Source of the DNA: Hermatobates lingyangjiaoensis
Lineage: Eukaryota; Arthropoda; Insecta; Hemiptera; Hermatobatidae
Direction of reading: 5' to 3'
Length of the DNA: 64,000 nucleotides
NCBI GenBank assembly: GCA_026182355.1
Contig: JAPFBL010000378.1
Location: 479,534-543,533, forward strand
The notes beneath the pieces are model-generated. The model did not search any database. It was not told the DNA's origin and saw only the letters and a list, made by a program, of their open reading frames with translations. Below, one piece after another: positions 1 through 64,000 of this stretch (position 1 is the stretch's first letter; each line of letters begins with the position of its first letter). The position numbers and the translations under genes are program-made.

Positions 1-133
1 TTCGTTTCAAACTAAATATTACCCAATTTTTAACTCGCAGACTAAAAAACCATTGTAAGTACAGTACTTTGGATGTATTAGTGTTGTTCATTTTAAAATT
101 ATTTATTATTAATATTATGCTTTTTTATTTCAG

Positions 134-157
134 ATGTGAAAACCTAAATCAAGTAGC
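134..157 (+). CDS. ESCO-type acetyltransferase, small upstream exon (partial gene)
   Basis: This is a 24-base candidate exon between a TTTCAG acceptor and a perfect GTAAGT donor. It reads through as A|TGT GAA AAC CTA AAT CAA GTA GC. Its last two bases join the first base of the next exon (1477) to make an Ala codon, and the frame stays open into the zinc-finger exon. Support is therefore splice signals plus phase; the peptide itself is too short to match to a family. Earlier exons, including the variable N-terminal region of ESCO proteins, must lie upstream of the window. Confidence 0.5.
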
Positions 158-451
158 GTAAGTATTGTTTTAATGTGACCTTTGTTTTAATAAACTTATC
201 TATAGTATATTATAGTATAGTATACTATATAGTACTATAAACTTCTCCATATTATAACTCGTCTATACTGAAACATACTATAGTATTCTATACTATCTTT
301 AATAGTCATTGCATGGAACACTAGGTACTCAATATACATGAATAATAAGTGTTTTAGTGTAATTTAGGAATGTTACCAAAGTAAGGAATGCTACTAAAAT
401 TTACAAATATATATATATATATATATGTTGGATCGTATTTTCATCAAAAAA

Positions 452-485
<34 letters not shown>

Positions 486-517
486 AGATCAAACCACAAT
501 ATGAAATAGGAAAACAA

Positions 518-560
518 GACTAAGACCTTTCAACCGTAACAAGCGGTCTTCGTCAGAATC
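518..560 (-). ncRNA. Hammerhead-like motif (family 1)
   Basis: Minus strand: GATT|CTGACGA, a spacer base, a stem II (GACCG with CGGTT), GAAA, then the helix III word. In this copy helix III reads AGGTCT rather than the palindromic AGATCT of other copies, so it looks decayed. It lies in the 3' UTR of the PLE fragment at 717-1105. Confidence 0.5.
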
Positions 561-716
561 CAAAACCCACTGAAACACTAGATGCAGAAAACATCTGGTG
601 AGTGGTTGAGAAGAGTGGTATTTTAAAAGGGTGAAAGCACAGGAAAGGACTAATGTCCAGAAAGGGATGTTTGGGGAAACAAAGGAGTACAATAAGAAAG
701 AGTAAAAAACTATCCG

Positions 717-1105
717 CTAACTGTCAACCCTCTTTGAAGAGGCTATTGCCCTCGTGACGAAAGTATCAAGTTTGAAGAGACCGTTACTAATGTTTATAAT
801 ATATGATCTATTAAATTTAATTAGAGACGATTCAGTAATATTTCTTAACAACATTGATTTTTCATAGGTAATAAATTTAGCTCCTGTCCAATCAATATGA
901 TGATTTTCATTTTTTATATGCAAGAATAAGGCACTACTTTTTTCCTGTCTACTTACGTTGTATTGGTGTTGTTTTACCATACACGTGTCTTTAATGATTT
1001 ACCAGTTTGACCAATATAAATTTTATGTCAATTTTTGCACGGAATTTTATAAATACCACCACCGGACTCCAATTCGCTGGGAGAGTTTTTAAATAAATCA
1101 TATTT
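717..1105 (-). pseudogene. PLE GIY-YIG nuclease C-terminal fragment
   Basis: On the minus strand this reads GGIYKIPCKN, a stop, KIYIGQTGKSLKTRV, then a frame slip and KQHQYNVSRQEKSSALFLHI and a C-terminal ESSLIKFN block. The GIY and YIG strands, the Arg of KTRV and the late Glu are all recognisable. It is broken by a TGA and a one-base shift. Its 3' UTR (518-640) is the 'gatttcacat' foldback family, tying that family to a GIY-YIG PLE. A near-identical piece lies at 61510-61800. Confidence 0.8.
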
Positions 1106-1476
1106 ATTTATAGAATTCCTAATAAAATTGAATTCATTAGTGCCGACAATCAAATTGACAGTAGCCAACTCACAGACAAATAGTTATTTATTTTTTTGTT
1201 AGCAAACTGTATGGGCTGCGTGGTTAGTTTTTAGTTTTTGACAGCCAACCAGAAGTCCTTTTTTCTCCTGATGACAACGAAGTTAAAATATTAAAGTGAG
1301 TTATGTTTCTATGTGTTCTTTTCTTCTAATCGTTTAATATATATTATATATATATATATATATAGTTTTCTCTTTCCTGTGTGAACTCTATATATATATA
1401 TTGTTTTATGTTTAATTGATATTTCATTTGCAAATTGGTGTCCATTTAATTTTTTATTTTTTTATTTTTTTTTTAG

Positions 1477-1675
1477 TAGTAATTATTCAGATAAGAAGAA
1501 GAAGAATAAAATATTTTTGGGCAAAGGAGAAGATCAATACCAGATTGATAGTGGCCAGAAGAATTTAGCTGAAGTTTATTGTAGCGAATGTAACTTGTTT
1601 TATACCCATGGTTGCCCTGAAGATGAAATTATCCATAAGAAACATCATTCTTCAAATCCTTTATTTACTTATATC
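1477..1675 (+). CDS. ESCO1/ESCO2-like: ESCO-type acetyltransferase, zinc-finger exon
   Basis: This exon codes for the C2H2 finger that precedes the acetyltransferase domain in Eco1/ESCO proteins, which acetylate the cohesin subunit SMC3 to establish sister-chromatid cohesion. Seen here are a Lys-rich stretch, the QYQIDSGQK motif, a Cys-X2-Cys pair (CSEC), the family-typical PEDE, and then the HKKHH histidines. It begins after a T-rich acceptor ending TTTTAG at 1476 and ends with TATATC before a GTAAGT donor. The last codon is complete (phase 0), so it joins the GWKNERVV exon directly. The reading frame continues past the donor for a few codons, but those belong to the intron. Confidence 0.88.
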
Positions 1676-1879
1676 GTAAGTAAGAAGTTAAAGATTTATT
1701 AACCATCATATATGTAATGCTAGAGAGCAGCACGTATATAAATGTAGTATCAACGTCCAAACAACAGTAAGAACTCAGAAAAAAAAAACTAAGATTTTCA
1801 AGCGTATTATTATTATTTGAGGGTGACTATAGCACTGCGTCTTAAAAAAACTATTGTACTTCCCCTCTTCTGTACTAAA

Positions 1880-2160
1880 GTACCCCAGCAGTTTGGTTCA
1901 ACGCCTTCAAGAAGCTCAGCACTTTTGCTGGTTCCAGCTGTAAAGTTTTTCTATGGTTTTGTTGAGTGTCCCGAAGCACCTACCTCTGTGCACCAATGTG
2001 TCCTTACAGTCAGTCAGCAGGTGCAATGGTGTTTCTTCCTCTTCTTTGCAGGATCTGCATAAACCAACATTGATAATTCCAATTCAGGCTCCCTTCGTTT
2101 CGGGAGAAAGTAACTTCCTTTCTCCTTTTTTGGGTTCTCAGGTTGGCTTCCACTAGTTAG
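1880..2160 (-). pseudogene. LINE-like retrotransposon C-terminal fragment
   Basis: The minus-strand frame contains GLCRSCKEEEETPLHLLTDC followed by RGRCFGTL. This Cys-X2-Cys...His-X4-Cys finger in an acidic context is typical of the C-terminal end of LINE reverse transcriptases. The frame stops shortly after. No recognisable reverse transcriptase core remains upstream (2160-2400), so this is a small relic in ESCO intron 2. Confidence 0.5.
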
Positions 2161-2399
2161 CGCTTTTGGACCTCTGTGCTTCCGGAGGATGGTCTCCGGA
2201 CTTCCTTCTCCTTAGTATCATAGTGGAGAAAATCCCTGAAGCTGTTACGGGTGGTATTTTGTCTGCTCCGGCAGAGCACCGCATACCAGAGTTTTCTTTT
2301 TTCTTTTTTAAATTCTTTTTGAAACATGCTCCACACAAGGTATTACGTGTTGTACTATTTTTTACAATAATATATATATTTTGCATACCAGAGTAAGGC

Positions 2400-2699
2400 T
2401 ATTTACTCAAGGGGGTCGCCTGGAACCCTTGAGGCTCCGTACGAAATACAGTAACCCCTGTATCATCCATCCTTCCGTACGGATCGCATACCATCTTAGA
2501 TTGGGACTGGAATAAGAGAAGAGGATTTGGGAAGTTGAAAGGGTTGTGAAACGAAGGTTGTCAGGCCCAGCCCCTGGCCACCATCTCCTCCTCCTCTTTC
2601 ATTTGTCCCTGCATATAGCTGAATAACGGTAATTTCACGAAGGCCTAAAGTCGGAGTTGAGTGCTAGAGGCAATTAGAGACGCATAATCACTCCATTAC
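2400..2699. other. Intronic DNA with no recognised feature
   Basis: This GC-richer stretch has no long open frame, no splice-flanked exon consistent with ESCO, and no terminal repeats that I can see. Confidence 0.4.
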
Positions 2700-2865
2700 T
2701 ACGTTATTCAACCGTAACAACCGGTCTTCGTCAAATTCAAATATCAATGAAGATTGACTCTGACGAACACCGCTTGTTTCGATTGAATGATCTTTGTCTT
2801 TTTTCTGATTTCTTAATTTGGTTTAGAAGTTGATTTTTCACGTGTTTATTGTCAAATCTTGTTAT
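2700..2865. repeat. Decayed family-1 PLE terminal foldback
   Basis: Two inverted, diverged copies of the family-1 terminus (left arm AACCGTAACAACCGGTCTTC, right arm GACTCTGACGAACACCGC) are followed by the CACGTGTTTATTG tail. There is no (TA)n at its right end, so the copy is old. Confidence 0.6.
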
Positions 2866-3356
2866 AACTGTAATATATCCAACGAAATGTTCCAAATTAG
2901 AAATCTCGAGTGGTATACACTCATTTTTACTGTGTCATAATAAACAGTAATCATAGAATTAGATAGGTAACAATAGCTTGGTTACTTTAGGTTGCAGTGG
3001 CAGGTTCTACAAGAGAACACAAACATATACGAGGTGTGAAAAAAGAATAAGGACACTTTTGGAATTTCGCGAGTTCTATATATTCAAATTTAAAAAAAGA
3101 ACTTTGTTGTTTTGTTGGTACACTTGTCACGGTCATATGTTCACAGTTTTTACTATAACAGCATGTGTTGTTTTTATTTGAGAGGCATTAAGGCTAGACT
3201 CGTGTTTGGCGTGCTCGGCGATTTTTTGATGTTTGAAAACAAATTACGTGTGGAATAGCTAAAAACCAATTATAAATAATTTTTTTGCTCTAGTTGACTC
3301 ACGTTACTCCACTATACGAGTTAAGTGCTCAAAAATATTTCAAAAGTTTTTGAGCA

Positions 3357-3990
3357 CTTTGAATGTTTCCAGACATTCAAACATGACTAACGTCTTCACC
3401 ACCAGTATGCCAAGTCAGTGAGTCTATTTCTAAAAGTCACTCAAATATAGGGACACTGATCAAAAGGCAAGGTCAGTTTTTAAATTTCGCGCGCTCTGCT
3501 CACGCTTAATTTAAATTTTTTTTATTGTGTTGGTACACTTGTTACGATCATATATTCAGTTTTGGCTATGTGGTATTTAAAAAGCTCCTTAATAGTCCGA
3601 ACCATTTTTCAAAAATTGAAATTTTTCAATTAAATACGTATTTAAAAGGTATGCAAAAATACATACGAAAACAAACAGAACGAAATAATCTTTTAAAATA
3701 TATTGGGACAAAAATGAAAAGGGAACTCTCTGGTACTTGTATTGAAAGCCACAAATAATCCTTCAAAGAGTTGCAGGTTGACCAACCAACTGATCATATG
3801 ATCGTAACGAGTGTACTAACACAACAACAAAAAATTTAAATTACGTGTGTGCAGAGTGCGCGAAATTTAAAAAAGTATCTTTACCTTTTGATCAATGTCC
3901 CTATATTTGAGTGACTTTTAGAAATCGACTAACTGATCTGGCATACTGGTGGTGAAGACGTTAGTCATGTTGAATGTCTGGAACATTCAA
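3357..3990. repeat. Long inverted repeat, degraded transposon-like
   Basis: Arms of roughly 200 bases (about 3357-3570 and 3790-3990) are inverted, diverged copies sharing 'gtcttcaccaccagtatgcc', 'tatagggacactgatcaaaag' and 'gcgaaattt' blocks. The 220-base centre holds no recognisable gene. A related single arm at 3030-3180 shows that the same unit also exists alone. Family not assigned. Confidence 0.5.
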
Positions 3991-4067
3991 CTCACCTTAT
4001 ATCATTATGCACATGACTTTCATTTATAATGCTGATCATAGAATATACGTCATAATGTATTTATTTC

Positions 4068-4500
4068 AGAATGAATTGTAATGCTGCCTAATTACGATGA
4101 CTTTGATTTGTATAGCTGTAGTTTAATTACATCAATTGGATATGCCCAATTATCTATTTGATACAGCTCATTAGTAGTTCCTTGTTGAAATATTTACAAA
4201 TACACAATAATTTAGAAATTTAAATATTTATATACCTATATTTGGGGTAAGGTGTTAGTGTGTCTCATTGGGGGACGGTTTTCCGGGGTTTTACTAGAAA
4301 AAAGGTAATTTTTTAAAAGAAAGAAGTAAAGGTATGTAGATGAAATAGTTTATTTAACTCGTCATAGTCTATTAAATGTTAATTAGTGCTGTCATAGTGA
4401 CGTAATCATTTCAGAATGAATTGAAATGCTCTCTAATTATGATGACTTTGATTTATAGTTTAATTACAGCATATCAATTTGATACGCTCATTAGTAGATA
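4068..4500 (+). repeat. Two-copy direct repeat in ESCO intron
   Basis: A segment of about 100 bases beginning 'tttcagaatgaattg' occurs at 4066 and again at about 4409, with matching 'gatgactttgattt', 'agtttaattaca' and 'ctcattagtag' blocks. The two copies sit in the same orientation about 345 bases apart. Confidence 0.6.
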
Positions 4501-4645
4501 CCAATTAAGGCTTACAAACATATATTGTACAAGAAGACATTTTCTTTTGCATAATAGTATAGATATCAAACGTAAGGTTGTCCGCCGATGGACCTTTCCA
4601 AGTATAATTTAATATTGAATAATAAACTTTGTTTGTTGTGTTTAG

Positions 4646-4813
4646 GGTTGGAAAAACGAAAGAGTTGTCGGTCTACAAGAGAATGACAAGATAATCTCTG
4701 TGATGAAGAACGACAGTAAGAGCTGGTGGAGAAAGGTCAAGAATATCGTGTCATACATAGACGAAGAGCTTGGGTTTCCGAGTATACCTTTAGACGAACT
4801 GCGAGACCCTCAG
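4646..4813 (+). CDS. ESCO1/ESCO2-like: ESCO-type acetyltransferase, first part of catalytic domain
   Basis: The exon is exactly 56 codons, phase 0 at both ends, between GTGTTTAG and CAG|GTATTC. The product starts GWKNERVV, the block that follows the zinc finger in ESCO proteins. It ends with an acidic segment reading VSYIDEELGFPS, matching the family's V..ELGF block at the start of the GNAT-type fold. No stop interrupts it. The next intron (4814-12697) is about 7.9 kb of PLE fragments and AT-rich DNA. Confidence 0.88.
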
Positions 4814-4919
4814 GTATTCTAAACCAACATCATCAATTCTTATCATTTAATTCGTTCTACTTTATTATTAATTGTTGGACACCCATCACTTCGCCGACGG
4901 ATATAATAATTTTTTGATT

Positions 4920-4950
<31 letters not shown>

Positions 4951-5001
4951 TAATTAAAGTTACAGCTAGAGAACACAAGAAAAAGGACGAACACTCACGA
5001 A

Positions 5002-5037
5002 TCTCGATAATTTCGGCGTCTTGCCGTCTTCAGGAGA
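5002..5037 (-). ncRNA. Hammerhead-like motif (family 7)
   Basis: Minus strand: CTCTC|CTGAAGA, spacer C, stem II GGC/GCC, GAAA, then ATTATC and GAGA. Helix I pairs TCTC with GAGA. Helix III is imperfect in this family. An almost identical copy lies at 16941-16976. Confidence 0.5.
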
Positions 5038-5102
5038 GTAGAAAGAAAGAAAATAAAAGGAGAAAGAATGAAGGAACGGAGACGTAAATGCGTCCACTGG
5101 CC

Positions 5103-5142
<40 letters not shown>

Positions 5143-5200
5143 GTACATATATATATATATATTAAATTTATTATTTATTTATTTTTTTATTATATTTGAG

Positions 5201-5875
5201 GCGCTATTTTTGAAAGTGGAATAAGTCCATTCCTAATAGTTATAATTAAAACAACTTTCTTATTGCAATTATTATTGATTATTTTGACTGCACTGCGCAC
5301 TGTATTTACCATGAATACTTCACTAAACTAGTAGTAAAAGACAAATAATTTCAAAAACATAAGTTTTTGTTTTTTGTTATATTAACGAAGTTATTTACAT
5401 TATACACTTGTTTATTCATATCGCTTTTTTAATATAACTAATATTAACTCTTAATGAATTTGATTACTCGAGTATTTAAATGGCTTCATTATTACTTTTT
5501 GCATGAAAAATCCATTTTAGTCCAGCTAATGTTCTATAAAGACATAGACTTAAATTTATTCTAGTTTATATTTTTTGTAATACGTTATTTTTTTAAAATG
5601 GTATAAGTATATTGTGAGCTAACGAAATCTTGTATAAAAAAACTTGTTTAAAAAAAAAATTATTATTATTTCATAATAAAATCAAAAAGGTATATATAGA
5701 TTAACGTTTGCCAATATTTTTAAATTAACTCAAATGAAAGCCCTTAATTTTCTAAAAAAATAATACATACATAAATAAAAATACATACATACATAAAATC
5801 AAATAAAAAATAAAAATAAATAAATAAATACATAAAAAAATTGGACTTATACCACTTTCAAAAATAACAGCTCAC
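5201..5875. mobile_element. Possible AT-rich MITE with about 25-bp terminal inverted repeats
   Basis: 'atttttgaaagtggaataag' near 5208 is matched by its reverse complement near 5845-5870 with one or two differences, enclosing about 650 bases of very AT-rich DNA without an open frame. No clear target duplication is seen. Confidence 0.4.
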
Positions 5876-6240
5876 TTTTGATTTTATTTATTTTCCAGTA
5901 TTTATTTGCTTATTCTTTCCTCTTTCGTGTTTCCTCGTTTTTACTATGAGTTTGTTCTATCATATTTTAATTTCCTACACACTTATTCTTAATTAGTTTC
6001 CTATTTATATCTTTGTATATATAGTCTCTACGTTTTATTTACTATTACAGCTGTATTTTAGTGAATTGCATTTATTTATTTTTTCATTCCTTTATTATTA
6101 TTTATGATTAATTCATTTTGTTTTTTTTATAGCTTATGATTATTTTTATTTCATTTATATATTTTTTCCTACATTTTATTTTATCTTTATTTCCTTTTTC
6201 TATTATATTTTCTTTTGTTTGTTTGTTTTTCTTTTATATA
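5876..6240. other. AT-rich intronic DNA with no recognised feature
   Basis: Mostly T-rich low-complexity DNA; I see no exon, repeat boundary or open frame here. Confidence 0.4.
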
Positions 6241-6518
6241 TATATAAACTAGAATTTAAAAAAGAACACATAGAAAGGAAACCACTGAACTCACTACTAT
6301 ATTTCGATGTCCTCGTCTTCAGGAAAAGAAGTGAATCGCTCCAAAGGCTGATAACGACTGACTTGGCGTTCGAACTGAAGCACTCAAACAGTGTAGCCAA
6401 CTTTCGGAGGAAAGGTAGACAGGGAAGATAAAGAGATAAAAGCCAAATAAAAATTAAAAAATGAAAACATTTAACTAAAATAAAATTAAAAGCTGATAAG
6501 AACTTAAAAAAAAAAAAA

Positions 6519-7260
6519 TCAACGATTGAGGTTAAGCCCAGGAGCCGATCTACCGCCCAGAAGACTAATAAGTGCTTCTTCTGAAGCTCTCAGAGTAACT
6601 TTCGAATTAGTCTGATCAATCTGCCTCAGGACCTGTACACGGAAACAGTCATTAAAACTGAGTCCGTGAGAACTGGCATGAGTAGCAACGGGAAGGTCAC
6701 TGCGTTTGCCAACGGATGACCTGTGATTATTCATACGCAGGCTTAGCTTGGTGGAAGCCAAACCCACATAAAAAGAATCACACTGGGTGCAATCCAAACG
6801 GTAAACGCAGTTACCAGAGGTACAGGAGGTCTTGTGAGAGATAGGGTAGGTGCGTTTACTATGGACAGAGGTAAAGGAAGGAACAGGATTGATGATAGGA
6901 CAAGTAAGACATCCACGACGTCCACATTGAACCATACCACCAGCAGTTTTTGGAGGCTTAGGAGAAGGATGTGAGAGAAGATAGATTGAAGATTAGCAGG
7001 TTTGCGATAGGAAATGGAAGGTGGCTCACTAAAGACTGAAGAAGTACAGGAGGAAGAAGAAAGTATAGGAAAAACTCCCTGACAACTGCACCCAGCCTAT
7101 GAGCACCAGGAAAATAAGTGGTGATGAGGAAATTCGCAGTCACTGCGATCCCTCCTAGGACCTGAATTATGATGAACGTCTGCAGGGACTATACGGTTGT
7201 TAATGAAATTAGAAGGATATCCTCGGTCAGAAAATTTCTGTTACAAACTTTCGTACTGCT
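6519..7260 (-). pseudogene. PLE fragment: Cys-rich linker and GIY-YIG nuclease
   Basis: The minus-strand frame at 6935-6519 reads CGRRGCLTCPIIN, then CTSGNCVYRLDCTQCDSFYV and GLASTKLSLRMNNH, ending SAPGLNLNR and stop. This is the zinc-binding linker (CxxxxCxxC plus paired Cys) followed by the VYRL...FYVG nuclease core. Upstream to 7260 the reverse transcriptase end is recognisable only in pieces, with frameshifts. Its 3' UTR leads to a family-10 hammerhead-like terminus (6290-6330) and a short (TA)n at 6238. Related to the copies at 14794 and 15983. Confidence 0.8.
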
Positions 7261-7549
7261 TATCTAAATTTCTGATTTATCTTCTCCTAATTCTAAAATT
7301 GAATTGAAGACTAGATTGCCCGAAAATTTGAGTTTGTATGTGTGTTTCTTTATTCTGTGTATGTTACTCTTCTTGAATTTTGAACTCGTGTATGTATATA
7401 TATATATGACTGGGATATTCTAACAGCCGCATACTTGGGCTCATATATACCTACAAAATACTCGATTTCTATTGCTCATATCTAAATTAATCATATATCT
7501 GTCCCCGGACAACTCATAGAGACCAATATATATATTATATCATTCACTT

Positions 7550-7593
7550 CTTCTCCTGAGGACGACCGCCATTACGGTCGAAATATTGAAAAG
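7550..7593 (+). ncRNA. Hammerhead-like motif (family 9)
   Basis: CTTCTC|CTGAGGA, spacer C, stem II GACCG/CGGTC, GAAA with ATAT then T, and GAAAAG. Helix I pairs five of six positions (CTTCTC with GAAAAG). GTGAGT follows immediately, and a terminal GTCC...GGACCGT box lies at 7648-7666 before (TA)n. Confidence 0.6.
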
Positions 7594-7724
7594 TGAGTCT
7601 TTGTTGTGTTTCAGTTTATGTGTCACTGCTTATTTTAATTGTTATTTGTCCTGCCGGACCGTTTTTCGTTTATTGGTGTTATATATATATATAAATATTC
7701 AAATATCCAAATATCGGACCACAT

Positions 7725-8045
7725 ATATAATCCTATTTTTCTTTCTTATCGAGGGTGGTTTTTGCCTAATCGCAACACTCAAATTAAACCGACGTTTCGT
7801 CTATATTTGTAGACTCTTCAGGGCTACATCAATTACAGAGTTTTGTTACTATAAAGACCAAGGTAATTATAGTCCACCTCAAACTCATGTAATATAATTA
7901 TGTTTCAGGATATAGAAATTAAACTGTATTGATGTATTCCTGAAGATGACTACAAATATAGACGAAACGTTCGGTTTAGAAGGTGTTGCATTATTGAAGC
8001 TAGACCAAACCTCGATAAGGAAAGAAAAATTAAGTGATATATATA
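7725..8045. repeat. Family-12 PLE-terminus foldback, copy 1
   Basis: Inverted arms contain 'acgtttcgtctatatttgta' (left) and its complement (right, 'ctacaaatatagacgaaacg'), each carrying a hammerhead-like core with helix III word ACGT. The outer ends read 'tatttttctttcttatcgag' and its complement. A second, nearly identical copy lies at 8615-8940, and an older one at 31990-32330. Confidence 0.7.
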
Positions 8046-8614
8046 TTTACTTATATGCAGATGAATGCAAATAAACACGTGATACAATCAATGAAAACAA
8101 ATCACAAGGAAAAAAAGAAAACAGATTAGAAAAAACTCTGAGGCCTTTCAATTTATGTCATCAGAGAGCAAACAAGGAACTAGAAGGTAACATCAAAGGT
8201 ATGTACAAGGAAGGTAACTCCTTTCGGGTTAACTTTCGCCTTGTAGCACCCTAGAGTTACCTTATGTCTTCCCACCTTAAATTCACGTCCCATCTCCTCA
8301 CTAAATTAAAGCCTCTCATTTTCATGATTTTCTGTTCGTATTTGAACTGATTTGAACCCTGTCATAAAGTAAATATAATCACTCCGCGCAAAATAACTCG
8401 AGAGGGAACGGGATCGAGGTGGCGGGACGTGACATGGAGGGCTCCATTTCAACTACTGCCCTGACGTTGGTAATTGACCGACTGAGGTCCCCCACCTCTC
8501 ATTCTATTCCCCCACCTCTCCTCTTTCGAGCGGTGTTGCCGGATTTGGCAAAAACCACTCCTACCGCCCTACAGACCAAAACGGAACTTATTTTCTGGAC
8601 GACCCTCGTATTTA

Positions 8615-8940
8615 ACACTATTTTTCTTTCTTATCGAGGTTTGGTCTAGCTTCAGTAATACAACAACTTTAAACCGACGTTTCGTCTATATTTGTAGACA
8701 TCTTCAGGGCTACATCAATACAGAGTTTTGTTACTATAACATGAAACCAAGGTAATTATGGTATGTATATTAATTAAATTATGTAATATAATTATGTTTC
8801 ATGATATAGAAATTAAACTGTATTGATGTATTCCTGAAGATGACTACAAATATAGACGAAACGTCGGCTTAAAGGTGTTGCATTATTGAAGCTAGACCAA
8901 ACCTCGATAAGAAAGAAAAATAGTGATATATATATTTACT
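8615..8940. repeat. Family-12 PLE-terminus foldback, copy 2
   Basis: Same architecture as 7725-8045. The left-arm motif (8674-8709, minus) reads GCC|CTGAAGA, stem II GTCTA/TAGAC, GAAACGTC, GG. Both copies are followed by the same family-11 arm, so the two blocks look like a larger segmental duplication. Confidence 0.7.
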
Positions 8941-9266
8941 TATATGCAGATGAATCACAATAAACACGTGATACAATCAATGAAAACAAACCACAAGGAA
9001 AAAAAAGAAAACAGATAGAAAAAATGCTCTGAGGCCTTTCAATTTATGTCATCAGAGAGCAAACAAGGTAAGAACTAGAAGGTAACATCAAAGGTATGTA
9101 CAAGGAAGGTAACTCCTTGTACATGCGGTTACCTTCCTTGTACACACCTTTGATGTTACCTTCTAGTTCTTACCTTGTTTGCTCTCTGATGACATAAATT
9201 GAAAGGCCTCAGAGCATTTTTTCTATCTGTTTTCTTTTTTTTCCTTGTGGTTTGTTTTCATATTTA

Positions 9267-9270
<4 letters not shown>
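8941..9270. repeat. Family-11 PLE-terminus foldback
   Basis: Inverted arms contain 'gaggcctttcaatttatgtc' and its complement, meeting near 9120. They equal the 3' end of the full PLE pair at 36661-42066, so this is a terminus-only derivative of that family. It ends in a (TA)n tract at about 9268. Confidence 0.75.
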
Positions 9271-9300
<30 letters not shown>

Positions 9301-9524
9301 TCGTTACGATGGTGACCAATAGGAGAGTAGAGTTTGTAGATCAATGAGTGCGGTTCTTAGAAAGACCCAGTAACCCGCTGCCAAGCGAAGTCGCCGTTAT
9401 TCCGTCAATGGGTATGGAGGTTGCACAGTCCCTCTGTGATATAAGAATATTGGCAGAAAACATTAGCCTCCCTTTGCACTATCGGAACGAATCATAGATC
9501 CTTTCCGCGGACAACTCATAGAGA

Positions 9525-9571
<47 letters not shown>

Positions 9572-9575
<4 letters not shown>

Positions 9576-9830
9576 GAAAAAAGACAACAAATAGAAGAAG
9601 CGAGAAAACTTACTGGGTCGATATTTCGAACTGAAGTTCGTCGTCAGGGAGAAGAAGGGAGAATGACTCATTCTCTGCCAGCGCGAGTGGACGCACGTGC
9701 CTCTTCCTCTTCCCTTCTTCTCCCTGACGACGAACTTCAGTTCGAAATATCGACCCAGTAAGTTTTCTCGCTTCTTCTATTTGTTGTCTTTTTTCACTTA
9801 TATATCCGTCCTTTTTGGACCGTTTTAATA
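9572..9830. repeat. Family-4 PLE-terminus foldback between (TA)n tracts
   Basis: Near-perfect arms (outer 'aaaaaagacaacaaatagaag') flank a centre at about 9680. Each arm has the core CTGACGA, spacer C, stem II GAAC/GTTC, GAAATATC. The right arm continues to GTAAGT (9757) and the box GTCC...GGACCGTTTT (9808-9826), then (TA)n. (TA)n also abuts the left end. Confidence 0.75.
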
Positions 9831-9835
9831 TTTTG

Positions 9836-9904
<69 letters not shown>

Positions 9905-9909
<5 letters not shown>

Positions 9910-10177
9910 TTCGAGATTAACAAAGAGCAAACCACAAAGTAGGGAAACACACTTACAGACTCAAATTTTCGGGTAATCCGTCTTCAGGAGAAAAGAGAAT
10001 GGGAGACCAAGCACGTTGTAGACGCAACGGCCAGTAACCAACCCGGCCCCTCCTATTCTCTTTTCTCCTGAAGACGGATTACCCGAAAATTTGAGTCTGT
10101 AAGTGTATTTCCCTACTTTGTGGTTTGCTGTTTGTTAATCTCGAACTCGTATTGTGTCCAGTTTGGATCGTATTTCG
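9905..10177. repeat. Family-2 PLE-terminus foldback between (TA)n tracts
   Basis: Arms (outer 'gttcgagattaacaaagagc') contain the hammerhead-like core at 9960-9990 (minus) and 10065-10095 (plus): CTC|CTGAAGA, stem, GAAAATTT, GAG. GTAAGT follows, and the box GTCCAGTTTGGATCGT lies at 10156. Other copies: 20092-20240, 29675-29962 and a partial copy at 45040-45180. Confidence 0.75.
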
Positions 10178-10214
10178 TTTTATCAGTGAATTATATATAT
10201 ATATATATATATAT

Positions 10215-10353
10215 AATAAAATAAAAAACGAAGGAAACACACAGAAAGACACAGACATAACTCACATCGATATCGATGTGAGTTATGTCTGTGTCTTTCT
10301 GTGTGTTTCCTTCGTTTTTTATTTTATTGTAAAAAAGTCCGCTGGACCGTTTC
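10215..10353. repeat. Family-3 mini foldback
   Basis: A very short hairpin: 'cacatcgatatcgatgtg' at its centre shows that both arms have lost the ribozyme core and meet at the helix I/III segment. Outer ends are 'aaaacgaaggaaacacacag' and its complement. The box GTCCGCTGGACCGT is at 10337-10350, then (TA)n. Confidence 0.75.
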
Positions 10354-10360
10354 TTTTAAT

Positions 10361-10404
<44 letters not shown>

Positions 10405-10405
<1 letters not shown>

Positions 10406-10613
10406 ATTTCACATAAACACGTGAAACAACAATCAATGATCAAACCACAATAAGAAATGGGAAAACAAGACTAAGATCTTTCAACCGTAACAAGCGGTCT
10501 TCGTCAGAGTCAAAAACCCAACTGCCCATAAGTTGGGTTTTTGACTCTGACGAAGACCGCTTGTTACGGTTGAAAGATCTTAGTCTTGTTTTCCCATTTC
10601 TTATTGTGGTTTG

Positions 10614-10614
<1 letters not shown>
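10405..10614. repeat. Family-1 PLE-terminus foldback between (TA)n tracts
   Basis: Near-perfect inverted arms of about 100 bases with a short centre near 10525. It is the most repeated foldback in the window; other copies are at 12322-12575, 30015-30275, 33066-33197, 48810-49013, 53512-53720, 55765-55975 and 61892-62107. The tail 'tttcacgtgtttatgtgaaa' contains its own small hairpin, CACATAAACACGTG. Confidence 0.8.
10543..10585 (+). ncRNA. Hammerhead-like motif (family 1)
   Basis: GACT|CTGACGA, spacer A, stem II GACCG/CGGTT, GAA, then the self-complementary AGATCT, T, and AGTC. Helix I is GACT with AGTC (T-A at the base next to the core, where most other families have C-G). Helix III can form only between two RNA copies, or needs a very tight loop. 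Confidence 0.65.
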
Positions 10615-10653
<39 letters not shown>

Positions 10654-10671
10654 TGTATTTATAAAGCGTAT

Positions 10672-11220
10672 ATGAGCACTGAGTATAAACAGGAAGAACG
10701 AGCCCTTAGGAAATTAATTTATAACAATGTTGAACCGACTAACGAAGGTGACGCACTGAATATCACCATCTACTACAAGAGTAAAAGGACTCAAAACTTG
10801 CTAGTTTCAAACCATCCGAGAGTTGACGTATCAGACCTCAATCGTAGTCACCTAGTGTACCAATACACTTGCACCACAGGGAACTGTGCAGCCCTGCCCT
10901 CTAGGTACATCGGGATGACTAGGACGAAACTGTCAAGACGTCTGACTCTCCATCTCACGACAGGAGCACCAAGGAACCATGCAGAAGAGGCACATGGTAT
11001 TCCCCTGTCTAGGCAGAACCTGGTTGAGGGTACTACCATCCTACATGTTAATAGCGATTTCAATAGACTTAAAATCTTAGAAGCTCTGTACATTAAAGAC
11101 TTGTCACCTAGTTTAAATGTACAAAGTAATGACTTCAATGTAATTCCTAGTTTAAAGAATATAGATAATTTTTTTAAATTAGTTAGAAAAGAGGGCGATG
11201 ACCGAGTTCGGTTGAGTTGA
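10672..11220 (+). pseudogene. PLE C-terminal fragment, divergent GIY-YIG clade
   Basis: A 182-residue frame open from a (TA)n tract to TGA. It reads LVYQYTCTTGNCAALPSRYI, then GMTRTKLSRRL, a His-rich helix and FNRLKILEALYI..LSPSLNVQ. VYQY and RYIGMT are the paired GIY and YIG strands, with an unusually long insert containing two Cys; R of SRRL and E of LEALYI are the expected catalytic residues. The reverse transcriptase part is missing: the element is cut at the (TA)n. The 3' UTR has a hammerhead-like core at 11358-11392 and ends near (TA)n at 11590. The methionine at the frame start is unlikely to be a real start. Confidence 0.8.
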
Positions 11221-11357
11221 AGGGCCATAAGTTTTTTGTTGACCCGCACTCACCCCTACTCCACCCTCACCACCAACTTTCACTTCGACAGAATAGCAGT
11301 GTTCAAACGCCAAAGTAGTTAGTAATATGTATATTTAGTTAATATAAGTAGTTTGAG

Positions 11358-11392
11358 AACCTGATGATGACCCATGGGGCCGAAAGCTTGTT
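11358..11392 (+). ncRNA. Hammerhead-like motif downstream of PLE fragment
   Basis: AAC|CTGATGA, spacer T, stem II built from GACCC/GGGCC-type pairing, GAAAGCTT then GTT. Helix I is AAC/GTT and helix III is the palindrome AGCT followed by T. It sits in the 3' UTR about 140 bases after the stop of the GIY-YIG frame. Confidence 0.6.
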
Positions 11393-11591
11393 ATGTTAGT
11401 TTAATCTAGTGTAGTGATTTATTAAGTATAGTTATCCCCAGTGAAGTGTTTATTTAGTGTTTCAGCCTTCTGAATGTCTTATGCTAGTTTGCTTTGACAA
11501 TTATCACCTGCTCAAAAGAAAATTGTAAGAAAAATAGAAGCTATAAGTAGGAAAATCCTGAATGCAGAATCGTGAATATATATCAATTGCA

Positions 11592-11629
<38 letters not shown>

Positions 11630-11634
<5 letters not shown>

Positions 11635-12290
11635 CTTTAAATTACACAAAGCACGACACAGAAAAGAGAATAAAAAGAACACTTACAGAATTCAATATTT
11701 CGAACTGTTGTTCGTCATCAGGAGAGTAGACTAGAAGAGAGGACGAAGTGAGAGAGATCTCCCCACGTCGAAGAACGGAGCGCGAATGAAGCAATAAAGA
11801 GTCAACCGATGAGAGCAGCACTAGCATAAAAAAGGATCTAGGTACTAAACGTCGGAGAACGGAAAAGGCAAAAACAATAGATAAAATTATAAAATAAAAT
11901 TATAAATTAAAGATTGTAAAAAAGGAAATAATAAAAAAAATATATTAAAAAAAATTATATGAAATATAATATATATTTTTTTAAATATATTTTTTTATTA
12001 TTATTTCCTTTTTTACAATCTTTAATTTATAATTTTATTTTATAATTTTATCTATTGTTTTTGCTTTCTCCGTTCTCCGACGTTTAGTGCCTAGCTCCTT
12101 TTTTACGCTAGTGCTGCTCTCATCGGTTGACTCTTTATTGCTTCATTCGCGCTCCTCCTAGTCTACTCTCCTGATGACGAACAACAGTTCGAAATATTGA
12201 ATTCTGTAAGTGTTCTTTTTATTCTCTTTTCTGTGTCGTGCTTTGTGTAATTTAAAGTTTTATAGTCCTTGTGGACCGTTTCTTATTTTT
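11630..12290. repeat. Family-5 PLE-terminus foldback, long arms
   Basis: Inverted arms of about 320 bases meet near 11970. Outer ends are 'actttaaattacacaaagca' and its complement. Cores lie at 11692-11724 (minus) and 12168-12200 (plus): CTC|CTGATGA, spacer C, GAAC/GTTC, GAAATATTGA. GTAAGT follows at 12206 and the box GTCCTTGTGGACCGT at 12265. Other copies: 14165-14330, 46060-46095 (end only) and 58325-58490. Confidence 0.8.
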
Positions 12291-12321
12291 AGTAATATAT
12301 ATATATAGAGTGAGAGAGATA

Positions 12322-12575
12322 TTTCACATAAACACGTGAAATAATAATCAATGATGAAACCACAATATGAAAATGGAAAACAAGACTAAGCTCTTTCAAC
12401 CGTAACAAGCGATCTTCGTCAAAGTTAAAAAGCCCCAACTGACTCTGACTCAGTTGGGTTTTTGACTCAGACGAACACCGCTTGTTATGGTTAGAAAGAT
12501 CTTAGTCATTTTTCTCATTTCTTATTTGTGGTTTGATCATTGATTGTCATTTCATGTGTTTATTGTTAAATCATT
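12322..12575. repeat. Family-1 foldback, diverged
   Basis: Same arms as 10405-10614 but with several substitutions, and flanked on the left by (TA)n plus a GA run at 12306. It lies just upstream of ESCO exon 12698-12909. Confidence 0.7.
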
Positions 12576-12697
12576 GTATGTATATAATTGAAAGTTTTCT
12601 TATCTCGTTCTATGTATATTGAACACTAGTTTCCTTTTTATCAACAATTAAAAGGTCTAGTTTCAAAACAATTAAACTTTTTCTTTGTTTGTTTTAG

Positions 12698-12909
12698 GTG
12701 TTTTTGTATGTTTCCAATAATAAAAACATCATTGGTTGCTTAGTGTGTGAGTCTATACAAAGAGCAAACAAACTCCTTAGTGATGAAGGTAGTTCAATTG
12801 ATGTTATTTCTGAAGAGGATTTCAACGTTAAAGTCGGAGTTTCCCGAATATGGGTTAACAGTGCCTATAGGAGGAAAAAAATTGGAACCAGCTTGTTGAA
12901 TTCCCTTAG
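12698..12909 (+). CDS. ESCO1/ESCO2-like: ESCO-type acetyltransferase, acetyl-CoA binding exon
   Basis: The exon starts after TTTGTTTTAG with VFLYVSNNK and IIGCLVCE, corresponding to the central strands of the acetyltransferase. It continues to GVSRIWVNSAYRRKKIG, the conserved SRIWV strand followed by the basic acetyl-CoA-binding loop, then the SLLNSLR helix. It is 212 bases long and ends AG before a GTATGT donor. Those two bases join the G of the last exon to make Arg. The segment between VCE and the SRIWV strand is short and acidic, as is usual in invertebrate homologues. The reading frame runs a few codons past the donor, but those are intronic. Confidence 0.9.
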
Positions 12910-13220
12910 GTATGTACTATTTACTTCTTAATGCATTAAATATATATATATATAAACCAATTAAAAAAGATAGCACACAGATAGACACAGGAATATCTCA
13001 CTTCTATATTTCGACCATCGTCGATTGTTTTCCCATTCTTATTGTGGTTTAATCATTGATTGTTGTTTCACGTGTTTATGTGAAATCTTTTTATATATAT
13101 ATATATATATATATATACTTTAACACATAGAAAAGAACACAGAAAGACACTTCAGAACTCACTTCGATATTTCGACATCCGTCGTCATCGGGAAGAAGTG
13201 CGAAGTATATATATATATAT

Positions 13221-13471
13221 TTCGTTGAACAGCTGACCGTATTTCGCTGATGTCATTTTCTTCACTAGTTTTTCAAGGTTTCTGAATACCTTCTTCTTTC
13301 CTTCATCCAAACGTTGGAGAATGTTAATTAAGTTTTTTCCTCCAACGTTTGGATGAAGGAAAGAAGAAGGTATTCAGAAACCTTGAAAAAGTAGTGAAGA
13401 AAATGACATCAGCGAAATACGGTCAGCTGTTCAACGAAATATGCTTAAAAGAAGGACTGCTTCCAAATTTT

Positions 13472-13485
<14 letters not shown>
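13221..13485. repeat. Inverted pair of PLE N-terminal segments
   Basis: The plus copy (13334-13485) codes for FRNLEKVVKKMTSAKYG, then LFNEICLKEGLLPNFTNI, and stops at (TA)n. An inverted copy of its first part occupies 13221-13320. The same N-terminal module occurs at 42504-42610. Confidence 0.7.
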
Positions 13486-13508
<23 letters not shown>

Positions 13509-13524
13509 CAAACCACAATATGAA

Positions 13525-13735
13525 TTCTGAGGTAAAATGGATAAACCAACAAAAGTCTCCACACAAATGAAGTTTTATTCAACTCGTTTCGAACACTTTG
13601 TGTTCATCATCAGGAAGACACCAAGGATGTGGTACTGACGTGTTTCGAACACAAAGTGTTCGAAACGCGTTGAATACAACTTCATTTGTGTGGAGACTTT
13701 TGTTGGTTTATCCATTTTATCTCAGAAAGAGTAAA
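13525..13735. repeat. Family-14 element with inverted hammerhead-like cores
   Basis: The left core (13578-13617, minus) is TTC|CTGATGA, spacer T, GAACAC/GTGTTC, GAAACGAGTT, GAA. The right arm has only the stem plus GAAACGCGTTGAA. The outer segment, 'gtgtggagactttt...accacacaat...gattgcac', is the same sequence that is tandemly amplified at 59041-60005. Confidence 0.7.
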
Positions 13736-13749
13736 TACCACACAATTAC

Positions 13750-13995
13750 GGATTGCACAACTAATGATCCACAATATGAAATGGGAAAAAAGACTAAGAT
13801 CTTTCAACAGTAACAAGCGGTCTTCGTCAGAGTCAAAAACCCAACTCTCAGTGACCCCTCAAAAACTCAGTTGGGTTTTTGACCGCCATTACGGTCGGAA
13901 TATGGAAAAGTGAGTTTTTGTTATGTTTCTGTCTATGTGTCAGAGTTTATTTTAAGAGTAATCTGTTCTGCCGGACCATTCCCGTTTATCATGAT
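13750..13995. repeat. Chimeric foldback: family-1 arm fused to family-9 arm
   Basis: The left arm is family 1. The right arm begins as family 1 ('gttgggtttttga') but switches within the shared GACCGC word to family 9 ('ccgccattacggtcgg', then GTGAGT and a mutated terminal box). This implies a template switch or recombination at a short homology inside stem II. Confidence 0.7.
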
Positions 13996-14793
13996 TATAT
14001 ATATATATATATAACTTTAATAACATAGGAAAGAACGCAAAAAGTTACTACAGAACTCACTTGGATATTTTGACTTCCGTCGTCATCGGGAAGAAGTGCG
14101 GGAAGTCTTCGTTATCTAAGAAACCCAATTAACTATATTTTCTCATTATTACTGTTGTATATATATATATAACTTTAAATTACACAAAGCACAACACAGA
14201 AAAGAGACTAAAAAGAACACTTACAGAATTCAATATTTCGAACTGTTGTTCGTCATCAGGAGAGTAGACTAGAAGAGAGGAGGAAGTGAGAGAGATCTCC
14301 CCACGTCGAAGAACGGAGCGCGAATGTATATATATTTATATTATATATTATAATATATATATATATATATATATTTAGTTCAATATAAACAAAGAAACAT
14401 AGAGAAATCAGAAGAACACACTTACAGTCTCTAATTTTCGGTTTGAACCGTCTTCAGGAGAGATAAAAGAGGGAAACCAAGCGCACTTTATCAGAGACGG
14501 TTGGAGACCAACAGTGTTGCCGCATGCGCGCCCGTTCACAGAAAATAAGGTAGACAGGAATCAATTTATAATTAATTTATAATTTATAATTACATTAAAT
14601 TAATGGAATATGAAAACAATAAATATATAAAAAAGAAAAAATTGAAAAAATAAGGGAAATTGATACATAAACAAAAGTACTGACTAAGCTATGGTAAAAT
14701 AAAATAAAACTAAGAATACAAATAATAATAACAAATGAAATAAATTATAAAAAAAAAAAAAAAAAGTGTGAAAAGGCAAGGAACTTTTAGACA

Positions 14794-15577
14794 TTATCGC
14801 TTTAGATTGAGGCCAGGTGCACTGCGCGCACTTAATAGCCAAATATGGGCTTCTTCGGAGGCTCGTAGTGTGAGATCTTTGCTGTCAGGGGGTATTTGTC
14901 GCAGAATCTGTAACCTGTAGCACTCATTAAAAGGGAGACCGTGGCTATTGGCATGTATGGCAATGGGAAGATGGGAGCGGCTATTGACTGAAGCTCTGTG
15001 ATTGTTCATACGGAGACTAAGCTTGGTGGATGCTTGGCCTACGTAGAACGAATCACACTTGGTACACTCCAAACGGTACACACAGTTTTTGGAGGTACAC
15101 GAGCAGTCAGTTGCAACAGGATAGAGGGTGTTATGGGGGGAGCTGTGAAGTGTGGTTGGGGATTTATAATGGGACACGTGAGGCAACCTCGACGTCCGCA
15201 CAGTTGCGCTCCAGAGGGCAAACTGTTTGCCCTCGTGGAGGTTAGCTTCCTGTGCGAAAGAAAATTGCCAAGGTTGGGAGGACGTCTGTAGGATAGGCGT
15301 GGCGGATTAGGAAAGGTTTTGGAGGTGGCTGGGGAAGAGGATATGATCGGGAAAAGTTCTTTAATGATGGTACCCAGTCTGTGGATACCTGGGAAGTAGG
15401 TTGTTATAAGGTAGGGAGACCCAGAGGGAGAGGAAGAGGAGGTTGATGTAGGATTGTGTGGGGTTGTGGCAGGAACCAGTCTTCTTGTTAGGAAGGGGAG
15501 AGGGTAACCTCGCTCTCAAATTTACTTTTTAGGCTATTGATATGTAGGTGTTTATCTTGTAGTCTGTTACAAATCCG
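14794..15577 (-). pseudogene. PLE linker and GIY-YIG nuclease, left arm
   Basis: The minus frame ends SAPGLNLKR-stop at 14794. Its N-terminal part is frameshifted: CGRRGCLTCPIINPQPHF is in one frame, while CSCTSKNCVYRLECTKCDSF and YVGQASTKLSLRMNNH are in another. Compared with the right arm this copy has at least one indel near 15140. The domain order is Pro/Ser-rich tail of the RT, Cys-rich zinc finger, nuclease. The late Glu of ASEEAHIWLL would be the metal-binding residue. Confidence 0.8.
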
Positions 15578-15624
15578 GTGAATTTGTAACTCTCCATTCC
15601 GAGATCCCTCTCCATACGAATTCA

Positions 15625-16411
15625 CCGGATTTGTAACAGACTACAAGATAAACACCTACATATCAATAGCCTAAAAAGTAAATTTGTAGAGCGAGGTTAC
15701 CCTCTCCCCTTCCTAACAAGAAGACTGGTTCCTGCCACAACCCCACACAATCCTACATCAACCTCCTCTTCCTCTCCCTCTGGGTCTCCCTACCTTATAA
15801 CAACCTACTTCCCAGGTATCCACAGACTGGGTACCATCATTAAAGAACTTTTCCCGATCATATCCTCTTCCCCAGCCACCTCCAAAACCTTTCCTAATCC
15901 GCCACGCCTATCCTACAGACGTCCTCCCAACCTTGGCAATTTTCTTTCGCACAGGAAGCTAACCTCCACGAGGGCAAACAGTTTGCCCTCTGGAGCGCAA
16001 CTGTGCGGACGTCGAGGTTGCCTCACGTGTCCCATTATAAATCCCCAACCACACTTCACAGCTCCCCCCCATAACACCCTCTATCCTGTTGCAACTGACT
16101 GCTCGTGTACCTCCAAAAACTGTGTGTACCGTTTGGAGTGTACCAAGTGTGATTCGTTCTACGTAGGCCAAGCATCCACCAAGCTTAGTCTCCGTATGAA
16201 CAATCACAGAGCTTCAGTCAATAGCCGCTCCCATCTTCCCATTGCCATACATGCCAATAGCCACGGTCTCCCTTTTAATGAGTGCTACAGGTTACAGATT
16301 CTGCGACAAATACCCCCTGACAGCAAAGATCTCACACTACGAGCCTCCGAAGAAGCCCATATTTGGCTATTAAGTGCGCGCAGTGCACCTGGCCTCAATC
16401 TAAAGCGATAA
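15625..16411 (+). pseudogene. PLE linker and GIY-YIG nuclease, right arm
   Basis: An uninterrupted frame from about 15983 to 16411 gives CGRRGCLTCPIINPQPHF, CSCTSKNCVYRLECTKCDSF, YVGQASTKLSLRMNNH and a C-terminal SAPGLNLKR-stop. The earlier part (15625-15982) matches the end of the reverse transcriptase in another frame. Both zinc-finger Cys sets and the nuclease core residues are intact, so the nuclease domain itself looks functional, but the RT is missing. Confidence 0.8.
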
Positions 16412-16740
16412 TGTCTAAAAGTTCCTTGCCTTTTCACACTTTTTTTTTTTTTTTATTAATTTATTTCATTTGTTATTATTATTTGTATTCTTAGTTTTAT
16501 TTTATTTTACCATAGCTTAGTCAGTACTTTTGTTTATGTATCAATTTCCCTTATTTTTTCAATTTTTTCTTTTTTATATATTTATTGTTTTCATATTCCA
16601 TTAATTTAATGTAATTATAAATTATAAATTAATTATAAATTGATTCCTGTCTACCTTATTTTCTGTGAACGGGCGCGCATGCGGCAACACTGTTGGTCTC
16701 CAACCGTCTCTGATCCAGTGCGCTTGGTTTCCCTCTTTTA

Positions 16741-16776
16741 TCTCTCCTGAAGACGGTTCAAACCGAAAATTAGAGA
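16741..16776 (+). ncRNA. Hammerhead-like motif (family 6)
   Basis: TCTC|CTGAAGA, spacer C, stem II GGTT/AACC, GAAAATTA then GAGA. Helix I TCTC/GAGA is perfect and helix III is the palindrome AATT followed by A. Identical at 19991-20026 (plus) and 19870-19905 (minus); mutated at 58235-58268 (CTGGAGA core). Confidence 0.65.
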
Positions 16777-17051
16777 CTGTAAGTGTGTTCTTCTGATTTC
16801 TCTATGTTTCTTTGTTTATATTGAACTATATTTGTCCGTTTTGGATCGTATTTCCAACGAAAAAAAGCGTATATATATATTTATATATATAATTAAAGTT
16901 ACAACTAGAGAACACAAGAAAAAGGACGAACACTCACGAATCTCGATAATTTCGGCGTCTTGCCGTCTTCAGGAGAGTAGAAAGAAAGAAAATAAAAGGA
17001 GAAAGAATGAAGGAACGGAGACGTAAATGCGTCCACTGGCCGATGTAAACT

Positions 17052-17054
<3 letters not shown>

Positions 17055-17107
<53 letters not shown>
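17055..17107. repeat. (TA)n microsatellite
   Basis: About 50 bases of pure TA. It is the right boundary of a family-7 PLE terminus (16893-17050), like many other (TA)n tracts here (for example 9838-9905, 28375-28417, 33197-33243, 36050-36092, 45739-45787 and 49146-49203). Confidence 0.95.
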
Positions 17108-17110
<3 letters not shown>

Positions 17111-17259
17111 ATTATTTATAATTTTGAAGTAACCATTATAATTAGAAGAGTATTATATATTAGTTTACACTCAGCTTTGCTATAAGTAAAAATATGGCCA
17201 ATCTTACTATAGAGGGATATAAATCTATATTTTAAGTGATTTGAAGGAGATTATATATA

Positions 17260-17839
17260 CAGGGTGTCCATAAAGTCCATGTGCAGTTTAAAAAAAATTA
17301 TAACTTTATTCGTATTTACGATAGAAATAATCTGTAAAAAAGATTAGAAGGGAGTAAACCTACATTTTTAATGTTTTATTGTAAAATTAATTTTTATTTT
17401 CCATAGTCCTCCTTTATTAGCAATATAAATAGTAATACAGCTTTGCAGTTTACGGAAAACATGGGCCAACTGATTTACAGTAATCCGTAAAATCTTATTA
17501 GTTATTTTAGCTTTCAAATCTTCAAATGAACAAGATTTAGATGCATGCACAGTTGTTTTCACATACCTTTATAAGAAAAATCTAATGGAGTCAAGTCTGG
17601 TGAACGTGGAGATGAATGAAATGGTCCACCTCTCCCGATTCATCTGTTAGGAAAGTCGTGATTTAGAGTTGTTTAGAAGAGGTTACCACATGATGGAGGT
17701 TAAGTGGATAAAATTTCAATAAAACTTTAAAAAATATAGATTTACTTCTTTCTAATCCTTTTTACAGATCATTTCTATCCCAGCTACAAACAAGGGTACA
17801 TTTTTTTTTAAAACGCACACCGACTTTATGGACACCCTG
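17260..17839 (-). mobile_element. Tc1/mariner-IS630-like transposon relic
   Basis: Terminal inverted repeats CAGGGTGTCCATAAAGTC and its imperfect complement at the right end, with TA on both sides, define a 580-base element. The minus-strand frame at 17368-17562 (FEDLKAKI, then VFRKLQSCI) resembles the C-terminal end of such transposases, whose last helices read like F..L+..I......VF..L..R. The catalytic DDE part is deleted, so this is a nonautonomous remnant. Confidence 0.75.
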
Positions 17840-17856
17840 TATATACAAAACTAAAG

Positions 17857-18450
17857 TTTATCGGGACTCGGTCAGTTCTTCCGGTTCAAATTAAACTCTC
17901 ATTGCCAACGTTTCGGTTTTTATTTAAAACCTTTTTCATTGGAGGAGTCTAAATTTTGAAACAGAAAAACTGTGTATTATATTACAAGTTATTTTACAAA
18001 GAAAAATAGTCTGTGGATTTCAAGAACAACTGTAGTTTGAATGAACACGCGACACTGAACTGAAATAAACAAGCAAGGTCTTTAGTTCAGTGTCACTTGT
18101 TCATTCAGACTACAGATGTTGAAATGCAAACACTTTTTCTTGTAAAATAATTTGTAATGTAATTCTTAGTTTTTCTGTTTCAAAATTTATGCTTCTGTAA
18201 GTTTTCTCACTAACCTATAGTCAAAATATCTATTGTAATTTCTTAATTGTAACTAATTGCGTAACTAATTAACTAATTAATTTATGCTAATTGCACTTTT
18301 ATGTACGATTGATTTTTCAATGATTGAATTATTTCTTATGTTTCCCTTGTTTTGTAGTCCTATGAAAAAGGTTTTAAATAAGAACTGAAACGTTGGCAAT
18401 GCGAGTTTAATTTGAACTGACCGAGTCCAGATAAACTTTAGTTTAGTTTT
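17857..18450. repeat. Family-13 foldback element
   Basis: Inverted ends 'ttatcgggactcggtcagtt' (left) and its complement (right), with 'aacgtttcggtttttattta' and its complement inside. The core is degenerate (CTATGA in place of CTGATGA), but stem II GGTTT/AAACC, GAAACGTT and GG remain. A shorter copy at 49370-49540 and the Tigger-interrupted copy at 34985-36040 show the same order. Confidence 0.65.
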
Positions 18451-18490
18451 TATTCCACGGTCGATACTTTTATCAATATTTATGTATAAA

Positions 18491-19725
18491 TCTATATAAA
18501 TAAAAGAATGATTTTGTCTCTACATTGCTTAGAACTGACTGATTTCAAGTTTTCTTTACGTTTCATACATTGGAGAAACCGAATCCACCCTTAGAAAAAT
18601 TTCTGTCTGTTTGTCTGCAAAATTTTATCACAATTAAACTCAGCCACCATAAGACATATCAAGCTGAAACTTTGACACTAGATTTGTGTATGTCTAACTT
18701 AAAATATAGGCTCTGAATGGATTGAAAATATAGTGCAGAAGCGAAGTTATGGGGCTTTAAGCTGTATTTTGCTAACTTCAGAGATAAGTTTATTTTGAAA
18801 ATACACAGGTATAGCAAGTAGGTATTGTTGTTGATTTTAATTTCATTGGAGCATATGAATATATTGCGTATTTGACATCATTGAAAAAGTGTTTCCCAGA
18901 GTTTAGAATATACTATCTATTAAGAATAAACAGTTTTCTAAACGAGCAATTCTCAGCTCTTAATATGAACAGGCAGGAAAAATCAACAAACAAGTTCTTA
19001 ACTTATATCATACCGAGAAAAGAACTTACAAGTCACTAAAGAGAGTGATTAGTGATGAGGAAACAGTTCATTATCAAACTGAATTTCTTGACTCTGAATT
19101 TATTTCTCCTGGACTGCCTGCTTATGACTATAAAATTAAAGTAGGAGCACCAATCATGCTGCAGTTTAGTAGCTGTATCAAATTTCATGTAACGAAACGT
19201 AAGTAGCCTAAACTGTGCAACGAGATACGACTTTGAGTTCGTGCTCTGCACAGATGTGCCATAGAGGCGGACATTATGACTAGATGTGGTATTGGGGAGT
19301 CTGTGTGTATACCACACATACCATTGATTCCGAGCCACTGTCTGTTTACGTTGAAATGATTGCAAAGTCCTGTCAGAGTCTATTTCGCAATGACGTTAAC
19401 TAAGTCGCAAAGGGAAACTTCATCTAACGCAGGAATTCAAGTTAGCGAGGCCAAGTTTTTCTCACATGGTCAACAGTAGTTTACTTGCTCAAAAGTCAGA
19501 GGTTCCAACTGTTTCTTCTTCCATGAACCTGAAAGGCAGACAGCTAATGTAGTGTATACAGAGGCATTTGCTTTACACTGTACTAATAATGATATTTTCT
19601 ACTATTCTATAATTTCTAATTTGAGTATTAGTATAATACTATAATTGGTATGGTATTCCATGGTATTTTGGAATACCAAGTATAATAGAATTTTTGATTC
19701 CGTCAAAGACGGGTACTTTTGCTAG
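18491..19725 (+). mobile_element. Helitron copy A, nonautonomous
   Basis: Starts TCTATATAAATAAAAG after an A and ends CTAG before a T, with the hairpin CCGTC-AAA-GACGG nine bases before CTAG: the textbook Helitron termini with no target duplication. Internally, 19048-19180 reads YQTEFLDSEFISPGLPAYDY, then KVGAPIMLQF, matching the Helitron helicase block EFLNS...SGLPPH.L.LKVGAPIMLL. Only this helicase scrap remains, so the copy depends on an autonomous partner. Confidence 0.88.
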
Positions 19726-19789
19726 TATATCCGAAGGACTGCTACCAAAGTACACTAATATATATATATATATATACACTTTTTTTCGT

Positions 19790-20085
19790 TGGAAATACGA
19801 TCCAAAACGGACAAATATAGTTCAATATAAACAAAGAAACATAGAGAAATCAGAAGAACACACTTACAGTCTCTAATTTTCGGTTTGAACCGTCTTCAGG
19901 AGAGATAAAAGAGGGAAACCAAGCGCACTGGATCAGAGACGGTTGGAGACCAACGGTCTCTGATCCAGTGCGCTTGGTTTCCCTCTTTTATCTCTCCTGA
20001 AGACGGTTCAAACCGAAAATTAGAGACTGTAAGTGTGTTCTTCTGATTTCTCTATGTTTCTTTGTTTATATTGAACTATATATAT
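19790..20085. repeat. Family-6 PLE-terminus foldback
   Basis: The left arm starts with the complement of the terminal box ('tacgatccaaaacggac', 19798-19814). Cores are at 19870-19905 (minus) and 19991-20026 (plus), meeting near 19950 at 'ggagaccaacggtctc'. (TA)n lies on both sides. Directly left (19726-19775) is the PLE N-terminal scrap EGLLPKYTNI ending at the same (TA)n. Confidence 0.75.
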
Positions 20086-20091
20086 ATATAT

Positions 20092-20240
20092 ATACGAGTT
20101 CGAGATTAACAAAGAGCAACACACAAAGTAGGGAACACACTTACAGACTCAAATTTTCGGGTAATCCGTCTTCAGGAGAAAAGAGAATGGGAGACCAAGC
20201 AAGTTGTAGGCGGAACGGCAAGTAACCAACCCGGCAACCG
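20092..20240 (-). repeat. Family-2 PLE terminus, single arm
   Basis: One arm of the family-2 foldback (hammerhead-like core at 20150-20182, minus), followed by 'cgccagcgctgtcaaccgta' and AT-rich DNA instead of an inverted partner. Confidence 0.65.
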
Positions 20241-20254
20241 CCAGCGCTGTCAAC

Positions 20255-20549
20255 CGTACCCGGTCTTAAAGTATAAAATTAGGAGAAGATATAAACAGAA
20301 ACTCAGATAAGCAGTACTGGTTGGGTAAAACAATAAGTAGGTGAAAAATTATAAACAATATAAGATAAAAACAAACTATAAGAAACAAAAATAATGATAG
20401 AGAAAAGAAGAAAAAATAAATAAATAAAAATAAATACAATACAAAAACTTGCATTGGTTGTTTTAGTAAATAAAAGATAGAGACTGAATAAAAGGATAAG
20501 TATGGGAAACTAGTTAAGAATAAGAATTTAGAAAAATAAAATAGGATAA

Positions 20550-20596
<47 letters not shown>

Positions 20597-21030
20597 CAAA
20601 ACTAAAATTTTCAGTTTGGCTTTTCAAAAATGTTATTACTGCTATAGTTATACCAACGAGGTTATTTGCATCAGCTGTGTTATGTACAAAAATAAGTTTA
20701 TATATTGATAAGTCGATCAATCACTATCTGTACTACCTCAGGAATGAAAGACTAATAAGCATCTCCCATTTAGGTGTTTACATTATGCTTAAATGAGACA
20801 TTATATATTATACACCCAAGAAGTTTGATATTAAGTTTATTTATAGTAAAGTTGAGTGTAGGCCACTCCAGATTTTTATTATTTGTAATACTATCAAGAA
20901 TAATTATATACATATAAATATATACAATATAAATATATATTTATACACATAAAATCTATATACATATAAAACTCTGTTATCCGCGTTTCTATGTTTGCAT
21001 CCGCTCTAAACAGAATAAAATTAATAGAGA
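20255..21030. other. AT-rich intronic DNA, no gene seen
   Basis: Contains a (TA)n tract (20555-20594) and short AT repeats at 20905-20970. No exon or transposon terminus was recognised. Confidence 0.4.
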
Positions 21031-21095
21031 TTCTGTAGGAATCGAACCCACAATGTCAGTATTGTGAGTCAGCTGGTCAAGTGGAAGTTATTTAG
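21030..21095 (-). repeat. tRNA-like SINE fragment
   Basis: The minus strand carries GGGTTCGATTCC, a good RNA polymerase III B box, preceded by a tRNA-like anticodon region; the A box is weak. Probably the head of a tRNA-derived SINE. Confidence 0.45.
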
Positions 21096-21370
21096 CGGTA
21101 ATTAGTTATGATGTGAAGGTAGAAAGAGAAAGAGATAAATGAAGAGAGAGAGAGAGAGAGAGAGAGTGGGAGAGAGATAGAGTGTGGGTGGGGAGGGGGG
21201 GGAAGTAAACTGTTTTGATTTATAACTCTTCAACATTAACTTGAAGTAGTTCAAAGGTCAAGTGAAAGTTATGAGAGGTAATTAGTTATGATGTGAAGGT
21301 AGAAAGAGAAAGAGATAAATGAAGTGACAGAGTAGAGTGAGTGAGTGACGGGTGGGGTGGGGGGGACTGA
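21072..21370 (+). repeat. Two-copy tandem repeat with GA and G-rich runs
   Basis: A unit starting 'gtcaagtg.aagtta' and containing 'ggtaattagttatgatgtga' recurs after about 180 bases. Each copy ends in a GA-rich tract (21146-21200) and a run of G (21190 and 21355). Confidence 0.7.
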
Positions 21371-21573
21371 TCGTGTTTACATTTCACAGAGTTAGATCAT
21401 TAAAAACAGTTTTTGTTTACTCGTGACTTGCTGCGTCATCCAACACCTTCCTTTTTTAATGCAATCATCCTCACGTAAATACAGATAAACTATAAATTAC
21501 TTAATTTTTAATAATGAACATATTTTTACGTTTTTTGTTCAAATTGATTTTAAGAAAAAAAAAAACTTTAATG

Positions 21574-22407
21574 CAGCGGTTCCCAACCTTTCAAATATAG
21601 CGACCCATTTTAGAACAAGCAATCAGGAAGCGACCCCAATCGTTAAAATATCTTTTATACATTTATTTTTTCTATAAGAAACTGGCATATATTGCAATTT
21701 ATTAGTGAAGTAACTGCATATTCCTTAAATATTTGATTAATATAGAATTTATTCATTAATTTCAAAGCTCCTACAAAACATTAATTAATTGCAAATCAAT
21801 TTCAAAGTATTCAAACAAACCAATTTCATACCGTTATGTAACTTTACTAAAGTATGTTTATGAACTGACCTTAATGAGACGGCTGGTATTGTAGCTTTTT
21901 AGCTAGCAATTCTATCCTGGGCTCCGTTGTCGATATGGCACACCTCAAGTCGTGTTCCACATCTAATTTATTTCGGTACTTGTTTTTAAGGATGAGTAGT
22001 TGGGAGAAGGCTGTTTCACATAAGTAAGTTGTTGGGAAGGGCAATAAATTCCTTATTGCGATTTCTGATATTACTGGGAATTTTTGGAAATTTTTTGCCA
22101 AATCATGCTTGTATATTTTTGCATAACTTTTTAAGTAGTGTTTTTTTTACGTCCAAACCACATAAGAAAAGAGAAAGAAGACTAAGGTCTTTCAAGTGAA
22201 ACGAAACATGTTCAATACATGTCTCGAACGTTATGTTCAGTGACTTAATGAACTGTTACATTTAGTTTCATAGTGTGAATTTATATAATTATCTTAATTT
22301 TATTTTATAATATTATTTATTTAACTGTCTTCTGTTTTTACCGTGTTTTATATAATATTCACGTTCGGGTCAAAATCAATTGGCGACCCACAGGTTGGGA
22401 ACCACTG
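21574..22407 (-). mobile_element. hAT transposon relic with C-terminal dimerisation domain
   Basis: Terminal repeats CAGCGGTTCCCAACCTT and its complement AGGTTGGGAACCACTG enclose 834 bases, flanked by 8-bp duplications CTTTAATG and CCTTAATG (7 of 8 match). The minus-strand frame 22101-21871 reads LLPFPTTYLCETAFSQLLIL, then KNKYRNKLDVEHDLRCAIST, the hAT dimerisation block common in ZBED5-type transposases. The catalytic part is deleted. It is inserted in a Helitron helicase relic. Confidence 0.88.
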
Positions 22408-22760
22408 CCTTAATGTTTCCACTGAAAGCAACATGTAAGTCGCCATATTGAAATACTGTTTTACATAAATGAACTAAATATTTCTGTACAGTCTCTCCTT
22501 GAGACTTATGAATAGTCATGTTAAATGCTAACGGAATTTTGGAAATTGAATCCTTAAAAAATAGAAATGTTGTCCTTTTCAGATAAAACAATTTTCAATC
22601 TTGGAATTAAAACTATTTCCACTTGTCACCGTGATGCGATAATATTACAAACAGTAACGCTATCATAAAGCTCCTCAGTTATTAAGTCTTATTCCATTCC
22701 ACATAAGCGCAGTGGATCAATGTTTATCATACATACACATGACAGGAGCTTCCTTTTTGA
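22408..22760 (-). pseudogene. Helitron helicase (Pif1-like) C-terminal relic
   Basis: The minus strand reads, with frameshifts, NIDPLRLCG, DLITEEL, VEIVLIPRLK, then intact LAFNMTIHKSQGETVQK and YGDLHVAFSGN. These are the final helicase motifs of Helitron Rep-helicases (GTRL...; LAFAMTINKSQGQT; GQLYVALSR). The frame is broken at FSGNIK by the hAT element at 21574-22407; continuing sequence is likely at 21573 and below ('VFFFLKINLN'). Confidence 0.8.
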
Positions 22761-23110
22761 GTTCTAGCTTATGTTTGAGGCAATCCAAACAACTCTAGTG
22801 AGTCAAAAAATTCTTGAAGGTAATGTGTGGGTTTTGTTCCTACACAAACACACACACGAGTTATACGGCAGATATTGTTTCATTTCTTCGGAAATTATTC
22901 AATGAACCAATGATTAATTTCACTGTTTGTCTCGTTAAATGTAAATAGAACTTATGTAGAATTTTCTGTGAAAAATATTTGTTCGAATAAAGAGTAAATG
23001 TATTCAATACACTAATCAACATTATGTGGACGGTTAAACATATCTTCAGGCAGTAATAATATCTTTATTTTCATTCGTTTCAACTCTGTCTTCACCAATA
23101 TTTATCAGAA
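22761..23110. other. Intronic DNA, no clear feature
   Basis: Possibly more of the decayed Helitron, but no frame or terminus could be supported. Confidence 0.35.
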
Positions 23111-23118
23111 ATCTAGAG

Positions 23119-23603
23119 CTGTGTTTCTTAAACTTTTTTACTTTAGGGCGCACCTATGAAACCAAACCTAAACTTTGGGGCGCATCATTGATTTTAATAT
23201 AGAAAATTTAGTCCTGAGATTTGATAACAGGAAAATGATTGGAAATTAAAATGTATAGTTTTTTTTAAGAAAAAGAAAGAAAGAGAGATAGAGACAGAGA
23301 GAGTGAGAGAGAGGGAGGGTTAGTAAAAATGATTTAAATCCCCGAGTAAAGGCAAAGAGGAAGTATTATCCATTGATGCTTAAAGATTAAAGAAATTTAC
23401 CTTCCAGTTCAAAATATGAAGTGGCCGAGACTTGACTCAGACTTGAAAACCACATACTTGGTGTTTTCTCAAATAAATTAAAATGATGCAAAAACTAAAA
23501 TATAACTCTATTATATAAAGTTAATCTTCTGTTATCTTGGGGCGCACCTGGCTACCTTCCAGGGCGCACCAATACGCCCGGGCGCACCGTTTGAGAAGCA
23601 CTG
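23119..23603. mobile_element. Nonautonomous hAT-like element
   Basis: Perfect 8-bp duplications ATCTAGAG (23111-23118 and 23604-23611) flank 485 bases with inverted ends 'gtgtttcttaaact' and 'gtttgagaagcactg' and repeated 'gggcgcac' words near both ends. No coding capacity. The 8-bp duplication length and end sequence fit hAT. Confidence 0.8.
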
Positions 23604-23611
23604 ATCTAGAG

Positions 23612-24175
23612 TATTCCTCATCTTTTTCTTGAACTCTCATATTACGAGTTAAATGTAATTTAGTAAATTTGCACCTGAAGTAAGACTGATTCAAGCATTA
23701 TAGATATCAGCATCAGTTCCTCTCTTGACAACTGGATGAAGTTGTCAATTCCTGATAGGCTACAGCCAATGCAATTAGTCATGAACTCCTTTATTTAGAG
23801 AGAATTAGTTTTATTTAGAACTTTCCTGTACACTCCGATGCATCGGTAGTCTTACTCTATATTTTTTATTGAAATAGATATATCAATAGAAGACAATATA
23901 GGCATCATGACAAACTGTTTTTTGATTACGGACATAATTGTGTGCTGGTAATATTTTACTTATATTAATATGATAATTTCTAAAACTTCTGTTGACCATA
24001 ATAAATATCATTTCTTGATATATTAAATAATTATTTCATATTCTCGTCGATTATCCATTAAAAATTTTCTTTTTTTAAATGTATTATAATTAAGGTTTTA
24101 TAATTTAAGTCGAAAAACTACTATTTAATCTTTGGACGTCATTTATATCAGGATTCGGGGGCTTATTTTTATAAA
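23612..24175. other. AT-rich intronic DNA, no clear feature
   Basis: I see no exon, terminal repeats or RNA gene here. Confidence 0.4.
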
Positions 24176-24176
24176 A

Positions 24177-24320
24177 GGCCCCGTGGCAGATTCGGTAGCG
24201 CGCCCTCTTGACCTCCAATGCCCAATGGCATTGGTTCGATTCCCACAGAAATCCCCAATCTTTTATTCAGTTTTTAGAGCGTGTGCCAAATTTAAACGCG
24301 AACATCAGAGTTTTTATATG
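24177..24320 (+). repeat. tRNA-derived SINE fragment
   Basis: 'ggccccgtggcagattcggt' resembles an A-box region, and 'ttggttcgattccc' 55 bases later is a B box, so the head is tRNA-like; the body is short. A second SINE-like head, 'agccccagtggcttgcgtac', follows at 24375, and related inverted pieces lie at 25310-25480. Confidence 0.6.
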
Positions 24321-24449
24321 GCTTTGTTGTAGTTGTATTACATAATATCAAATCGTATTAGGTGCTCAAGGTAGCCCCAGTGGCTTGCGTACTCGCCTCG
24401 ACTTTCTACAATATAATTTAATAATATTTCTCATTACGGGTTCAGGGTA

Positions 24450-24955
24450 GCCTATAATATATAATAAACATTGGAGGTTAAAAATGAATAATTTTAGAAA
24501 CAAACTTGAACACAACTGTCAGATGAAATACGAATGTTCTAAGGTAATATTATAAAGACACATTCCTTTCATTAATGTTATTTTATGTTAGGTAAATACA
24601 ATGAATATTTAAATTTATAAGGTTTGTTTGTTTTCAATATATGTGCTTTCAATATTGTGTATATAACTTGAATTGATGTTTTATTTATTTATGTATAAAA
24701 TAAATGATTTATTTTTTACTATTAAATGATTTTTATTTTACTAAATATACTAACTGTGTATATATCTTGAATCATGTGAAGAATACTATATCAATAGCTT
24801 GGGCCTTATAAGAATCTGTTTCCATGCCTTAATAACAAGAAACAATAATTAAAATTATCCCTGTTGTAGTGGATCGATATATTATATATCAGTTTATATC
24901 GATTTAAGATATCGATATTCTTGTATTCGATCTGTCAGTTGTTTACAGTCTTTTA
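24450..24955. other. AT-rich intronic DNA, no clear feature
   Basis: Low-complexity T-rich and A-rich DNA without a supported feature. Confidence 0.4.
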
Positions 24956-26681
24956 CTAGCAAACGTACCCGTCTTTGACGGAATCAAAAATGCTATTATA
25001 CTTGGTATTCCAAAATATCAATTATATTATTATACTAATACTACAATTAGAAGTTATAGAATAGTAGAAAATACCATTATTAGTACAGTGCTAAACAAAT
25101 GCCTCTGTATACAAGGATTAGATTTTAAGTTAGACATACATAAATCTACAATCAATGTTTCAGATTTATATGTCTTATGGTGGCAATATTTTGTGGACAA
25201 ACCGACAGACAGAAATTATTCTAAGGGTACATGTGGCTACTCTGAAGTATAAAACGTAAAGAAAACTTGAAATGAGTTAGTTCTAATTAACGTGCTCACA
25301 GTCAAAAGCTAGCACGCAAGCCACTGGGCTACTCTGGTTCCATACCTTACTTTATTACCAGTGTTTATATTACGCAAATATTAAATTAAAAAAAAATATT
25401 TTTGTTGTATTTATTTATAATACATTTGCACTACTGTCATCGGCGAGCAAGCAAGCTACTGGCTACCCTAGCTAGATCTCTTTACTTTATTACCAATTTT
25501 TATATTATCCACATTTTAAATTCTTGAGCACATTTACTTGAGCAAGTAAACTACATTTGACCATGTGAGAAAAACTTGGTTTCGCTACCTTGTATTCCTG
25601 CGTTAGATGAAGTCTCCCTTTGCGACTTAGTTAACGTCATTGCGAAATAGACTCTGACCGGACTTTGCAATCATTTCAACGTAAACAGACAGTGGCTCGG
25701 AATCAATGGTATGTGTGGTATACACACAGACTCCCCAATACCACATCCAGTCATTATGTCCGCCTCTATGGCATATCTGTGTAGAGCACGAACTCAGAGT
25801 CGTGTCCCGTTGCACAGTTTTGGGGCACACATGTTTCGTAACATGAAATTTGTTACTGCTACTAAATTTCAGCATGATTGATTCTCCTACTTTAAGTTTT
25901 TACTCATGAGCAGGCAGTCCAGGAAAAATAAATTCAGAGTCAAGAAATTCAATTAGATAATGAACTGCTTCTTCATCACTAATCCAATCTCTTTACTGAC
26001 TTGTAAGGTCTTTCCTCGGTATGATATAGCGTAAGAACTTGTTCTGTCCGTATTAAGAGTTGAGAATTGCCCGTTTACAAAACTATTTATTCGTAATAGA
26101 TAGTACATCCTCAACTCTGGGAAACACTTTTTCAAAGATGTCAAATACGCAATATATTCATATGCTCCAATGAAATTAAAATCAACTAACAATACCTACT
26201 TGCTTCACCTGTGTATTTTCAAAACAAACTTGTCTGTGAAGTTAGGAAAATACGCTTAAAAAGCCCTATAACTTCGTTTCTGTACTTAATTATGAATCTA
26301 TTTAGAGCCCATATTTTAAGTTAGGCATACACATCCAGTGTCAAAGTTTCAGTTCGCCATGTCTTATAGTGGTTGAGTTTACTTGTGACAAACGTTTTTT
26401 GCTTTAAACGTCCATAACTTCACTTCTAGGTTGAATTTCCAGATAATTGAGAGCCTATATTTTAAGTTAGACCTACCCAAATCTACTGTAATAGTTTCAG
26501 CTTTAGATGTCTTATGGTAGCTGAGTTTACTTGTGACAAAGTTTTGCGGACAAACAGACAAACCGACAGAAATTTTTCTAAGGGTGGATTCGGTTTCTCC
26601 AATGTATGAAACGTAAAGAAAACTTGAATTGAGTCAGTTCTAAGCAATGTACAGACAAAATCATTATTTTATTTATATAGA
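24956..26681 (-). mobile_element. Helitron copy B, composite
   Basis: On the minus strand it starts TCTATATAAATAAAAT after an A (26682) and ends CTAG (24956) before a T, with the CCGTC/GACGG hairpin. It is longer than its sisters because 25150-25545 contains a second, inner 5' segment of the same Helitron and two SINE-like pieces. The outer copy's own 3' part may thus have been replaced by a smaller Helitron. The frame FNFIGAYEYIAYLTSLKKCF (26180-26120) is helicase-linked and shared with copies A, C and D. Confidence 0.82.
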
Positions 26682-26717
26682 TTTACGTTGAACTGTCATT
26701 CTTGTACTTGTTCTAAA

Positions 26718-28098
26718 TCTATATAAATAAAATAATGATTTTGTCTGTACATTGCTTAGAACTGACTCATTTCAAGTTTTCTTTACGTTTCATACATTGG
26801 AGAAACCGAATCAACCCTTACAAAAATTTCTGTCGGTTTGTCTGTTTGTCCGCAAAACTTTGTCACAAGTAAACTCAGCTACCATAAGACATATAAAGCT
26901 GAAACTTTTACAGTAGATTTGAGTAGGTCTAACTTAAAATCTAGGCTCTGAATTTATTGGAAATTCAACGTAGAAGTGAAGTTATGGACGTTTAAAGCAA
27001 AAACGTTTGTCACAAGTAAACTCAGCACCATAAGACATGGTGAGCTGAAACTTTGACACTGGATTTGTGTATGCCTAACTTAAAATATGGGCTCTAAATA
27101 GATTCATAATTCAGTACAGAAGCGAAGTTATAGGGATTTAATCTGTATATTCCTAACTTCACAGACAAGTTAGTTTTGAAAATACACAGGTGTGGCAAGT
27201 AGGTATTGTTAGTTGATTTTAATTTCATTGGAGCTTATGAATATATTGCGTATTTGACATCTTTGAAAAAGTGTTTTCCAGAGTTGAGGATGTACTATCT
27301 ATTACGAATAAATAGTTTTGTAAACGAGCAATTCTCAACTCTTAATATGAACAGGCAGGAAACATCAACAAACTAGTTCTTACGCTATATCATACCGAGG
27401 AAAGAACTTACAAGTCAGTAAAGAGATTGGATTAGTGATGAAGAAGCAGGTTATTATCTAACTGAATTTCTTGACTCTGAATTTATTTCTCCTAGACTGC
27501 CTGCTCATGAGTAAAAACATAAAGTAGGAGCACCAATCATGTTGCAATTTAGTAGTAGTAACAAATTTCATGTTACGAAACATGAGTGCCCCAAAACTGT
27601 GCAACGGGACACGACTCTGAGTTCGTGCTCTACACAGATAACAATGCCATAGAGGCGGACATAATGACTGGATGTGGTATTGGGGAGTCTGTTTGTATAC
27701 CACACATACCATTGATTCCGAGCCACTGTCTGTTTCCATTGAAATGATTGCAATGTCCTGTCAGAGTCTATTTCGCAATGACGTTAACTAAGTCGCAAAG
27801 GGAGACTTTATCTAACGCAGGAATTCAAGTTAGCGAGGCCAAGTTTTTCTCACATATTCAACTATAGTTTACTTGCTCAAGAGTCAGAGGTTCCAACTGA
27901 TTGTTCTTCCATGAACCTGAAGGACAGACAGCTAATGTGGTGTATACAGAGGCATTTGTTTAACACTGTACTAATAATAGTATTTTCTACTATTCTATAA
28001 TTTCTAATTATAGTATTAGTATAATACTATGATTGGTATTTTGGAATACCAAGTATAATAGAATTTTTGATTCCGTCAAAGACGGGTACGTTTACTAG
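26718..28098 (+). mobile_element. Helitron copy C
   Basis: 1381 bases, starting TCTATATAAATAAAAT after an A and ending CTAG before a T, with the 3' hairpin at 28074-28086. It lies head to head with copy B, only 36 bases apart. Helicase block EFLDSEFISPRLPAHE is at about 27463-27515; two stops follow. Confidence 0.88.
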
Positions 28099-28099
28099 T

Positions 28100-28370
28100 A
28101 AATAATATATAACGACTTAACGTGAACTAATTTCTGAGTTATTTGTAGTTCTCCAAACTCTACACTGTCAATCATGTTCAGTTAATTTATTTCAATTACT
28201 ATTGCTATAATTTCTGAGTGACAAAGGGTCACGGGTAGTCCAGTTATTACATAATAGCTAACTCGTTTTATAACCTTCAAGTAAAGATATGTACATGATT
28301 ACAACCTATTTATAGGAAAAAAAAAGATGGAAAAAATACATCCCTTTTTTTGGGATCCTCAACCCGTAAC
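28100..28370. other. Intronic DNA, no clear feature
   Basis: Short AT-rich stretch between Helitron C and a (TA)n tract at 28375-28417; nothing supported. Confidence 0.4.
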
Positions 28371-28372
28371 CA

Positions 28373-28421
<49 letters not shown>

Positions 28422-28489
28422 ACAAAGTCTGTCTATCTGTCCGCTATAGAAATAAAACTGGAAATATTTAGATGCAAAGAAACATATAG

Positions 28490-28815
28490 ATGTAGGTTAG
28501 GTTGCAGTGGCAGTCCCACAAGGGAACACACGTAGGCTGAGCATTGGCCCTTTGTGACACCACACAAAGAAGATTGATTCTACAGTGGGAGTCCTAAATT
28601 TTACTTAACTCGAGTGTATTTAGAGTAGGGGATCTTTAACGAGTACCTGACATCGTACAGGCTTGGGACCGACGGTTTAACGTACTTCTCCGAGGGACGA
28701 CGCGCTCAGATTTATTCACCTCCCGCATGAATAAATCGAGGGCCAGGTGAGGATCGAACCCCGGTCCTATCAGTTCAGGGGCGAGCACGTAACCACTTAG
28801 CTAGCCTGGCCCCTA
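28490..28815 (-). repeat. tRNA-derived SINE, near full length
   Basis: The minus strand starts 'ggggccaggctagctaagtg', with a B box GGGGTTCGATCC about 50 bases on, then a central block read on the plus strand as 'gatctttaacgagtacctga' and 'gggaccgacggtttaacgt'. The central block recurs at 32800-32930 and in part at 44870-45035, and the tRNA-like head recurs at 54885-54990. Confidence 0.7.
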
Positions 28816-29014
28816 AAGATATAGATGTTTTATAACTTTTTTCAGGAAAAAAAAAAGGCTCTAGTACCCATAACTAAAACACCAATGCATAATCGTGCAG
28901 ATAGTTCTTTATAGATTTTATTGTTAACATAAAACTTTATTGATATTTGCCAACAAGAATATTACATTAATATTTGTATATAGAATTTGAAAATGTTTAT
29001 ATTTCTTCTTTCAG

Positions 29015-29138
29015 GAAATCTTTCATGTTTGGGGTAATTCTCAAAACAGATGATCTGGCTTTTACAGTACCGACAAATGATGGCAAACGCTTTATCGCCA
29101 ACTACATGGGCAAGTCGGATTTCTTCGTTTACGTATGA
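29015..29138 (+). CDS. ESCO1/ESCO2-like: ESCO-type acetyltransferase, last exon with stop codon
   Basis: The exon starts after TTCTTCTTTCAG and completes the Arg codon split with the exon ending at 12909. It encodes KSFMFGVILKTDDLAFTVP, then NDGKRFIANYMG and a C-terminal FFVYV followed by TGA. This is the typical ESCO ending (FMFG..L.TDE.AF..PT.DG..FA..Y...P.FLVY). The Asp of the TDD motif, at the position of a catalytic Asp in the family, is kept. The usual SDPTPDG segment is changed to TVPTNDG, losing one Asp. The intron before it is 16.1 kb and holds three Helitron copies, a PLE foldback and several DNA transposons. Confidence 0.9.
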
Positions 29139-29185
29139 TCCTTCTTTAGGTATTTCAGTGATATATATTTATTGTTCGATATATA

Positions 29186-29400
29186 TATATATATGATGTT
29201 ATTTTTTGAGGGTTGAGGTCCAATGATTTTAAACTAGTCCTTTTGCCGACGTTTCGACATATATTTATGTCATCTTCAGTGCTTGGAAATCTGTTTATGT
29301 TGCAGCTTACCTATTTACTACTGTTACATGATGGCAAAAGCATTAGTTTAAAATCATTGGACCTCAACCCTCAAAAAATTACATCATATAAATATTGGGT
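29186..29400. repeat. Foldback element with one hammerhead-like core
   Basis: Inverted ends 'ttttttgagggttgaggtcc' and its complement. The minus-strand core at 29245-29280 has CTGAAGA, T, GACATA/TATGTC and GAAACGTC, but an A-G mismatch at the first helix I pair. It lies 50 bases past the ESCO stop codon and may be part of the 3' UTR. Confidence 0.6.
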
Positions 29401-29429
29401 CAAGAACACAAATCATGATGAATATATAT

Positions 29430-29629
29430 ATATATATATATATTCCACTCAGAATTCGAAAAAACGATCCAAACTGAACGCAAACAGCTCAAAAACGAAG
29501 AAAAGCAACATACAGAGAAAGAGACACACTTACAAACTCAAATTTTCTCCTGAAGACGGATCATCCGAAAATTTGAGTTCGTAAGTGCGTCTCTTTCTCT
29601 GTGTGTTATTGCGTTTCTTCGTTTTTGAG

Positions 29630-29640
<11 letters not shown>
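29430..29640. repeat. PLE-terminus mini foldback (family 2-like)
   Basis: Inverted arms with the complement of the terminal box ('aaaacgatccaaactgaacg') at the left and 'acttacaaactcaaattttc' meeting 'gaaaatttgagttcgtaagt' at the centre. Both (TA)n borders are present. Its sister at 60770-60990 is longer. Confidence 0.65.
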
Positions 29641-29674
<34 letters not shown>

Positions 29675-29678
<4 letters not shown>

Positions 29679-29962
29679 GAGTTCGAGATTAACAAAGAGC
29701 ACACACAAAGTAGGGAAACACACTTACAGACTCAAATTTTCGGGTAATCCGTCTTCAGGAGAAAAGAGAATGGGAGACCAAGCACGTTGTAGGCGCAACG
29801 GCAAGTAACCCACGTTGCACCTACAACGTGCTTGGTCTCCCATTCTCTTTTCTCCTGAAGACGGATTACCCGAAAATTTGAGTCTGTAAGTGTGTTTCCC
29901 TACTTTGTGTGTTGCTCTTTGTTAATCTCGAACTCGTATTGTGTCCAGTTTGGATCGTATTT
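29675..29962. repeat. Family-2 PLE-terminus foldback
   Basis: Near-perfect arms with cores near 29732-29762 (minus) and 29852-29882 (plus), GTAAGT, and box GTCCAGTTTGGATCGT at 29943, bounded by (TA)n on both sides. Confidence 0.75.
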
Positions 29963-29976
29963 CGTTTTATCAGTGA

Positions 29977-30014
<38 letters not shown>

Positions 30015-30019
<5 letters not shown>

Positions 30020-30275
30020 GATTTCACATAAACACGTGAAATAACAATCAATGATCAAACCACAATATGAAATGGGAAAACAAGACTTAAGATCTTTCAA
30101 CCGTAATAAACGGTCTTCGTCAGAGTCAAAAACCCAACTGACTCTCAGCCAACAACTCAGTTGGGTTTTTGACTCTGACGAAGACCGCTTGTTATGGTTG
30201 AAAGATATTGGTCTTGTTTTCCCATTTCATATTTTGGTTTGACCATTGATTGTTATTTCACGTGCTTATGTGAAA
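30015..30275. repeat. Family-1 PLE-terminus foldback
   Basis: Two inverted arms meeting near 30150. A shorter family-9 hairpin follows at 30290-30446, ending in the box GTCCTGCCGGACCGT (30427) and (TA)n. Confidence 0.75.
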
Positions 30276-30455
30276 TCTATATATAAATATATAACGGGAC
30301 ACATAGACTGAAACAAAACAAAGACTCACTTTTCAATATTTCGACCGTAATGGCGGTCGAAATATTGAAAAGTGAGTCTTTGTTATGTTTCAGTCTATGT
30401 GTCACAGTTTATTTTAAGTGTTATCTGTCCTGCCGGACCGTTTTTCGTTTATCAT

Positions 30456-30508
<53 letters not shown>

Positions 30509-30741
30509 TAGTTTTGAGATGATTCCTAATTTTTTTTTCGATTCCTTAGCTGCTTAAGTTCTACCTGTACGTGCTGAGGAAATCAATTATCTTAAATAAT
30601 TTTTTGTGTATATCTTATTCATTGTATAACAAGTGACAGGAAAATCATAAATGAAACTAGATACAGTTAAACAATACTTTAGAAAATTATTATGAAAATC
30701 AATCTGAAGAAATTTTCTTTACAAACAGGAAAAATAATGTT

Positions 30742-31292
30742 ACCATCTTTTTCCGAAAATAAGAAACTGTCTTACTTTATTTTCAGGTCAAAATCCGTGC
30801 TAGGGCTTATTCTCGGGGGAGGCCTTCAAGTACATTAAGTAGATTTACATATTTTTGTTTAATATTTATTTTTATACAGACATTTTTAAATTTATTCGAT
30901 TATAGTCAGTCGTCTTCTGGAACATCGTCATAAATTATCAAAATTTTCCAAAATTTGTCAAAGTTCTGATTTTCCTCCAAATCTATTTCCTGTAGAATCA
31001 TTGGTCTGAATCTCTCATGTCTTGCAATATAGCTGTGGTTAAATTAATACTTCTTGTCTAAGTAGCCTCCCTGAAACGAACTTTAGAAATAAACAAGGAA
31101 TTTCTTGGAATATTTTTTTTCAAAGAATTCTCTGAAATATTACGACAGCTAGAGATACCTACTACATTCAACAGTAATTCTTTAACCAATTATATTTTTC
31201 ACATTATCTTAATATGGCCTATTTTAAGGGGAGGGCTTATAGTCCAAAAGTCCCGAAAATCACGCTATGACTTATTTTCGGAAAAAGACAGT
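30742..31292. mobile_element. Nonautonomous DNA transposon with 22-bp inverted ends
   Basis: Left end ACCATCTTTTTCCGAAAATA and right-end complement ACTGTCTTTTTCCGAAAATA enclose 551 bases. 'gggcttattctcgggggagg' and its complement-like 'gggagggcttatag' occur inside each end. No coding frame and no certain target duplication, so the superfamily is left open. Confidence 0.6.
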
Positions 31293-31985
31293 AGAATAAC
31301 CATAATAAAAATATTTTTACTATATTATATTAGTTTCATATGCTGGGTTAATACTCACACCATTGACTAATTATACATTTTCATTAATATTCAAGGTATA
31401 GTGCAATTTATTTAAAAACATTTTTCACTTAAAAGATAAAAAAAAAGGTTTGGTTTTAATGAAATGTTTTTAATGCTATTAAAAAAAAAACTACACGCCA
31501 ATTTTCCCTTGAACTTTTGTAAATGAACTGAATATAAAAAAATTTCTATCCTGTTAATACCCTAATCTAATTAATTAGTATTTATCTAATTAATAGAGGA
31601 TGCCCAGTAAAGTAAACATTTCAATAATAGTAAATTATGCAACTAGTAACTACCATCTATGTTTAAATAACTTTCCTTCAACTGTAGTTAAAATTAATTT
31701 TTTTATCTTTGAATTAAATAAAAAAAAAACTTCTTGGACATCGTATTAAATATGTATATAAAAAGTTCTAGGTTGTTTTTATTAACAATGTTTTACAGTA
31801 TTAATCTCCCTTCTATTATTATAACAGCTGAAATAACTTTTAAAAATTTCAAGAGAATCTTAATGAAAGAATCGGAAATCTAAGGAGTTTATTTTAACGA
31901 TAAATATACGATAAATCCTACAAAAAAAATCACGATTCTTACGATTAATGATTCACATTAATCGTCCCAATACTATATACTTCTA
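31293..31985. other. AT-rich DNA, no clear feature
   Basis: Intergenic A/T-rich DNA with homopolymer runs; no frame or repeat boundary supported. Confidence 0.4.
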
Positions 31986-31989
31986 ATTA

Positions 31990-32330
31990 TACTATTTTTC
32001 TTTTTAATCGATGTTTGGTCTAGCGTGAAAACAGTAAAACACATTTTGGCCAAACGTTTCATCTATATTTGTAGACATCTTCAGGGCTATAAAAATACAA
32101 AATAAATTATAGTAACATGAAGAAAAAAATGTTTATAAGTGACATTATTTAAATGAATGTACATTAATATAAATAAAGTAACTAATATAATATATATATT
32201 TTTCCTATTCCTGTAATTAATTTTTGTTTTGTTGTAATCCTGAAGATGTCTACTGTTATAGTCGAAACGTTGACTTAAAGGTGTTTTACTGTTTCATTAA
32301 ATATCGATAAAGAAAAATATTGCTGAATAA
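31990..32330. repeat. Family-12 PLE-terminus foldback, old copy
   Basis: Inverted arms with 'aaacgtttcatctatatttg' (left) and 'gtctactgttatagtcgaaacgttgac' split over the right arm; both cores have drifted. A related but distinct foldback lies at 33270-33625 ('gacaacgtttcgtctttatt'). Confidence 0.6.
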
Positions 32331-32734
32331 GTAAGAAAACATTTCTTATATGTAAAAATATATTCTAATATTGTAAAATTAATTTTTTTTTTTTTATGTT
32401 CACGTGTCATTTGATAACAGGTTCACAATTTCAAAAAATTATATAGTTATATGTTACTATCAAAATCTTGTAAACTTGTAACAGTTGTTTTTAAGATATT
32501 TTTATTTTTTAGTTTTAAAAGAGACGATGTTTTACTCTAATTTTATTTCTAAGGTAATAATGTAAATTTTTTTTTAAATAAAGATTGTTTTTTTTTTCAT
32601 TTTTATTATTATTACTACCTGAGTTAGAAAACTTCGTTCATCTTGTTTTCCAACGCCCACACTATAAGGCTTTCCACCTTTTAGTGCTGTATTAGAGGAG
32701 GAAATTGGTGGCTCATTTATTAGTTGGCACCCTT

Positions 32735-32975
32735 TTTTTTTTGTAATGGGGTGAGCAACAAATCCCTGTTGATTCTACATTAGGGAGTAGTAAATTTTGC
32801 CTAAATCCAAGTGTATTTAAGAGTAGGGATCTTTAACGAGTACCTAACATCGTATAGGATCGGGACCGACGGTTTAATGTCTTTTTCGGAGGGATAATGG
32901 ACTTAGATTTATTCACCTCCCACCTCCCAAAGCCAGGTGACGATCGAAAACCAGACCTACCGGTTGAGTACGTCA
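32735..32975 (-). repeat. SINE fragment, central block
   Basis: Diverged copy of the element at 28490-28815: shares 'gatctttaacgagtaccta', 'gggaccgacggtttaatgt' and 'agatttattcacctccc'. The tRNA-like head is decayed. Confidence 0.6.
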
Positions 32976-33196
32976 AACAGTGCATGTACATGCATGTATG
33001 TATGTTATGTACATGAGTGTCTATATGTGTATGTATATGTGTGTGTGTATGTATATATGTATATGATCAAGCCACAATAAGAAATGGGAAATCAAGACTA
33101 AGATCGCTTGTTACGGTTGAAAGATCTTAGTCTTGTATTCCAATTTCTTATTGTGGTTTGATCATTGATTGTTATTTCACGTGTTTATGTGAAATC

Positions 33197-33251
<55 letters not shown>

Positions 33252-33829
33252 GTTTTCTTGACCACAATTTACTAATAAACACTTTTTCTTCTTCTTGGAG
33301 TTTGGTCAGGGTTAATATACGGAATCAATCACCTTTTCGACAACGTTTCGTCTTTATTTTAAGACATCCTCAGGGCTATAAACTAACACAATGGACATTT
33401 GTCATATCTACTTTACAATCATTATAACAAAGACTAGGTATTAGAAGCTAGCCTTGAGTAAGTAAGTTTTTTGAATTTGTTATGATGATTATCAAGTAGA
33501 TATGACAAATGTTCATTGTTTTTTGTTAGTTTATAGCCCTGAGGATGTCTTACAATAAGGACGAAACGTTGGCCTAAAGGTAATTCCGTATATTAACCCT
33601 GACCAAACTCCAAGAAGAAGAAAGTGTTTATATATATATATTAGATACTTGTATAATCAGATCTCATGACAATATTTAGAGTATATAGCTGCATATATAT
33701 GAATACCTAAGATTTATATTTTTAAATAAACTTAAATTATTATCTAATAGTATTCGAAGAACTGTACAGGAAATTTAAAGCAATTAACTGTATTATCATC
33801 TCTTAATTCATTTTATCATTCTCTTAGTT

Positions 33830-34980
33830 CGTATTTTCCTTTTTATCGTTTTATCGTTTATCGTTTTGACTTTTCTAACACGACTACTATAAAAATATAA
33901 AATAATACCAAATTCATCAACTTAGACTATTCACACAAGACTAATATGAAAGTGAATAACTTTACCGAATTTAGGAAGATTATCCTATTTATCTAGTTCT
34001 TTTGACTATTTTAACAGGACTACTATGAAAAATGCATGTTCAGGGATCCTTACTGTTCACGCTTAGACTACTCTCAGGTCAATTCGATGAAATAGGAAAA
34101 ATTTGTCAAATCAAGCAAACTTACCGCCTTAGTCATAACTTTTGGACTATTTTAACGTATCTTTTATACTTATAAAGAGTATATAACATTTTGAAATTTG
34201 ACTGCATTACTCTTCTCTCTTTCATTATTTTCACACAAACACAATGAAAGTGAATAACTTTATCAAATTTAGCAACCCTATCGTATTTTCCTTGTCGTTT
34301 TGACTTTTATGACACGACTACTATGAATATATAAAGAAATTACAAATTTAGCAAAGCTACAGTTTTACTGTTCACGCTTTGACTACTCTTAAACAAATAC
34401 TATGAAAATGGAAAAAAATTATCAAATTAAGCAAACTTACCATATTACATAATATATTTGACCATTTTGATGCAACTTCTATGAAAATAAAAAAAAAACT
34501 GTATGATTATGAAAATTTACTGCATTTCTCTTCATTCGTTGACTATTTTCACACAAAAACTCAGAAAATGAAAATTTTTTAACAAATTTATCATACTTAT
34601 CGTATTTGTCTTGTCGTTTTGATAATTCTAACACAGTTACTATGAACATATAGAGAAGTTAGAATTTGAGCAAACCTACAATATTACTGTTCTCGCTTTA
34701 CTGTTCTCTCCAGAGAACTCCTTTACTGTTCTCTGTTTACTGTTCTCTAAGACCAATTCATGAAAATGAAAAAAATTATTAAAATAAGCAAACTTACCAT
34801 ATTAGTAATAACTATTTGACCATTTTCATGCAACTTCTATGAAAATGAAATAAAATATATGATTATGACAATTTACGGCATTACTCGTTATTCTTTGACT
34901 ATTCGCAGAAATACTCTGAAAAATGAAAATGTTTATTGAAATCTAGCATATTTATCCTATTTGCCATGTCGTTTGAAAAC
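33830..34980 (+). repeat. Diverged AT-rich satellite array
   Basis: Repeated words 'actatgaaaat', 'atcaaattaagcaaacttac', 'ttttgactatttt' and 'cacacaaa' recur about every 160 or 320 bases. The same family occurs inverted at 53745-54400 and in direct orientation at 63120-64000. Confidence 0.75.
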
Positions 34981-34984
34981 ACCT

Positions 34985-36044
34985 AACTTGCTTGGTAACA
35001 CCTAACAATAACACCTTGCTTGGTTATTTCAGTTCAGTGTCACGTGTTCATTCAGACTACAGTTGTTGTTAAAATCCACAGACTCTTTTTCTTTGTAAAA
35101 TAATTTTGTAATGTAATACAGTAGAAGTCCGATAATCCGGCACGTTCGGGACCGGCTCGGTGCCGGACTATCGGGCAGTCCGAAATTCCGATCGATCAGG
35201 TGGTAATTATAGGTTAATAAATAAAGTACTAATACACTATGCTAATGCATACAACTAAATTTATTTTAATTTACATATAATGTAAATGTATACATATAAT
35301 ATAATGTATATACACGTAATGTAAAACATATTTTACTTAGATTTAAAAAAGTCACGAATATCCTTTTGTTTTATAGAATTTTTACGTTTAGTGTAAAAGT
35401 TATTCCTAATTATATGCAAATCAATAACTTCTGAAACACTGTAGCTTGTACTAGCCTCAGCAAAAGTGATAAACTTGTTTAATGATTCTGCAGCTTCTGC
35501 CCAGCTAATTTTTTCCTTTTCTTCCGTTTCGGCATCCGAGTCACTTTCCTCAAGATTTGGAGTAGGCTGAGGGTTTACTACACTGTTGATAATGTCAACA
35601 GTAAAGCTACGTTTACTGCGATGCGCTGAAGGACACAAAACACCAAGCACAAAAAAATTGCGAAGACGCTTCGTGATGGAATGACAGAGCTGCACTGCAC
35701 CTGACTTCGTTGTGACAGATGGCATTGCATTGTTTGCGAACAATACAGAGCGCTTCCGGATGGTCCAGAACTACCCCAAAAACTTCGGAATAGCTCTCGA
35801 GCGTTTTTATTTGCTTTAAAGACACTTTTGGAAAAAAACAATATTTGTAAAATTTTCCGGAGCGATGCCGGACTATCGGGCATTCCGGACTATTGGATGC
35901 CGGACTAATGGACTTCTACTGTACTTAGTTTTTCTGTTTCAAAATTTATACTTCTGCCTTTGAAAAAGTTTTAAATAAAAAACCGAAACGTTGGCAATGA
36001 GAGTTTAATTTGAACCTGAAGAACTGACCTAGTCCCGATAAATT

Positions 36045-36045
<1 letters not shown>
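34985..36045. repeat. Family-13 element interrupted by a Tigger insertion
   Basis: Sequence before 35117 and after 35924 matches the right arm of 17857-18450 without a break ('tttgtaatgtaa', then 'cttagtttttctgtttcaaa'), so the Tigger at 35119-35921 landed in this element. The right end meets (TA)n at 36050. Confidence 0.75.
35119..35921 (-). mobile_element. Tigger/pogo transposon relic
   Basis: Terminal repeats CAGTAGAAGTCCGATAATCC and its complement, flanked by TA duplications, enclose 803 bases. The minus-strand frame 35743-35333 codes for the C-terminal end of a pogo/Tigger transposase: SWAEAAESLNKFITFAEAS, then VIDLHIIRNNF and KQKDIRDFFKSK-stop. The DDE catalytic part is deleted. Nonautonomous. 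Confidence 0.9.
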
Positions 36046-36096
<51 letters not shown>

Positions 36097-36476
36097 CCAA
36101 CGAAAAAGTATATATATAAAACAGATTCAATAATATATCGACCGTTTGATAGAATAGGTGTGTTATCTAATCGGGATTCGGTCAAATTTTCTAGGTTCAA
36201 AAATCAAACTCTCATTGCCGACGTTTCGGTTTTATTTTAAAACCTTTTTCATAGGCAGAAGTAAGAATTTTTTTAAACTTAGAAAATGAATTTTACATTA
36301 TTTAAGGGAATTACAATCTTAACCGGACAACAGATTAAGATTGTTATTCCCTTAAATAATGTAAAATTTATTATCTTAGTTTAAAAAAATTCTTACTTCT
36401 GCCTATGAAAAAGGTTTTAAAATAAAACCGAAACGTCGGTAATGAGAGTTTGATTTTTGTACCTAGAAAATTTGAC

Positions 36477-36531
<55 letters not shown>

Positions 36532-36876
36532 TAGCAGTTTGCTTCTCAACGCGAGTACTTCGCACTTCTTCCCGATGCCGACGGATGTCGAAATATCGAA
36601 GTGAGTTCTGTAGTGTCTTTCTGTGTTCTTTTCTGTGTTAAAGTGTATATATATATATATGAAAACAAACCACAAGGAAAAAAAAAGAAAACAGATGGAA
36701 AAAAAATGCTCTGAGGCCTTTCAATTTATGTCATCAGAGAGCAAACAAGGTAAGAACTAGAAAGTAACATAAAAGGTATGTACAAGGAAGGTAACTAAAC
36801 AGCTGGGAAAACAAGAGTCGAAAAGGCATAATAAGAGAAAAACAAAAAATACCCAATACAATTAAACAATGCAAAA

Positions 36877-38245
36877 TCTTTATAAATAAAATAATGATTT
36901 TGTCTGTACATTGCTTAGAACTGACTCATTTCAAGTTTTCTTTACGTTTCATACATTGGAGAAACCGAATCCACCCTTAGAAAAATTTCTGTCGGTTTGT
37001 CCGCAAAACTTTGTCACAGGTAAACTCAGCTACCATAAGACATATAAAGCTGAAACTTTTACAGTAGATTTGTGTAGGTCTAACTTAAAATATAGGCTAT
37101 GAATTGATTGGAAATTCAACGTAGAAGTGAAGTTATGGACGTTTAACGCAAAAATGTTTGTCACAAGTAAACTCAGCCACCATAAGACATAGCGAGCTGA
37201 AACATTGACACTGGATTTGTGTGTGCCTAACTTAAAATATGGGCTCTAAATAGATTATTAATTCAGTACAGAAGCGAAGTTATGGGGCTTTTAGCTGTAT
37301 TTTCCTAACTTCACAGACAAGTTTGTTTTGAAAATACACAGGTGTGGCAAGTAGGTATTGTTAGTTGATTTTAATTTCAATTGAGCACATGAATATATTG
37401 CGTATTTGACATCATTGAAATGGTGTTTCACAGAGTTAAGGATGTACTATCTATTGAGAATAAATGTTTTGTAAACGAGCAATTCTCAGCCCTTAATATG
37501 AACAGGCATGAGAAATCAACAAACAAGTTCTTACGCTATATGAAGCCGAGGAAAGAACTTACAAGTCAGTAAAGAGATTGGATTAGTGATGAAGAAGCAG
37601 TTCATTATCTAATTGAATTTCTTGATTCTGAATTTATTTCTCCTGGACTGCCTGCTCATGAGTAAAAACTTAAAGTAGGAGCACCAATGATGCTGCAATT
37701 TATAGCAGTAACAAATTTCATGTTACGAAACATGAGTGACCCAAAAACTGTGCAACGGGACACGACTCTGAGTTCGTGCTCTACACAGATATGACATAGA
37801 GGCGGACATAATGACTGGATGTGGTATTGGGGAGTCTGTGTGTATACCACGCATACCATTGATTCCGAGCCACTGTCTGTTTCCATTCAAATGATTGCAA
37901 GGTCCCCTCAGAGTCTATTTCGCAATGACGTTAACTAAGTCGCAAAGGGAGACTTTATCTAACGCAGGAATTCAAGTTAGCGAAACCAAGTTTTTCTCAC
38001 ATGGTCAACTGTAGTTTACTTGCTCAATAGTCAGAGGTTTCAACTGATTGTTCTTCCATGAACCTGAAGGACAGACAGCTAATGTAGTGTATACAGAGGC
38101 ATTTGTTTAACACTGTACTAATAATGGTGTTTTCTACTATTCTATAATTTCTAATTATAGTATTAGTATAATACTATAATTGATATGTTGGAATACCAAG
38201 TATAATAGAATTTTTGATTCCGTCAAAGACGGGTACATTTGCTAG
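36877..38245 (+). mobile_element. Helitron copy D, inserted in PLE arm
   Basis: Starts TCTTTATAAATAAAAT after an A and ends CTAG before a T. The other PLE arm provides the empty site: its complement reads GCAAAA-TGAACAAT without interruption, corresponding to the junction between 41847 and 41848. Thus insertion was exactly between A and T with no duplication, as known for Helitrons. 3' hairpin CCGTC/GACGG at 38219-38231. Confidence 0.92.
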
Positions 38246-38452
38246 TGAACAATAAGAAAATTAATTAAAATAAAAATATAAAAATATAAATAGAATAAGA
38301 AACAAGTGTTATATATAATTCCTAACTATAAACAATATATAATAAATATAAACAAATAGATACAAATTAAATTAATGCAATATCAAAAAATAAACAATAT
38401 TAAATTATTAACAAAACAAGAATACATGAGAAAGTAATAAGTCAAATAAAAA

Positions 38453-40048
38453 TTATGTTCTATTATTAGAATCCACAATCTGGTCAGAGTTCATGTTCAA
38501 CGTTGCAAGTACATTTTGAAGGTCACCCACAGGACCAATTTGCCTAACTATACCTTCAATTAAAATTTCATCCAATCTAAAAAGCCCATGACTTATATTT
38601 ATTAGTTTATCAAAATTATACTTAATTAGGGCACTTTCTACTAAGTTCCTTTCCACATCAGATGAGAGAAATATCAATTCTTTGGAATCTTCCCATTTTA
38701 TTGAATGATTTTTTGAATTAATATGTTGGAACAAGGCACTTGATTCTTCTTGCCGCCTAATAGTGTATTTATGTTGCTTCACTCTAGTAAGCAAACTTTT
38801 TCCCGTTTGTCCAACATATGAAAAATCACAATCTCTACAAGGAATCCTATAAACACAACCTTCCTTTTCTTTTCTTTCACAATTATTTACAAGTCTGTTT
38901 AATAATTTCCCACCACTACTGAAAACAACTGAAATATCCATTTTTTTCAAAAATACCGGGATGTCTCTTAGAGTTTGATTAAAGGGAACAACCAGAAGGT
39001 TTCTATTTGTAAAGGGTTCTTTCTCATTTCTTGTTCTTAAGGATTCTTTAGTTTCTTTCAAAACTTTGTTTATTAGGGATCTTGGGTATCTTAATGATGA
39101 GGCAATTTGATAGATGTTTTCAATTTCATCATTCAGGAATTCTTCACTACACAATTTTAACGCTCTTAAAAACATATTTCTGAAAACACCTTTTTTGACA
39201 TTTGATGGATGAGCGGAGAAAAAATGCACATAAGAAGGAACATGGGTAGGTTTTCTATAAATACTATATCTTAGATTATGCCCAAAACGATGTAAATTTA
39301 AATCAAGAAAAGGTAACTTATTATTGCTTTCAAGTTCTAAAGTGAATTCAATTGATGGAACGCACTTATTAAGAGTATTCAAAAAATCTGCAACACATTC
39401 ATTGTTCGGCCAAACACACAAAACATCATCCACGTATCGAAACCATCTAGCATTGCTTGGCAAAATCCTAGGAAGAAATTTCATTTCAAAACATTCCATA
39501 AAAATATTGCTTAAAACTGGGGAAAGACAATTTCCCATGGCTAAACCGAACTTTTGCCTATAAAATTTATCCCTAAATGAGAAACAACAATCACAAACAC
39601 AAAGACGAATTAATTCAATAAGGACAGGCACCGAAATAGGCATGCTAAAGTTTCTTGTATCTAATTCTGTTTTTAAGTAATTCAGCGCATCTTCAACAGG
39701 AACATTTGTAAAGAGAGATTTCACATCGAAGCTCATCAAAGTACAGTTGTGAAAAGAGAGTGAGTTCAATTTTGAGACAAGGTCCGAACTATTCTTTATA
39801 TGGCTCTGGGAAATAGTACCAACCAAAGGCGACAAAATGCGTACCAACCATTTAGATAATTTGTAACCCACAGATCCAACCGAGCTAACAATAGGTCTAA
39901 CCGGGTTACCATCTTTATGTGTTTTTATTAACCCATACATATAAGGCAAGGAGGGAGATCTAGTAGTGAAACTGGCGATCAACTCCTTATTATTCTTAAG
40001 AATACTCTTTAATTTTCTATTAAATCCTAATTTTAATTTTCCAATCAT
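38453..40048 (-). CDS. Penelope-like reverse transcriptase with GIY-YIG nuclease, 5'-truncated
   Basis: A 531-residue frame without interruption. Order: a thumb-up Lys-rich start, YMYGLIKTHKDGNPVRPIVS (RT motif 2 region), FDVKSLFTNVPVEDAL (motif A with the Asp), GLAMGNCLSPVLSNIFMECF (motif B), RYVDDVLCVW (motif C, YVDD, the catalytic aspartates), LPFLDLNLHR (motif D/E), a linker with NRNLLVVPFNQ, then GCVYRIPCRDCDFSYVGQTG, the GIY-YIG nuclease with R of LLTRV and E of NLVESALIKY. The N-terminal part and zinc-binding start of full PLEs are missing (truncated at 40048, near the palindrome centre), so it is probably not independently active despite intact catalytic motifs. Confidence 0.92.
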   Translation of the reverse strand: MIGKLKLGFNRKLKSILKNNKELIASFTTRSPSLPYMYGLIKTHKDGNPVRPIVSSVGSVGYKLSKWLVRILSPLVGTISQSHIKNSSDLVSKLNSLSFHNCTLMSFDVKSLFTNVPVEDALNYLKTELDTRNFSMPISVPVLIELIRLCVCDCCFSFRDKFYRQKFGLAMGNCLSPVLSNIFMECFEMKFLPRILPSNARWFRYVDDVLCVWPNNECVADFLNTLNKCVPSIEFTLELESNNKLPFLDLNLHRFGHNLRYSIYRKPTHVPSYVHFFSAHPSNVKKGVFRNMFLRALKLCSEEFLNDEIENIYQIASSLRYPRSLINKVLKETKESLRTRNEKEPFTNRNLLVVPFNQTLRDIPVFLKKMDISVVFSSGGKLLNRLVNNCERKEKEGCVYRIPCRDCDFSYVGQTGKSLLTRVKQHKYTIRRQEESSALFQHINSKNHSIKWEDSKELIFLSSDVERNLVESALIKYNFDKLINISHGLFRLDEILIEGIVRQIGPVGDLQNVLATLNMNSDQIVDSNNRT

Positions 40049-40069
40049 ACTGAGAAGTGTAATAGTTCA

Positions 40070-41640
40070 TTTAATAGAAAATTAAAGAGTATTCTTAAGA
40101 ATAATAAGGAGTTGATCGCCAGTTTCACTACTAGATCTCCCTCCTTGCCTTATATGTATGGGTTAATAAAAACACATAAAGATGGTAACCCGGTTAGACC
40201 TATTGTTAGCTCGGTTGGATCTGTGGGTTACAAATTATCTAAATGGTTGGTACGCATTTTGTCGCCTTTGGTTGGTACTATTTCCCAGAGCCATATAAAG
40301 AATAGTTCGGACCTTGTCTCAAAATTGAACTCACTCTCTTTTCACAACTGTACTTTGATGAGCTTCGATGTGAAATCTCTCTTTACAAATGTTCCTGTTG
40401 AAGATGCGCTGAATTACTTAAAACAGAATTAGATACAAGAAACTTTAGCATGCCTATTTCGGTGCCTGTCCTTATTGAATTAATTCGTCTTTGTGTTTGT
40501 GATTGTTGTTTCTCATTTAGGGATAAATTTTATAGGCAAAAGTTCGGTTTAGCCATGGGAAATTGTCTTTCCCCAGTTTTAAGCAATATTTTTATGGAAT
40601 GTTTTGAAATGAAATTTCTTCCTAGGATTTTGCCAAGCAATGCTAGATGGTTTCGATACGTGGATGATGTTTTGTGTGTTTGGCCGAACAATGAATGTGT
40701 TGCAGATTTTTTGAATACTCTTAATAAGTGCGTTCCATCAATTGAATTCACTTTAGAACTTGAAAGCAATAATAAGTTACCTTTTCTTGAATTAAATTTA
40801 CATCGTTTTGGGCATAATCTAAGATATAGTATTTATAGAAAACCTACCCATGTTCCTTCTTATGTGCATTTTTTCTCCGCTCATCCATCAAATGTCAAAA
40901 AAGGTGTTTTCAGAAATATGTTTTTAAGAGCGTTAAAATTGTGTAGTGAAGAATTCCTGAATGATGAGATTGAAAACATCTATCAAATTGCCTCATCATT
41001 AAGATACCCAAGATCCCTAATAAACAAAGTTTTGAAAGAAACTAAAGAATCCTTAAGAACAAGAAATGAGAAAGAACCCTTTACAAATAGAAACCTTCTG
41101 GTTGTTCCCTTTAATCAAACTCTAAGAGACATCCCGGTATTTTTGAAAAAAATGGATATTTCAGTTGTTTTCAGTAGTGGTGGGAAATTATTAAACAGAC
41201 TTGTAAATAATTGTGAAAGAAAAGAAAAGGAAGGTTGTGTTTATAGGATTCCTTGTAGAGATTGTGATTTTTCATATGTTGGACAAACGGGAAAAAGTTT
41301 GCTTACTAGAGTGAAGCAACATAAATACACTATTAGGCGGCAAGAAGAATCAAGTGCCTTGTTCCAACATATTAATTCAAAAAATCATTCAATAAAATGG
41401 GAAGATTCCAAAGAATTGATATTTCTCTCATCTGATGTGGAAAGGAACTTAGTAGAAAGTGCCCTAATTAAGTATAATTTTGATAAACTAATAAATATAA
41501 GTCATGGGCTTTTTAGATTGGATGAAATTTTAATTGAAGGTATAGTTAGGCAAATTGGTCCTGTGGGTGACCTTCAAAATGTACTTGCAACGTTGAACAT
41601 GAACTCTGACCAGATTGTGGATTCTAATAATAGAACATAA
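40070..41640 (+). pseudogene. Penelope-like RT with GIY-YIG nuclease, one-base frameshift
   Basis: Inverted partner of 38453-40048 with nearly the same protein. One A is missing from an AAAAA run at about 40423, which breaks the frame at NYLK; the frame resumes at MPISVPVLIELI and runs to the stop at 41640. The only amino-acid difference I see elsewhere is PFLELNLH against PFLDLNLH in the other arm. RT motifs B and C (GLAMGNCLSPVL, RYVDDVLCVW) and GIY-YIG residues are intact. Confidence 0.9.
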
Positions 41641-41981
41641 TTTTTATTTGACTTATTACTTTCTCATGTATTCTTGTTTTGTTAATAATTTAATATTGTT
41701 TATTTTTTGATATTGCATTAATTTATTTTGTATCTATTTGTTTATATTTATTATATATTGTTTATAGTTAGGAATTATATATAACACTTGTTTCTTATTC
41801 TATTTATATTTTTATATTTTTATTTTAATTAATTTTCTTATTGTTCATTTTGCATTGTTTAATTGTATTGGGTATTTTTTGTTTTTCTCTTATTATGCCT
41901 TTTCGACTCTTGTTTTCCCAGCTGTTTAGTTACCTTCCTTGTACATACCTTTTATGTTACTTTCTAGTTCTTACCTTGTTT

Positions 41982-42016
41982 GCTCTCTGATGACATAAAT
42001 TGAAAGGCCTCAGAGC
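41982..42016 (+). ncRNA. Hammerhead-like motif (family 11) in the full PLE 3' UTR
   Basis: TGCTCT|CTGATGA, weak AT stem II, GAA-AGGCCT-C, then AGAGCA. Helix I is six perfect pairs (TGCTCT/AGAGCA) and helix III is the palindrome AGGCCT followed by C. About 340 bases after the PLE stop. The mirror copy in the left arm is at about 36706-36740 (minus). Confidence 0.65.
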
Positions 42017-42124
42017 ATTTTTTTTCCATCTGTTTTCTTTTTTTTCCTTGTGGTTTGTTTTCATTGATTGCATCACGTGTTTATTGTGATTTATCTGCAT
42101 ATATATATATATATATATATATAC

Positions 42125-42604
42125 TCACGACCTACTCGTGAGTGGAACTAAAATAATTAGAAAAGAAAACAACTTCAATCGGCTGCAAATCGCAGAAGCA
42201 ATAATAATTAAACAGAATAAACCTACAATAAATATTCAAACGGGTAGTAGCGAGAGAGTACTTAAACTATACGCGCCTGATTGGATGAAAAAACCGTTAA
42301 CTGTCAGTACCCCCACCCCACCATCCACCCCACCTCAGTCAGTAGCCCTTGCGAATCAGGCCCAAGAGCAGCTACTTCAAACTTCTACTATATAATGTGT
42401 TTTAATACCAACTCCAAAGACTAATAATTTTCCTCTTTGTTTAATTAATCACCCTGAAGATGACTGGAAGCCAGTCGAAACATGTCGGTTATAACTTAAT
42501 TAACATTCTCCAACGTTTGGATGAAGGAAAGAAGAAGGTATTCAGAAACCTTGAAAAACTAGTGAAGAAAATGACATCAGCGAAATACGGTCAGCTGTTC
42601 AACG

Positions 42605-42620
<16 letters not shown>
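42125..42620 (+). mobile_element. PLE junction: C-terminus, hammerhead-like core, N-terminus
   Basis: From one (TA)n to the next. 42138-42395 ends a GIY-YIG frame (NNFNRLQIAEAIIIKQN, KPTINIQTG, then a Pro-rich tail and stop). A hammerhead-like core follows at 42441-42503, and from 42504 the start of a PLE protein (LQRLDEGKKKVFRNLEKLVK, MTSAKYGQLFNEI) runs into (TA)n. This order, end of one copy followed by beginning of the next, is the pseudo-LTR arrangement known for PLEs. Confidence 0.75.
42441..42503 (+). ncRNA. Hammerhead-like motif with long helix I
   Basis: ACC|CTGAAGA, spacer T, perfect stem II GACTGG/CCAGTC, GAA-ACATGT-C, GGT. Helix I is ACC/GGT, an internal loop, then TTAATTAA with TTAATTAA eight pairs further out. 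Helix III is the palindrome ACATGT. Best-formed motif in the window. Confidence 0.72.
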
Positions 42621-42629
<9 letters not shown>

Positions 42630-42640
<11 letters not shown>

Positions 42641-42780
42641 GAAGTTGGGAGCAGTCCTTCTTGAATACATGCATTTAAAAACTTTATGGTCTTATCAAGC
42701 ATTCGTTTATTATTTCGAAATTTAGAAAAATATTTGACGAAGTTAAATCAAGTGGAATCAGACATAAAGTTTTTAAATGC
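42630..42780 (-). repeat. PLE N-terminal fragment
   Basis: The minus strand codes for a coiled-coil-like start and then a CIQEGLLPTST-type end abutting (TA)n at 42608-42636. Same module as 45788-46040 (inverted pair) and 43975-44010. Confidence 0.55.
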
Positions 42781-42784
42781 ATAT

Positions 42785-43088
42785 ATATATATATAAACTA
42801 GAATTTTTAAAAGGACACATAGAAAAGAAATCACTGAACTCACTACTATATTTTGATGTCCTCGTCTTCAGGAAAAGATGTGAATCGCTCCAAAGGCTGA
42901 TAACGACTGACTTGGCGTTCGAACTATATATATAAAATAAATTCAAAACGAAGGAAACACACATAAAGACACAGACATAACTCATATCGATATTTCGATG
43001 TCAGTTATGTCTGTGTCTTTATGTGTGTTTCCTTCGTTTTGAATTTATTTTATTTAAAAAAGTCCGCTGGACCGTTTCTTTTAATTGT

Positions 43089-43130
<42 letters not shown>
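42785..43130. repeat. Family-10 terminus and family-3 mini foldback
   Basis: 42790-42925 is one arm of family 10 (as at 6245-6400, near 95% alike by eye). 42935-43080 is a family-3 hairpin ending in box GTCCGCTGGACCGT (43062) and (TA)n. Confidence 0.65.
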
Positions 43131-43134
<4 letters not shown>

Positions 43135-43138
<4 letters not shown>

Positions 43139-43440
43139 GAAAATATGATCGTATTTCTAAGGTCATTTTGTTCATTAGTCTTTCCAAGTCTTTTACTAAT
43201 TTCATGTTTTCTTTATCTAAACATGGAAGAATATTTGTTCATGATGAATCCAACATGTTTCGCCAGACCTGCTGTCATCTTCAAGATAATTTTGTGAAAC
43301 TGAAAGTGTTTTGCTTTGGTATCAAAACACTATCTATTTTGAGTCTGCTTTGTAACTCTGAATGGGCAGGAAATCTTAAATACAAATATTATTTATTCGA
43401 AACCAAAGAATCGTCTTCATGGACGATCTTTTTTAAGTAA
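43135..43440 (-). repeat. PLE pseudo-LTR fragment with hammerhead-like core
   Basis: The minus strand near 43245-43292 has TTGAAGA, T, GACAGCAGG...CTGGC, GAAACATGTT, GG, then a decayed N-terminal PLE module that runs into (TA)n at 43130. Helix III ACATGT is kept while the core C is changed to T. Confidence 0.5.
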
Positions 43441-43965
43441 CTCTTCTTTTTTTTCTTTAAACAATTTTGCATTGTTAACTAACAAAATAACTCACACAGA
43501 GACATATTAAACATTTTAAAATAAAAAAAACACTATTATTAATTATCAATTAATTAAATTAATAATTTCAGTTAATATCATTAGTTAATATTAATAACTA
43601 ATATAATTAGTTGAACTACTGAGCGCTTGAGGCGCTAGTATATTTCTTTCTTATTCATCTGTTATCACTGCATAGATTTTAAACTTGTTTGAATACTTAC
43701 GTTCTTTTGTTAAAAATCATATTTTATCCTTTTAATTGTATTCATTTCGTAATCCTCAAGATGGTTTATAGGTATAAATGCTTTATATAGATTAATAAAT
43801 GTGTTTTTATAAATACCAAAAATGATATACAAATTTTTAATTTTAAATATATTTTACAGATAAAAATAATAGAAATGTTACACAAACTTTAGAATTAAAT
43901 ATTATTAATGTAAAATAATAATATAATACAAATATAAAATACTAATATAATGATAATATTTATTT
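43441..43965. other. AT-rich DNA, no clear feature
   Basis: Intergenic AT-rich DNA just 3' of the methyltransferase gene; no frame or repeat boundary supported. Confidence 0.4.
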
Positions 43966-44084
43966 ATATAAATATTTGTAAAAGTTGGAAGAAGTCCTTT
44001 ATTTAAACATATAGTATATTGTTAAATAACGCCCCCATACATGTAGACTAGCAATATTGGTGATAAGCTTTATAGTTTTTATGA

Positions 44085-44170
44085 AGAGATGAGGAAGGAA
44101 TTCCGGAAACTGGAGAAATTATGTAAGAAACAGATTCAAGCCAAATATGGGGCGTTATTTAACAATTATA
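44085..44170 (+). pseudogene. PLE N-terminal fragment
   Basis: The frame EEMRKEFRKLEKLCKKQIQA then KYGALFNN matches the FR.LEKL.KK..AKYG..FNN module of the other PLE starts. Here it is not followed by (TA)n but by unique DNA that overlaps, antisense, the last methyltransferase exon. Confidence 0.6.
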
Positions 44171-44364
44171 TAAATATTATACACCCAGGCTCCTTTTGTT
44201 ACTTCAACTTTATTAAAAAACTAACAGAGCGCATGAAATTGAATTTTATTCATTACAATATTAAAATACTACTTTCTAATGGATATCGCAATATACTATT
44301 GACGTTAATTTCCTTTCAAGTTCTAATTTATATTGTCTTCAGTCAGTTGGTTTTTTTTTATTTT

Positions 44365-44482
44365 TCATATAATTTTCCTATAAACAGCAATATAATCTTT
44401 GGTGTTCCTTATTTCTTTGGATGAAGCCAATACCCATTGACTGGTTCCAAAGTTAACAGAAAACGGTTTAGGATCTGTGTGC
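44365..44482 (-). CDS. Methyltransferase-like gene, last exon with stop
   Basis: The minus-strand exon starts after TTTTTACAG, completes a split Arg codon and gives HTDPKPFSVNFGTSQWVLAS, then KEIRNTKDYIAVYRKII and TGA. The NFGTSQWVL block looks like the last beta strands of a methyltransferase fold. Across the four exons the visible protein is about 212 residues and uninterrupted. On the opposite strand a PLE N-terminal relic at 44085-44170 lies just beyond the stop. Confidence 0.75.
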
Positions 44483-44499
44483 CTGTAAAAACAAAATAT

Positions 44500-44865
44500 T
44501 GCATTAACTAATATTTTGTCAGTTTATATAACTTTATTTTGTGTTATTTGATAATTATCAAATATAACCTGAAAATATATAACCTGAAAAAGGTAAATAA
44601 TTAATTTTTCTTGTGGTTTTATAATTTATTCGATTTAAGTAATTTTTTTTAAATATTTTTTTTTTTAAAAAAAAGGATTTGGACGTTTTGACGGATAGAT
44701 ATTTTCTTGTTTTTTTTTTTGAAATGTTATGCCATTTTTTGTGAAACTGCAGGTAATCTTAGGTGGATAAGGTGTGTTTTTGAAAGATGTTTATGTTTGA
44801 ATAGTCAAAAGGTTTCCAAGTAAAGTTAAAATTTACATTTTCGTAACGAACAGAAAGAAAATAAA
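44500..44865. other. Methyltransferase intron DNA, no clear feature
   Basis: T-rich and A-rich runs; no feature supported. SINE central-block pieces follow at 44870-45035. Confidence 0.4.
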
Positions 44866-45324
44866 TATTAGGTACGAGGAACACCTGACATAGAACAGGA
44901 TCGGGACAGACGACTTAATGTTCTGACTAATAACAAATACACAAAACTACGAAATATATTTGACTATCACTCTTCTTTATTCTCAAGCATTAGGTACGAG
45001 CACCTGACATCGAACAGGCTCGGGACCGACGTCTAGAACGCAACACTAGGTTACTTACCGTTGCGTCTACAATGTGCTTGGTCTCCCTTTCTCTTTTCTC
45101 CTGAAGAGAAAATAAGTCTGTAAGTGTGTTTCCTTACTCTGTGTGTTACTGTTCTTGAATTTTCAACTCGTATTGTGTCCAGAAAATAGAAAGGGCGACG
45201 AAGCACGCCGGAAACCGGCGTATATATATATATATATATATATATACTATACTACTATACTATTCTATATATACTACTATACTATTATATATATACCTCT
45301 CTACTATTTATACTATATATATAT

Positions 45325-45620
45325 ATAATAAAATAAAAAACGAAGGAAACACACAGAAAGACACAGACATAACTCACATCGATATTTCGACAATCGTCGT
45401 CATCAGGAGGTGCGAAGAGCGAAGAGTCCCGCAGGAAGACAGGGCGGTACTCAGCGGAGTACCGCCCTGTCTTCCTGCGGGACTCTTCGCTCTTCGCTCT
45501 TCGCACCTCCTGATGACGACGATTGTCGAAATATCGATGTGAGTTATGTCTGTGTCTTTCTGTGTGTTTCCTTCGTTTTTTTATTTTATTGTAAAAAAGT
45601 CCGCTGGACCGTTTCTTTTA
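45325..45620. repeat. Family-3 PLE-terminus foldback
   Basis: Near-perfect arms meeting at 45452-45458 ('actcagcggagt'). Cores at 45375-45412 (minus) and 45504-45541 (plus): CACCTC|CTGATGA, C, GAC/GTC, GAAATATC, GATGTG. Helix I pairs five of six positions. GTGAGT is at 45539 and box GTCCGCTGGACCGT at 45599. A trimmed third copy follows at 45680-45737. Confidence 0.8.
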
Positions 45621-45737
45621 ATTGTGGTATATATATACCAATGTGAGTATCGGTATATATATATATATCGGTATATATATACCGATGTGAGTTATGTCTG
45701 TGTCTTTCTGTGTGTTTCCTTCGTTTTTTATTTTATG

Positions 45738-45787
<50 letters not shown>

Positions 45788-45791
<4 letters not shown>

Positions 45792-46040
45792 AAAAGTTGG
45801 GAGCAGTCCTTCTTCAATACATGCTTTTAAAAACTGGATGTCTGTTTCCACTTGATTTAATTTTGTCTTATATTTTTCCAAATTACGAAATTTTTTCTTC
45901 AACTCAGAACTCAACTTAAAAATGAATTATGGTGAATTAATTTTTAAGTTGAGTTCTGAGTTGAAGAAAAAATTTCGTAATTTGGAAAAATATAAGACAA
46001 AATTAAATCAAGTGGAAACAGACATCCAGTTTTTAAAAGC
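45788..46040. repeat. Inverted pair of PLE N-terminal modules
   Basis: Arms 45790-45925 and 45930-46040 are inverted. The right arm read on plus gives LKKKFRNLEKYKTKLNQVET then DIQFLKA before (TA)n; on the left, minus, it continues CIEEGLLPTFTN before (TA)n. Confidence 0.65.
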
Positions 46041-46099
46041 ATATATATATATATATATTTATCTTTAAATTACATAAAGCACGACACAGAAAAGAGAAT

Positions 46100-46631
46100 A
46101 AAGATATATATATACATTATTGAAAATGACACCAAATTTAGCTGATACCTGTTTCTTAACAAGTTTCTCAATTTTTCTAAATAACACTCTCGTTATTTCG
46201 TCTACACAATAAAGTACATCTCCTATGGTCGACATGTTTCGAATGATCAACATTCATCATCAGGACGTGAATAAGATCTAATGTGAAAACCTGGTTTAAT
46301 ATATACACAGAGAAGGTAGAAGGGGGGGGGGGGTTTCCATAAAGTTTAAGATAGTTGGGCGTTAAATTTATGGAACCCCCCCCCCCCCCCTTCTACCTTC
46401 TCTGTGTATATATTAAACCAGGTTTTCACATTAGACCTTATTCACGTCCTGATGATGAATGTTGATCATTCGAAACATGTCGGCCATAGGAGATGTACTT
46501 TATTGTGTAGACGAAATAACGAGAGTGTTATTTAGAAAAATTGAGAAACTTGTTAAGAAACAGGTATCAGCTAAATTTGGTGTCATTTTCAATAATGTGT
46601 GTATCAAGGAAGGACTGCTACCAAAATTTAC

Positions 46632-46655
<24 letters not shown>
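46100..46655. repeat. Inverted pair of PLE pseudo-LTR and N-terminal modules with G/C-run arms
   Basis: Plus copy: core at 46446-46483, then DEITRVLFRKIEKLVKKQ, VSAKFGVIFNN, CIKEGLLPKFTNI and (TA)n. The minus copy is its mirror, 46260-46120. The arms meet at 46350 between a run of 13 G (46321) and a matching run of C (46377), which could themselves pair. Helix I changes from GG to GA in the minus copy while pairing is kept. Confidence 0.75.
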
Positions 46656-46667
<12 letters not shown>

Positions 46668-46703
46668 TGTGTAGTGCTTTTTTTAAGCCGTTTAATGACT
46701 CAC

Positions 46704-46938
46704 CTCTGCGTAGTATCAGGTCCTATGATTATAACGCAGTCTCCCTTATAACTTTCTATGTACTCTTCAAAAGCACGTCCATTGTTGAAATAACAAAACA
46801 GCAAGGCATTCTTCTCATCAGAAGAAACACAGCTAAATTCAGGATCATCTTTAAAAAGTAACGGAAGAAACAACTTTTGCCTTTTGTAGTTGTTATTCCA
46901 AAACTGACGGTCAATTTCAATTCCCCATACTTTTAAAC
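46704..46938 (-). CDS. Methyltransferase-like gene, middle exon
   Basis: The minus-strand exon is 235 bases, between CATTGCAG and CAGAG|GTGAGT, both good splice signals. The product starts LKVWGIEIDRQFWNNNYKRQ, where the VWGIEID strand is the motif II position of class I methyltransferases. It continues with a loop and then NALLFCYFNNGRAFEEYIE and DCVIIIGPD, which look like the fourth and fifth strands (the first in the place of the usual motif IV). Phase 2 at its end joins to the G of the last exon as Arg. The intron upstream (46939-49809) contains a threefold tandem repeat and PLE termini. Confidence 0.82.
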
Positions 46939-47159
46939 CTGCAATGAGAAAGAACGAAAAAAAAAAACTATAAAAAAATTAGAAATACATTCTGAATAAA
47001 AATGTCATAACCACTTTAATTATCACTACTAATACTTTTATTACAATATATCGAAAAAATATTTATAGACACTAAATTATTAAAACATTAAATTATATTT
47101 TTTTAGTCTTTATTTTTTATAAAGTATAATTACTCTATTATTGCCGAAATTTGTTATAA

Positions 47160-48205
47160 ATAATAAATAAGAGTTTCTATGAGGATATAAGAAGAACATA
47201 TGAATGTTTTGTATTATTACCTATAACCCCCTCTAACCACCTCACACCATCTTTCTTTCTCCACCATTTTGAAAGATTTTTGTATAAATAATAGGAATTT
47301 TACGAAATAATAGTCGAAAACAACAGATATAAGTGATAATATTTTTTACAATGATTTTTCGTTTTTATACAATAAAGTTTTAAATTACAAAATCTAGCCA
47401 ACAAGGTAGTAAAAAGAAAATATCCATTTTTTTCCTATTTGAAGTATAATATATTATGTTTTCATTTTGCATTCTTATATTTATTGAAATCACCAATTTT
47501 AATAAATAATTTATAAAGTTTCTATGGGTCATATTTTTTTTTTGTATTATTACCTCTAACCACCTCTGACCACTTCTAACCACCTCTAACCACCTTCTTC
47601 CTTTTTGCACTATTTTGAAAGATTATTCTATAAATAATACTTTTTTGTGAAATATTGGTTTAAAACAAGAAATATAAGTGATACTATTTTTTATAATGAA
47701 TTTTTTTTATACAATAATGTTTTAAATTACAAAATCTAGCAAACAAGGTAGTACAAAACAAGAAATCCATTTGTTTCTTATATGAAGTATAATATATTAT
47801 GTTTTATTTAGCATTGTTATATTTACTGAAATCACCCAATTTAATAAATAATTTATAAAGTTTGATTTGGAATATTTTTTTTTTTGTATTATTACCTCTG
47901 ACCACCTCTAACCACCTCTGACCACCTTCTTCCTTTTGGAACCATTTTGAAAGATTTTTCTATTAATAATACTGTTTTGTAAAATATTGGTTTAAAACAA
48001 GAAATATAAGTAATACTATTCTTTATAATGATTTTTCGTTTTTATACAGTAAAGTTTTAAATTAGAAAATCTAGCAAACAATGTGTACAAATGTAATATC
48101 CATTTTTTCTTATATGAAGTATAATATTTTATGTTTTCATTTAGCATTGTTATATTTACTGAAATCAGCCATTTTAATAAATAATTTATTTAGTTTCAGT
48201 GGGGT
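47160..48205. repeat. Three-copy tandem repeat of about 340 bases
   Basis: 'ttttaaattacaaaatctag' recurs at about 47380, 47720 and 48055 (last with one change), each followed by 'gaagtataatat.ttatgtttt' and 'aataaataatttat', and preceded by 'cctctaaccacctc' tracts. It lies in the methyltransferase intron. Confidence 0.7.
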
Positions 48206-48209
48206 AGAA

Positions 48210-48650
48210 AGCCTATTGGGGTTTCACTAGGGTATCCTTGTGTTTTACATATGTAGACTATTTATCTAAGTAAAATTAAAAGATTATTGTTATAGAAATA
48301 ATGTGGGTATTAATTGTTATTTAATACTTTAGTTTTTCTGTTTCATTATATATATTGTGCCTATGCAGAAGGGTTTTTAATAAAAACCGAAGCATTCGCA
48401 ATGAGAGTTTAATTTGAACCTGAAGACCTGACCTAGTCCTGAAAAACTTTAGTTGATTATATATGTCAAACAAAATGACGTATCATTGGTTTTTTTCTAT
48501 CTATAACTTGGTACTACTGTACAGTAGTTTTAAAGTATTTAATTCATGGACATCTTGACACAGAAAGAGAAAGCTAATTTTTTTAACAATTATTTCGTGT
48601 CAATCAACTAATTGAAGAAATAGGCTTAAAGAAGTAAATTACATATATAT
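48210..48650. other. Intronic DNA with a decayed family-13 end
   Basis: 48360-48450 matches the family-13 right end ('gagtttaatttgaacctgaa'). The rest shows nothing supported. Confidence 0.45.
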
Positions 48651-48781
48651 ATATATATATGATTGGCTATTTTTGACCAAATAGTTTTCCATTTTTAACT
48701 CCATTGTTTCCGGCTCTAAAAATAGCCGTTACTCAGCGAAGCTCTTCCATGAAGTCACTCCCACTGGCGTGACAGATATGT

Positions 48782-48809
<28 letters not shown>

Positions 48810-48812
<3 letters not shown>

Positions 48813-49013
48813 CAATGATCAAAGCACAATAATAAATGCGAAAACAAGACTAAGATCTTTCAACCGTAACAAGCGGTCTTCGTCAGAGTCAAAAACCCGA
48901 CTGACGAAGACCGCTTGTTACGGTTGATAGATCTTAGTCTTGTTTTCCCATTTCTTATTGTGGTTTGATCATTGATTGTTATTTCACGTGTTTATGTGAA
49001 ATCTTTTTATATA
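48810..49013. repeat. Family-1 PLE-terminus foldback
   Basis: Arms meet at 48898 with almost no spacer, directly inside the core ('aaacccgactgacgaagacc'), so the left copy retains and the right copy loses part of helix I. (TA)n flanks both sides. Confidence 0.75.
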
Positions 49014-49144
49014 TATATATATATAGATGTATATATATAACAGTGCCCTCCTTCCCTGTAGCTCACCTCCTGATGTCGATTATTATCACGATGTAGATTT
49101 GAATGATGTTTATGCCTATCTTTTAGTTGCTTTCGTTTTATGTT

Positions 49145-49206
<62 letters not shown>

Positions 49207-49809
49207 CGATAAAAAGATTTCACATAAACACGTAAAATAACAATCAATGATCAAACCACAATATGAAATGAGAAACCACGACTAAGATCGGGTTTTTGAC
49301 TCTGAAGAAGACCGCATGTTGCGGTTGAGGGATCTTAGTCTTGTTTTGTTTGATCATATATATATACTCGGTCAGTTCTTCAGGTTCAAATTAAACTCTC
49401 ATTGCCAACGTTTCGGTTTTTATTTAACACCTATTTGAAAACCTATGATAAAAGTTTTAAATAAAAACTGAAACGTTGGCGATGAGAGTTTAATTTGAAC
49501 CTGAATAACTGACCGAGTCGCGATAAACTTTAGTTTTCTATATACATATATATAGGTAATTAAATAAAAGGATTCTACAAACTAAATAAATTAAATTCAC
49601 AGAAAGAACACATATAAAAAAGATATCTCAAAATCTTAGTACTATATTTTCACGTTGATCGTGTAGTACCACAAAGGGTCATTGTTTGTCCTATGTGTTT
49701 TCTCTCGTGTGACTTGCCACTTTAATCTACCCTAACCTAATTTATTTGCATATATTTTTCTTTTGTTTAGTCTTTAAACTGTTGGAAGTAGGTTGAATGG
49801 GTCGTTTAC

Positions 49810-49998
49810 CTGTTGCTTTTATAAGGAGCCACTCTAAAAGACCTGAGCCACAGCCAATGCTAACAAGTCCCTGTTTACCTGAGTTACGTACAGTTTCTGC
49901 AATGAAGATGAGATCGTCCTGGTCTGGGCTTGGCCAAAGAAGAGAGTGCATGGACGGGCCACTGACATGGTGCAGCCATAACAAGCTCAACCAGTCAC
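49810..49998 (-). CDS. Methyltransferase-like gene, SAM-binding exon
   Basis: The minus-strand exon is 189 bases, from GGCCTTCAG to ACAG|GTAAAC. It codes for DWLSLLWLHHVSGPSMHSLL, a linker, then GLVSIGCGSGLLEWLL. That is the glycine-rich motif I (hhhIGCGSG) of class I S-adenosylmethionine-dependent methyltransferases, placed after a strand as expected. The next exon continues KATG-LKVWGIEID, where the acidic residue after the second strand would contact the SAM ribose. Substrate is unknown and I do not recognise the subfamily. An earlier acceptor at about 50027 is excluded because it would put an in-frame TGA into the exon. Confidence 0.8.
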
Positions 49999-50177
49999 CT
50001 GAAGGCCAAATATAGCTTTGTCATCCTAAACAAGTTTCTTCTTCACATTATAACATTAACCGTATAATGTTGCTAGACTCTTTGAGGAATCTCTGGTCAA
50101 AAAATTCAATGCTGTGTCTAAAAATGTGGAAAGCATTTCTTTTTTTATGTATGAACCATAATTTTAACATTTTAGAG

Positions 50178-51043
50178 CAGCTATTCTCAAAGGGGTCCAT
50201 GTGGAGCCCCTGGGGGTCTATTGGACTTCATGGGGGGGGGTCTATGATCACCAAGGGATCAACTGGAGGTCTATGGATGTCTCTTTAGTAAAAAATAAAT
50301 TTATAAATGAACATAATAATATTAATAATAATAAATAAAATAATATTTATAAATGAATATCAAGGTATTCGTATTGTAATAAAAATATGAAGTAAAATAA
50401 TTAATAAATAAATATATAAGTAAATATAAACTAGATTTGGGGAGGAAGTGAGCATGAGTAATGAAAAAGTATGTTTTGATAAGTTATAAAATACGTCCAA
50501 TGTTTTGATTTGAGAGTTTAATCTCGAAATTAAAACCCCCCACCACAACACGAGAACGTCAAGCCCATCCATCACACTAATATTATAATTTTGTAAAATA
50601 TTAGGTTTTTTTTTTATTAATTGCATATAATAAAAAAAAAATAAAAATAATTGATAGTTTTGTTATTCATTAATATGCAGCTATTTTTACGGTAATATTA
50701 TTTGTTTTATTTATTATTATTATTATGGTTTTGCATGGACTTTAAAATATAGATATAATTATTGATATTTCAGTTTCTTTCTTCTTTACAATTTCCCCTC
50801 ATTTTCCTATTACTATGTGTTTTAAAATGAGTCGTCTGTGGTAGCCATTGCACACACACACACACACACACACATACATACACATATACACACACACACC
50901 ACATACATACACACACACACACACAAACAAACAATTAGATGTGTATATTTATATATATTCCTTAGGTAGGGGGTCTATGAAAAAAAATAAAATTCCTACA
51001 GGGAATTTTTTTTTCTATGGAAGAAAAAGTTTGGGAACCCCTG
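50178..51043. mobile_element. Nonautonomous hAT-like element
   Basis: Inverted ends CAGCTATTCTCAAAGGGGTC and 'gggaacccctg', with 8-bp duplications TTTTAGAG and CTTTAGAG (7 of 8). 'ggggtctatgatcacc' and 'gggggtctatgaaaaa' lie near the ends. An (AC)n tract lies at 50849-50935. It lies in the methyltransferase intron between exons 51246 and 49998. Confidence 0.78.
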
Positions 51044-51245
51044 CTTTAGAGCTACTATACTGTTTTCTAAAAATTCGCAAATTTTACAGTGTATATAGTA
51101 TGTACTATACTGAAGTGTATATCTTGGTGTTTTTATAAAACTCTTAATGATTTTTTTAACATCAAACGAATCTGTAGAAGAGGTTTTTGTTTAATAGGAA
51201 ATAAAATAATAGACACCAAAGAGCTTACTGTAGTTGTTAGCTGAC

Positions 51246-51346
51246 CTTTTGCAGGGTTCTTCTTCAGGGGATGGTAGTGGAGTCGTTTCACGTTTCTTTT
51301 TTTACCAGAAACATATCGATAATAAAGTATACCGTACTGCTGTGCC
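51246..51346 (-). CDS. Methyltransferase-like gene, upstream exon
   Basis: On the minus strand this exon runs from a CAATACAG acceptor to AAAAG|GTCAGC. It starts with one base of a split codon and ends with one base, and all 33 whole codons are open. The product is Tyr- and Lys-rich (AQQYGILYYRYVSGKK, then RLHYHPLKKNPAK). It joins in phase to the next exon to give ...NPAKGDWLSLL. It is only about 100 bases long and was found from splice sites and phase. Upstream exons and the start codon were not found between 51347 and 56072. Confidence 0.6.
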
Positions 51347-51745
51347 CTGTATTGAGTCTATAATTCATATATTCCAAAGCCATAAAACAACCTTTAAACA
51401 TAAATTATAATAAATTAAATGAAAATGCAGAAACTCTGGTCGCCATAAAACTCATAAAATGCGAAATTTCTGCTATAAGAAACATTCGTTTATTTTTTTT
51501 TTTCTAAAAATCCGCAATTCAGTGAATCTCGCTTTGGCGGTACATATTGTAAAATTGGAAGAATACAGAATGAATTGGCAGCCCTGCACAAAGATGACAT
51601 GCAAAATCTTGAAGCGTTCCACATTTTTGGAAGATTAAGTTGAGTTTTTATAACCAGACAACCCTCAAAAATTCTAACAGTATTGCATGTGTAGTGAATT
51701 AAACCTTTACTAGTCCATAATAGAAGATAAACATATTAACAGATA

Positions 51746-52045
51746 TCTATATAAATAAAAGGAAGTTTTTATCTGTACATTGCTTATAATTGACTTATTT
51801 CAAGGTATCTTTATGTTTTATACATTCGAGAAACCGAATTCACCTTTAAAAAAAAAAAAAAATTTTCTCTGTTTGTTAAGTTTGTCTAAGAGTTTTTGTC
51901 ACAAGAAAACATAAATCATAGCGAGCTGAAAATGTGTCAGCATATTTGTGAATGACTGTCTGCCTTGAAAACGTCTATTTGAATGGATTGGAAACTCAAC
52001 GTAGAGCGAAATTATGAACTTCTGATATGTATTTTGCCATTACCT
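51746..52045 (+). mobile_element. Helitron 5' end, old truncated copy E
   Basis: TCTATATAAATAAAAG after an A, then diverged sequence matching copies A-D ('acattgcttataattgactt', 'gaaaccgaattcaccttt'). It stops near 52045 with no 3' hairpin or CTAG. Confidence 0.7.
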
Positions 52046-52610
52046 GATCAATTACCTGGTTAGGTATTATTCAGGTACTATTTGATCAATCAGGATAGTA
52101 CTGGAATAATGATTTCCATTCAATTACCTGATTTGTGTAAAGAACGGATGGTTTGAAGTAAATCTTCATGCAGTACGCTCTCAGGCATTACACGATAGGC
52201 ACAAGGGAACGGTCAAGTTCAGATTGATCTTTTGTTGGCTCAAGCCAAAAAAAAAAAAAAAAAAAATCTTCCTATGTCGTCATACTTGCCATATGAAAAT
52301 TATAAATGTCATGGTGAAATTGGGCAAAATTAGTTACAAGGTCTTTTGGATAAACGCCAAAAGGTATCTTACAAGAGATTGAAAAAGGATTACAAACTCT
52401 ATGTTTAGACTGATAGTGACACGGTGCGTAAAGAGTATCCTAAAAATACCATATTCCAATAGAGAAGCCTACCAGCTGGTGGCAAAATACCAATATATAT
52501 TTAACACATATTCAATTATAGAACATTTGACGTGAATAATTCACGGAAGCATTATTCACTTTGATGATTACATAAAAAATTAATATTTTTGGGTGATTTC
52601 AAAAATTACG
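52046..52610. other. Intergenic DNA, no clear feature
   Basis: Several 'attacctg(a/g)t' words but no supported element or exon. Confidence 0.4.
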
Positions 52611-52619
52611 TCTATACAC

Positions 52620-53050
52620 AAGAAAAAACAAAACAATATGAAACGCGTTTTGAACACTTAGTGTTCTTTTTCAGGTTTTATCTACAGTCATGAAAGCCGG
52701 ATCTACAGGAGTGTCATACGGAGGAGGAATGAGTCAGTTAAGGGTACAGATGTCAACCTGAAGAAGAACACTAAGTGTTCGAAACTCGTTGTTAGTTTTC
52801 ATATTAAACTTTTTTTTTTTTTTTGAAATTTTTCGATAATGGCAAATACTACACTATAACAGATTGCACAAATAATGCAAAAATGAATATACAATAAGGA
52901 TTGTAGGGTAAAAAGCAAATGAAATAGTCTCCAAATATAAAAATTTAATCGTATAAACAACGCGTTTCGAACACTTAGTGTTCTTCTTCAGGGCATTAAC
53001 TAAAAAATACAATATCAGAAAAAAGATCAATAAATATATCATTTCCGTTC
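52620..53050. repeat. Diverged family-14 elements
   Basis: Three 'gaacacttagtgttc' stem II hairpins (about 52655, 52760 and 52976) with adjoining GAAACGCGTT or its complement. 52850-52960 contains 'accctacaatcc' and 'agtctccaaatat' words homologous to the satellite at 59041-60005. Confidence 0.6.
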
Positions 53051-53289
53051 AAATTGTTTGCCATTATTAAACTTAATTTACTATTTAAAAGAAATAACAA
53101 TATTTTTGGCCAATTACCTAAAAAATATTTAAATTTTAACAAAAATTGGGGTTTAGTAGTGATATGTGGAAACTAGAGGCATTTACGCAATGTTGCTAGA
53201 AACCTTTATTCGTAAGTATTTCTTGCTTCAATTAAGCAAAAATTTGAAAAAAAAAATAAATTATAGCCATTACATAATACCATATATTA

Positions 53290-53370
53290 TTGGGTTTGCG
53301 TGTTTGCGTCCTCCCCTTCAGATTGAGAGATGCAGAATTCGATTCTCACCGTGGTCCTTAATTTTTTCAA
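53290..53370 (+). repeat. tRNA-like SINE head
   Basis: 'gggtttgcgtgtttgcgtcc' with 'gaattcgattctcacc' 45 bases later looks like diverged A and B boxes. Confidence 0.4.
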
Positions 53371-53511
53371 GCAGACGAAGCTTTTTAAAATTTTAAAAAA
53401 ATCAGAACATGTCGGAACTCGGAGAGCAGGTTAAACCATGGCTTCTGAGTGAGTAGGTTGTAAAAGAAACTCGTTAAAGATCCCAACTATATATATATAT
53501 ATATATATATA

Positions 53512-53720
53512 TCAATGATCAAACCACAATAAGAAATGGGAAAACAAGACTAAGATCTTTCAACCGTAACAAGCGGTCTTCGTCAGAGTCAAAAACCCAA
53601 CTCAGTTGACTCTGACGAAGACCGCTTGTTACGGTTGAAAGATCTTAGTCTTGTTTTCCCATTTCTTATTGTGGTTTGATCATTGATTGTTATTTCACGT
53701 GTTTATGTGACATCTTTATA
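53512..53720. repeat. Family-1 PLE-terminus foldback
   Basis: Almost perfect arms meeting at 'aactcagttgactc' (53600). Hammerhead-like cores on both strands, (TA)n at both ends. Confidence 0.78.
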
Positions 53721-53744
53721 TATATATAGTTCGGTTAATTTGAA

Positions 53745-54400
53745 AATTTTTTCCCTTTTCGAAATATTCGTGTGTGAGTAGTCAGATGGTAAACAGTAAT
53801 ACCTCGATTCTAGGTTTGCTAAATTTGTAATTTTTTTTTATTTTCATAATAGTCATGATATCTTAGTTAAAACGAAAAGACAAATACCATAGGTTTGATA
53901 AATTTGATAAACCTTTTTTATTTTATAAATATATTTTTTATAAATATTAAATATATTTTTATAAATATATAAATATTTTCTAAATTTCATATTTTTTTTT
54001 ATTTTCATAGAAGTTGCTTGAGAATAGTCAAATGTGACTAGTAATATCGTAAATTTACTTAATTAAGACAAATTTTTCCAATTTCATTGTATTCGTGTGA
54101 GAGAGGTCAAAGAGTGAACAGTAATATGCTTGTTCTACTGAATTTGGTATTTTTCCCCACATTCATAGTTGTCATGTTAGAATCGTCAAAACGACGAAAC
54201 GAATACTCTAAATTTGTTAAATATTATAAAAAAATTTTAATTTTCATAGTATTCCTGTGAAAATAATTGAAAAGTGAAGAGGAATGCAGTAAATTTACAG
54301 AATTTTATATTTTTTTTATATTCATGGTAGTCGGTTCAGAATAGTCAAAACGCGATGACTAATATCGTAATCTTGTCAATTAAACTGTAGAAATGACAAG
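53745..54400 (-). repeat. AT-rich satellite, inverted copy
   Basis: Reverse complement of the family at 33830-34980 and 63120-64000 ('attttcatagaagttgctt', 'gaatagtcaaa', 'cgtgtgagag'). Confidence 0.75.
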
Positions 54401-54884
54401 TTATTACAATTTTTTTATTATAATATCTATAAATGTTATTACTTTAATTATTAAACTACAATAAAAGTTTCTCAAAGTATATTTGTTTTAAAATTTTTTT
54501 AAAGTAATCGAACACGTCACTGTTCCTAATCTCAGTATTATCTGGAGGCCATACGTTTAAAGTCGTTATTGTGAACTTCATGATTGCAGATTGTAGATTG
54601 GTGTAAAATTGAATTCAAATTTCTTAAGAATATTGAATATTGGTCAATATTCCTGACCATCCCCGAAATCATTGATCAGGGATTGGTCAGGTCATTATCA
54701 ATAATACCAGATCTATTCAGGTAGGCTTTGATGAACCATGACCAAACAGAGCTTGTGTTCTAAAGGTTGTTTCTATATTGTATTTTTTGCTTGAATGGAC
54801 ATTTTGATAGAATGTTTTAGTAGAGACCTTTGGTCGCAGATGATCTTTAGTCTTGATTGACCTTTGGTTGCGTACGACCTTTAG

Positions 54885-54990
54885 TCGAGGTAGACCTTTA
54901 AATAAATCGAAGCCCAAACTGTGTATTGAACCCCTGACCTACCTATTCAAAGGCGAGTACGTGAACCACTGAGCTACTACTAAGACTTTT
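54885..54990 (-). repeat. tRNA-derived SINE head
   Basis: The minus strand reads 'agtagtagctcagtggttca' (a good A box) and, about 50 bases on, 'ggtcaggggttcaatacaca' (B box). Related to 28490-28815. Confidence 0.6.
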
Positions 54991-55449
54991 CCTAACCCCC
55001 TCAATTGAAGTTTTATATATATTTAGAAGTTAATCTTAAAAATTTAGAATTAATGGAAGGTGACGAAAAAAAGGATATTTCACGAAATTCCATAACAAGT
55101 TTAAATAAATTTTTATTAAATATGACTTACAAACATTATATAGACATATGAGATACTTTTACGCATGCTATAATGAAAGTAATTCAAACATAATTCATAT
55201 ATTCCATACAAAATATTTCTAAACATTAATTTCCTTATTAAGTTCTGTTTTAAGTGAAACTTGATTATTTTACAAATGAAATACATATATATATATATAT
55301 ATAACAGATTCAATAATATATCGACCGTTTGATAGAATAGGTGTGTTCTCTAATCGGGGTTCAGTCAATTTTGACCGAAAGTCAATTTTGTCATAAATTG
55401 ACCGAACCCCGATTAGAGAACACACCTACTATATATATTATATATATAT

Positions 55450-55715
55450 ACACAGTGACAAATAAACTGAAACACAACAAAGACTCACTTTTCAATATTT
55501 CGACAGTAATGGCTGTCGTCCTCAGGAGAAGTGAATTGACGGAGGGACGACAGTCAACTCATTATAGCATGAGTTGACTGTCGTCCCTCCGTCAATTCAC
55601 TTCTTCTCCTGAGGACGACCGCCATTACGGTCGAAATATTGAAAAGTGAGTCTTTGTTGTGTTTCAGTTTATGTGTCACTGCTTATTTTAATTGTTATCT
55701 GTCCTGCCTGACCAT
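55450..55715. repeat. Family-9 PLE-terminus foldback
   Basis: Near-perfect arms meeting at 55565-55575. The right core at 55603-55646 is complete; the left has GGCTGTC in place of GGCGGTC with a matching change (GACAG) on the other side of stem II, so the stem stays paired. GTGAGT is at 55646. The terminal box is mutated (GTCCTGCCTGACC). Confidence 0.78.
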
Positions 55716-55729
55716 TTTTCGTTTATAAT

Positions 55730-55762
<33 letters not shown>

Positions 55763-55764
55763 CA

Positions 55765-55975
55765 AGATTTCACATAAACACGTGAAATAACAATCAATAA
55801 TCAAACCACAATGTAAAATGGGGAAAAAAAAAGACTATGATCAACAGTAGCAATCGCTCTTCGTGAGAGTCTCAAAACCCAACCCAGCTCTTACGCGAAG
55901 CCCGCCTGTTACGATTGAAAGATTTTAGTCTTTTTTCCCCCCCATTTCATATTGTGGTTTGATCATTGTTATATT
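55765..55975. repeat. Family-1 foldback, decayed
   Basis: Arms with several indels; core reduced. Placed 100 bases past the stop of the NPF-tail gene. Confidence 0.6.
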
Positions 55976-56072
55976 TATATATATATATATATAAATTATA
56001 AACATGGATATAAACAATAACTCAAGTCATTATTTCGTAACAAAAGGCTAATTCGATATTTACGTTGCTCAA

Positions 56073-56341
56073 CTAAATTCGTGATTTACTGGAATTAGAA
56101 AATGGATTGCTCTCGTCGAAGATTTCATCATCATCATCGTCGTCTTCATCATCAGCATCATCATCATCGTCATCATCATAATCATCATAAGGATTGCCTG
56201 AAGATGATGCGAAAGGGTTACCTTGAAGGAAAGGATTTCCAGGCACAACTGCTGAAGATATATCCATTTTAGCTGTATCCTTTTCATGTTTTGTTGATAC
56301 TAGATTAGAAAGAACACTTTCCCCTGCTGATTGTTCCAGAC
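56073..56341 (-). CDS. NPF-tail gene, last exon: NPF motifs and Asp run
   Basis: The minus-strand terminal exon starts GT after a CAAAAG acceptor and ends in TAG. It encodes a tail with GNPFLQGNPF and SNPF, that is three Asn-Pro-Phe motifs, and an uninterrupted acidic block mostly of Asp between NPYDDY and EIFDESNPF. NPF motifs are the known ligands of EH domains in endocytic proteins, and placing them next to acidic residues favours such binding. An endocytic or membrane-traffic role is therefore a reasonable inference. The Asp block is coded by a GAT/GAC trinucleotide run (56123-56190) that is probably length-variable. Confidence 0.7.
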
Positions 56342-56359
56342 CTTTTGACAATTCAGACA

Positions 56360-57100
56360 GAAATGAAAAAAAAAAAAAGAAAATAACATTTATGGAGTTT
56401 TAGCAACAGAATGAACGAGAAATTAGAATCTTAGTGAATGACTGTGTAAACCAATGATAGCGACGCATGACACGTGTGTCGAACATGACAAGTCTTCAAA
56501 CATAAAACTTTTCTCTGTAATTAATGTTCTTTTGTACACCTCTTCCAAATTTTTAATTCCTATCAATAAATCTCTGCTACATGCCCAAAAAAATACTTCT
56601 ATACAATAACCTTACCTTAGTTAGCAAACTTCCAAACGATACATACCGCTCGTATGTGTGTATAAGGAAAATTCCGTAGGCTAGTGTTATTTGTTTAAGT
56701 AAAAACATTTACTTACAACAAAAAGCAACGAAAATAGAGATAGAATCCAAATTCATCTCAAGGTAACCCGAAACAGCTGATCCATATATTAAAGAATAAC
56801 AAAAGGAAAAGTCATGCATAGTGATTTTGTTTTGTAAACAAGATTTTTAAGTACTATTAAGTCGACTAATTATTATATCATTAATTAGTCTAGTCGAAGG
56901 TTTTGTCCGGTTAACATTGTTGTTCATTTAAATAATGTCAATTTCATTTTCTTAGTTAATAAATTCTTACTTCTGTAAGTAATATTGTTTTATGTATCTC
57001 TGAAATATTTCTGCTTGTAATATTCATGAGTTGTAACAATCCATTTTCATATTGTGTATATGTTTGATGTTGATATGTGATTTCTTATTATCCTTTGTTT
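56360..57100. other. Intron of the NPF-tail gene, no clear feature
   Basis: Unique AT-rich DNA; the right part (57100-57200) is a family-13 end ('tgaaaaaggttttaaataaa'). Confidence 0.4.
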
Positions 57101-57265
57101 GTAGGCCTATGAAAAAGGTTTTAAATAAAATCGAAACGTTGGCAACAAGAGTTTGATTTTTGAACCTAGAAAATTTGACCGAATCCCGATTAGATAGCAC
57201 AACCACTATATATACAGTTCACAAAGGAAAGAGAAAAACAGATAAAAACACACACTAAAGACTCA

Positions 57266-57530
57266 CTAGATATTTCGACATTCTCTGTCGTCGGGCAGAA
57301 TTAGTCCTTTTGAGTAGCTGAAGCCTACTGTTATATATATATATATATTTGAATAGGTAGGCAGCAAATCTTCTTTTAAACAAGTTGAATTGAAATATGC
57401 AGCAGCCTCTGCATTAACGACTTTTTTGCTGACTGTCTCTAATTTTCTGATTATTTTTCTTTCATTTTGAGGTAAATCCCAAAGTAATTTTGCCAGACAT
57501 TTCAACTTTACCAGTTTGGTTAACATATCA
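57266..57530 (-). pseudogene. PLE N-terminal fragment
   Basis: The minus frame reads LVKLKCLAKLLWDLPQNERK, IIRKLETVSKKVVNAEAAAY, FNSTCLKEDLLPTYSNI and then enters (TA)n (57334-57351). Same FTN/YSN-to-(TA)n junction as other families. The linked core is at 57578-57616 (minus). Confidence 0.65.
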
Positions 57531-57577
57531 TGTCATGACACGTTAAACGAATTAGCAACCAATATATACATTTACTT

Positions 57578-57616
57578 ACACAAGCTTTCGACTGTATATA
57601 AGTCATCTTCAGGTAT
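57578..57616 (-). ncRNA. Hammerhead-like motif upstream of PLE N-terminus
   Basis: ATAC|CTGAAGA, spacer T, GACT/AGTC with a bulge, GAAAGCTT, GTGT. Helix I has four pairs including one G-T, and helix III is AGCT followed by T. GTAAGT follows two bases later. Confidence 0.55.
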
Positions 57617-57961
57617 AATTTTGGTTAATCATTTAAAGAAACAAATTTAAATTCATATAAGGAACTTTTGAAACAAATTTTAGATAAACTAAAGATTATA
57701 AATAAAAATCAGCAGGTCTTTTATAACAAAGACTCACTTTTCAATATTTCGACCGTAATGGCGGTCGTCCTCAGGAGAAGAAGTGAATTGACTAAGGGAG
57801 GACAGTCAACTCATGTTGACTGCCAAACTTGTTTTATATATATAAATTTTGATAAAAGTATCGACCGTGGAATAGAAACAAAACTATAGTTTATCGGGAC
57901 TCGGTCAGTTCTTCAGGTTTGAAACCTGAAGAACTGACCGAGTCCCGATAAACTATAGTTT

Positions 57962-57999
<38 letters not shown>

Positions 58000-58002
<3 letters not shown>

Positions 58003-58310
58003 TTTTTCGTTGGAAATACGATCCAAAACGGACAAATATAGTTCAATATAGACAAAGAAACATAGAGAAATCAAAAGAACACACTTACAGTCTCTAATTT
58101 GCGGTTTGAACCTTCTTCAGGAGGGATAAGAGAGGGAAACCAAGTGCACTGGTTCAGAGACGGTTGGAACTCAGGAGGGGAGAACCGGGTCTCTAACCGT
58201 CTCTGAACCAGTGTGCTTGGTTTCCCTCTCTTATCTCTCCTGGAGACGGTTCAAACCGAAAATTAGAGACTGTAAGTGTGTTCTTTTGATTTCTCTATGT
58301 TTCTTTGTCT
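58000..58310. repeat. Family-6 PLE-terminus foldback, decayed core
   Basis: Both arms are mutated in the core: GAAA is GCAAA on the left (minus strand) and CTGAAGA is CTGGAGA on the right. Centre near 58175. Confidence 0.7.
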
Positions 58311-58324
58311 ATATATATATATAT

Positions 58325-58640
58325 GATTGCTTCATTCGCGCTCCGTTCTTCGACGTGGGGAGATCTCTCTCACTTCGTCCTCTCTTCTAGTCTACTCTCC
58401 TGATGACGAACAACAGTTCAAAATATTGAATTCTGTAAGTGTTCTTTTTATTCTCTTTTCTGTGTCGTGCTTTGTGTAATTTAAAGTTATATATATATAT
58501 ATATATATATGTATATAGATGAGTATCAGTTTGCTTCTCAACGCGAGTACTTCGCACTTCTTCCCGATGACGACGGATATCGAAATATCGAAGTGAGTTC
58601 TGTAGTGTCTTTCTATGTTCTTTTCTATGTGTTAAAGTTT
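58325..58640 (+). repeat. Family-5 and family-8 PLE termini in tandem
   Basis: 58325-58490 is a family-5 right arm (GAAA changed to AAAA); (TA)n; then 58515-58640 is a family-8 arm with core at 58561-58593 (CTTC|CCGATGA, GAC/ATC, GAAATATC, GAAG). Confidence 0.65.
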
Positions 58641-58685
58641 ATATATATATATATCGTATATATTGGTAATGAATAAAATAAGAAC

Positions 58686-58784
58686 CTTTTTGAAGAGGTG
58701 CTTCGTCACTGGCACCAGGAGTATCATATATATGGAGATTGACGTCGTGATCGAGAGGAATACTTGGGATGATTCCAGCAGCTC
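58686..58784 (-). CDS. NPF-tail gene, middle exon
   Basis: The minus-strand exon is 99 bases, between TTTGCAG and AAAAAG|GTTCTT. It begins with two bases of a split codon, has 32 open codons and ends with one base. The product reads AAGIIPSIPLDHDVNLHIYD, then TPGASDEAPLQK. The phase agrees with both neighbours. The donor is not ideal, so the exact 3' edge is less certain than the 5' edge. Function is not recognised. Confidence 0.6.
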
Positions 58785-58854
58785 CTGCAAACAAGCAGTC
58801 TTACAGCAAGTCCTTTGTAGATAGTTGATTGTATTTAAACTATACTATCAATGT

Positions 58855-58995
58855 CCAAACCACAATAAGAAATCGGGGGGGGGGGGGGGGGGGGGAAGTA
58901 AGATCTTTCAACTTTAACAAGCGGTCTATGTCAGAGTCAAAAACCGAACTGAAACCCATTCGCATTTCTTATTGTGGTTTGAATATTGATTTTTA
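58855..58995. repeat. Family-1 foldback with poly-G insertion
   Basis: Decayed arms; a run of about 26 G (58877-58902) replaces the 'gaaaacaagac' segment. It lies just upstream (on the minus strand) of the NPF-tail exon at 58686-58784. Confidence 0.6.
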
Positions 58996-59040
58996 ACTCA
59001 GATGCTTATTTTGAAACTTTTTATTAAACTATTTTATATA

Positions 59041-60005
59041 AAGGTAAGTGTTCTGAGGGAGTGCAATCAGTTATTATGTGATATATAATCAATGTAGGGT
59101 AAAAAGTTAATAAAGAAGTCTCCACATATGTGTTGCAATCAGTTATTATGTGGTATTACTCTACGCATTGTACGGTAAAAAGTTAATAAAGAAGTTTCCA
59201 CATATGTGGTGAAATCAGTTATTATGTGATATATAATCAATGAAGGGTAAAAAGTTAATAAAGAAGTCTCCACATATGTGTTGCAATTTGTTATTATGTG
59301 GAATTACTCTACGCATTGTAATGTAAAAAGTTAATAAAGAAGTTTCCACATATGTGGTGAAATCAGTTATTATGTGATATATAATCAATGAAGGGTAAAA
59401 AGTTAATAAAGAAGTCTCCACATATGTGTTGCAATTTGTTATTATGTGGAATTACTCTACGCATTGTAATGTAAAAAGTTAATAAAGAAGTTTCCACATA
59501 TGTGGTGAAATCAGTTATTATGTGATATATAATCAATGAAGGGTAAAAAGTTAATAAAGAAGTCTCCACATATGTGTAGCAATCAGTTATTATTTGGTAT
59601 TACTCTACGCATTGTACGGTAAAAAGTTAATAAAGAAGTCTCCACATATGTGTTGCAATCATTTGTTATGTGGTATTACTCTTCGCATTGTAGAGTAAAA
59701 AGTTAATAAAGTAGTCTCCACATATGTGGTGCAATCAGTTATTATAGGGTGTTCACTCTTGTAGTGCAACAAACAAATAAAATAGTCTCCACATATGTGG
59801 TGCAATCAGTATTTATATGATACATACTCATTGTAGGGTAAAAAGCTAACAACATAGTCTCCACATATGTGTTGGTATCAGATATTATGTGGTATTTACT
59901 CTTTGTAGGGTAAAAAGCTATGAAAAGTAGCCCCGCATATGTGGCGCATTCAGTTATTATATGGTATTTACTCATTGAGACTAAAAAGTTAAGAAAAGTA
60001 GTCTC
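59041..60005 (-). repeat. Satellite: 74-base unit in 148-base higher-order dimers
   Basis: About 13 units containing 'aaaaagttaataaagaagt', 'ctccacatatgtg' and 'gcaatcagttattatgtg'. Between 59215 and 59570 two consecutive 148-base dimers are identical; units at the right end (59760-60005) are more diverged. Matches the end of the hammerhead-bearing family-14 element (13525-13735), so it was amplified from a PLE-like terminus. Confidence 0.85.
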
Positions 60006-60017
60006 GAGATATAAACG

Positions 60018-60735
60018 TTTTAGCACATGTGTGTGTTAGTGCGTGTGCATGTTGGAGTGTGTGCGTGTTTCAACGTTTGTGCGTAGTTTAGCGTGTGCGT
60101 GTTTGATCGCGTGTGTGTGTTTGTTCGTGTGCGTGTGCATGTTCGAGGTTGTGCGTGTGCGTGTTAGCACATTCGCATGTTTGTGGGTGTGGGTGTGTTT
60201 GTGCGTGGATTATTTTCGCGTGGGTGTTAGTGCGTGTGAGTATTGGAGAGTGAGCGTGGTTGTGCCTGTGCGTTTTTGTGCGTGTGCGTGTTAGCACATT
60301 TTATGTTTGAGCGTGTGCGTTATTGTTCTTGTGTATTTTGGAGCGAGTGCGTGTTTGTGCGCGTATGCGTGCTTGGAGAGTGATGTTCATTAGTGTGCGT
60401 GTTTGAGTGCCAGAGTGGAGGTGCGTGTTTGAGTTAGTGTATGTGCGTTTGCGTGTTCGTGCATGTGTGTGTTTGTGGCTGTGTGTGTTTCTGCGTGTGC
60501 ATATTTGCACGCGTGGTGTTTTTGCGTGTGCGAGTTTATGCGTGTGCAACATTGCGTGTGTGCATGTTTGTGCGTGTGCGTGCTCGAATTATACGTGTCG
60601 TGTTTGTTCGTGTGCATTTGGAGTGTGTGCGTGTGCGAGGGTGTTCGTCCTTGTGGATGTATGTTTGTGTGTTTGTGTTTGGGCTTATTTGTGCGTGTGC
60701 ATTATTGAGCGTGTGCGTGTTAGGATTTGCGTAAA
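60018..60735 (+). repeat. GT-rich degenerate repeat, about 720 bases
   Basis: Made almost wholly of 'gtgtgcgtgt' and 'gtttgtgcgtg' variants. Open frames on both strands here are a result of composition. The alternating purine-pyrimidine order could favour left-handed DNA. It lies in the NPF-tail gene intron. Confidence 0.85.
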
Positions 60736-60769
60736 CCACCATTATATATATATATATATATATATCAGT

Positions 60770-60990
60770 TCACAAACGAAGAAAAGCAACACACTTACAA
60801 GCTCAAATTTTCGGATGATCCGTCTTCAGGAGAAAAGAGAGAATGGGCGACCCGGTCGCCCATTCTCTCTTTTCTCCTGAAGACGGATCATCCGAAAATT
60901 TGAGCTTGTAAGTGTGTCTCTTTCTCTGTGTGTTGCTTTTCTTCGTTTGTGAACTGATTTGCGTCCAGTTTGGATCGTTTTTTCGAATTT
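60770..60990. repeat. PLE-terminus foldback (family 2-like)
   Basis: Arms meeting at 'gggcgacccggtcgccc' (60845-60861). Cores CTGAAGA, C, GGA/TCC, GAAAATTTGAG on both strands, GTAAGT, and box GTCCAGTTTGGATCGT at 60963 before (TA)n. Confidence 0.75.
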
Positions 60991-61034
60991 TAAGTGGATG
61001 TATATATATATATATATGAAATAGTGAAACTGAC

Positions 61035-61167
61035 TCATTGCCACTTCTGAGATGTTTGGAGAATTCTTGAAAACCCCTTTGACTAAGTACTTGGTAACAA
61101 GGGTGAAACAGTCATCGGCATGATCCAACTGACTATGGAAATCTTCAGCCATTCCTTTCGTGCGTCC
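61035..61167 (-). CDS. NPF-tail gene, upstream exon
   Basis: The minus-strand exon starts in phase 0 after TTTGCAG with GRTKGMAEDFHSQLDHADDC, then FTLVTKYLVKGVFKNSPNIS. This reads as a mostly helical domain that I do not recognise. The best donor is ATGA|GTCAGT, leaving one base that joins GA of the next exon as Arg. Reading past this donor runs straight into a (TA)n tract (61003-61018), which is why a longer open frame appears. Codon usage and conserved-looking hydrophobic spacing support a true exon. Confidence 0.6.
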
Positions 61168-61194
61168 CTGCAAAGATAACATTATATATATATG

Positions 61195-61250
61195 TTCGTA
61201 TATTTGGGGAGTAGGCCTTTATTGATACAAGTTCTATTAAAACCTATGCC
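61195..61250 (-). pseudogene. PLE N-terminal scrap at (TA)n
   Basis: The minus strand reads CINKGLLPKYTNI and ends at the (TA)n near 61186-61194. A very short copy of the recurrent N-terminal/(TA)n junction. Confidence 0.5.
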
Positions 61251-61261
61251 TATATATATAT

Positions 61262-61875
61262 CAATGATCAAACCACAATAAGAAATGGGAAAACAAGACT
61301 AAGATCTTTCAACCGTAACAAGCGGTCTTCGTCAGAGTCAAAAACCCAAGTGAACACTAGATGCAGAAAACATCTGGTGAGGAGTTGAGAACAGTGGGAG
61401 GGAAGAGTGGTATTTTAAAAGGGTGAAAGCACAGGAAAGGACTAATGTCCAGAAAGGGATGTTTGGGGAAACAAAGGAATACAGTAAAAAAAGTAAAAAA
61501 AACTATCCGCTAGCTGTCAACCCTCTTTGAAGAGGCTATTGCCCTCGTGACGAAAGTATCAAGTTTGGAGAGACCGTTACTAATGTTTATAATATTTGAT
61601 CTATTAAAGTTAATTAGAGACGATTCAATAATATTTCTTAATAACATTGATTTTTCATAGGTAATAAACTTAGCTCCTGTCCAATCAATATGATGATTTT
61701 CATTTTTTATATGCAAGAATAAGGCACTACTTTTTTCCTGTCTACTTACGTTGTATTGGTGTTGTTTTACACGTGTCTTTAATGATTTACAAATTTGACC
61801 AATATACTTGTTTTCCCATTTCTTATTGTTGTTTGATCATTGATTGTTATTTCACGTGTTTATGTGAAATCTTTA
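61262..61875 (-). mobile_element. PLE 3' piece with internal deletion (family 1)
   Basis: Left: family-1 3' UTR with core (61304-61346, minus). Middle: 61510-61716 in frame (HIKNENHHIDWTGAKFITYE, ESSLINFNRS), the GIY-YIG C-terminus, about 95% like 717-980. Right: the frame is cut at 'accaatata' (61803) and joined to the family-1 tail in the opposite orientation, forming a lopsided foldback. Confidence 0.75.
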
Positions 61876-61891
61876 TATATATATATATAAA

Positions 61892-62107
61892 AAGTTTTCA
61901 CATAAACACGTGAAACAACAATCAATGATCAAACCACAATAAGAAAATGGGAAAGCAAGACTAAGATCTTTCAACCGTAACAAGCGGTCTTCGTCAGAGT
62001 CAAAAACCCAACTCCGTATAGTTATATATATATATAAATCAATGATCAAACCATTAGTGGTTTGATCATTGATTGTTGTTTCACGTGTTTATGTGAAATC
62101 TTTTTAT
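61892..62107. repeat. Family-1 foldback split by (TA)n
   Basis: The left arm ends at 'acccaactcc' (62013), then a short (TA)n, then a 30-base mini hairpin of the outer end only (62038-62105). Confidence 0.7.
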
Positions 62108-62109
62108 AT

Positions 62110-63115
62110 ATATAATATATATATATAGTTGAAAATTAGGCCTACAGTCAATGGCGCAGCAACTATTTTTGCCGCGAGGGCGATCGTAAGATTTGCTCCC
62201 CCCCCCGCCGCCCCCCAATTTAATTTAAATGACGAGGAATTTAAAATAAAAATATAGTAGAGGCAACAACAGGTTGAACGGTATGCTTACGTTACATAAC
62301 ACAACTGAGAACGTGCCTAGTATGTTAAAATAACATATTAAGACTTCTTCTGATATCTATAGCATAAATAACATTTAGTATGAAAATACGAGTAACATGT
62401 CAAATGATATACGGGCAATAATTTCGCACAAAAGTCGGTCCAGAGTATAAGGCGAACCCCGGTATGAAAACTATGAAAAAAAACAATGACTTATAGTTCA
62501 GAAAATACAGTGATCTCGAAGACAGTAGAATAGGAAGAAAAGAAAATTTTTTATAAACACATTTTGTCAAAAAAAAGGTCCCTTTTTTATGATTCTATAT
62601 TACACAAAAACAATAAGACACATCTACAATAATGGGAACAACTTTTGAAGCAATATGAACTTAATCGATTAAAGGGTTTGGAGTGTGGCGTACCCAAAAC
62701 CTTTAGTTTACACACCCACCATCAACCAAACACCCGGACGCACATATGCAGGGAACACTCACTGTACGTAATGATTTTCTACGGAGCTTACAGAAATATT
62801 GAACTACTTCATGGGAGGGTTTACTACCCGTGTTTTAAAAAGGTAGAAAAATAAACACACACACACCCACAGATATCATAGAAAAGAAACAAAACAAATT
62901 TGGGAACTTATAAATATGCAAATCCGTCAAAATGTCAACATTTTTATGGAACCCAAAAACAAGTCAATCCGTCAGAATCTAGAAATCAAAATTTTTGGAA
63001 ACCTAAAAACATGTCAATTCATCAAAATCTCGGAATAACATTTTTTTTTCACTATTGCTATGCTTCACTTATAAATAAAGTAAAATTTTGCCCAAGATCC
63101 TCTTGAGGGTCCAAA
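62110..63115. other. Intergenic or intronic DNA, little recognised
   Basis: Contains a C-run (62189-62215). 62440-62520 weakly resembles one end of the 30742-31292 element ('acttatagttcagaaaatac'). The open frame at 62645-62854 has no splice or family support. Confidence 0.4.
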
Positions 63116-63119
63116 ACGT

Positions 63120-64000
63120 CAACCCTTATGGTCTATTTGTTTGACTGGATTATTTGATGAAAACTTCTATCAAATTATGTAAACTTACAATATAAGTAGT
63201 CACATTTGACTATTAAGAAGTGTCTTCTATGAAAATTAAAAGAAAATATAAAATTTCGAAAATTTACTGGATTTTACTTCAGTTTTCAACTATTTTCACA
63301 CGAACTCTATGAAGATAAAAATTTCTATCAAATTATGTTAAATTTCCATATTAGTAGTCACATTTGTCTATTCTAAAGCAACTTCTATGAAAATTAAAAG
63401 AAAATGTAAAAGTTCGAAAATTTACTGCATTAAACTTCATTTTTCGACTATTTTATAACGAATACAATGAAAATTACAACTTTTATCAAATTAAGCAAAC
63501 TTATAATATTGGTAATCATATTGTCTATTCTGAAGAACTTCTATAAAAATTAAAACAAAATATATAAAATCGAAAATTTACTGCATTAAACATTTCTTTT
63601 CGACTATCTTCACACGAATGATATGATGATGTAAACTTTTATCAAATTAAGCAAACTTACTCTATTAGTAATAATAATTGTCTATTCGGAAACAACTTCT
63701 ATGAAAATTAAAAGAAAATGTAAAAGTTCGAAAATTTAGTGCATTAAACTTCACTTTACGACTATTTCTATACGAACTCTATGAAGATTAAAACTTCTAT
63801 CAAATTATGTAAAATTTCCATATTAGTAGTCACATTTGCCTATTCTGAAGCAACTTCTATGAAAATTAAAAAAAAATATAAAAGTTTGAAAATTTACTGC
63901 ATTAAACATTTCTTTTCGACTATCTTCACACGAATAATATGATGATGTAAACTTTTATCAAATTAAGCAAACTTACTCTATTAGTAATAATAATTGTCTT
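63120..64000 (+). repeat. AT-rich satellite, unit about 157-160 bases
   Basis: 'acttctatgaaaattaaaag' recurs near 63224, 63382, 63537 (variant), 63696 and 63850. Between them 'tttactgcattaaac', 'tttcgactat', 'tatcaaatta.g.aaactta' and 'attagtag' repeat. Runs off the end of the window. Confidence 0.85.

Follow-up and report, generated by a model that had tools for sequence, protein, structure and literature searches.

The window, by which we mean the whole 64,000-nucleotide stretch that was analysed (contig JAPFBL010000378.1 of the hemipteran Hermatobates lingyangjiaoensis), is crowded with broken copies of approximately 20 families of Penelope-like elements (PLEs). One ORF encodes a PLE reverse transcriptase (RVT_1, E 7.3e-12; GIY-YIG 18.7 bits, under the cut-off of 22.6), and its relatives (best 120 of 937) carry RVT_1 and, in some cases, GIY-YIG as well. 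GIY-YIG matches, all below the cut-off, were obtained in three of four PLE-like ORFs tried, and the PLE combination of a reverse transcriptase with a C-terminal GIY-YIG was counted as present with its GIY-YIG below the cut-off. The ORFs and the inverted copies discussed below, with families denoted F1, F2 and so on, are:

38453 to 40066, minus strand: PLE ORF of 537 aa, RVT_1 (Pfam), GIY-YIG match under the curated cut-off
40402 to 41640, plus strand: inverted partner of most of the PLE ORF, 412 aa
38246 to 41847, plus strand: head-to-head palindrome of two PLE copies, 3.6 kb
15590 to 16411, plus strand: ORF with below-cut-off GIY-YIG match, upstream of the F2 hammerhead
6519 to 6992, minus strand: ORF with below-cut-off GIY-YIG match, upstream of the F3 hammerhead on the same strand
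10218 to 10325, plus strand: F14 arms, 108-bp perfect palindrome centred on the helix III palindrome (GATATC)
42929 to 43056, plus strand: second F14 head-to-head pair, junction in the helix III region
30298 to 30403, plus strand: F4 head-to-head pair, junction through the stem II hairpin
12974 to 13089, plus strand: chimeric head-to-head insertion, F14 arm (minus) beside F1 arm (plus)
13757 to 13989, plus strand: chimeric head-to-head insertion, F1 arm (minus) and F4 arm (plus)

Head-to-head neighbours are common, with 31 such pairs in the window, and same-strand copies exist as well. Arm ends lie within 70 nt of a (TA)n tract of at least five units in 85 of 107 cases, compared with 13.7% at random. 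The inverted pLTRs, the optional tail and the AT-rich target of PLEs are all found here. Many arms extend well upstream of the predicted cut site introduced below, which indicates that uncut RNA is often copied; several others start within a few bases of it, but a hand tally gave only a weak excess, too little for placing the 5' ends of templates at the cleavage site.

At the ends of these elements lie putative small self-cutting RNA motifs of the hammerhead type, which look functional only as pairs. The core CTGANGA alone has 87 matches in the window, compared with 20.0 +/- 5.0 in 100 shuffles (largest 37). When it is followed by one extra base, a stem II of at least 3 bp and GAAA, 43 matches remain, whereas the same strict pattern gives one match with no extra base and none with two; in 100 dinucleotide shuffles the corresponding means are 0.20, 0.10 and 0.12, and the largest total is 4. 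The extra base, which the initial annotation had placed between GA and stem II in almost every copy, is thus present in 43 of 44 strict matches. It is C, T or A depending on the family, never G, and most commonly C. Copies representing the families are:

10539 to 10589, plus strand: F1 hammerhead, extra A, helix III AGATCT, cluster richest in copies (11)
16739 to 16780, plus strand: F2 hammerhead, extra C, helix III AATT, GTAAGT downstream
4998 to 5041, minus strand: F2b hammerhead, extra C, helix III ATTAT, self-complementary with central T.T
6290 to 6330, minus strand: F3 hammerhead, extra C, helix III ATAT
7548 to 7595, plus strand: F4 hammerhead, extra C, helix III ATAT, one of the top-scoring hits of our covariance model
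8668 to 8715, minus strand: F5 hammerhead, extra T, helix III ACGT
9716 to 9759, plus strand: F6 hammerhead, extra C, helix III ATAT, weak helix I
10060 to 10100, plus strand: F7 hammerhead, extra C, helix III AATT
12163 to 12206, plus strand: F8 hammerhead, extra C, helix III ATAT
13573 to 13621, minus strand: F9 hammerhead, extra T, helix III ACGAGT; partner arm at 13647 has ACGCGT
29240 to 29287, minus strand: F10 hammerhead, extra T, helix III ACGT; partner arm begins at the cleavage site (29333)
33531 to 33578, plus strand: F11 hammerhead, extra T, helix III ACGT
42446 to 42494, plus strand: F12 hammerhead, extra T (A9-T-G reads ATG), helix III ACATGT
45502 to 45543, plus strand: F14 hammerhead, extra C, helix III ATAT
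46441 to 46489, plus strand: F15 hammerhead, extra T, helix III ACATGT
52951 to 52999, minus strand: F16 hammerhead, extra A, helix III ACGCGT
57574 to 57620, minus strand: F18 hammerhead, extra T, helix III AGCT
11353 to 11397, plus strand: AGCT hammerhead, extra T, downstream of ORF 10654-11220 (no Pfam match at E <= 1)
42460 to 42602, plus strand: open frame from the F12 ATG, by eye like the F15 arm in another frame

The 22 representatives were hand-picked from 52 matches in 18 clusters, with four clusters split, 11361 and 9186 added manually, and the single-copy clusters 44336 and 56198 excluded as un-hammerhead-like, both being without palindrome. The core C3 U4 G5 A6 N7 G8 A9 was found in 21 of 21 aligned representatives, and G12 A13 A14 and A15.1-U16.1 are present too; one side family carries CCGATGA in place of CTGANGA. 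Since the core and GAA, though not the closing T, were search terms, independent support comes from H17, the palindrome and the helices.

A palindrome of 4 or 6 bases directly follows GAA in 19 of 22 family representatives (19 of 24 with 44336 and 56198 kept) and in 37 of 43 strict matches, the background after any GAAA in the window being 183 of 1254 (15%), hammerhead sites counted in. The three misses are close to palindromes as well: 5027 reads ATTAT, self-complementary except for a central T.T, and 13607 and 52758 are each one base from ACGCGT. The following base, H17, is T in 10, C in 7, A in 2 and G in none of the 19 palindromic families, and T in 29, C in 10, A in 5 and G in none of 44 palindrome-bearing copies. 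The initial annotation had described a palindrome that is almost always kept and followed by a base that is never G, and both descriptions hold. It had also described the palindrome as covarying, which applies only to the differences between families: within a family no compensatory change was seen, and variants like AGGTCT and AGATAT simply depart from the palindrome.

With one extra base in the register, 91.8% of stem II cells are paired and the covariation is 0.707 (0.209 when shuffled), but the script that chose most representatives required a stem II and looked for it in this register before the others. An unbiased test of the extra base is therefore given by the strict count of 43, 1 and 0. 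The register without an extra base, paired in only 41% of cells, was rejected. The closing pair is GC in 18, GU in 2 and another in 1 of 21 representatives, and this G10.1-C11.1 pair does not directly follow A9 as in the canonical core, one base being inserted ahead of it. In the AGGCCT family (9186), for which a stem II had been proposed, it is nearly absent. In helix I, 83 of 132 positions are paired, compared with 62.1 +/- 4.8 after random exchange of the 3' strands between families (none of 2000 permutations as high). The excess is weaker by duplex energy (99 of 5000 permutations as low), and contiguous helix I is almost nil in the families at 9724, 29273, 32078, 6316 and 52985. The covariation that the initial annotation had proposed for helix I is thus seen between families, though the helix is weak in several of them.

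Read as an ordinary stem II pair, the extra base would face G12 as U-G in 9, C-G in 8 and other combinations in 4 cases, and the G never changes to match. As an active fold this pair was rejected because families with A keep G12; it was retained as a possible inactive fold. Nearest-neighbour folding of 20 representatives, by energies that exclude tertiary contacts, gave it a probability between 0.10 and 0.99 in 17 C and T families (at least 0.45 in 12 of them) and of 0.00 in three A families; the double hammerhead was absent as a minimum from the five two-strand folds tried. The extra base was also considered as the U of an AUG, given CTGANGATG in nine T-type representatives; this was rejected, as only the F12 frame stays open, and that frame, PLE-like by eye, is perhaps a PLE N-terminus.

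Both general and dedicated covariance models were applied. Of the Rfam hammerhead models, none matched at E <= 10 in the four stretches tried or at the gathering score in the whole window, which hints that they overlook the extra-base form. The model R1, built from the copies as the initial annotation had proposed, gave 63 matches at E <= 0.013, its 21 training sequences included, among 85 listed at E <= 1. Relatives of the locus were sought in viral contigs and none were found. Among 166 listed matches (146 loci) re-read from pattern scans of viral and genome contigs, 8 close a stem II of at least 4 bp, and the scan matches as a whole look mostly like chance.

The families were initially taken to be unrelated. 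They are indeed many, but this was overstated, since C-type families share a splice-donor-like GTRAGT, 3-7 nt past the cut in 9 of 10, and a tail motif. The 3' arms end either shorter or longer, and the tail motif is present in 8 of 9 longer C-type arms and in 0 of 4 shorter ones, as in the following example:

16773 to 16869, plus strand: F2 3' arm from cleavage site to (TA)n, GTAAGT at +6, tail GTCC..GGATCGTAT at +61

A narrow literature search found no report of a splice site beside PLE hammerheads, and the splice-site passages of PMC7761336 concern other matters.

PLE-terminus hammerheads of a minimal, probably dimeric type are a published kind, and the single extra core base is unusual. 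The double hammerheads of the newt satellite and ASBVd have an ordinary position 10. Like the motifs described here, these have a short helix III completed by dimerisation, in different carriers (excerpts of PMC6155905 and PMC6466107). The minimal type I hammerheads of PLEs/Terminons (Cervera and De la Pena, 2014; Lunse, Weinberg and Breaker, 2017) likewise lie in PLE terminal repeats, with a missing or minimal helix III and a dimer-permitting palindrome; here and for position 10 the comparison is with their descriptions in parts of the citing papers PMC7761336 and PMC6466107. Passages of the former state that such hammerheads may cleave as dimers and report them without a loop I-loop II tertiary contact, and a passage of the latter states that double hammerheads need a palindromic stem III terminal loop, PLEs being cited too. 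Stem/loop III is also palindromic in several putative repeat-type hammerheads (PMC3088659, Figure S8 legend). The extra base, unlike the canonical core, was initially thought to be undescribed, but it has a precedent in the chrysanthemum chlorotic mottle viroid (CChMVd) (+) hammerhead, with A10 between A9 and G10.1 (in the relevant passages of PMC3705267). There it is an A in a viroid, whereas here the base varies among C, T and A with the family, and its carrier is a retrotransposon whose hammerheads have a palindromic helix III. At position 10 of CChMVd, a C is detrimental according to the same passages, yet C is the commonest extra base in the window, which counts against an active ribozyme.

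The DNA itself shows the PLE setting, the palindromes and a predicted fold in which position 10 holds one extra base. Enrichment, covariation, a slide control and the anatomy of the elements agree with the initial proposal of hammerhead cores in PLE termini whose self-complementary helix III implies a dimer, and we consider it likely that these motifs in the pLTRs of PLEs act as minimal type I hammerhead ribozymes, in the following way. The palindrome of 4-6 bases would pair either between separate element RNAs or between tandem units within a single RNA, forming one helix III shared by two cores, each of which would cut after its H base to release unit-length RNA. Reverse transcription would start approximately 50-58 or 87-105 nt past the cut, corresponding to the two ends of the tail, and would be primed from either flank of a broken (TA)n microsatellite, leaving the head-to-head inverted copies observed. 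We infer dimer formation, cleavage, these start sites and any templating by cut RNA; without remodelling of the core by protein or by contacts in the dimer, cleavage is probably slower for having the extra base. The Poseidon PLE PAc of Anolis carolinensis resembles these elements in having a hammerhead, described with stems I and II, close to where its ORF begins, in its tail and, as proposed here, in cutting and extending both strands (passages of PMC11167929). In the window, unlike PAc, many families are present, with ATG in the core only in the T-type and in-frame continuation only in F12.

Alternatively, the fold could be conserved as the place where the PLE reverse transcriptase-endonuclease binds or initiates, its core letters being read by protein and not used for self-cleavage. 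The Anolis hammerhead was active only with protein added, its mutation left in vitro insertion unaffected and the cut site coincided with neither the start nor the end of any read (PMC11167929, in part); uncut RNA is often copied there, and the many arms reaching far upstream of the cut point to the same in the window. Conservation, however, tracks hammerhead chemistry (C3-A9, G12-A14, A15.1 with U16.1, and an H17 that is never G in 19 palindromic families), and a palindrome that pairs with itself while its letters change would not be expected if protein were the only reader. We consider this explanation improbable.

Much less probable still is that the palindrome and stem II serve mainly as DNA or cDNA microhomology in head-to-head joining, as might be suggested by the two F14 insertions joined in helix III and the F4 pair joined through stem II; palindromes at inverted Penelope junctions of A. 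vaga have been interpreted as self-priming (passage of PMC3846280). Against this, most of 40 junctions, read by eye and hand-picked from 57 palindromes, lie outside helix III and stem II, often upstream, and in two chimeric pairs the families joined differ in their palindrome (AGATCT against ATAT), so that helix III pairing is not needed for joining; as a cause of joining it is contradicted by these pairs. That an AT-rich and palindrome-rich sequence should yield hammerhead look-alikes by chance is supported by the palindrome background of 15%, but given shuffles averaging 0.2 motifs against 43, and covariation of stem II and helix I between families, its likelihood is negligible.

Within the preferred account of dimeric hammerhead ribozymes, a further and rather doubtful reading joins the position-10 base, as a built-in brake, with a C-type splice donor that excludes self-cleavage. 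A C or U at position 10 would pair with the catalytic G12 and keep the ribozyme inactive until its core is remodelled by the PLE protein or by another RNA. In C-type elements the GTRAGT 5' splice donor would overlap or abut the 3' strand of helix I, and splicing and self-cleavage would therefore be mutually exclusive. If true, the choice between the two would decide whether an element RNA becomes messenger or template. With approximately 20 families at one locus, sharing the same fold and differing in extra base, palindrome and helix I, the window constitutes a natural mutant set in which the dimer model, the influence of position 10 and a possible link to splicing can be tested directly.

Almost every hammerhead core in the window carries an extra base between A9 and stem II (G10.1), as the initial annotation had claimed. 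In a motif count that handles all registers alike, CTGANGA followed by one extra base, a stem II of at least 3 bp and GAAA occurs 43 times (shuffle mean 0.20), compared with one occurrence without the extra base (mean 0.10) and none with two (mean 0.12). The lone copy, at position 7815, apparently arose by deletion inside F5, one of the Penelope-like element (PLE) families whose arms (element ends) carry these hammerheads. In an alignment of 21 representatives, 91.8% of stem II cells are paired and 32 cells show both-sided changes versus 9.2 in shuffles, while pairing falls to 47% or 25% when the partner is slid by one base and stands at 41% in the register without the extra base; these figures lean towards the extra-base register, as the script behind most of the representatives required a stem II and began with that register.

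For helix I, 83 of 132 positions are paired, compared with 62.1 on permutation of 3' strands across the 22 families, without correction for relatedness; permutations did as well in 0 of 2000 cases by pairing and in 99 of 5000 by duplex energy. These families were hand-picked out of 18 clusters, excluding two non-hammerhead clusters and adding two families; they include site 9186, which is absent from the 21-representative alignment, and the helix III length of site 5027 was set by hand for the helix I test. Of the covariance models that the initial annotation proposed as a check, a new one gave matches in the window and the known ones gave none: model R1, built from the 21 representatives, yields 63 matches at E <= 0.013, including the training sequences and some in further families, whereas the Rfam hammerhead models matched neither the whole window at gathering score nor four stretches at E <= 10.

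Several aberrant cores were also observed. One PLE arm family has CCGATGA at 13158-13199 (-) and CCGATGC at 36564-36605 (+) where CTGATGA is expected, otherwise keeping stem II, GAA and ATAT and carrying GTGAGT; it is either a U4C variant or decayed. The F22 arms (36179-36478 and 17888-18413) have the stem and GAAACGT, with CTATGAAAAAGG replacing CTGANGA, and score weakly with R1. Hammerhead-like sequences on the viral contigs L021, L024, L026 and L027 lack the extra base, and by eye a hairpin closure of their helix III is possible.

In 19 of 22 families, GAA is immediately followed by a self-complementary stretch of 4 or 6 bases, against a background of 183 of 1254 GAAA sites, and the base following it is in no case G, so that both expectations about helix III hold, the latter in families and copies. 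At other offsets palindromes occur in 0-3 families, except at -3, -2, +2 and +4 (6, 12, 9 and 6), an excess taken to stem from the conserved letters themselves. A self-complementary stretch of four to six bases is too short to fold back into a hairpin, so helix III can form only between two cores, and the sequences suggest that the ribozyme unit is likely a dimer, as reported for PLEs, newt and ASBVd RNAs (PMC7761336, PMC6155905, PMC6466107). In the cell, the two cores could meet as tandem units of one RNA or as two RNAs within one RNP.

The extra base is C in 10 families, T in nine, A in three and G in none (C 26, A 13 and T 10 over 49 copies). Its position corresponds to A10 of the (+) strand of chrysanthemum chlorotic mottle viroid (CChMVd), where a C or G is reported to be strongly detrimental and a U to increase the rate 3-4 fold (PMC3705267); by analogy, C-type ribozymes should be slow alone, because C is detrimental there. 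Nearest-neighbour folding gives a pair between G12 and the extra C or U at P >= 0.45 in 12 of the 17 C or T families folded, and no such pair in the three A families. Retention of G12 for pairing with the extra base was considered and rejected: A families keep G12 too, which indicates that the core is what maintains it. The pair might instead act as a brake released by a protein, which would agree with the protein dependence of the hammerhead of PAc, the Poseidon PLE of Anolis carolinensis (PMC11167929). In T families the insertion creates an ATG. In PAc the reading frame reportedly opens where stem II begins, 26 bp ahead of the cut (PMC11167929), and A9-U-G10.1 is compatible with being its AUG; among the nine T families in the window, only F12 has a long frame from the core ATG.

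The type of extra base is also linked to a downstream motif. GTRAGT, a hexamer that occurs roughly once in 1350 bases on each strand, lies 8-13 nt past A15.1, or 3-7 nt past the cut, in nine of ten C families, one of nine T families and no A family (0/3), overlapping or closely following the 3' strand of helix I. Since introns are known in PLEs (PMC3846280, and reportedly also from a 2003 paper), the natural guess is that GTRAGT may be a 5' splice site.

The elements were assigned to PLEs by their coding regions and tails, the main ORF being part of a 3.6-kb palindrome:
38453-40066, - strand, PLE ORF of 537 aa with an RVT_1 domain, plus a GIY-YIG match that falls short of the curated cut-off
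40402-41640, + strand, mirror of most of the 537-aa ORF

Among the best 120 of 937 relatives of this ORF, many are full-length proteins of about 785 aa that carry RVT_1, GIY-YIG being present in some, and six bear a species name (Oratosquilla, Cherax, Procambarus and three Penaeus), all of them crustaceans. GIY-YIG matches below cut-off were found in two ORFs upstream of C-type hammerheads; in the PLE-like ORF at 10654-11220 a GIY-YIG search gave no match at E <= 1. Of 13 C-type arms compared, four end 49-58 nt and nine 87-105 nt after the cut. The motif GTCC-N(2-6)-GGAYCGTWT, placed at +56 to +66, is present in eight of the nine longer arms, and all four shorter arms lack it. These ends match the optional tail described for PLEs (PMC3846280), which has been explained by two start sites of reverse transcription (PMC11167929).

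A search with arm sequences no longer than about 150 nt, from the hammerhead families and three side families (F20-F22), mapped 107 arms of 20 labelled families once hits below 55 bits or within the 59-60 kb satellite were left out. Successive arms at most 700 bp apart are head to head in 38 cases, tail to tail in 34 and in the same direction in 15; of 31 head-to-head pairs at most 120 bp apart, 29 are same-family. A (TA)>=5 run lies within 70 nt of the outer end in 85 of 107 arms, versus 13.7% at random positions. Two head-to-head insertions are chimeric:
12974-13089, F14 + F1
13757-13989, F1 + F4

Because the palindromes of these partners mismatch (AGATCT in F1, ATAT in F4 and F14), helix III pairing is not required to bring two RNAs together. 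Junctions, read by eye in 40 of 41 palindromes, are varied: helix III is the meeting point of two F14 pairs and the stem II hairpin that of one F4 pair, and others are joined at short shared words or upstream. This pattern is compatible with twin priming and subsequent joining at microhomologies, or with hairpin foldback; A. vaga Penelope has been proposed to self-prime (PMC3846280). The PAc protein, a predicted dimer that cuts and extends both strands (PMC11167929), agrees with the head-to-head insertions of the window.

The surrounding DNA is AT-rich and animal-like (GC 29-37% per 4 kb) and filled with PLE remnants, many of them inserted in introns of an ESCO1/2-type acetyltransferase gene, between these exons:
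1385-1699, + strand, zinc finger
12698-12907, + strand, acetyltransferase-domain piece
29016-29135, + strand, acetyltransferase-domain piece

A U6 spliceosomal RNA match (62.8 bits) lies at 51524-51628 (+). A tandem satellite at 59061-60012 (units of 72 and 148 bp) has 38-45 nt in common with the region downstream of the F16 hammerhead, further arrays occupy 47207-48204 (332-bp units) and 63156-63999 (158- or 314-bp units), and 25537-27881 is an imperfect 2.3-kb palindrome without any mapped hammerhead arm.

Hammerheads have been published for PLEs, as have the absence of helix III and cleavage as dimers (PMC7761336, PMC6466107), and the inserted-base position is already known from the viroid CChMVd (PMC3705267). 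In the literature covered, which does not include the PLE hammerhead papers most relevant to the first point, we met no report of the inserted base as a rule across PLE families, of G being avoided at this position, or of an association with GTRAGT. These three features of the PLE families represent testable leads.
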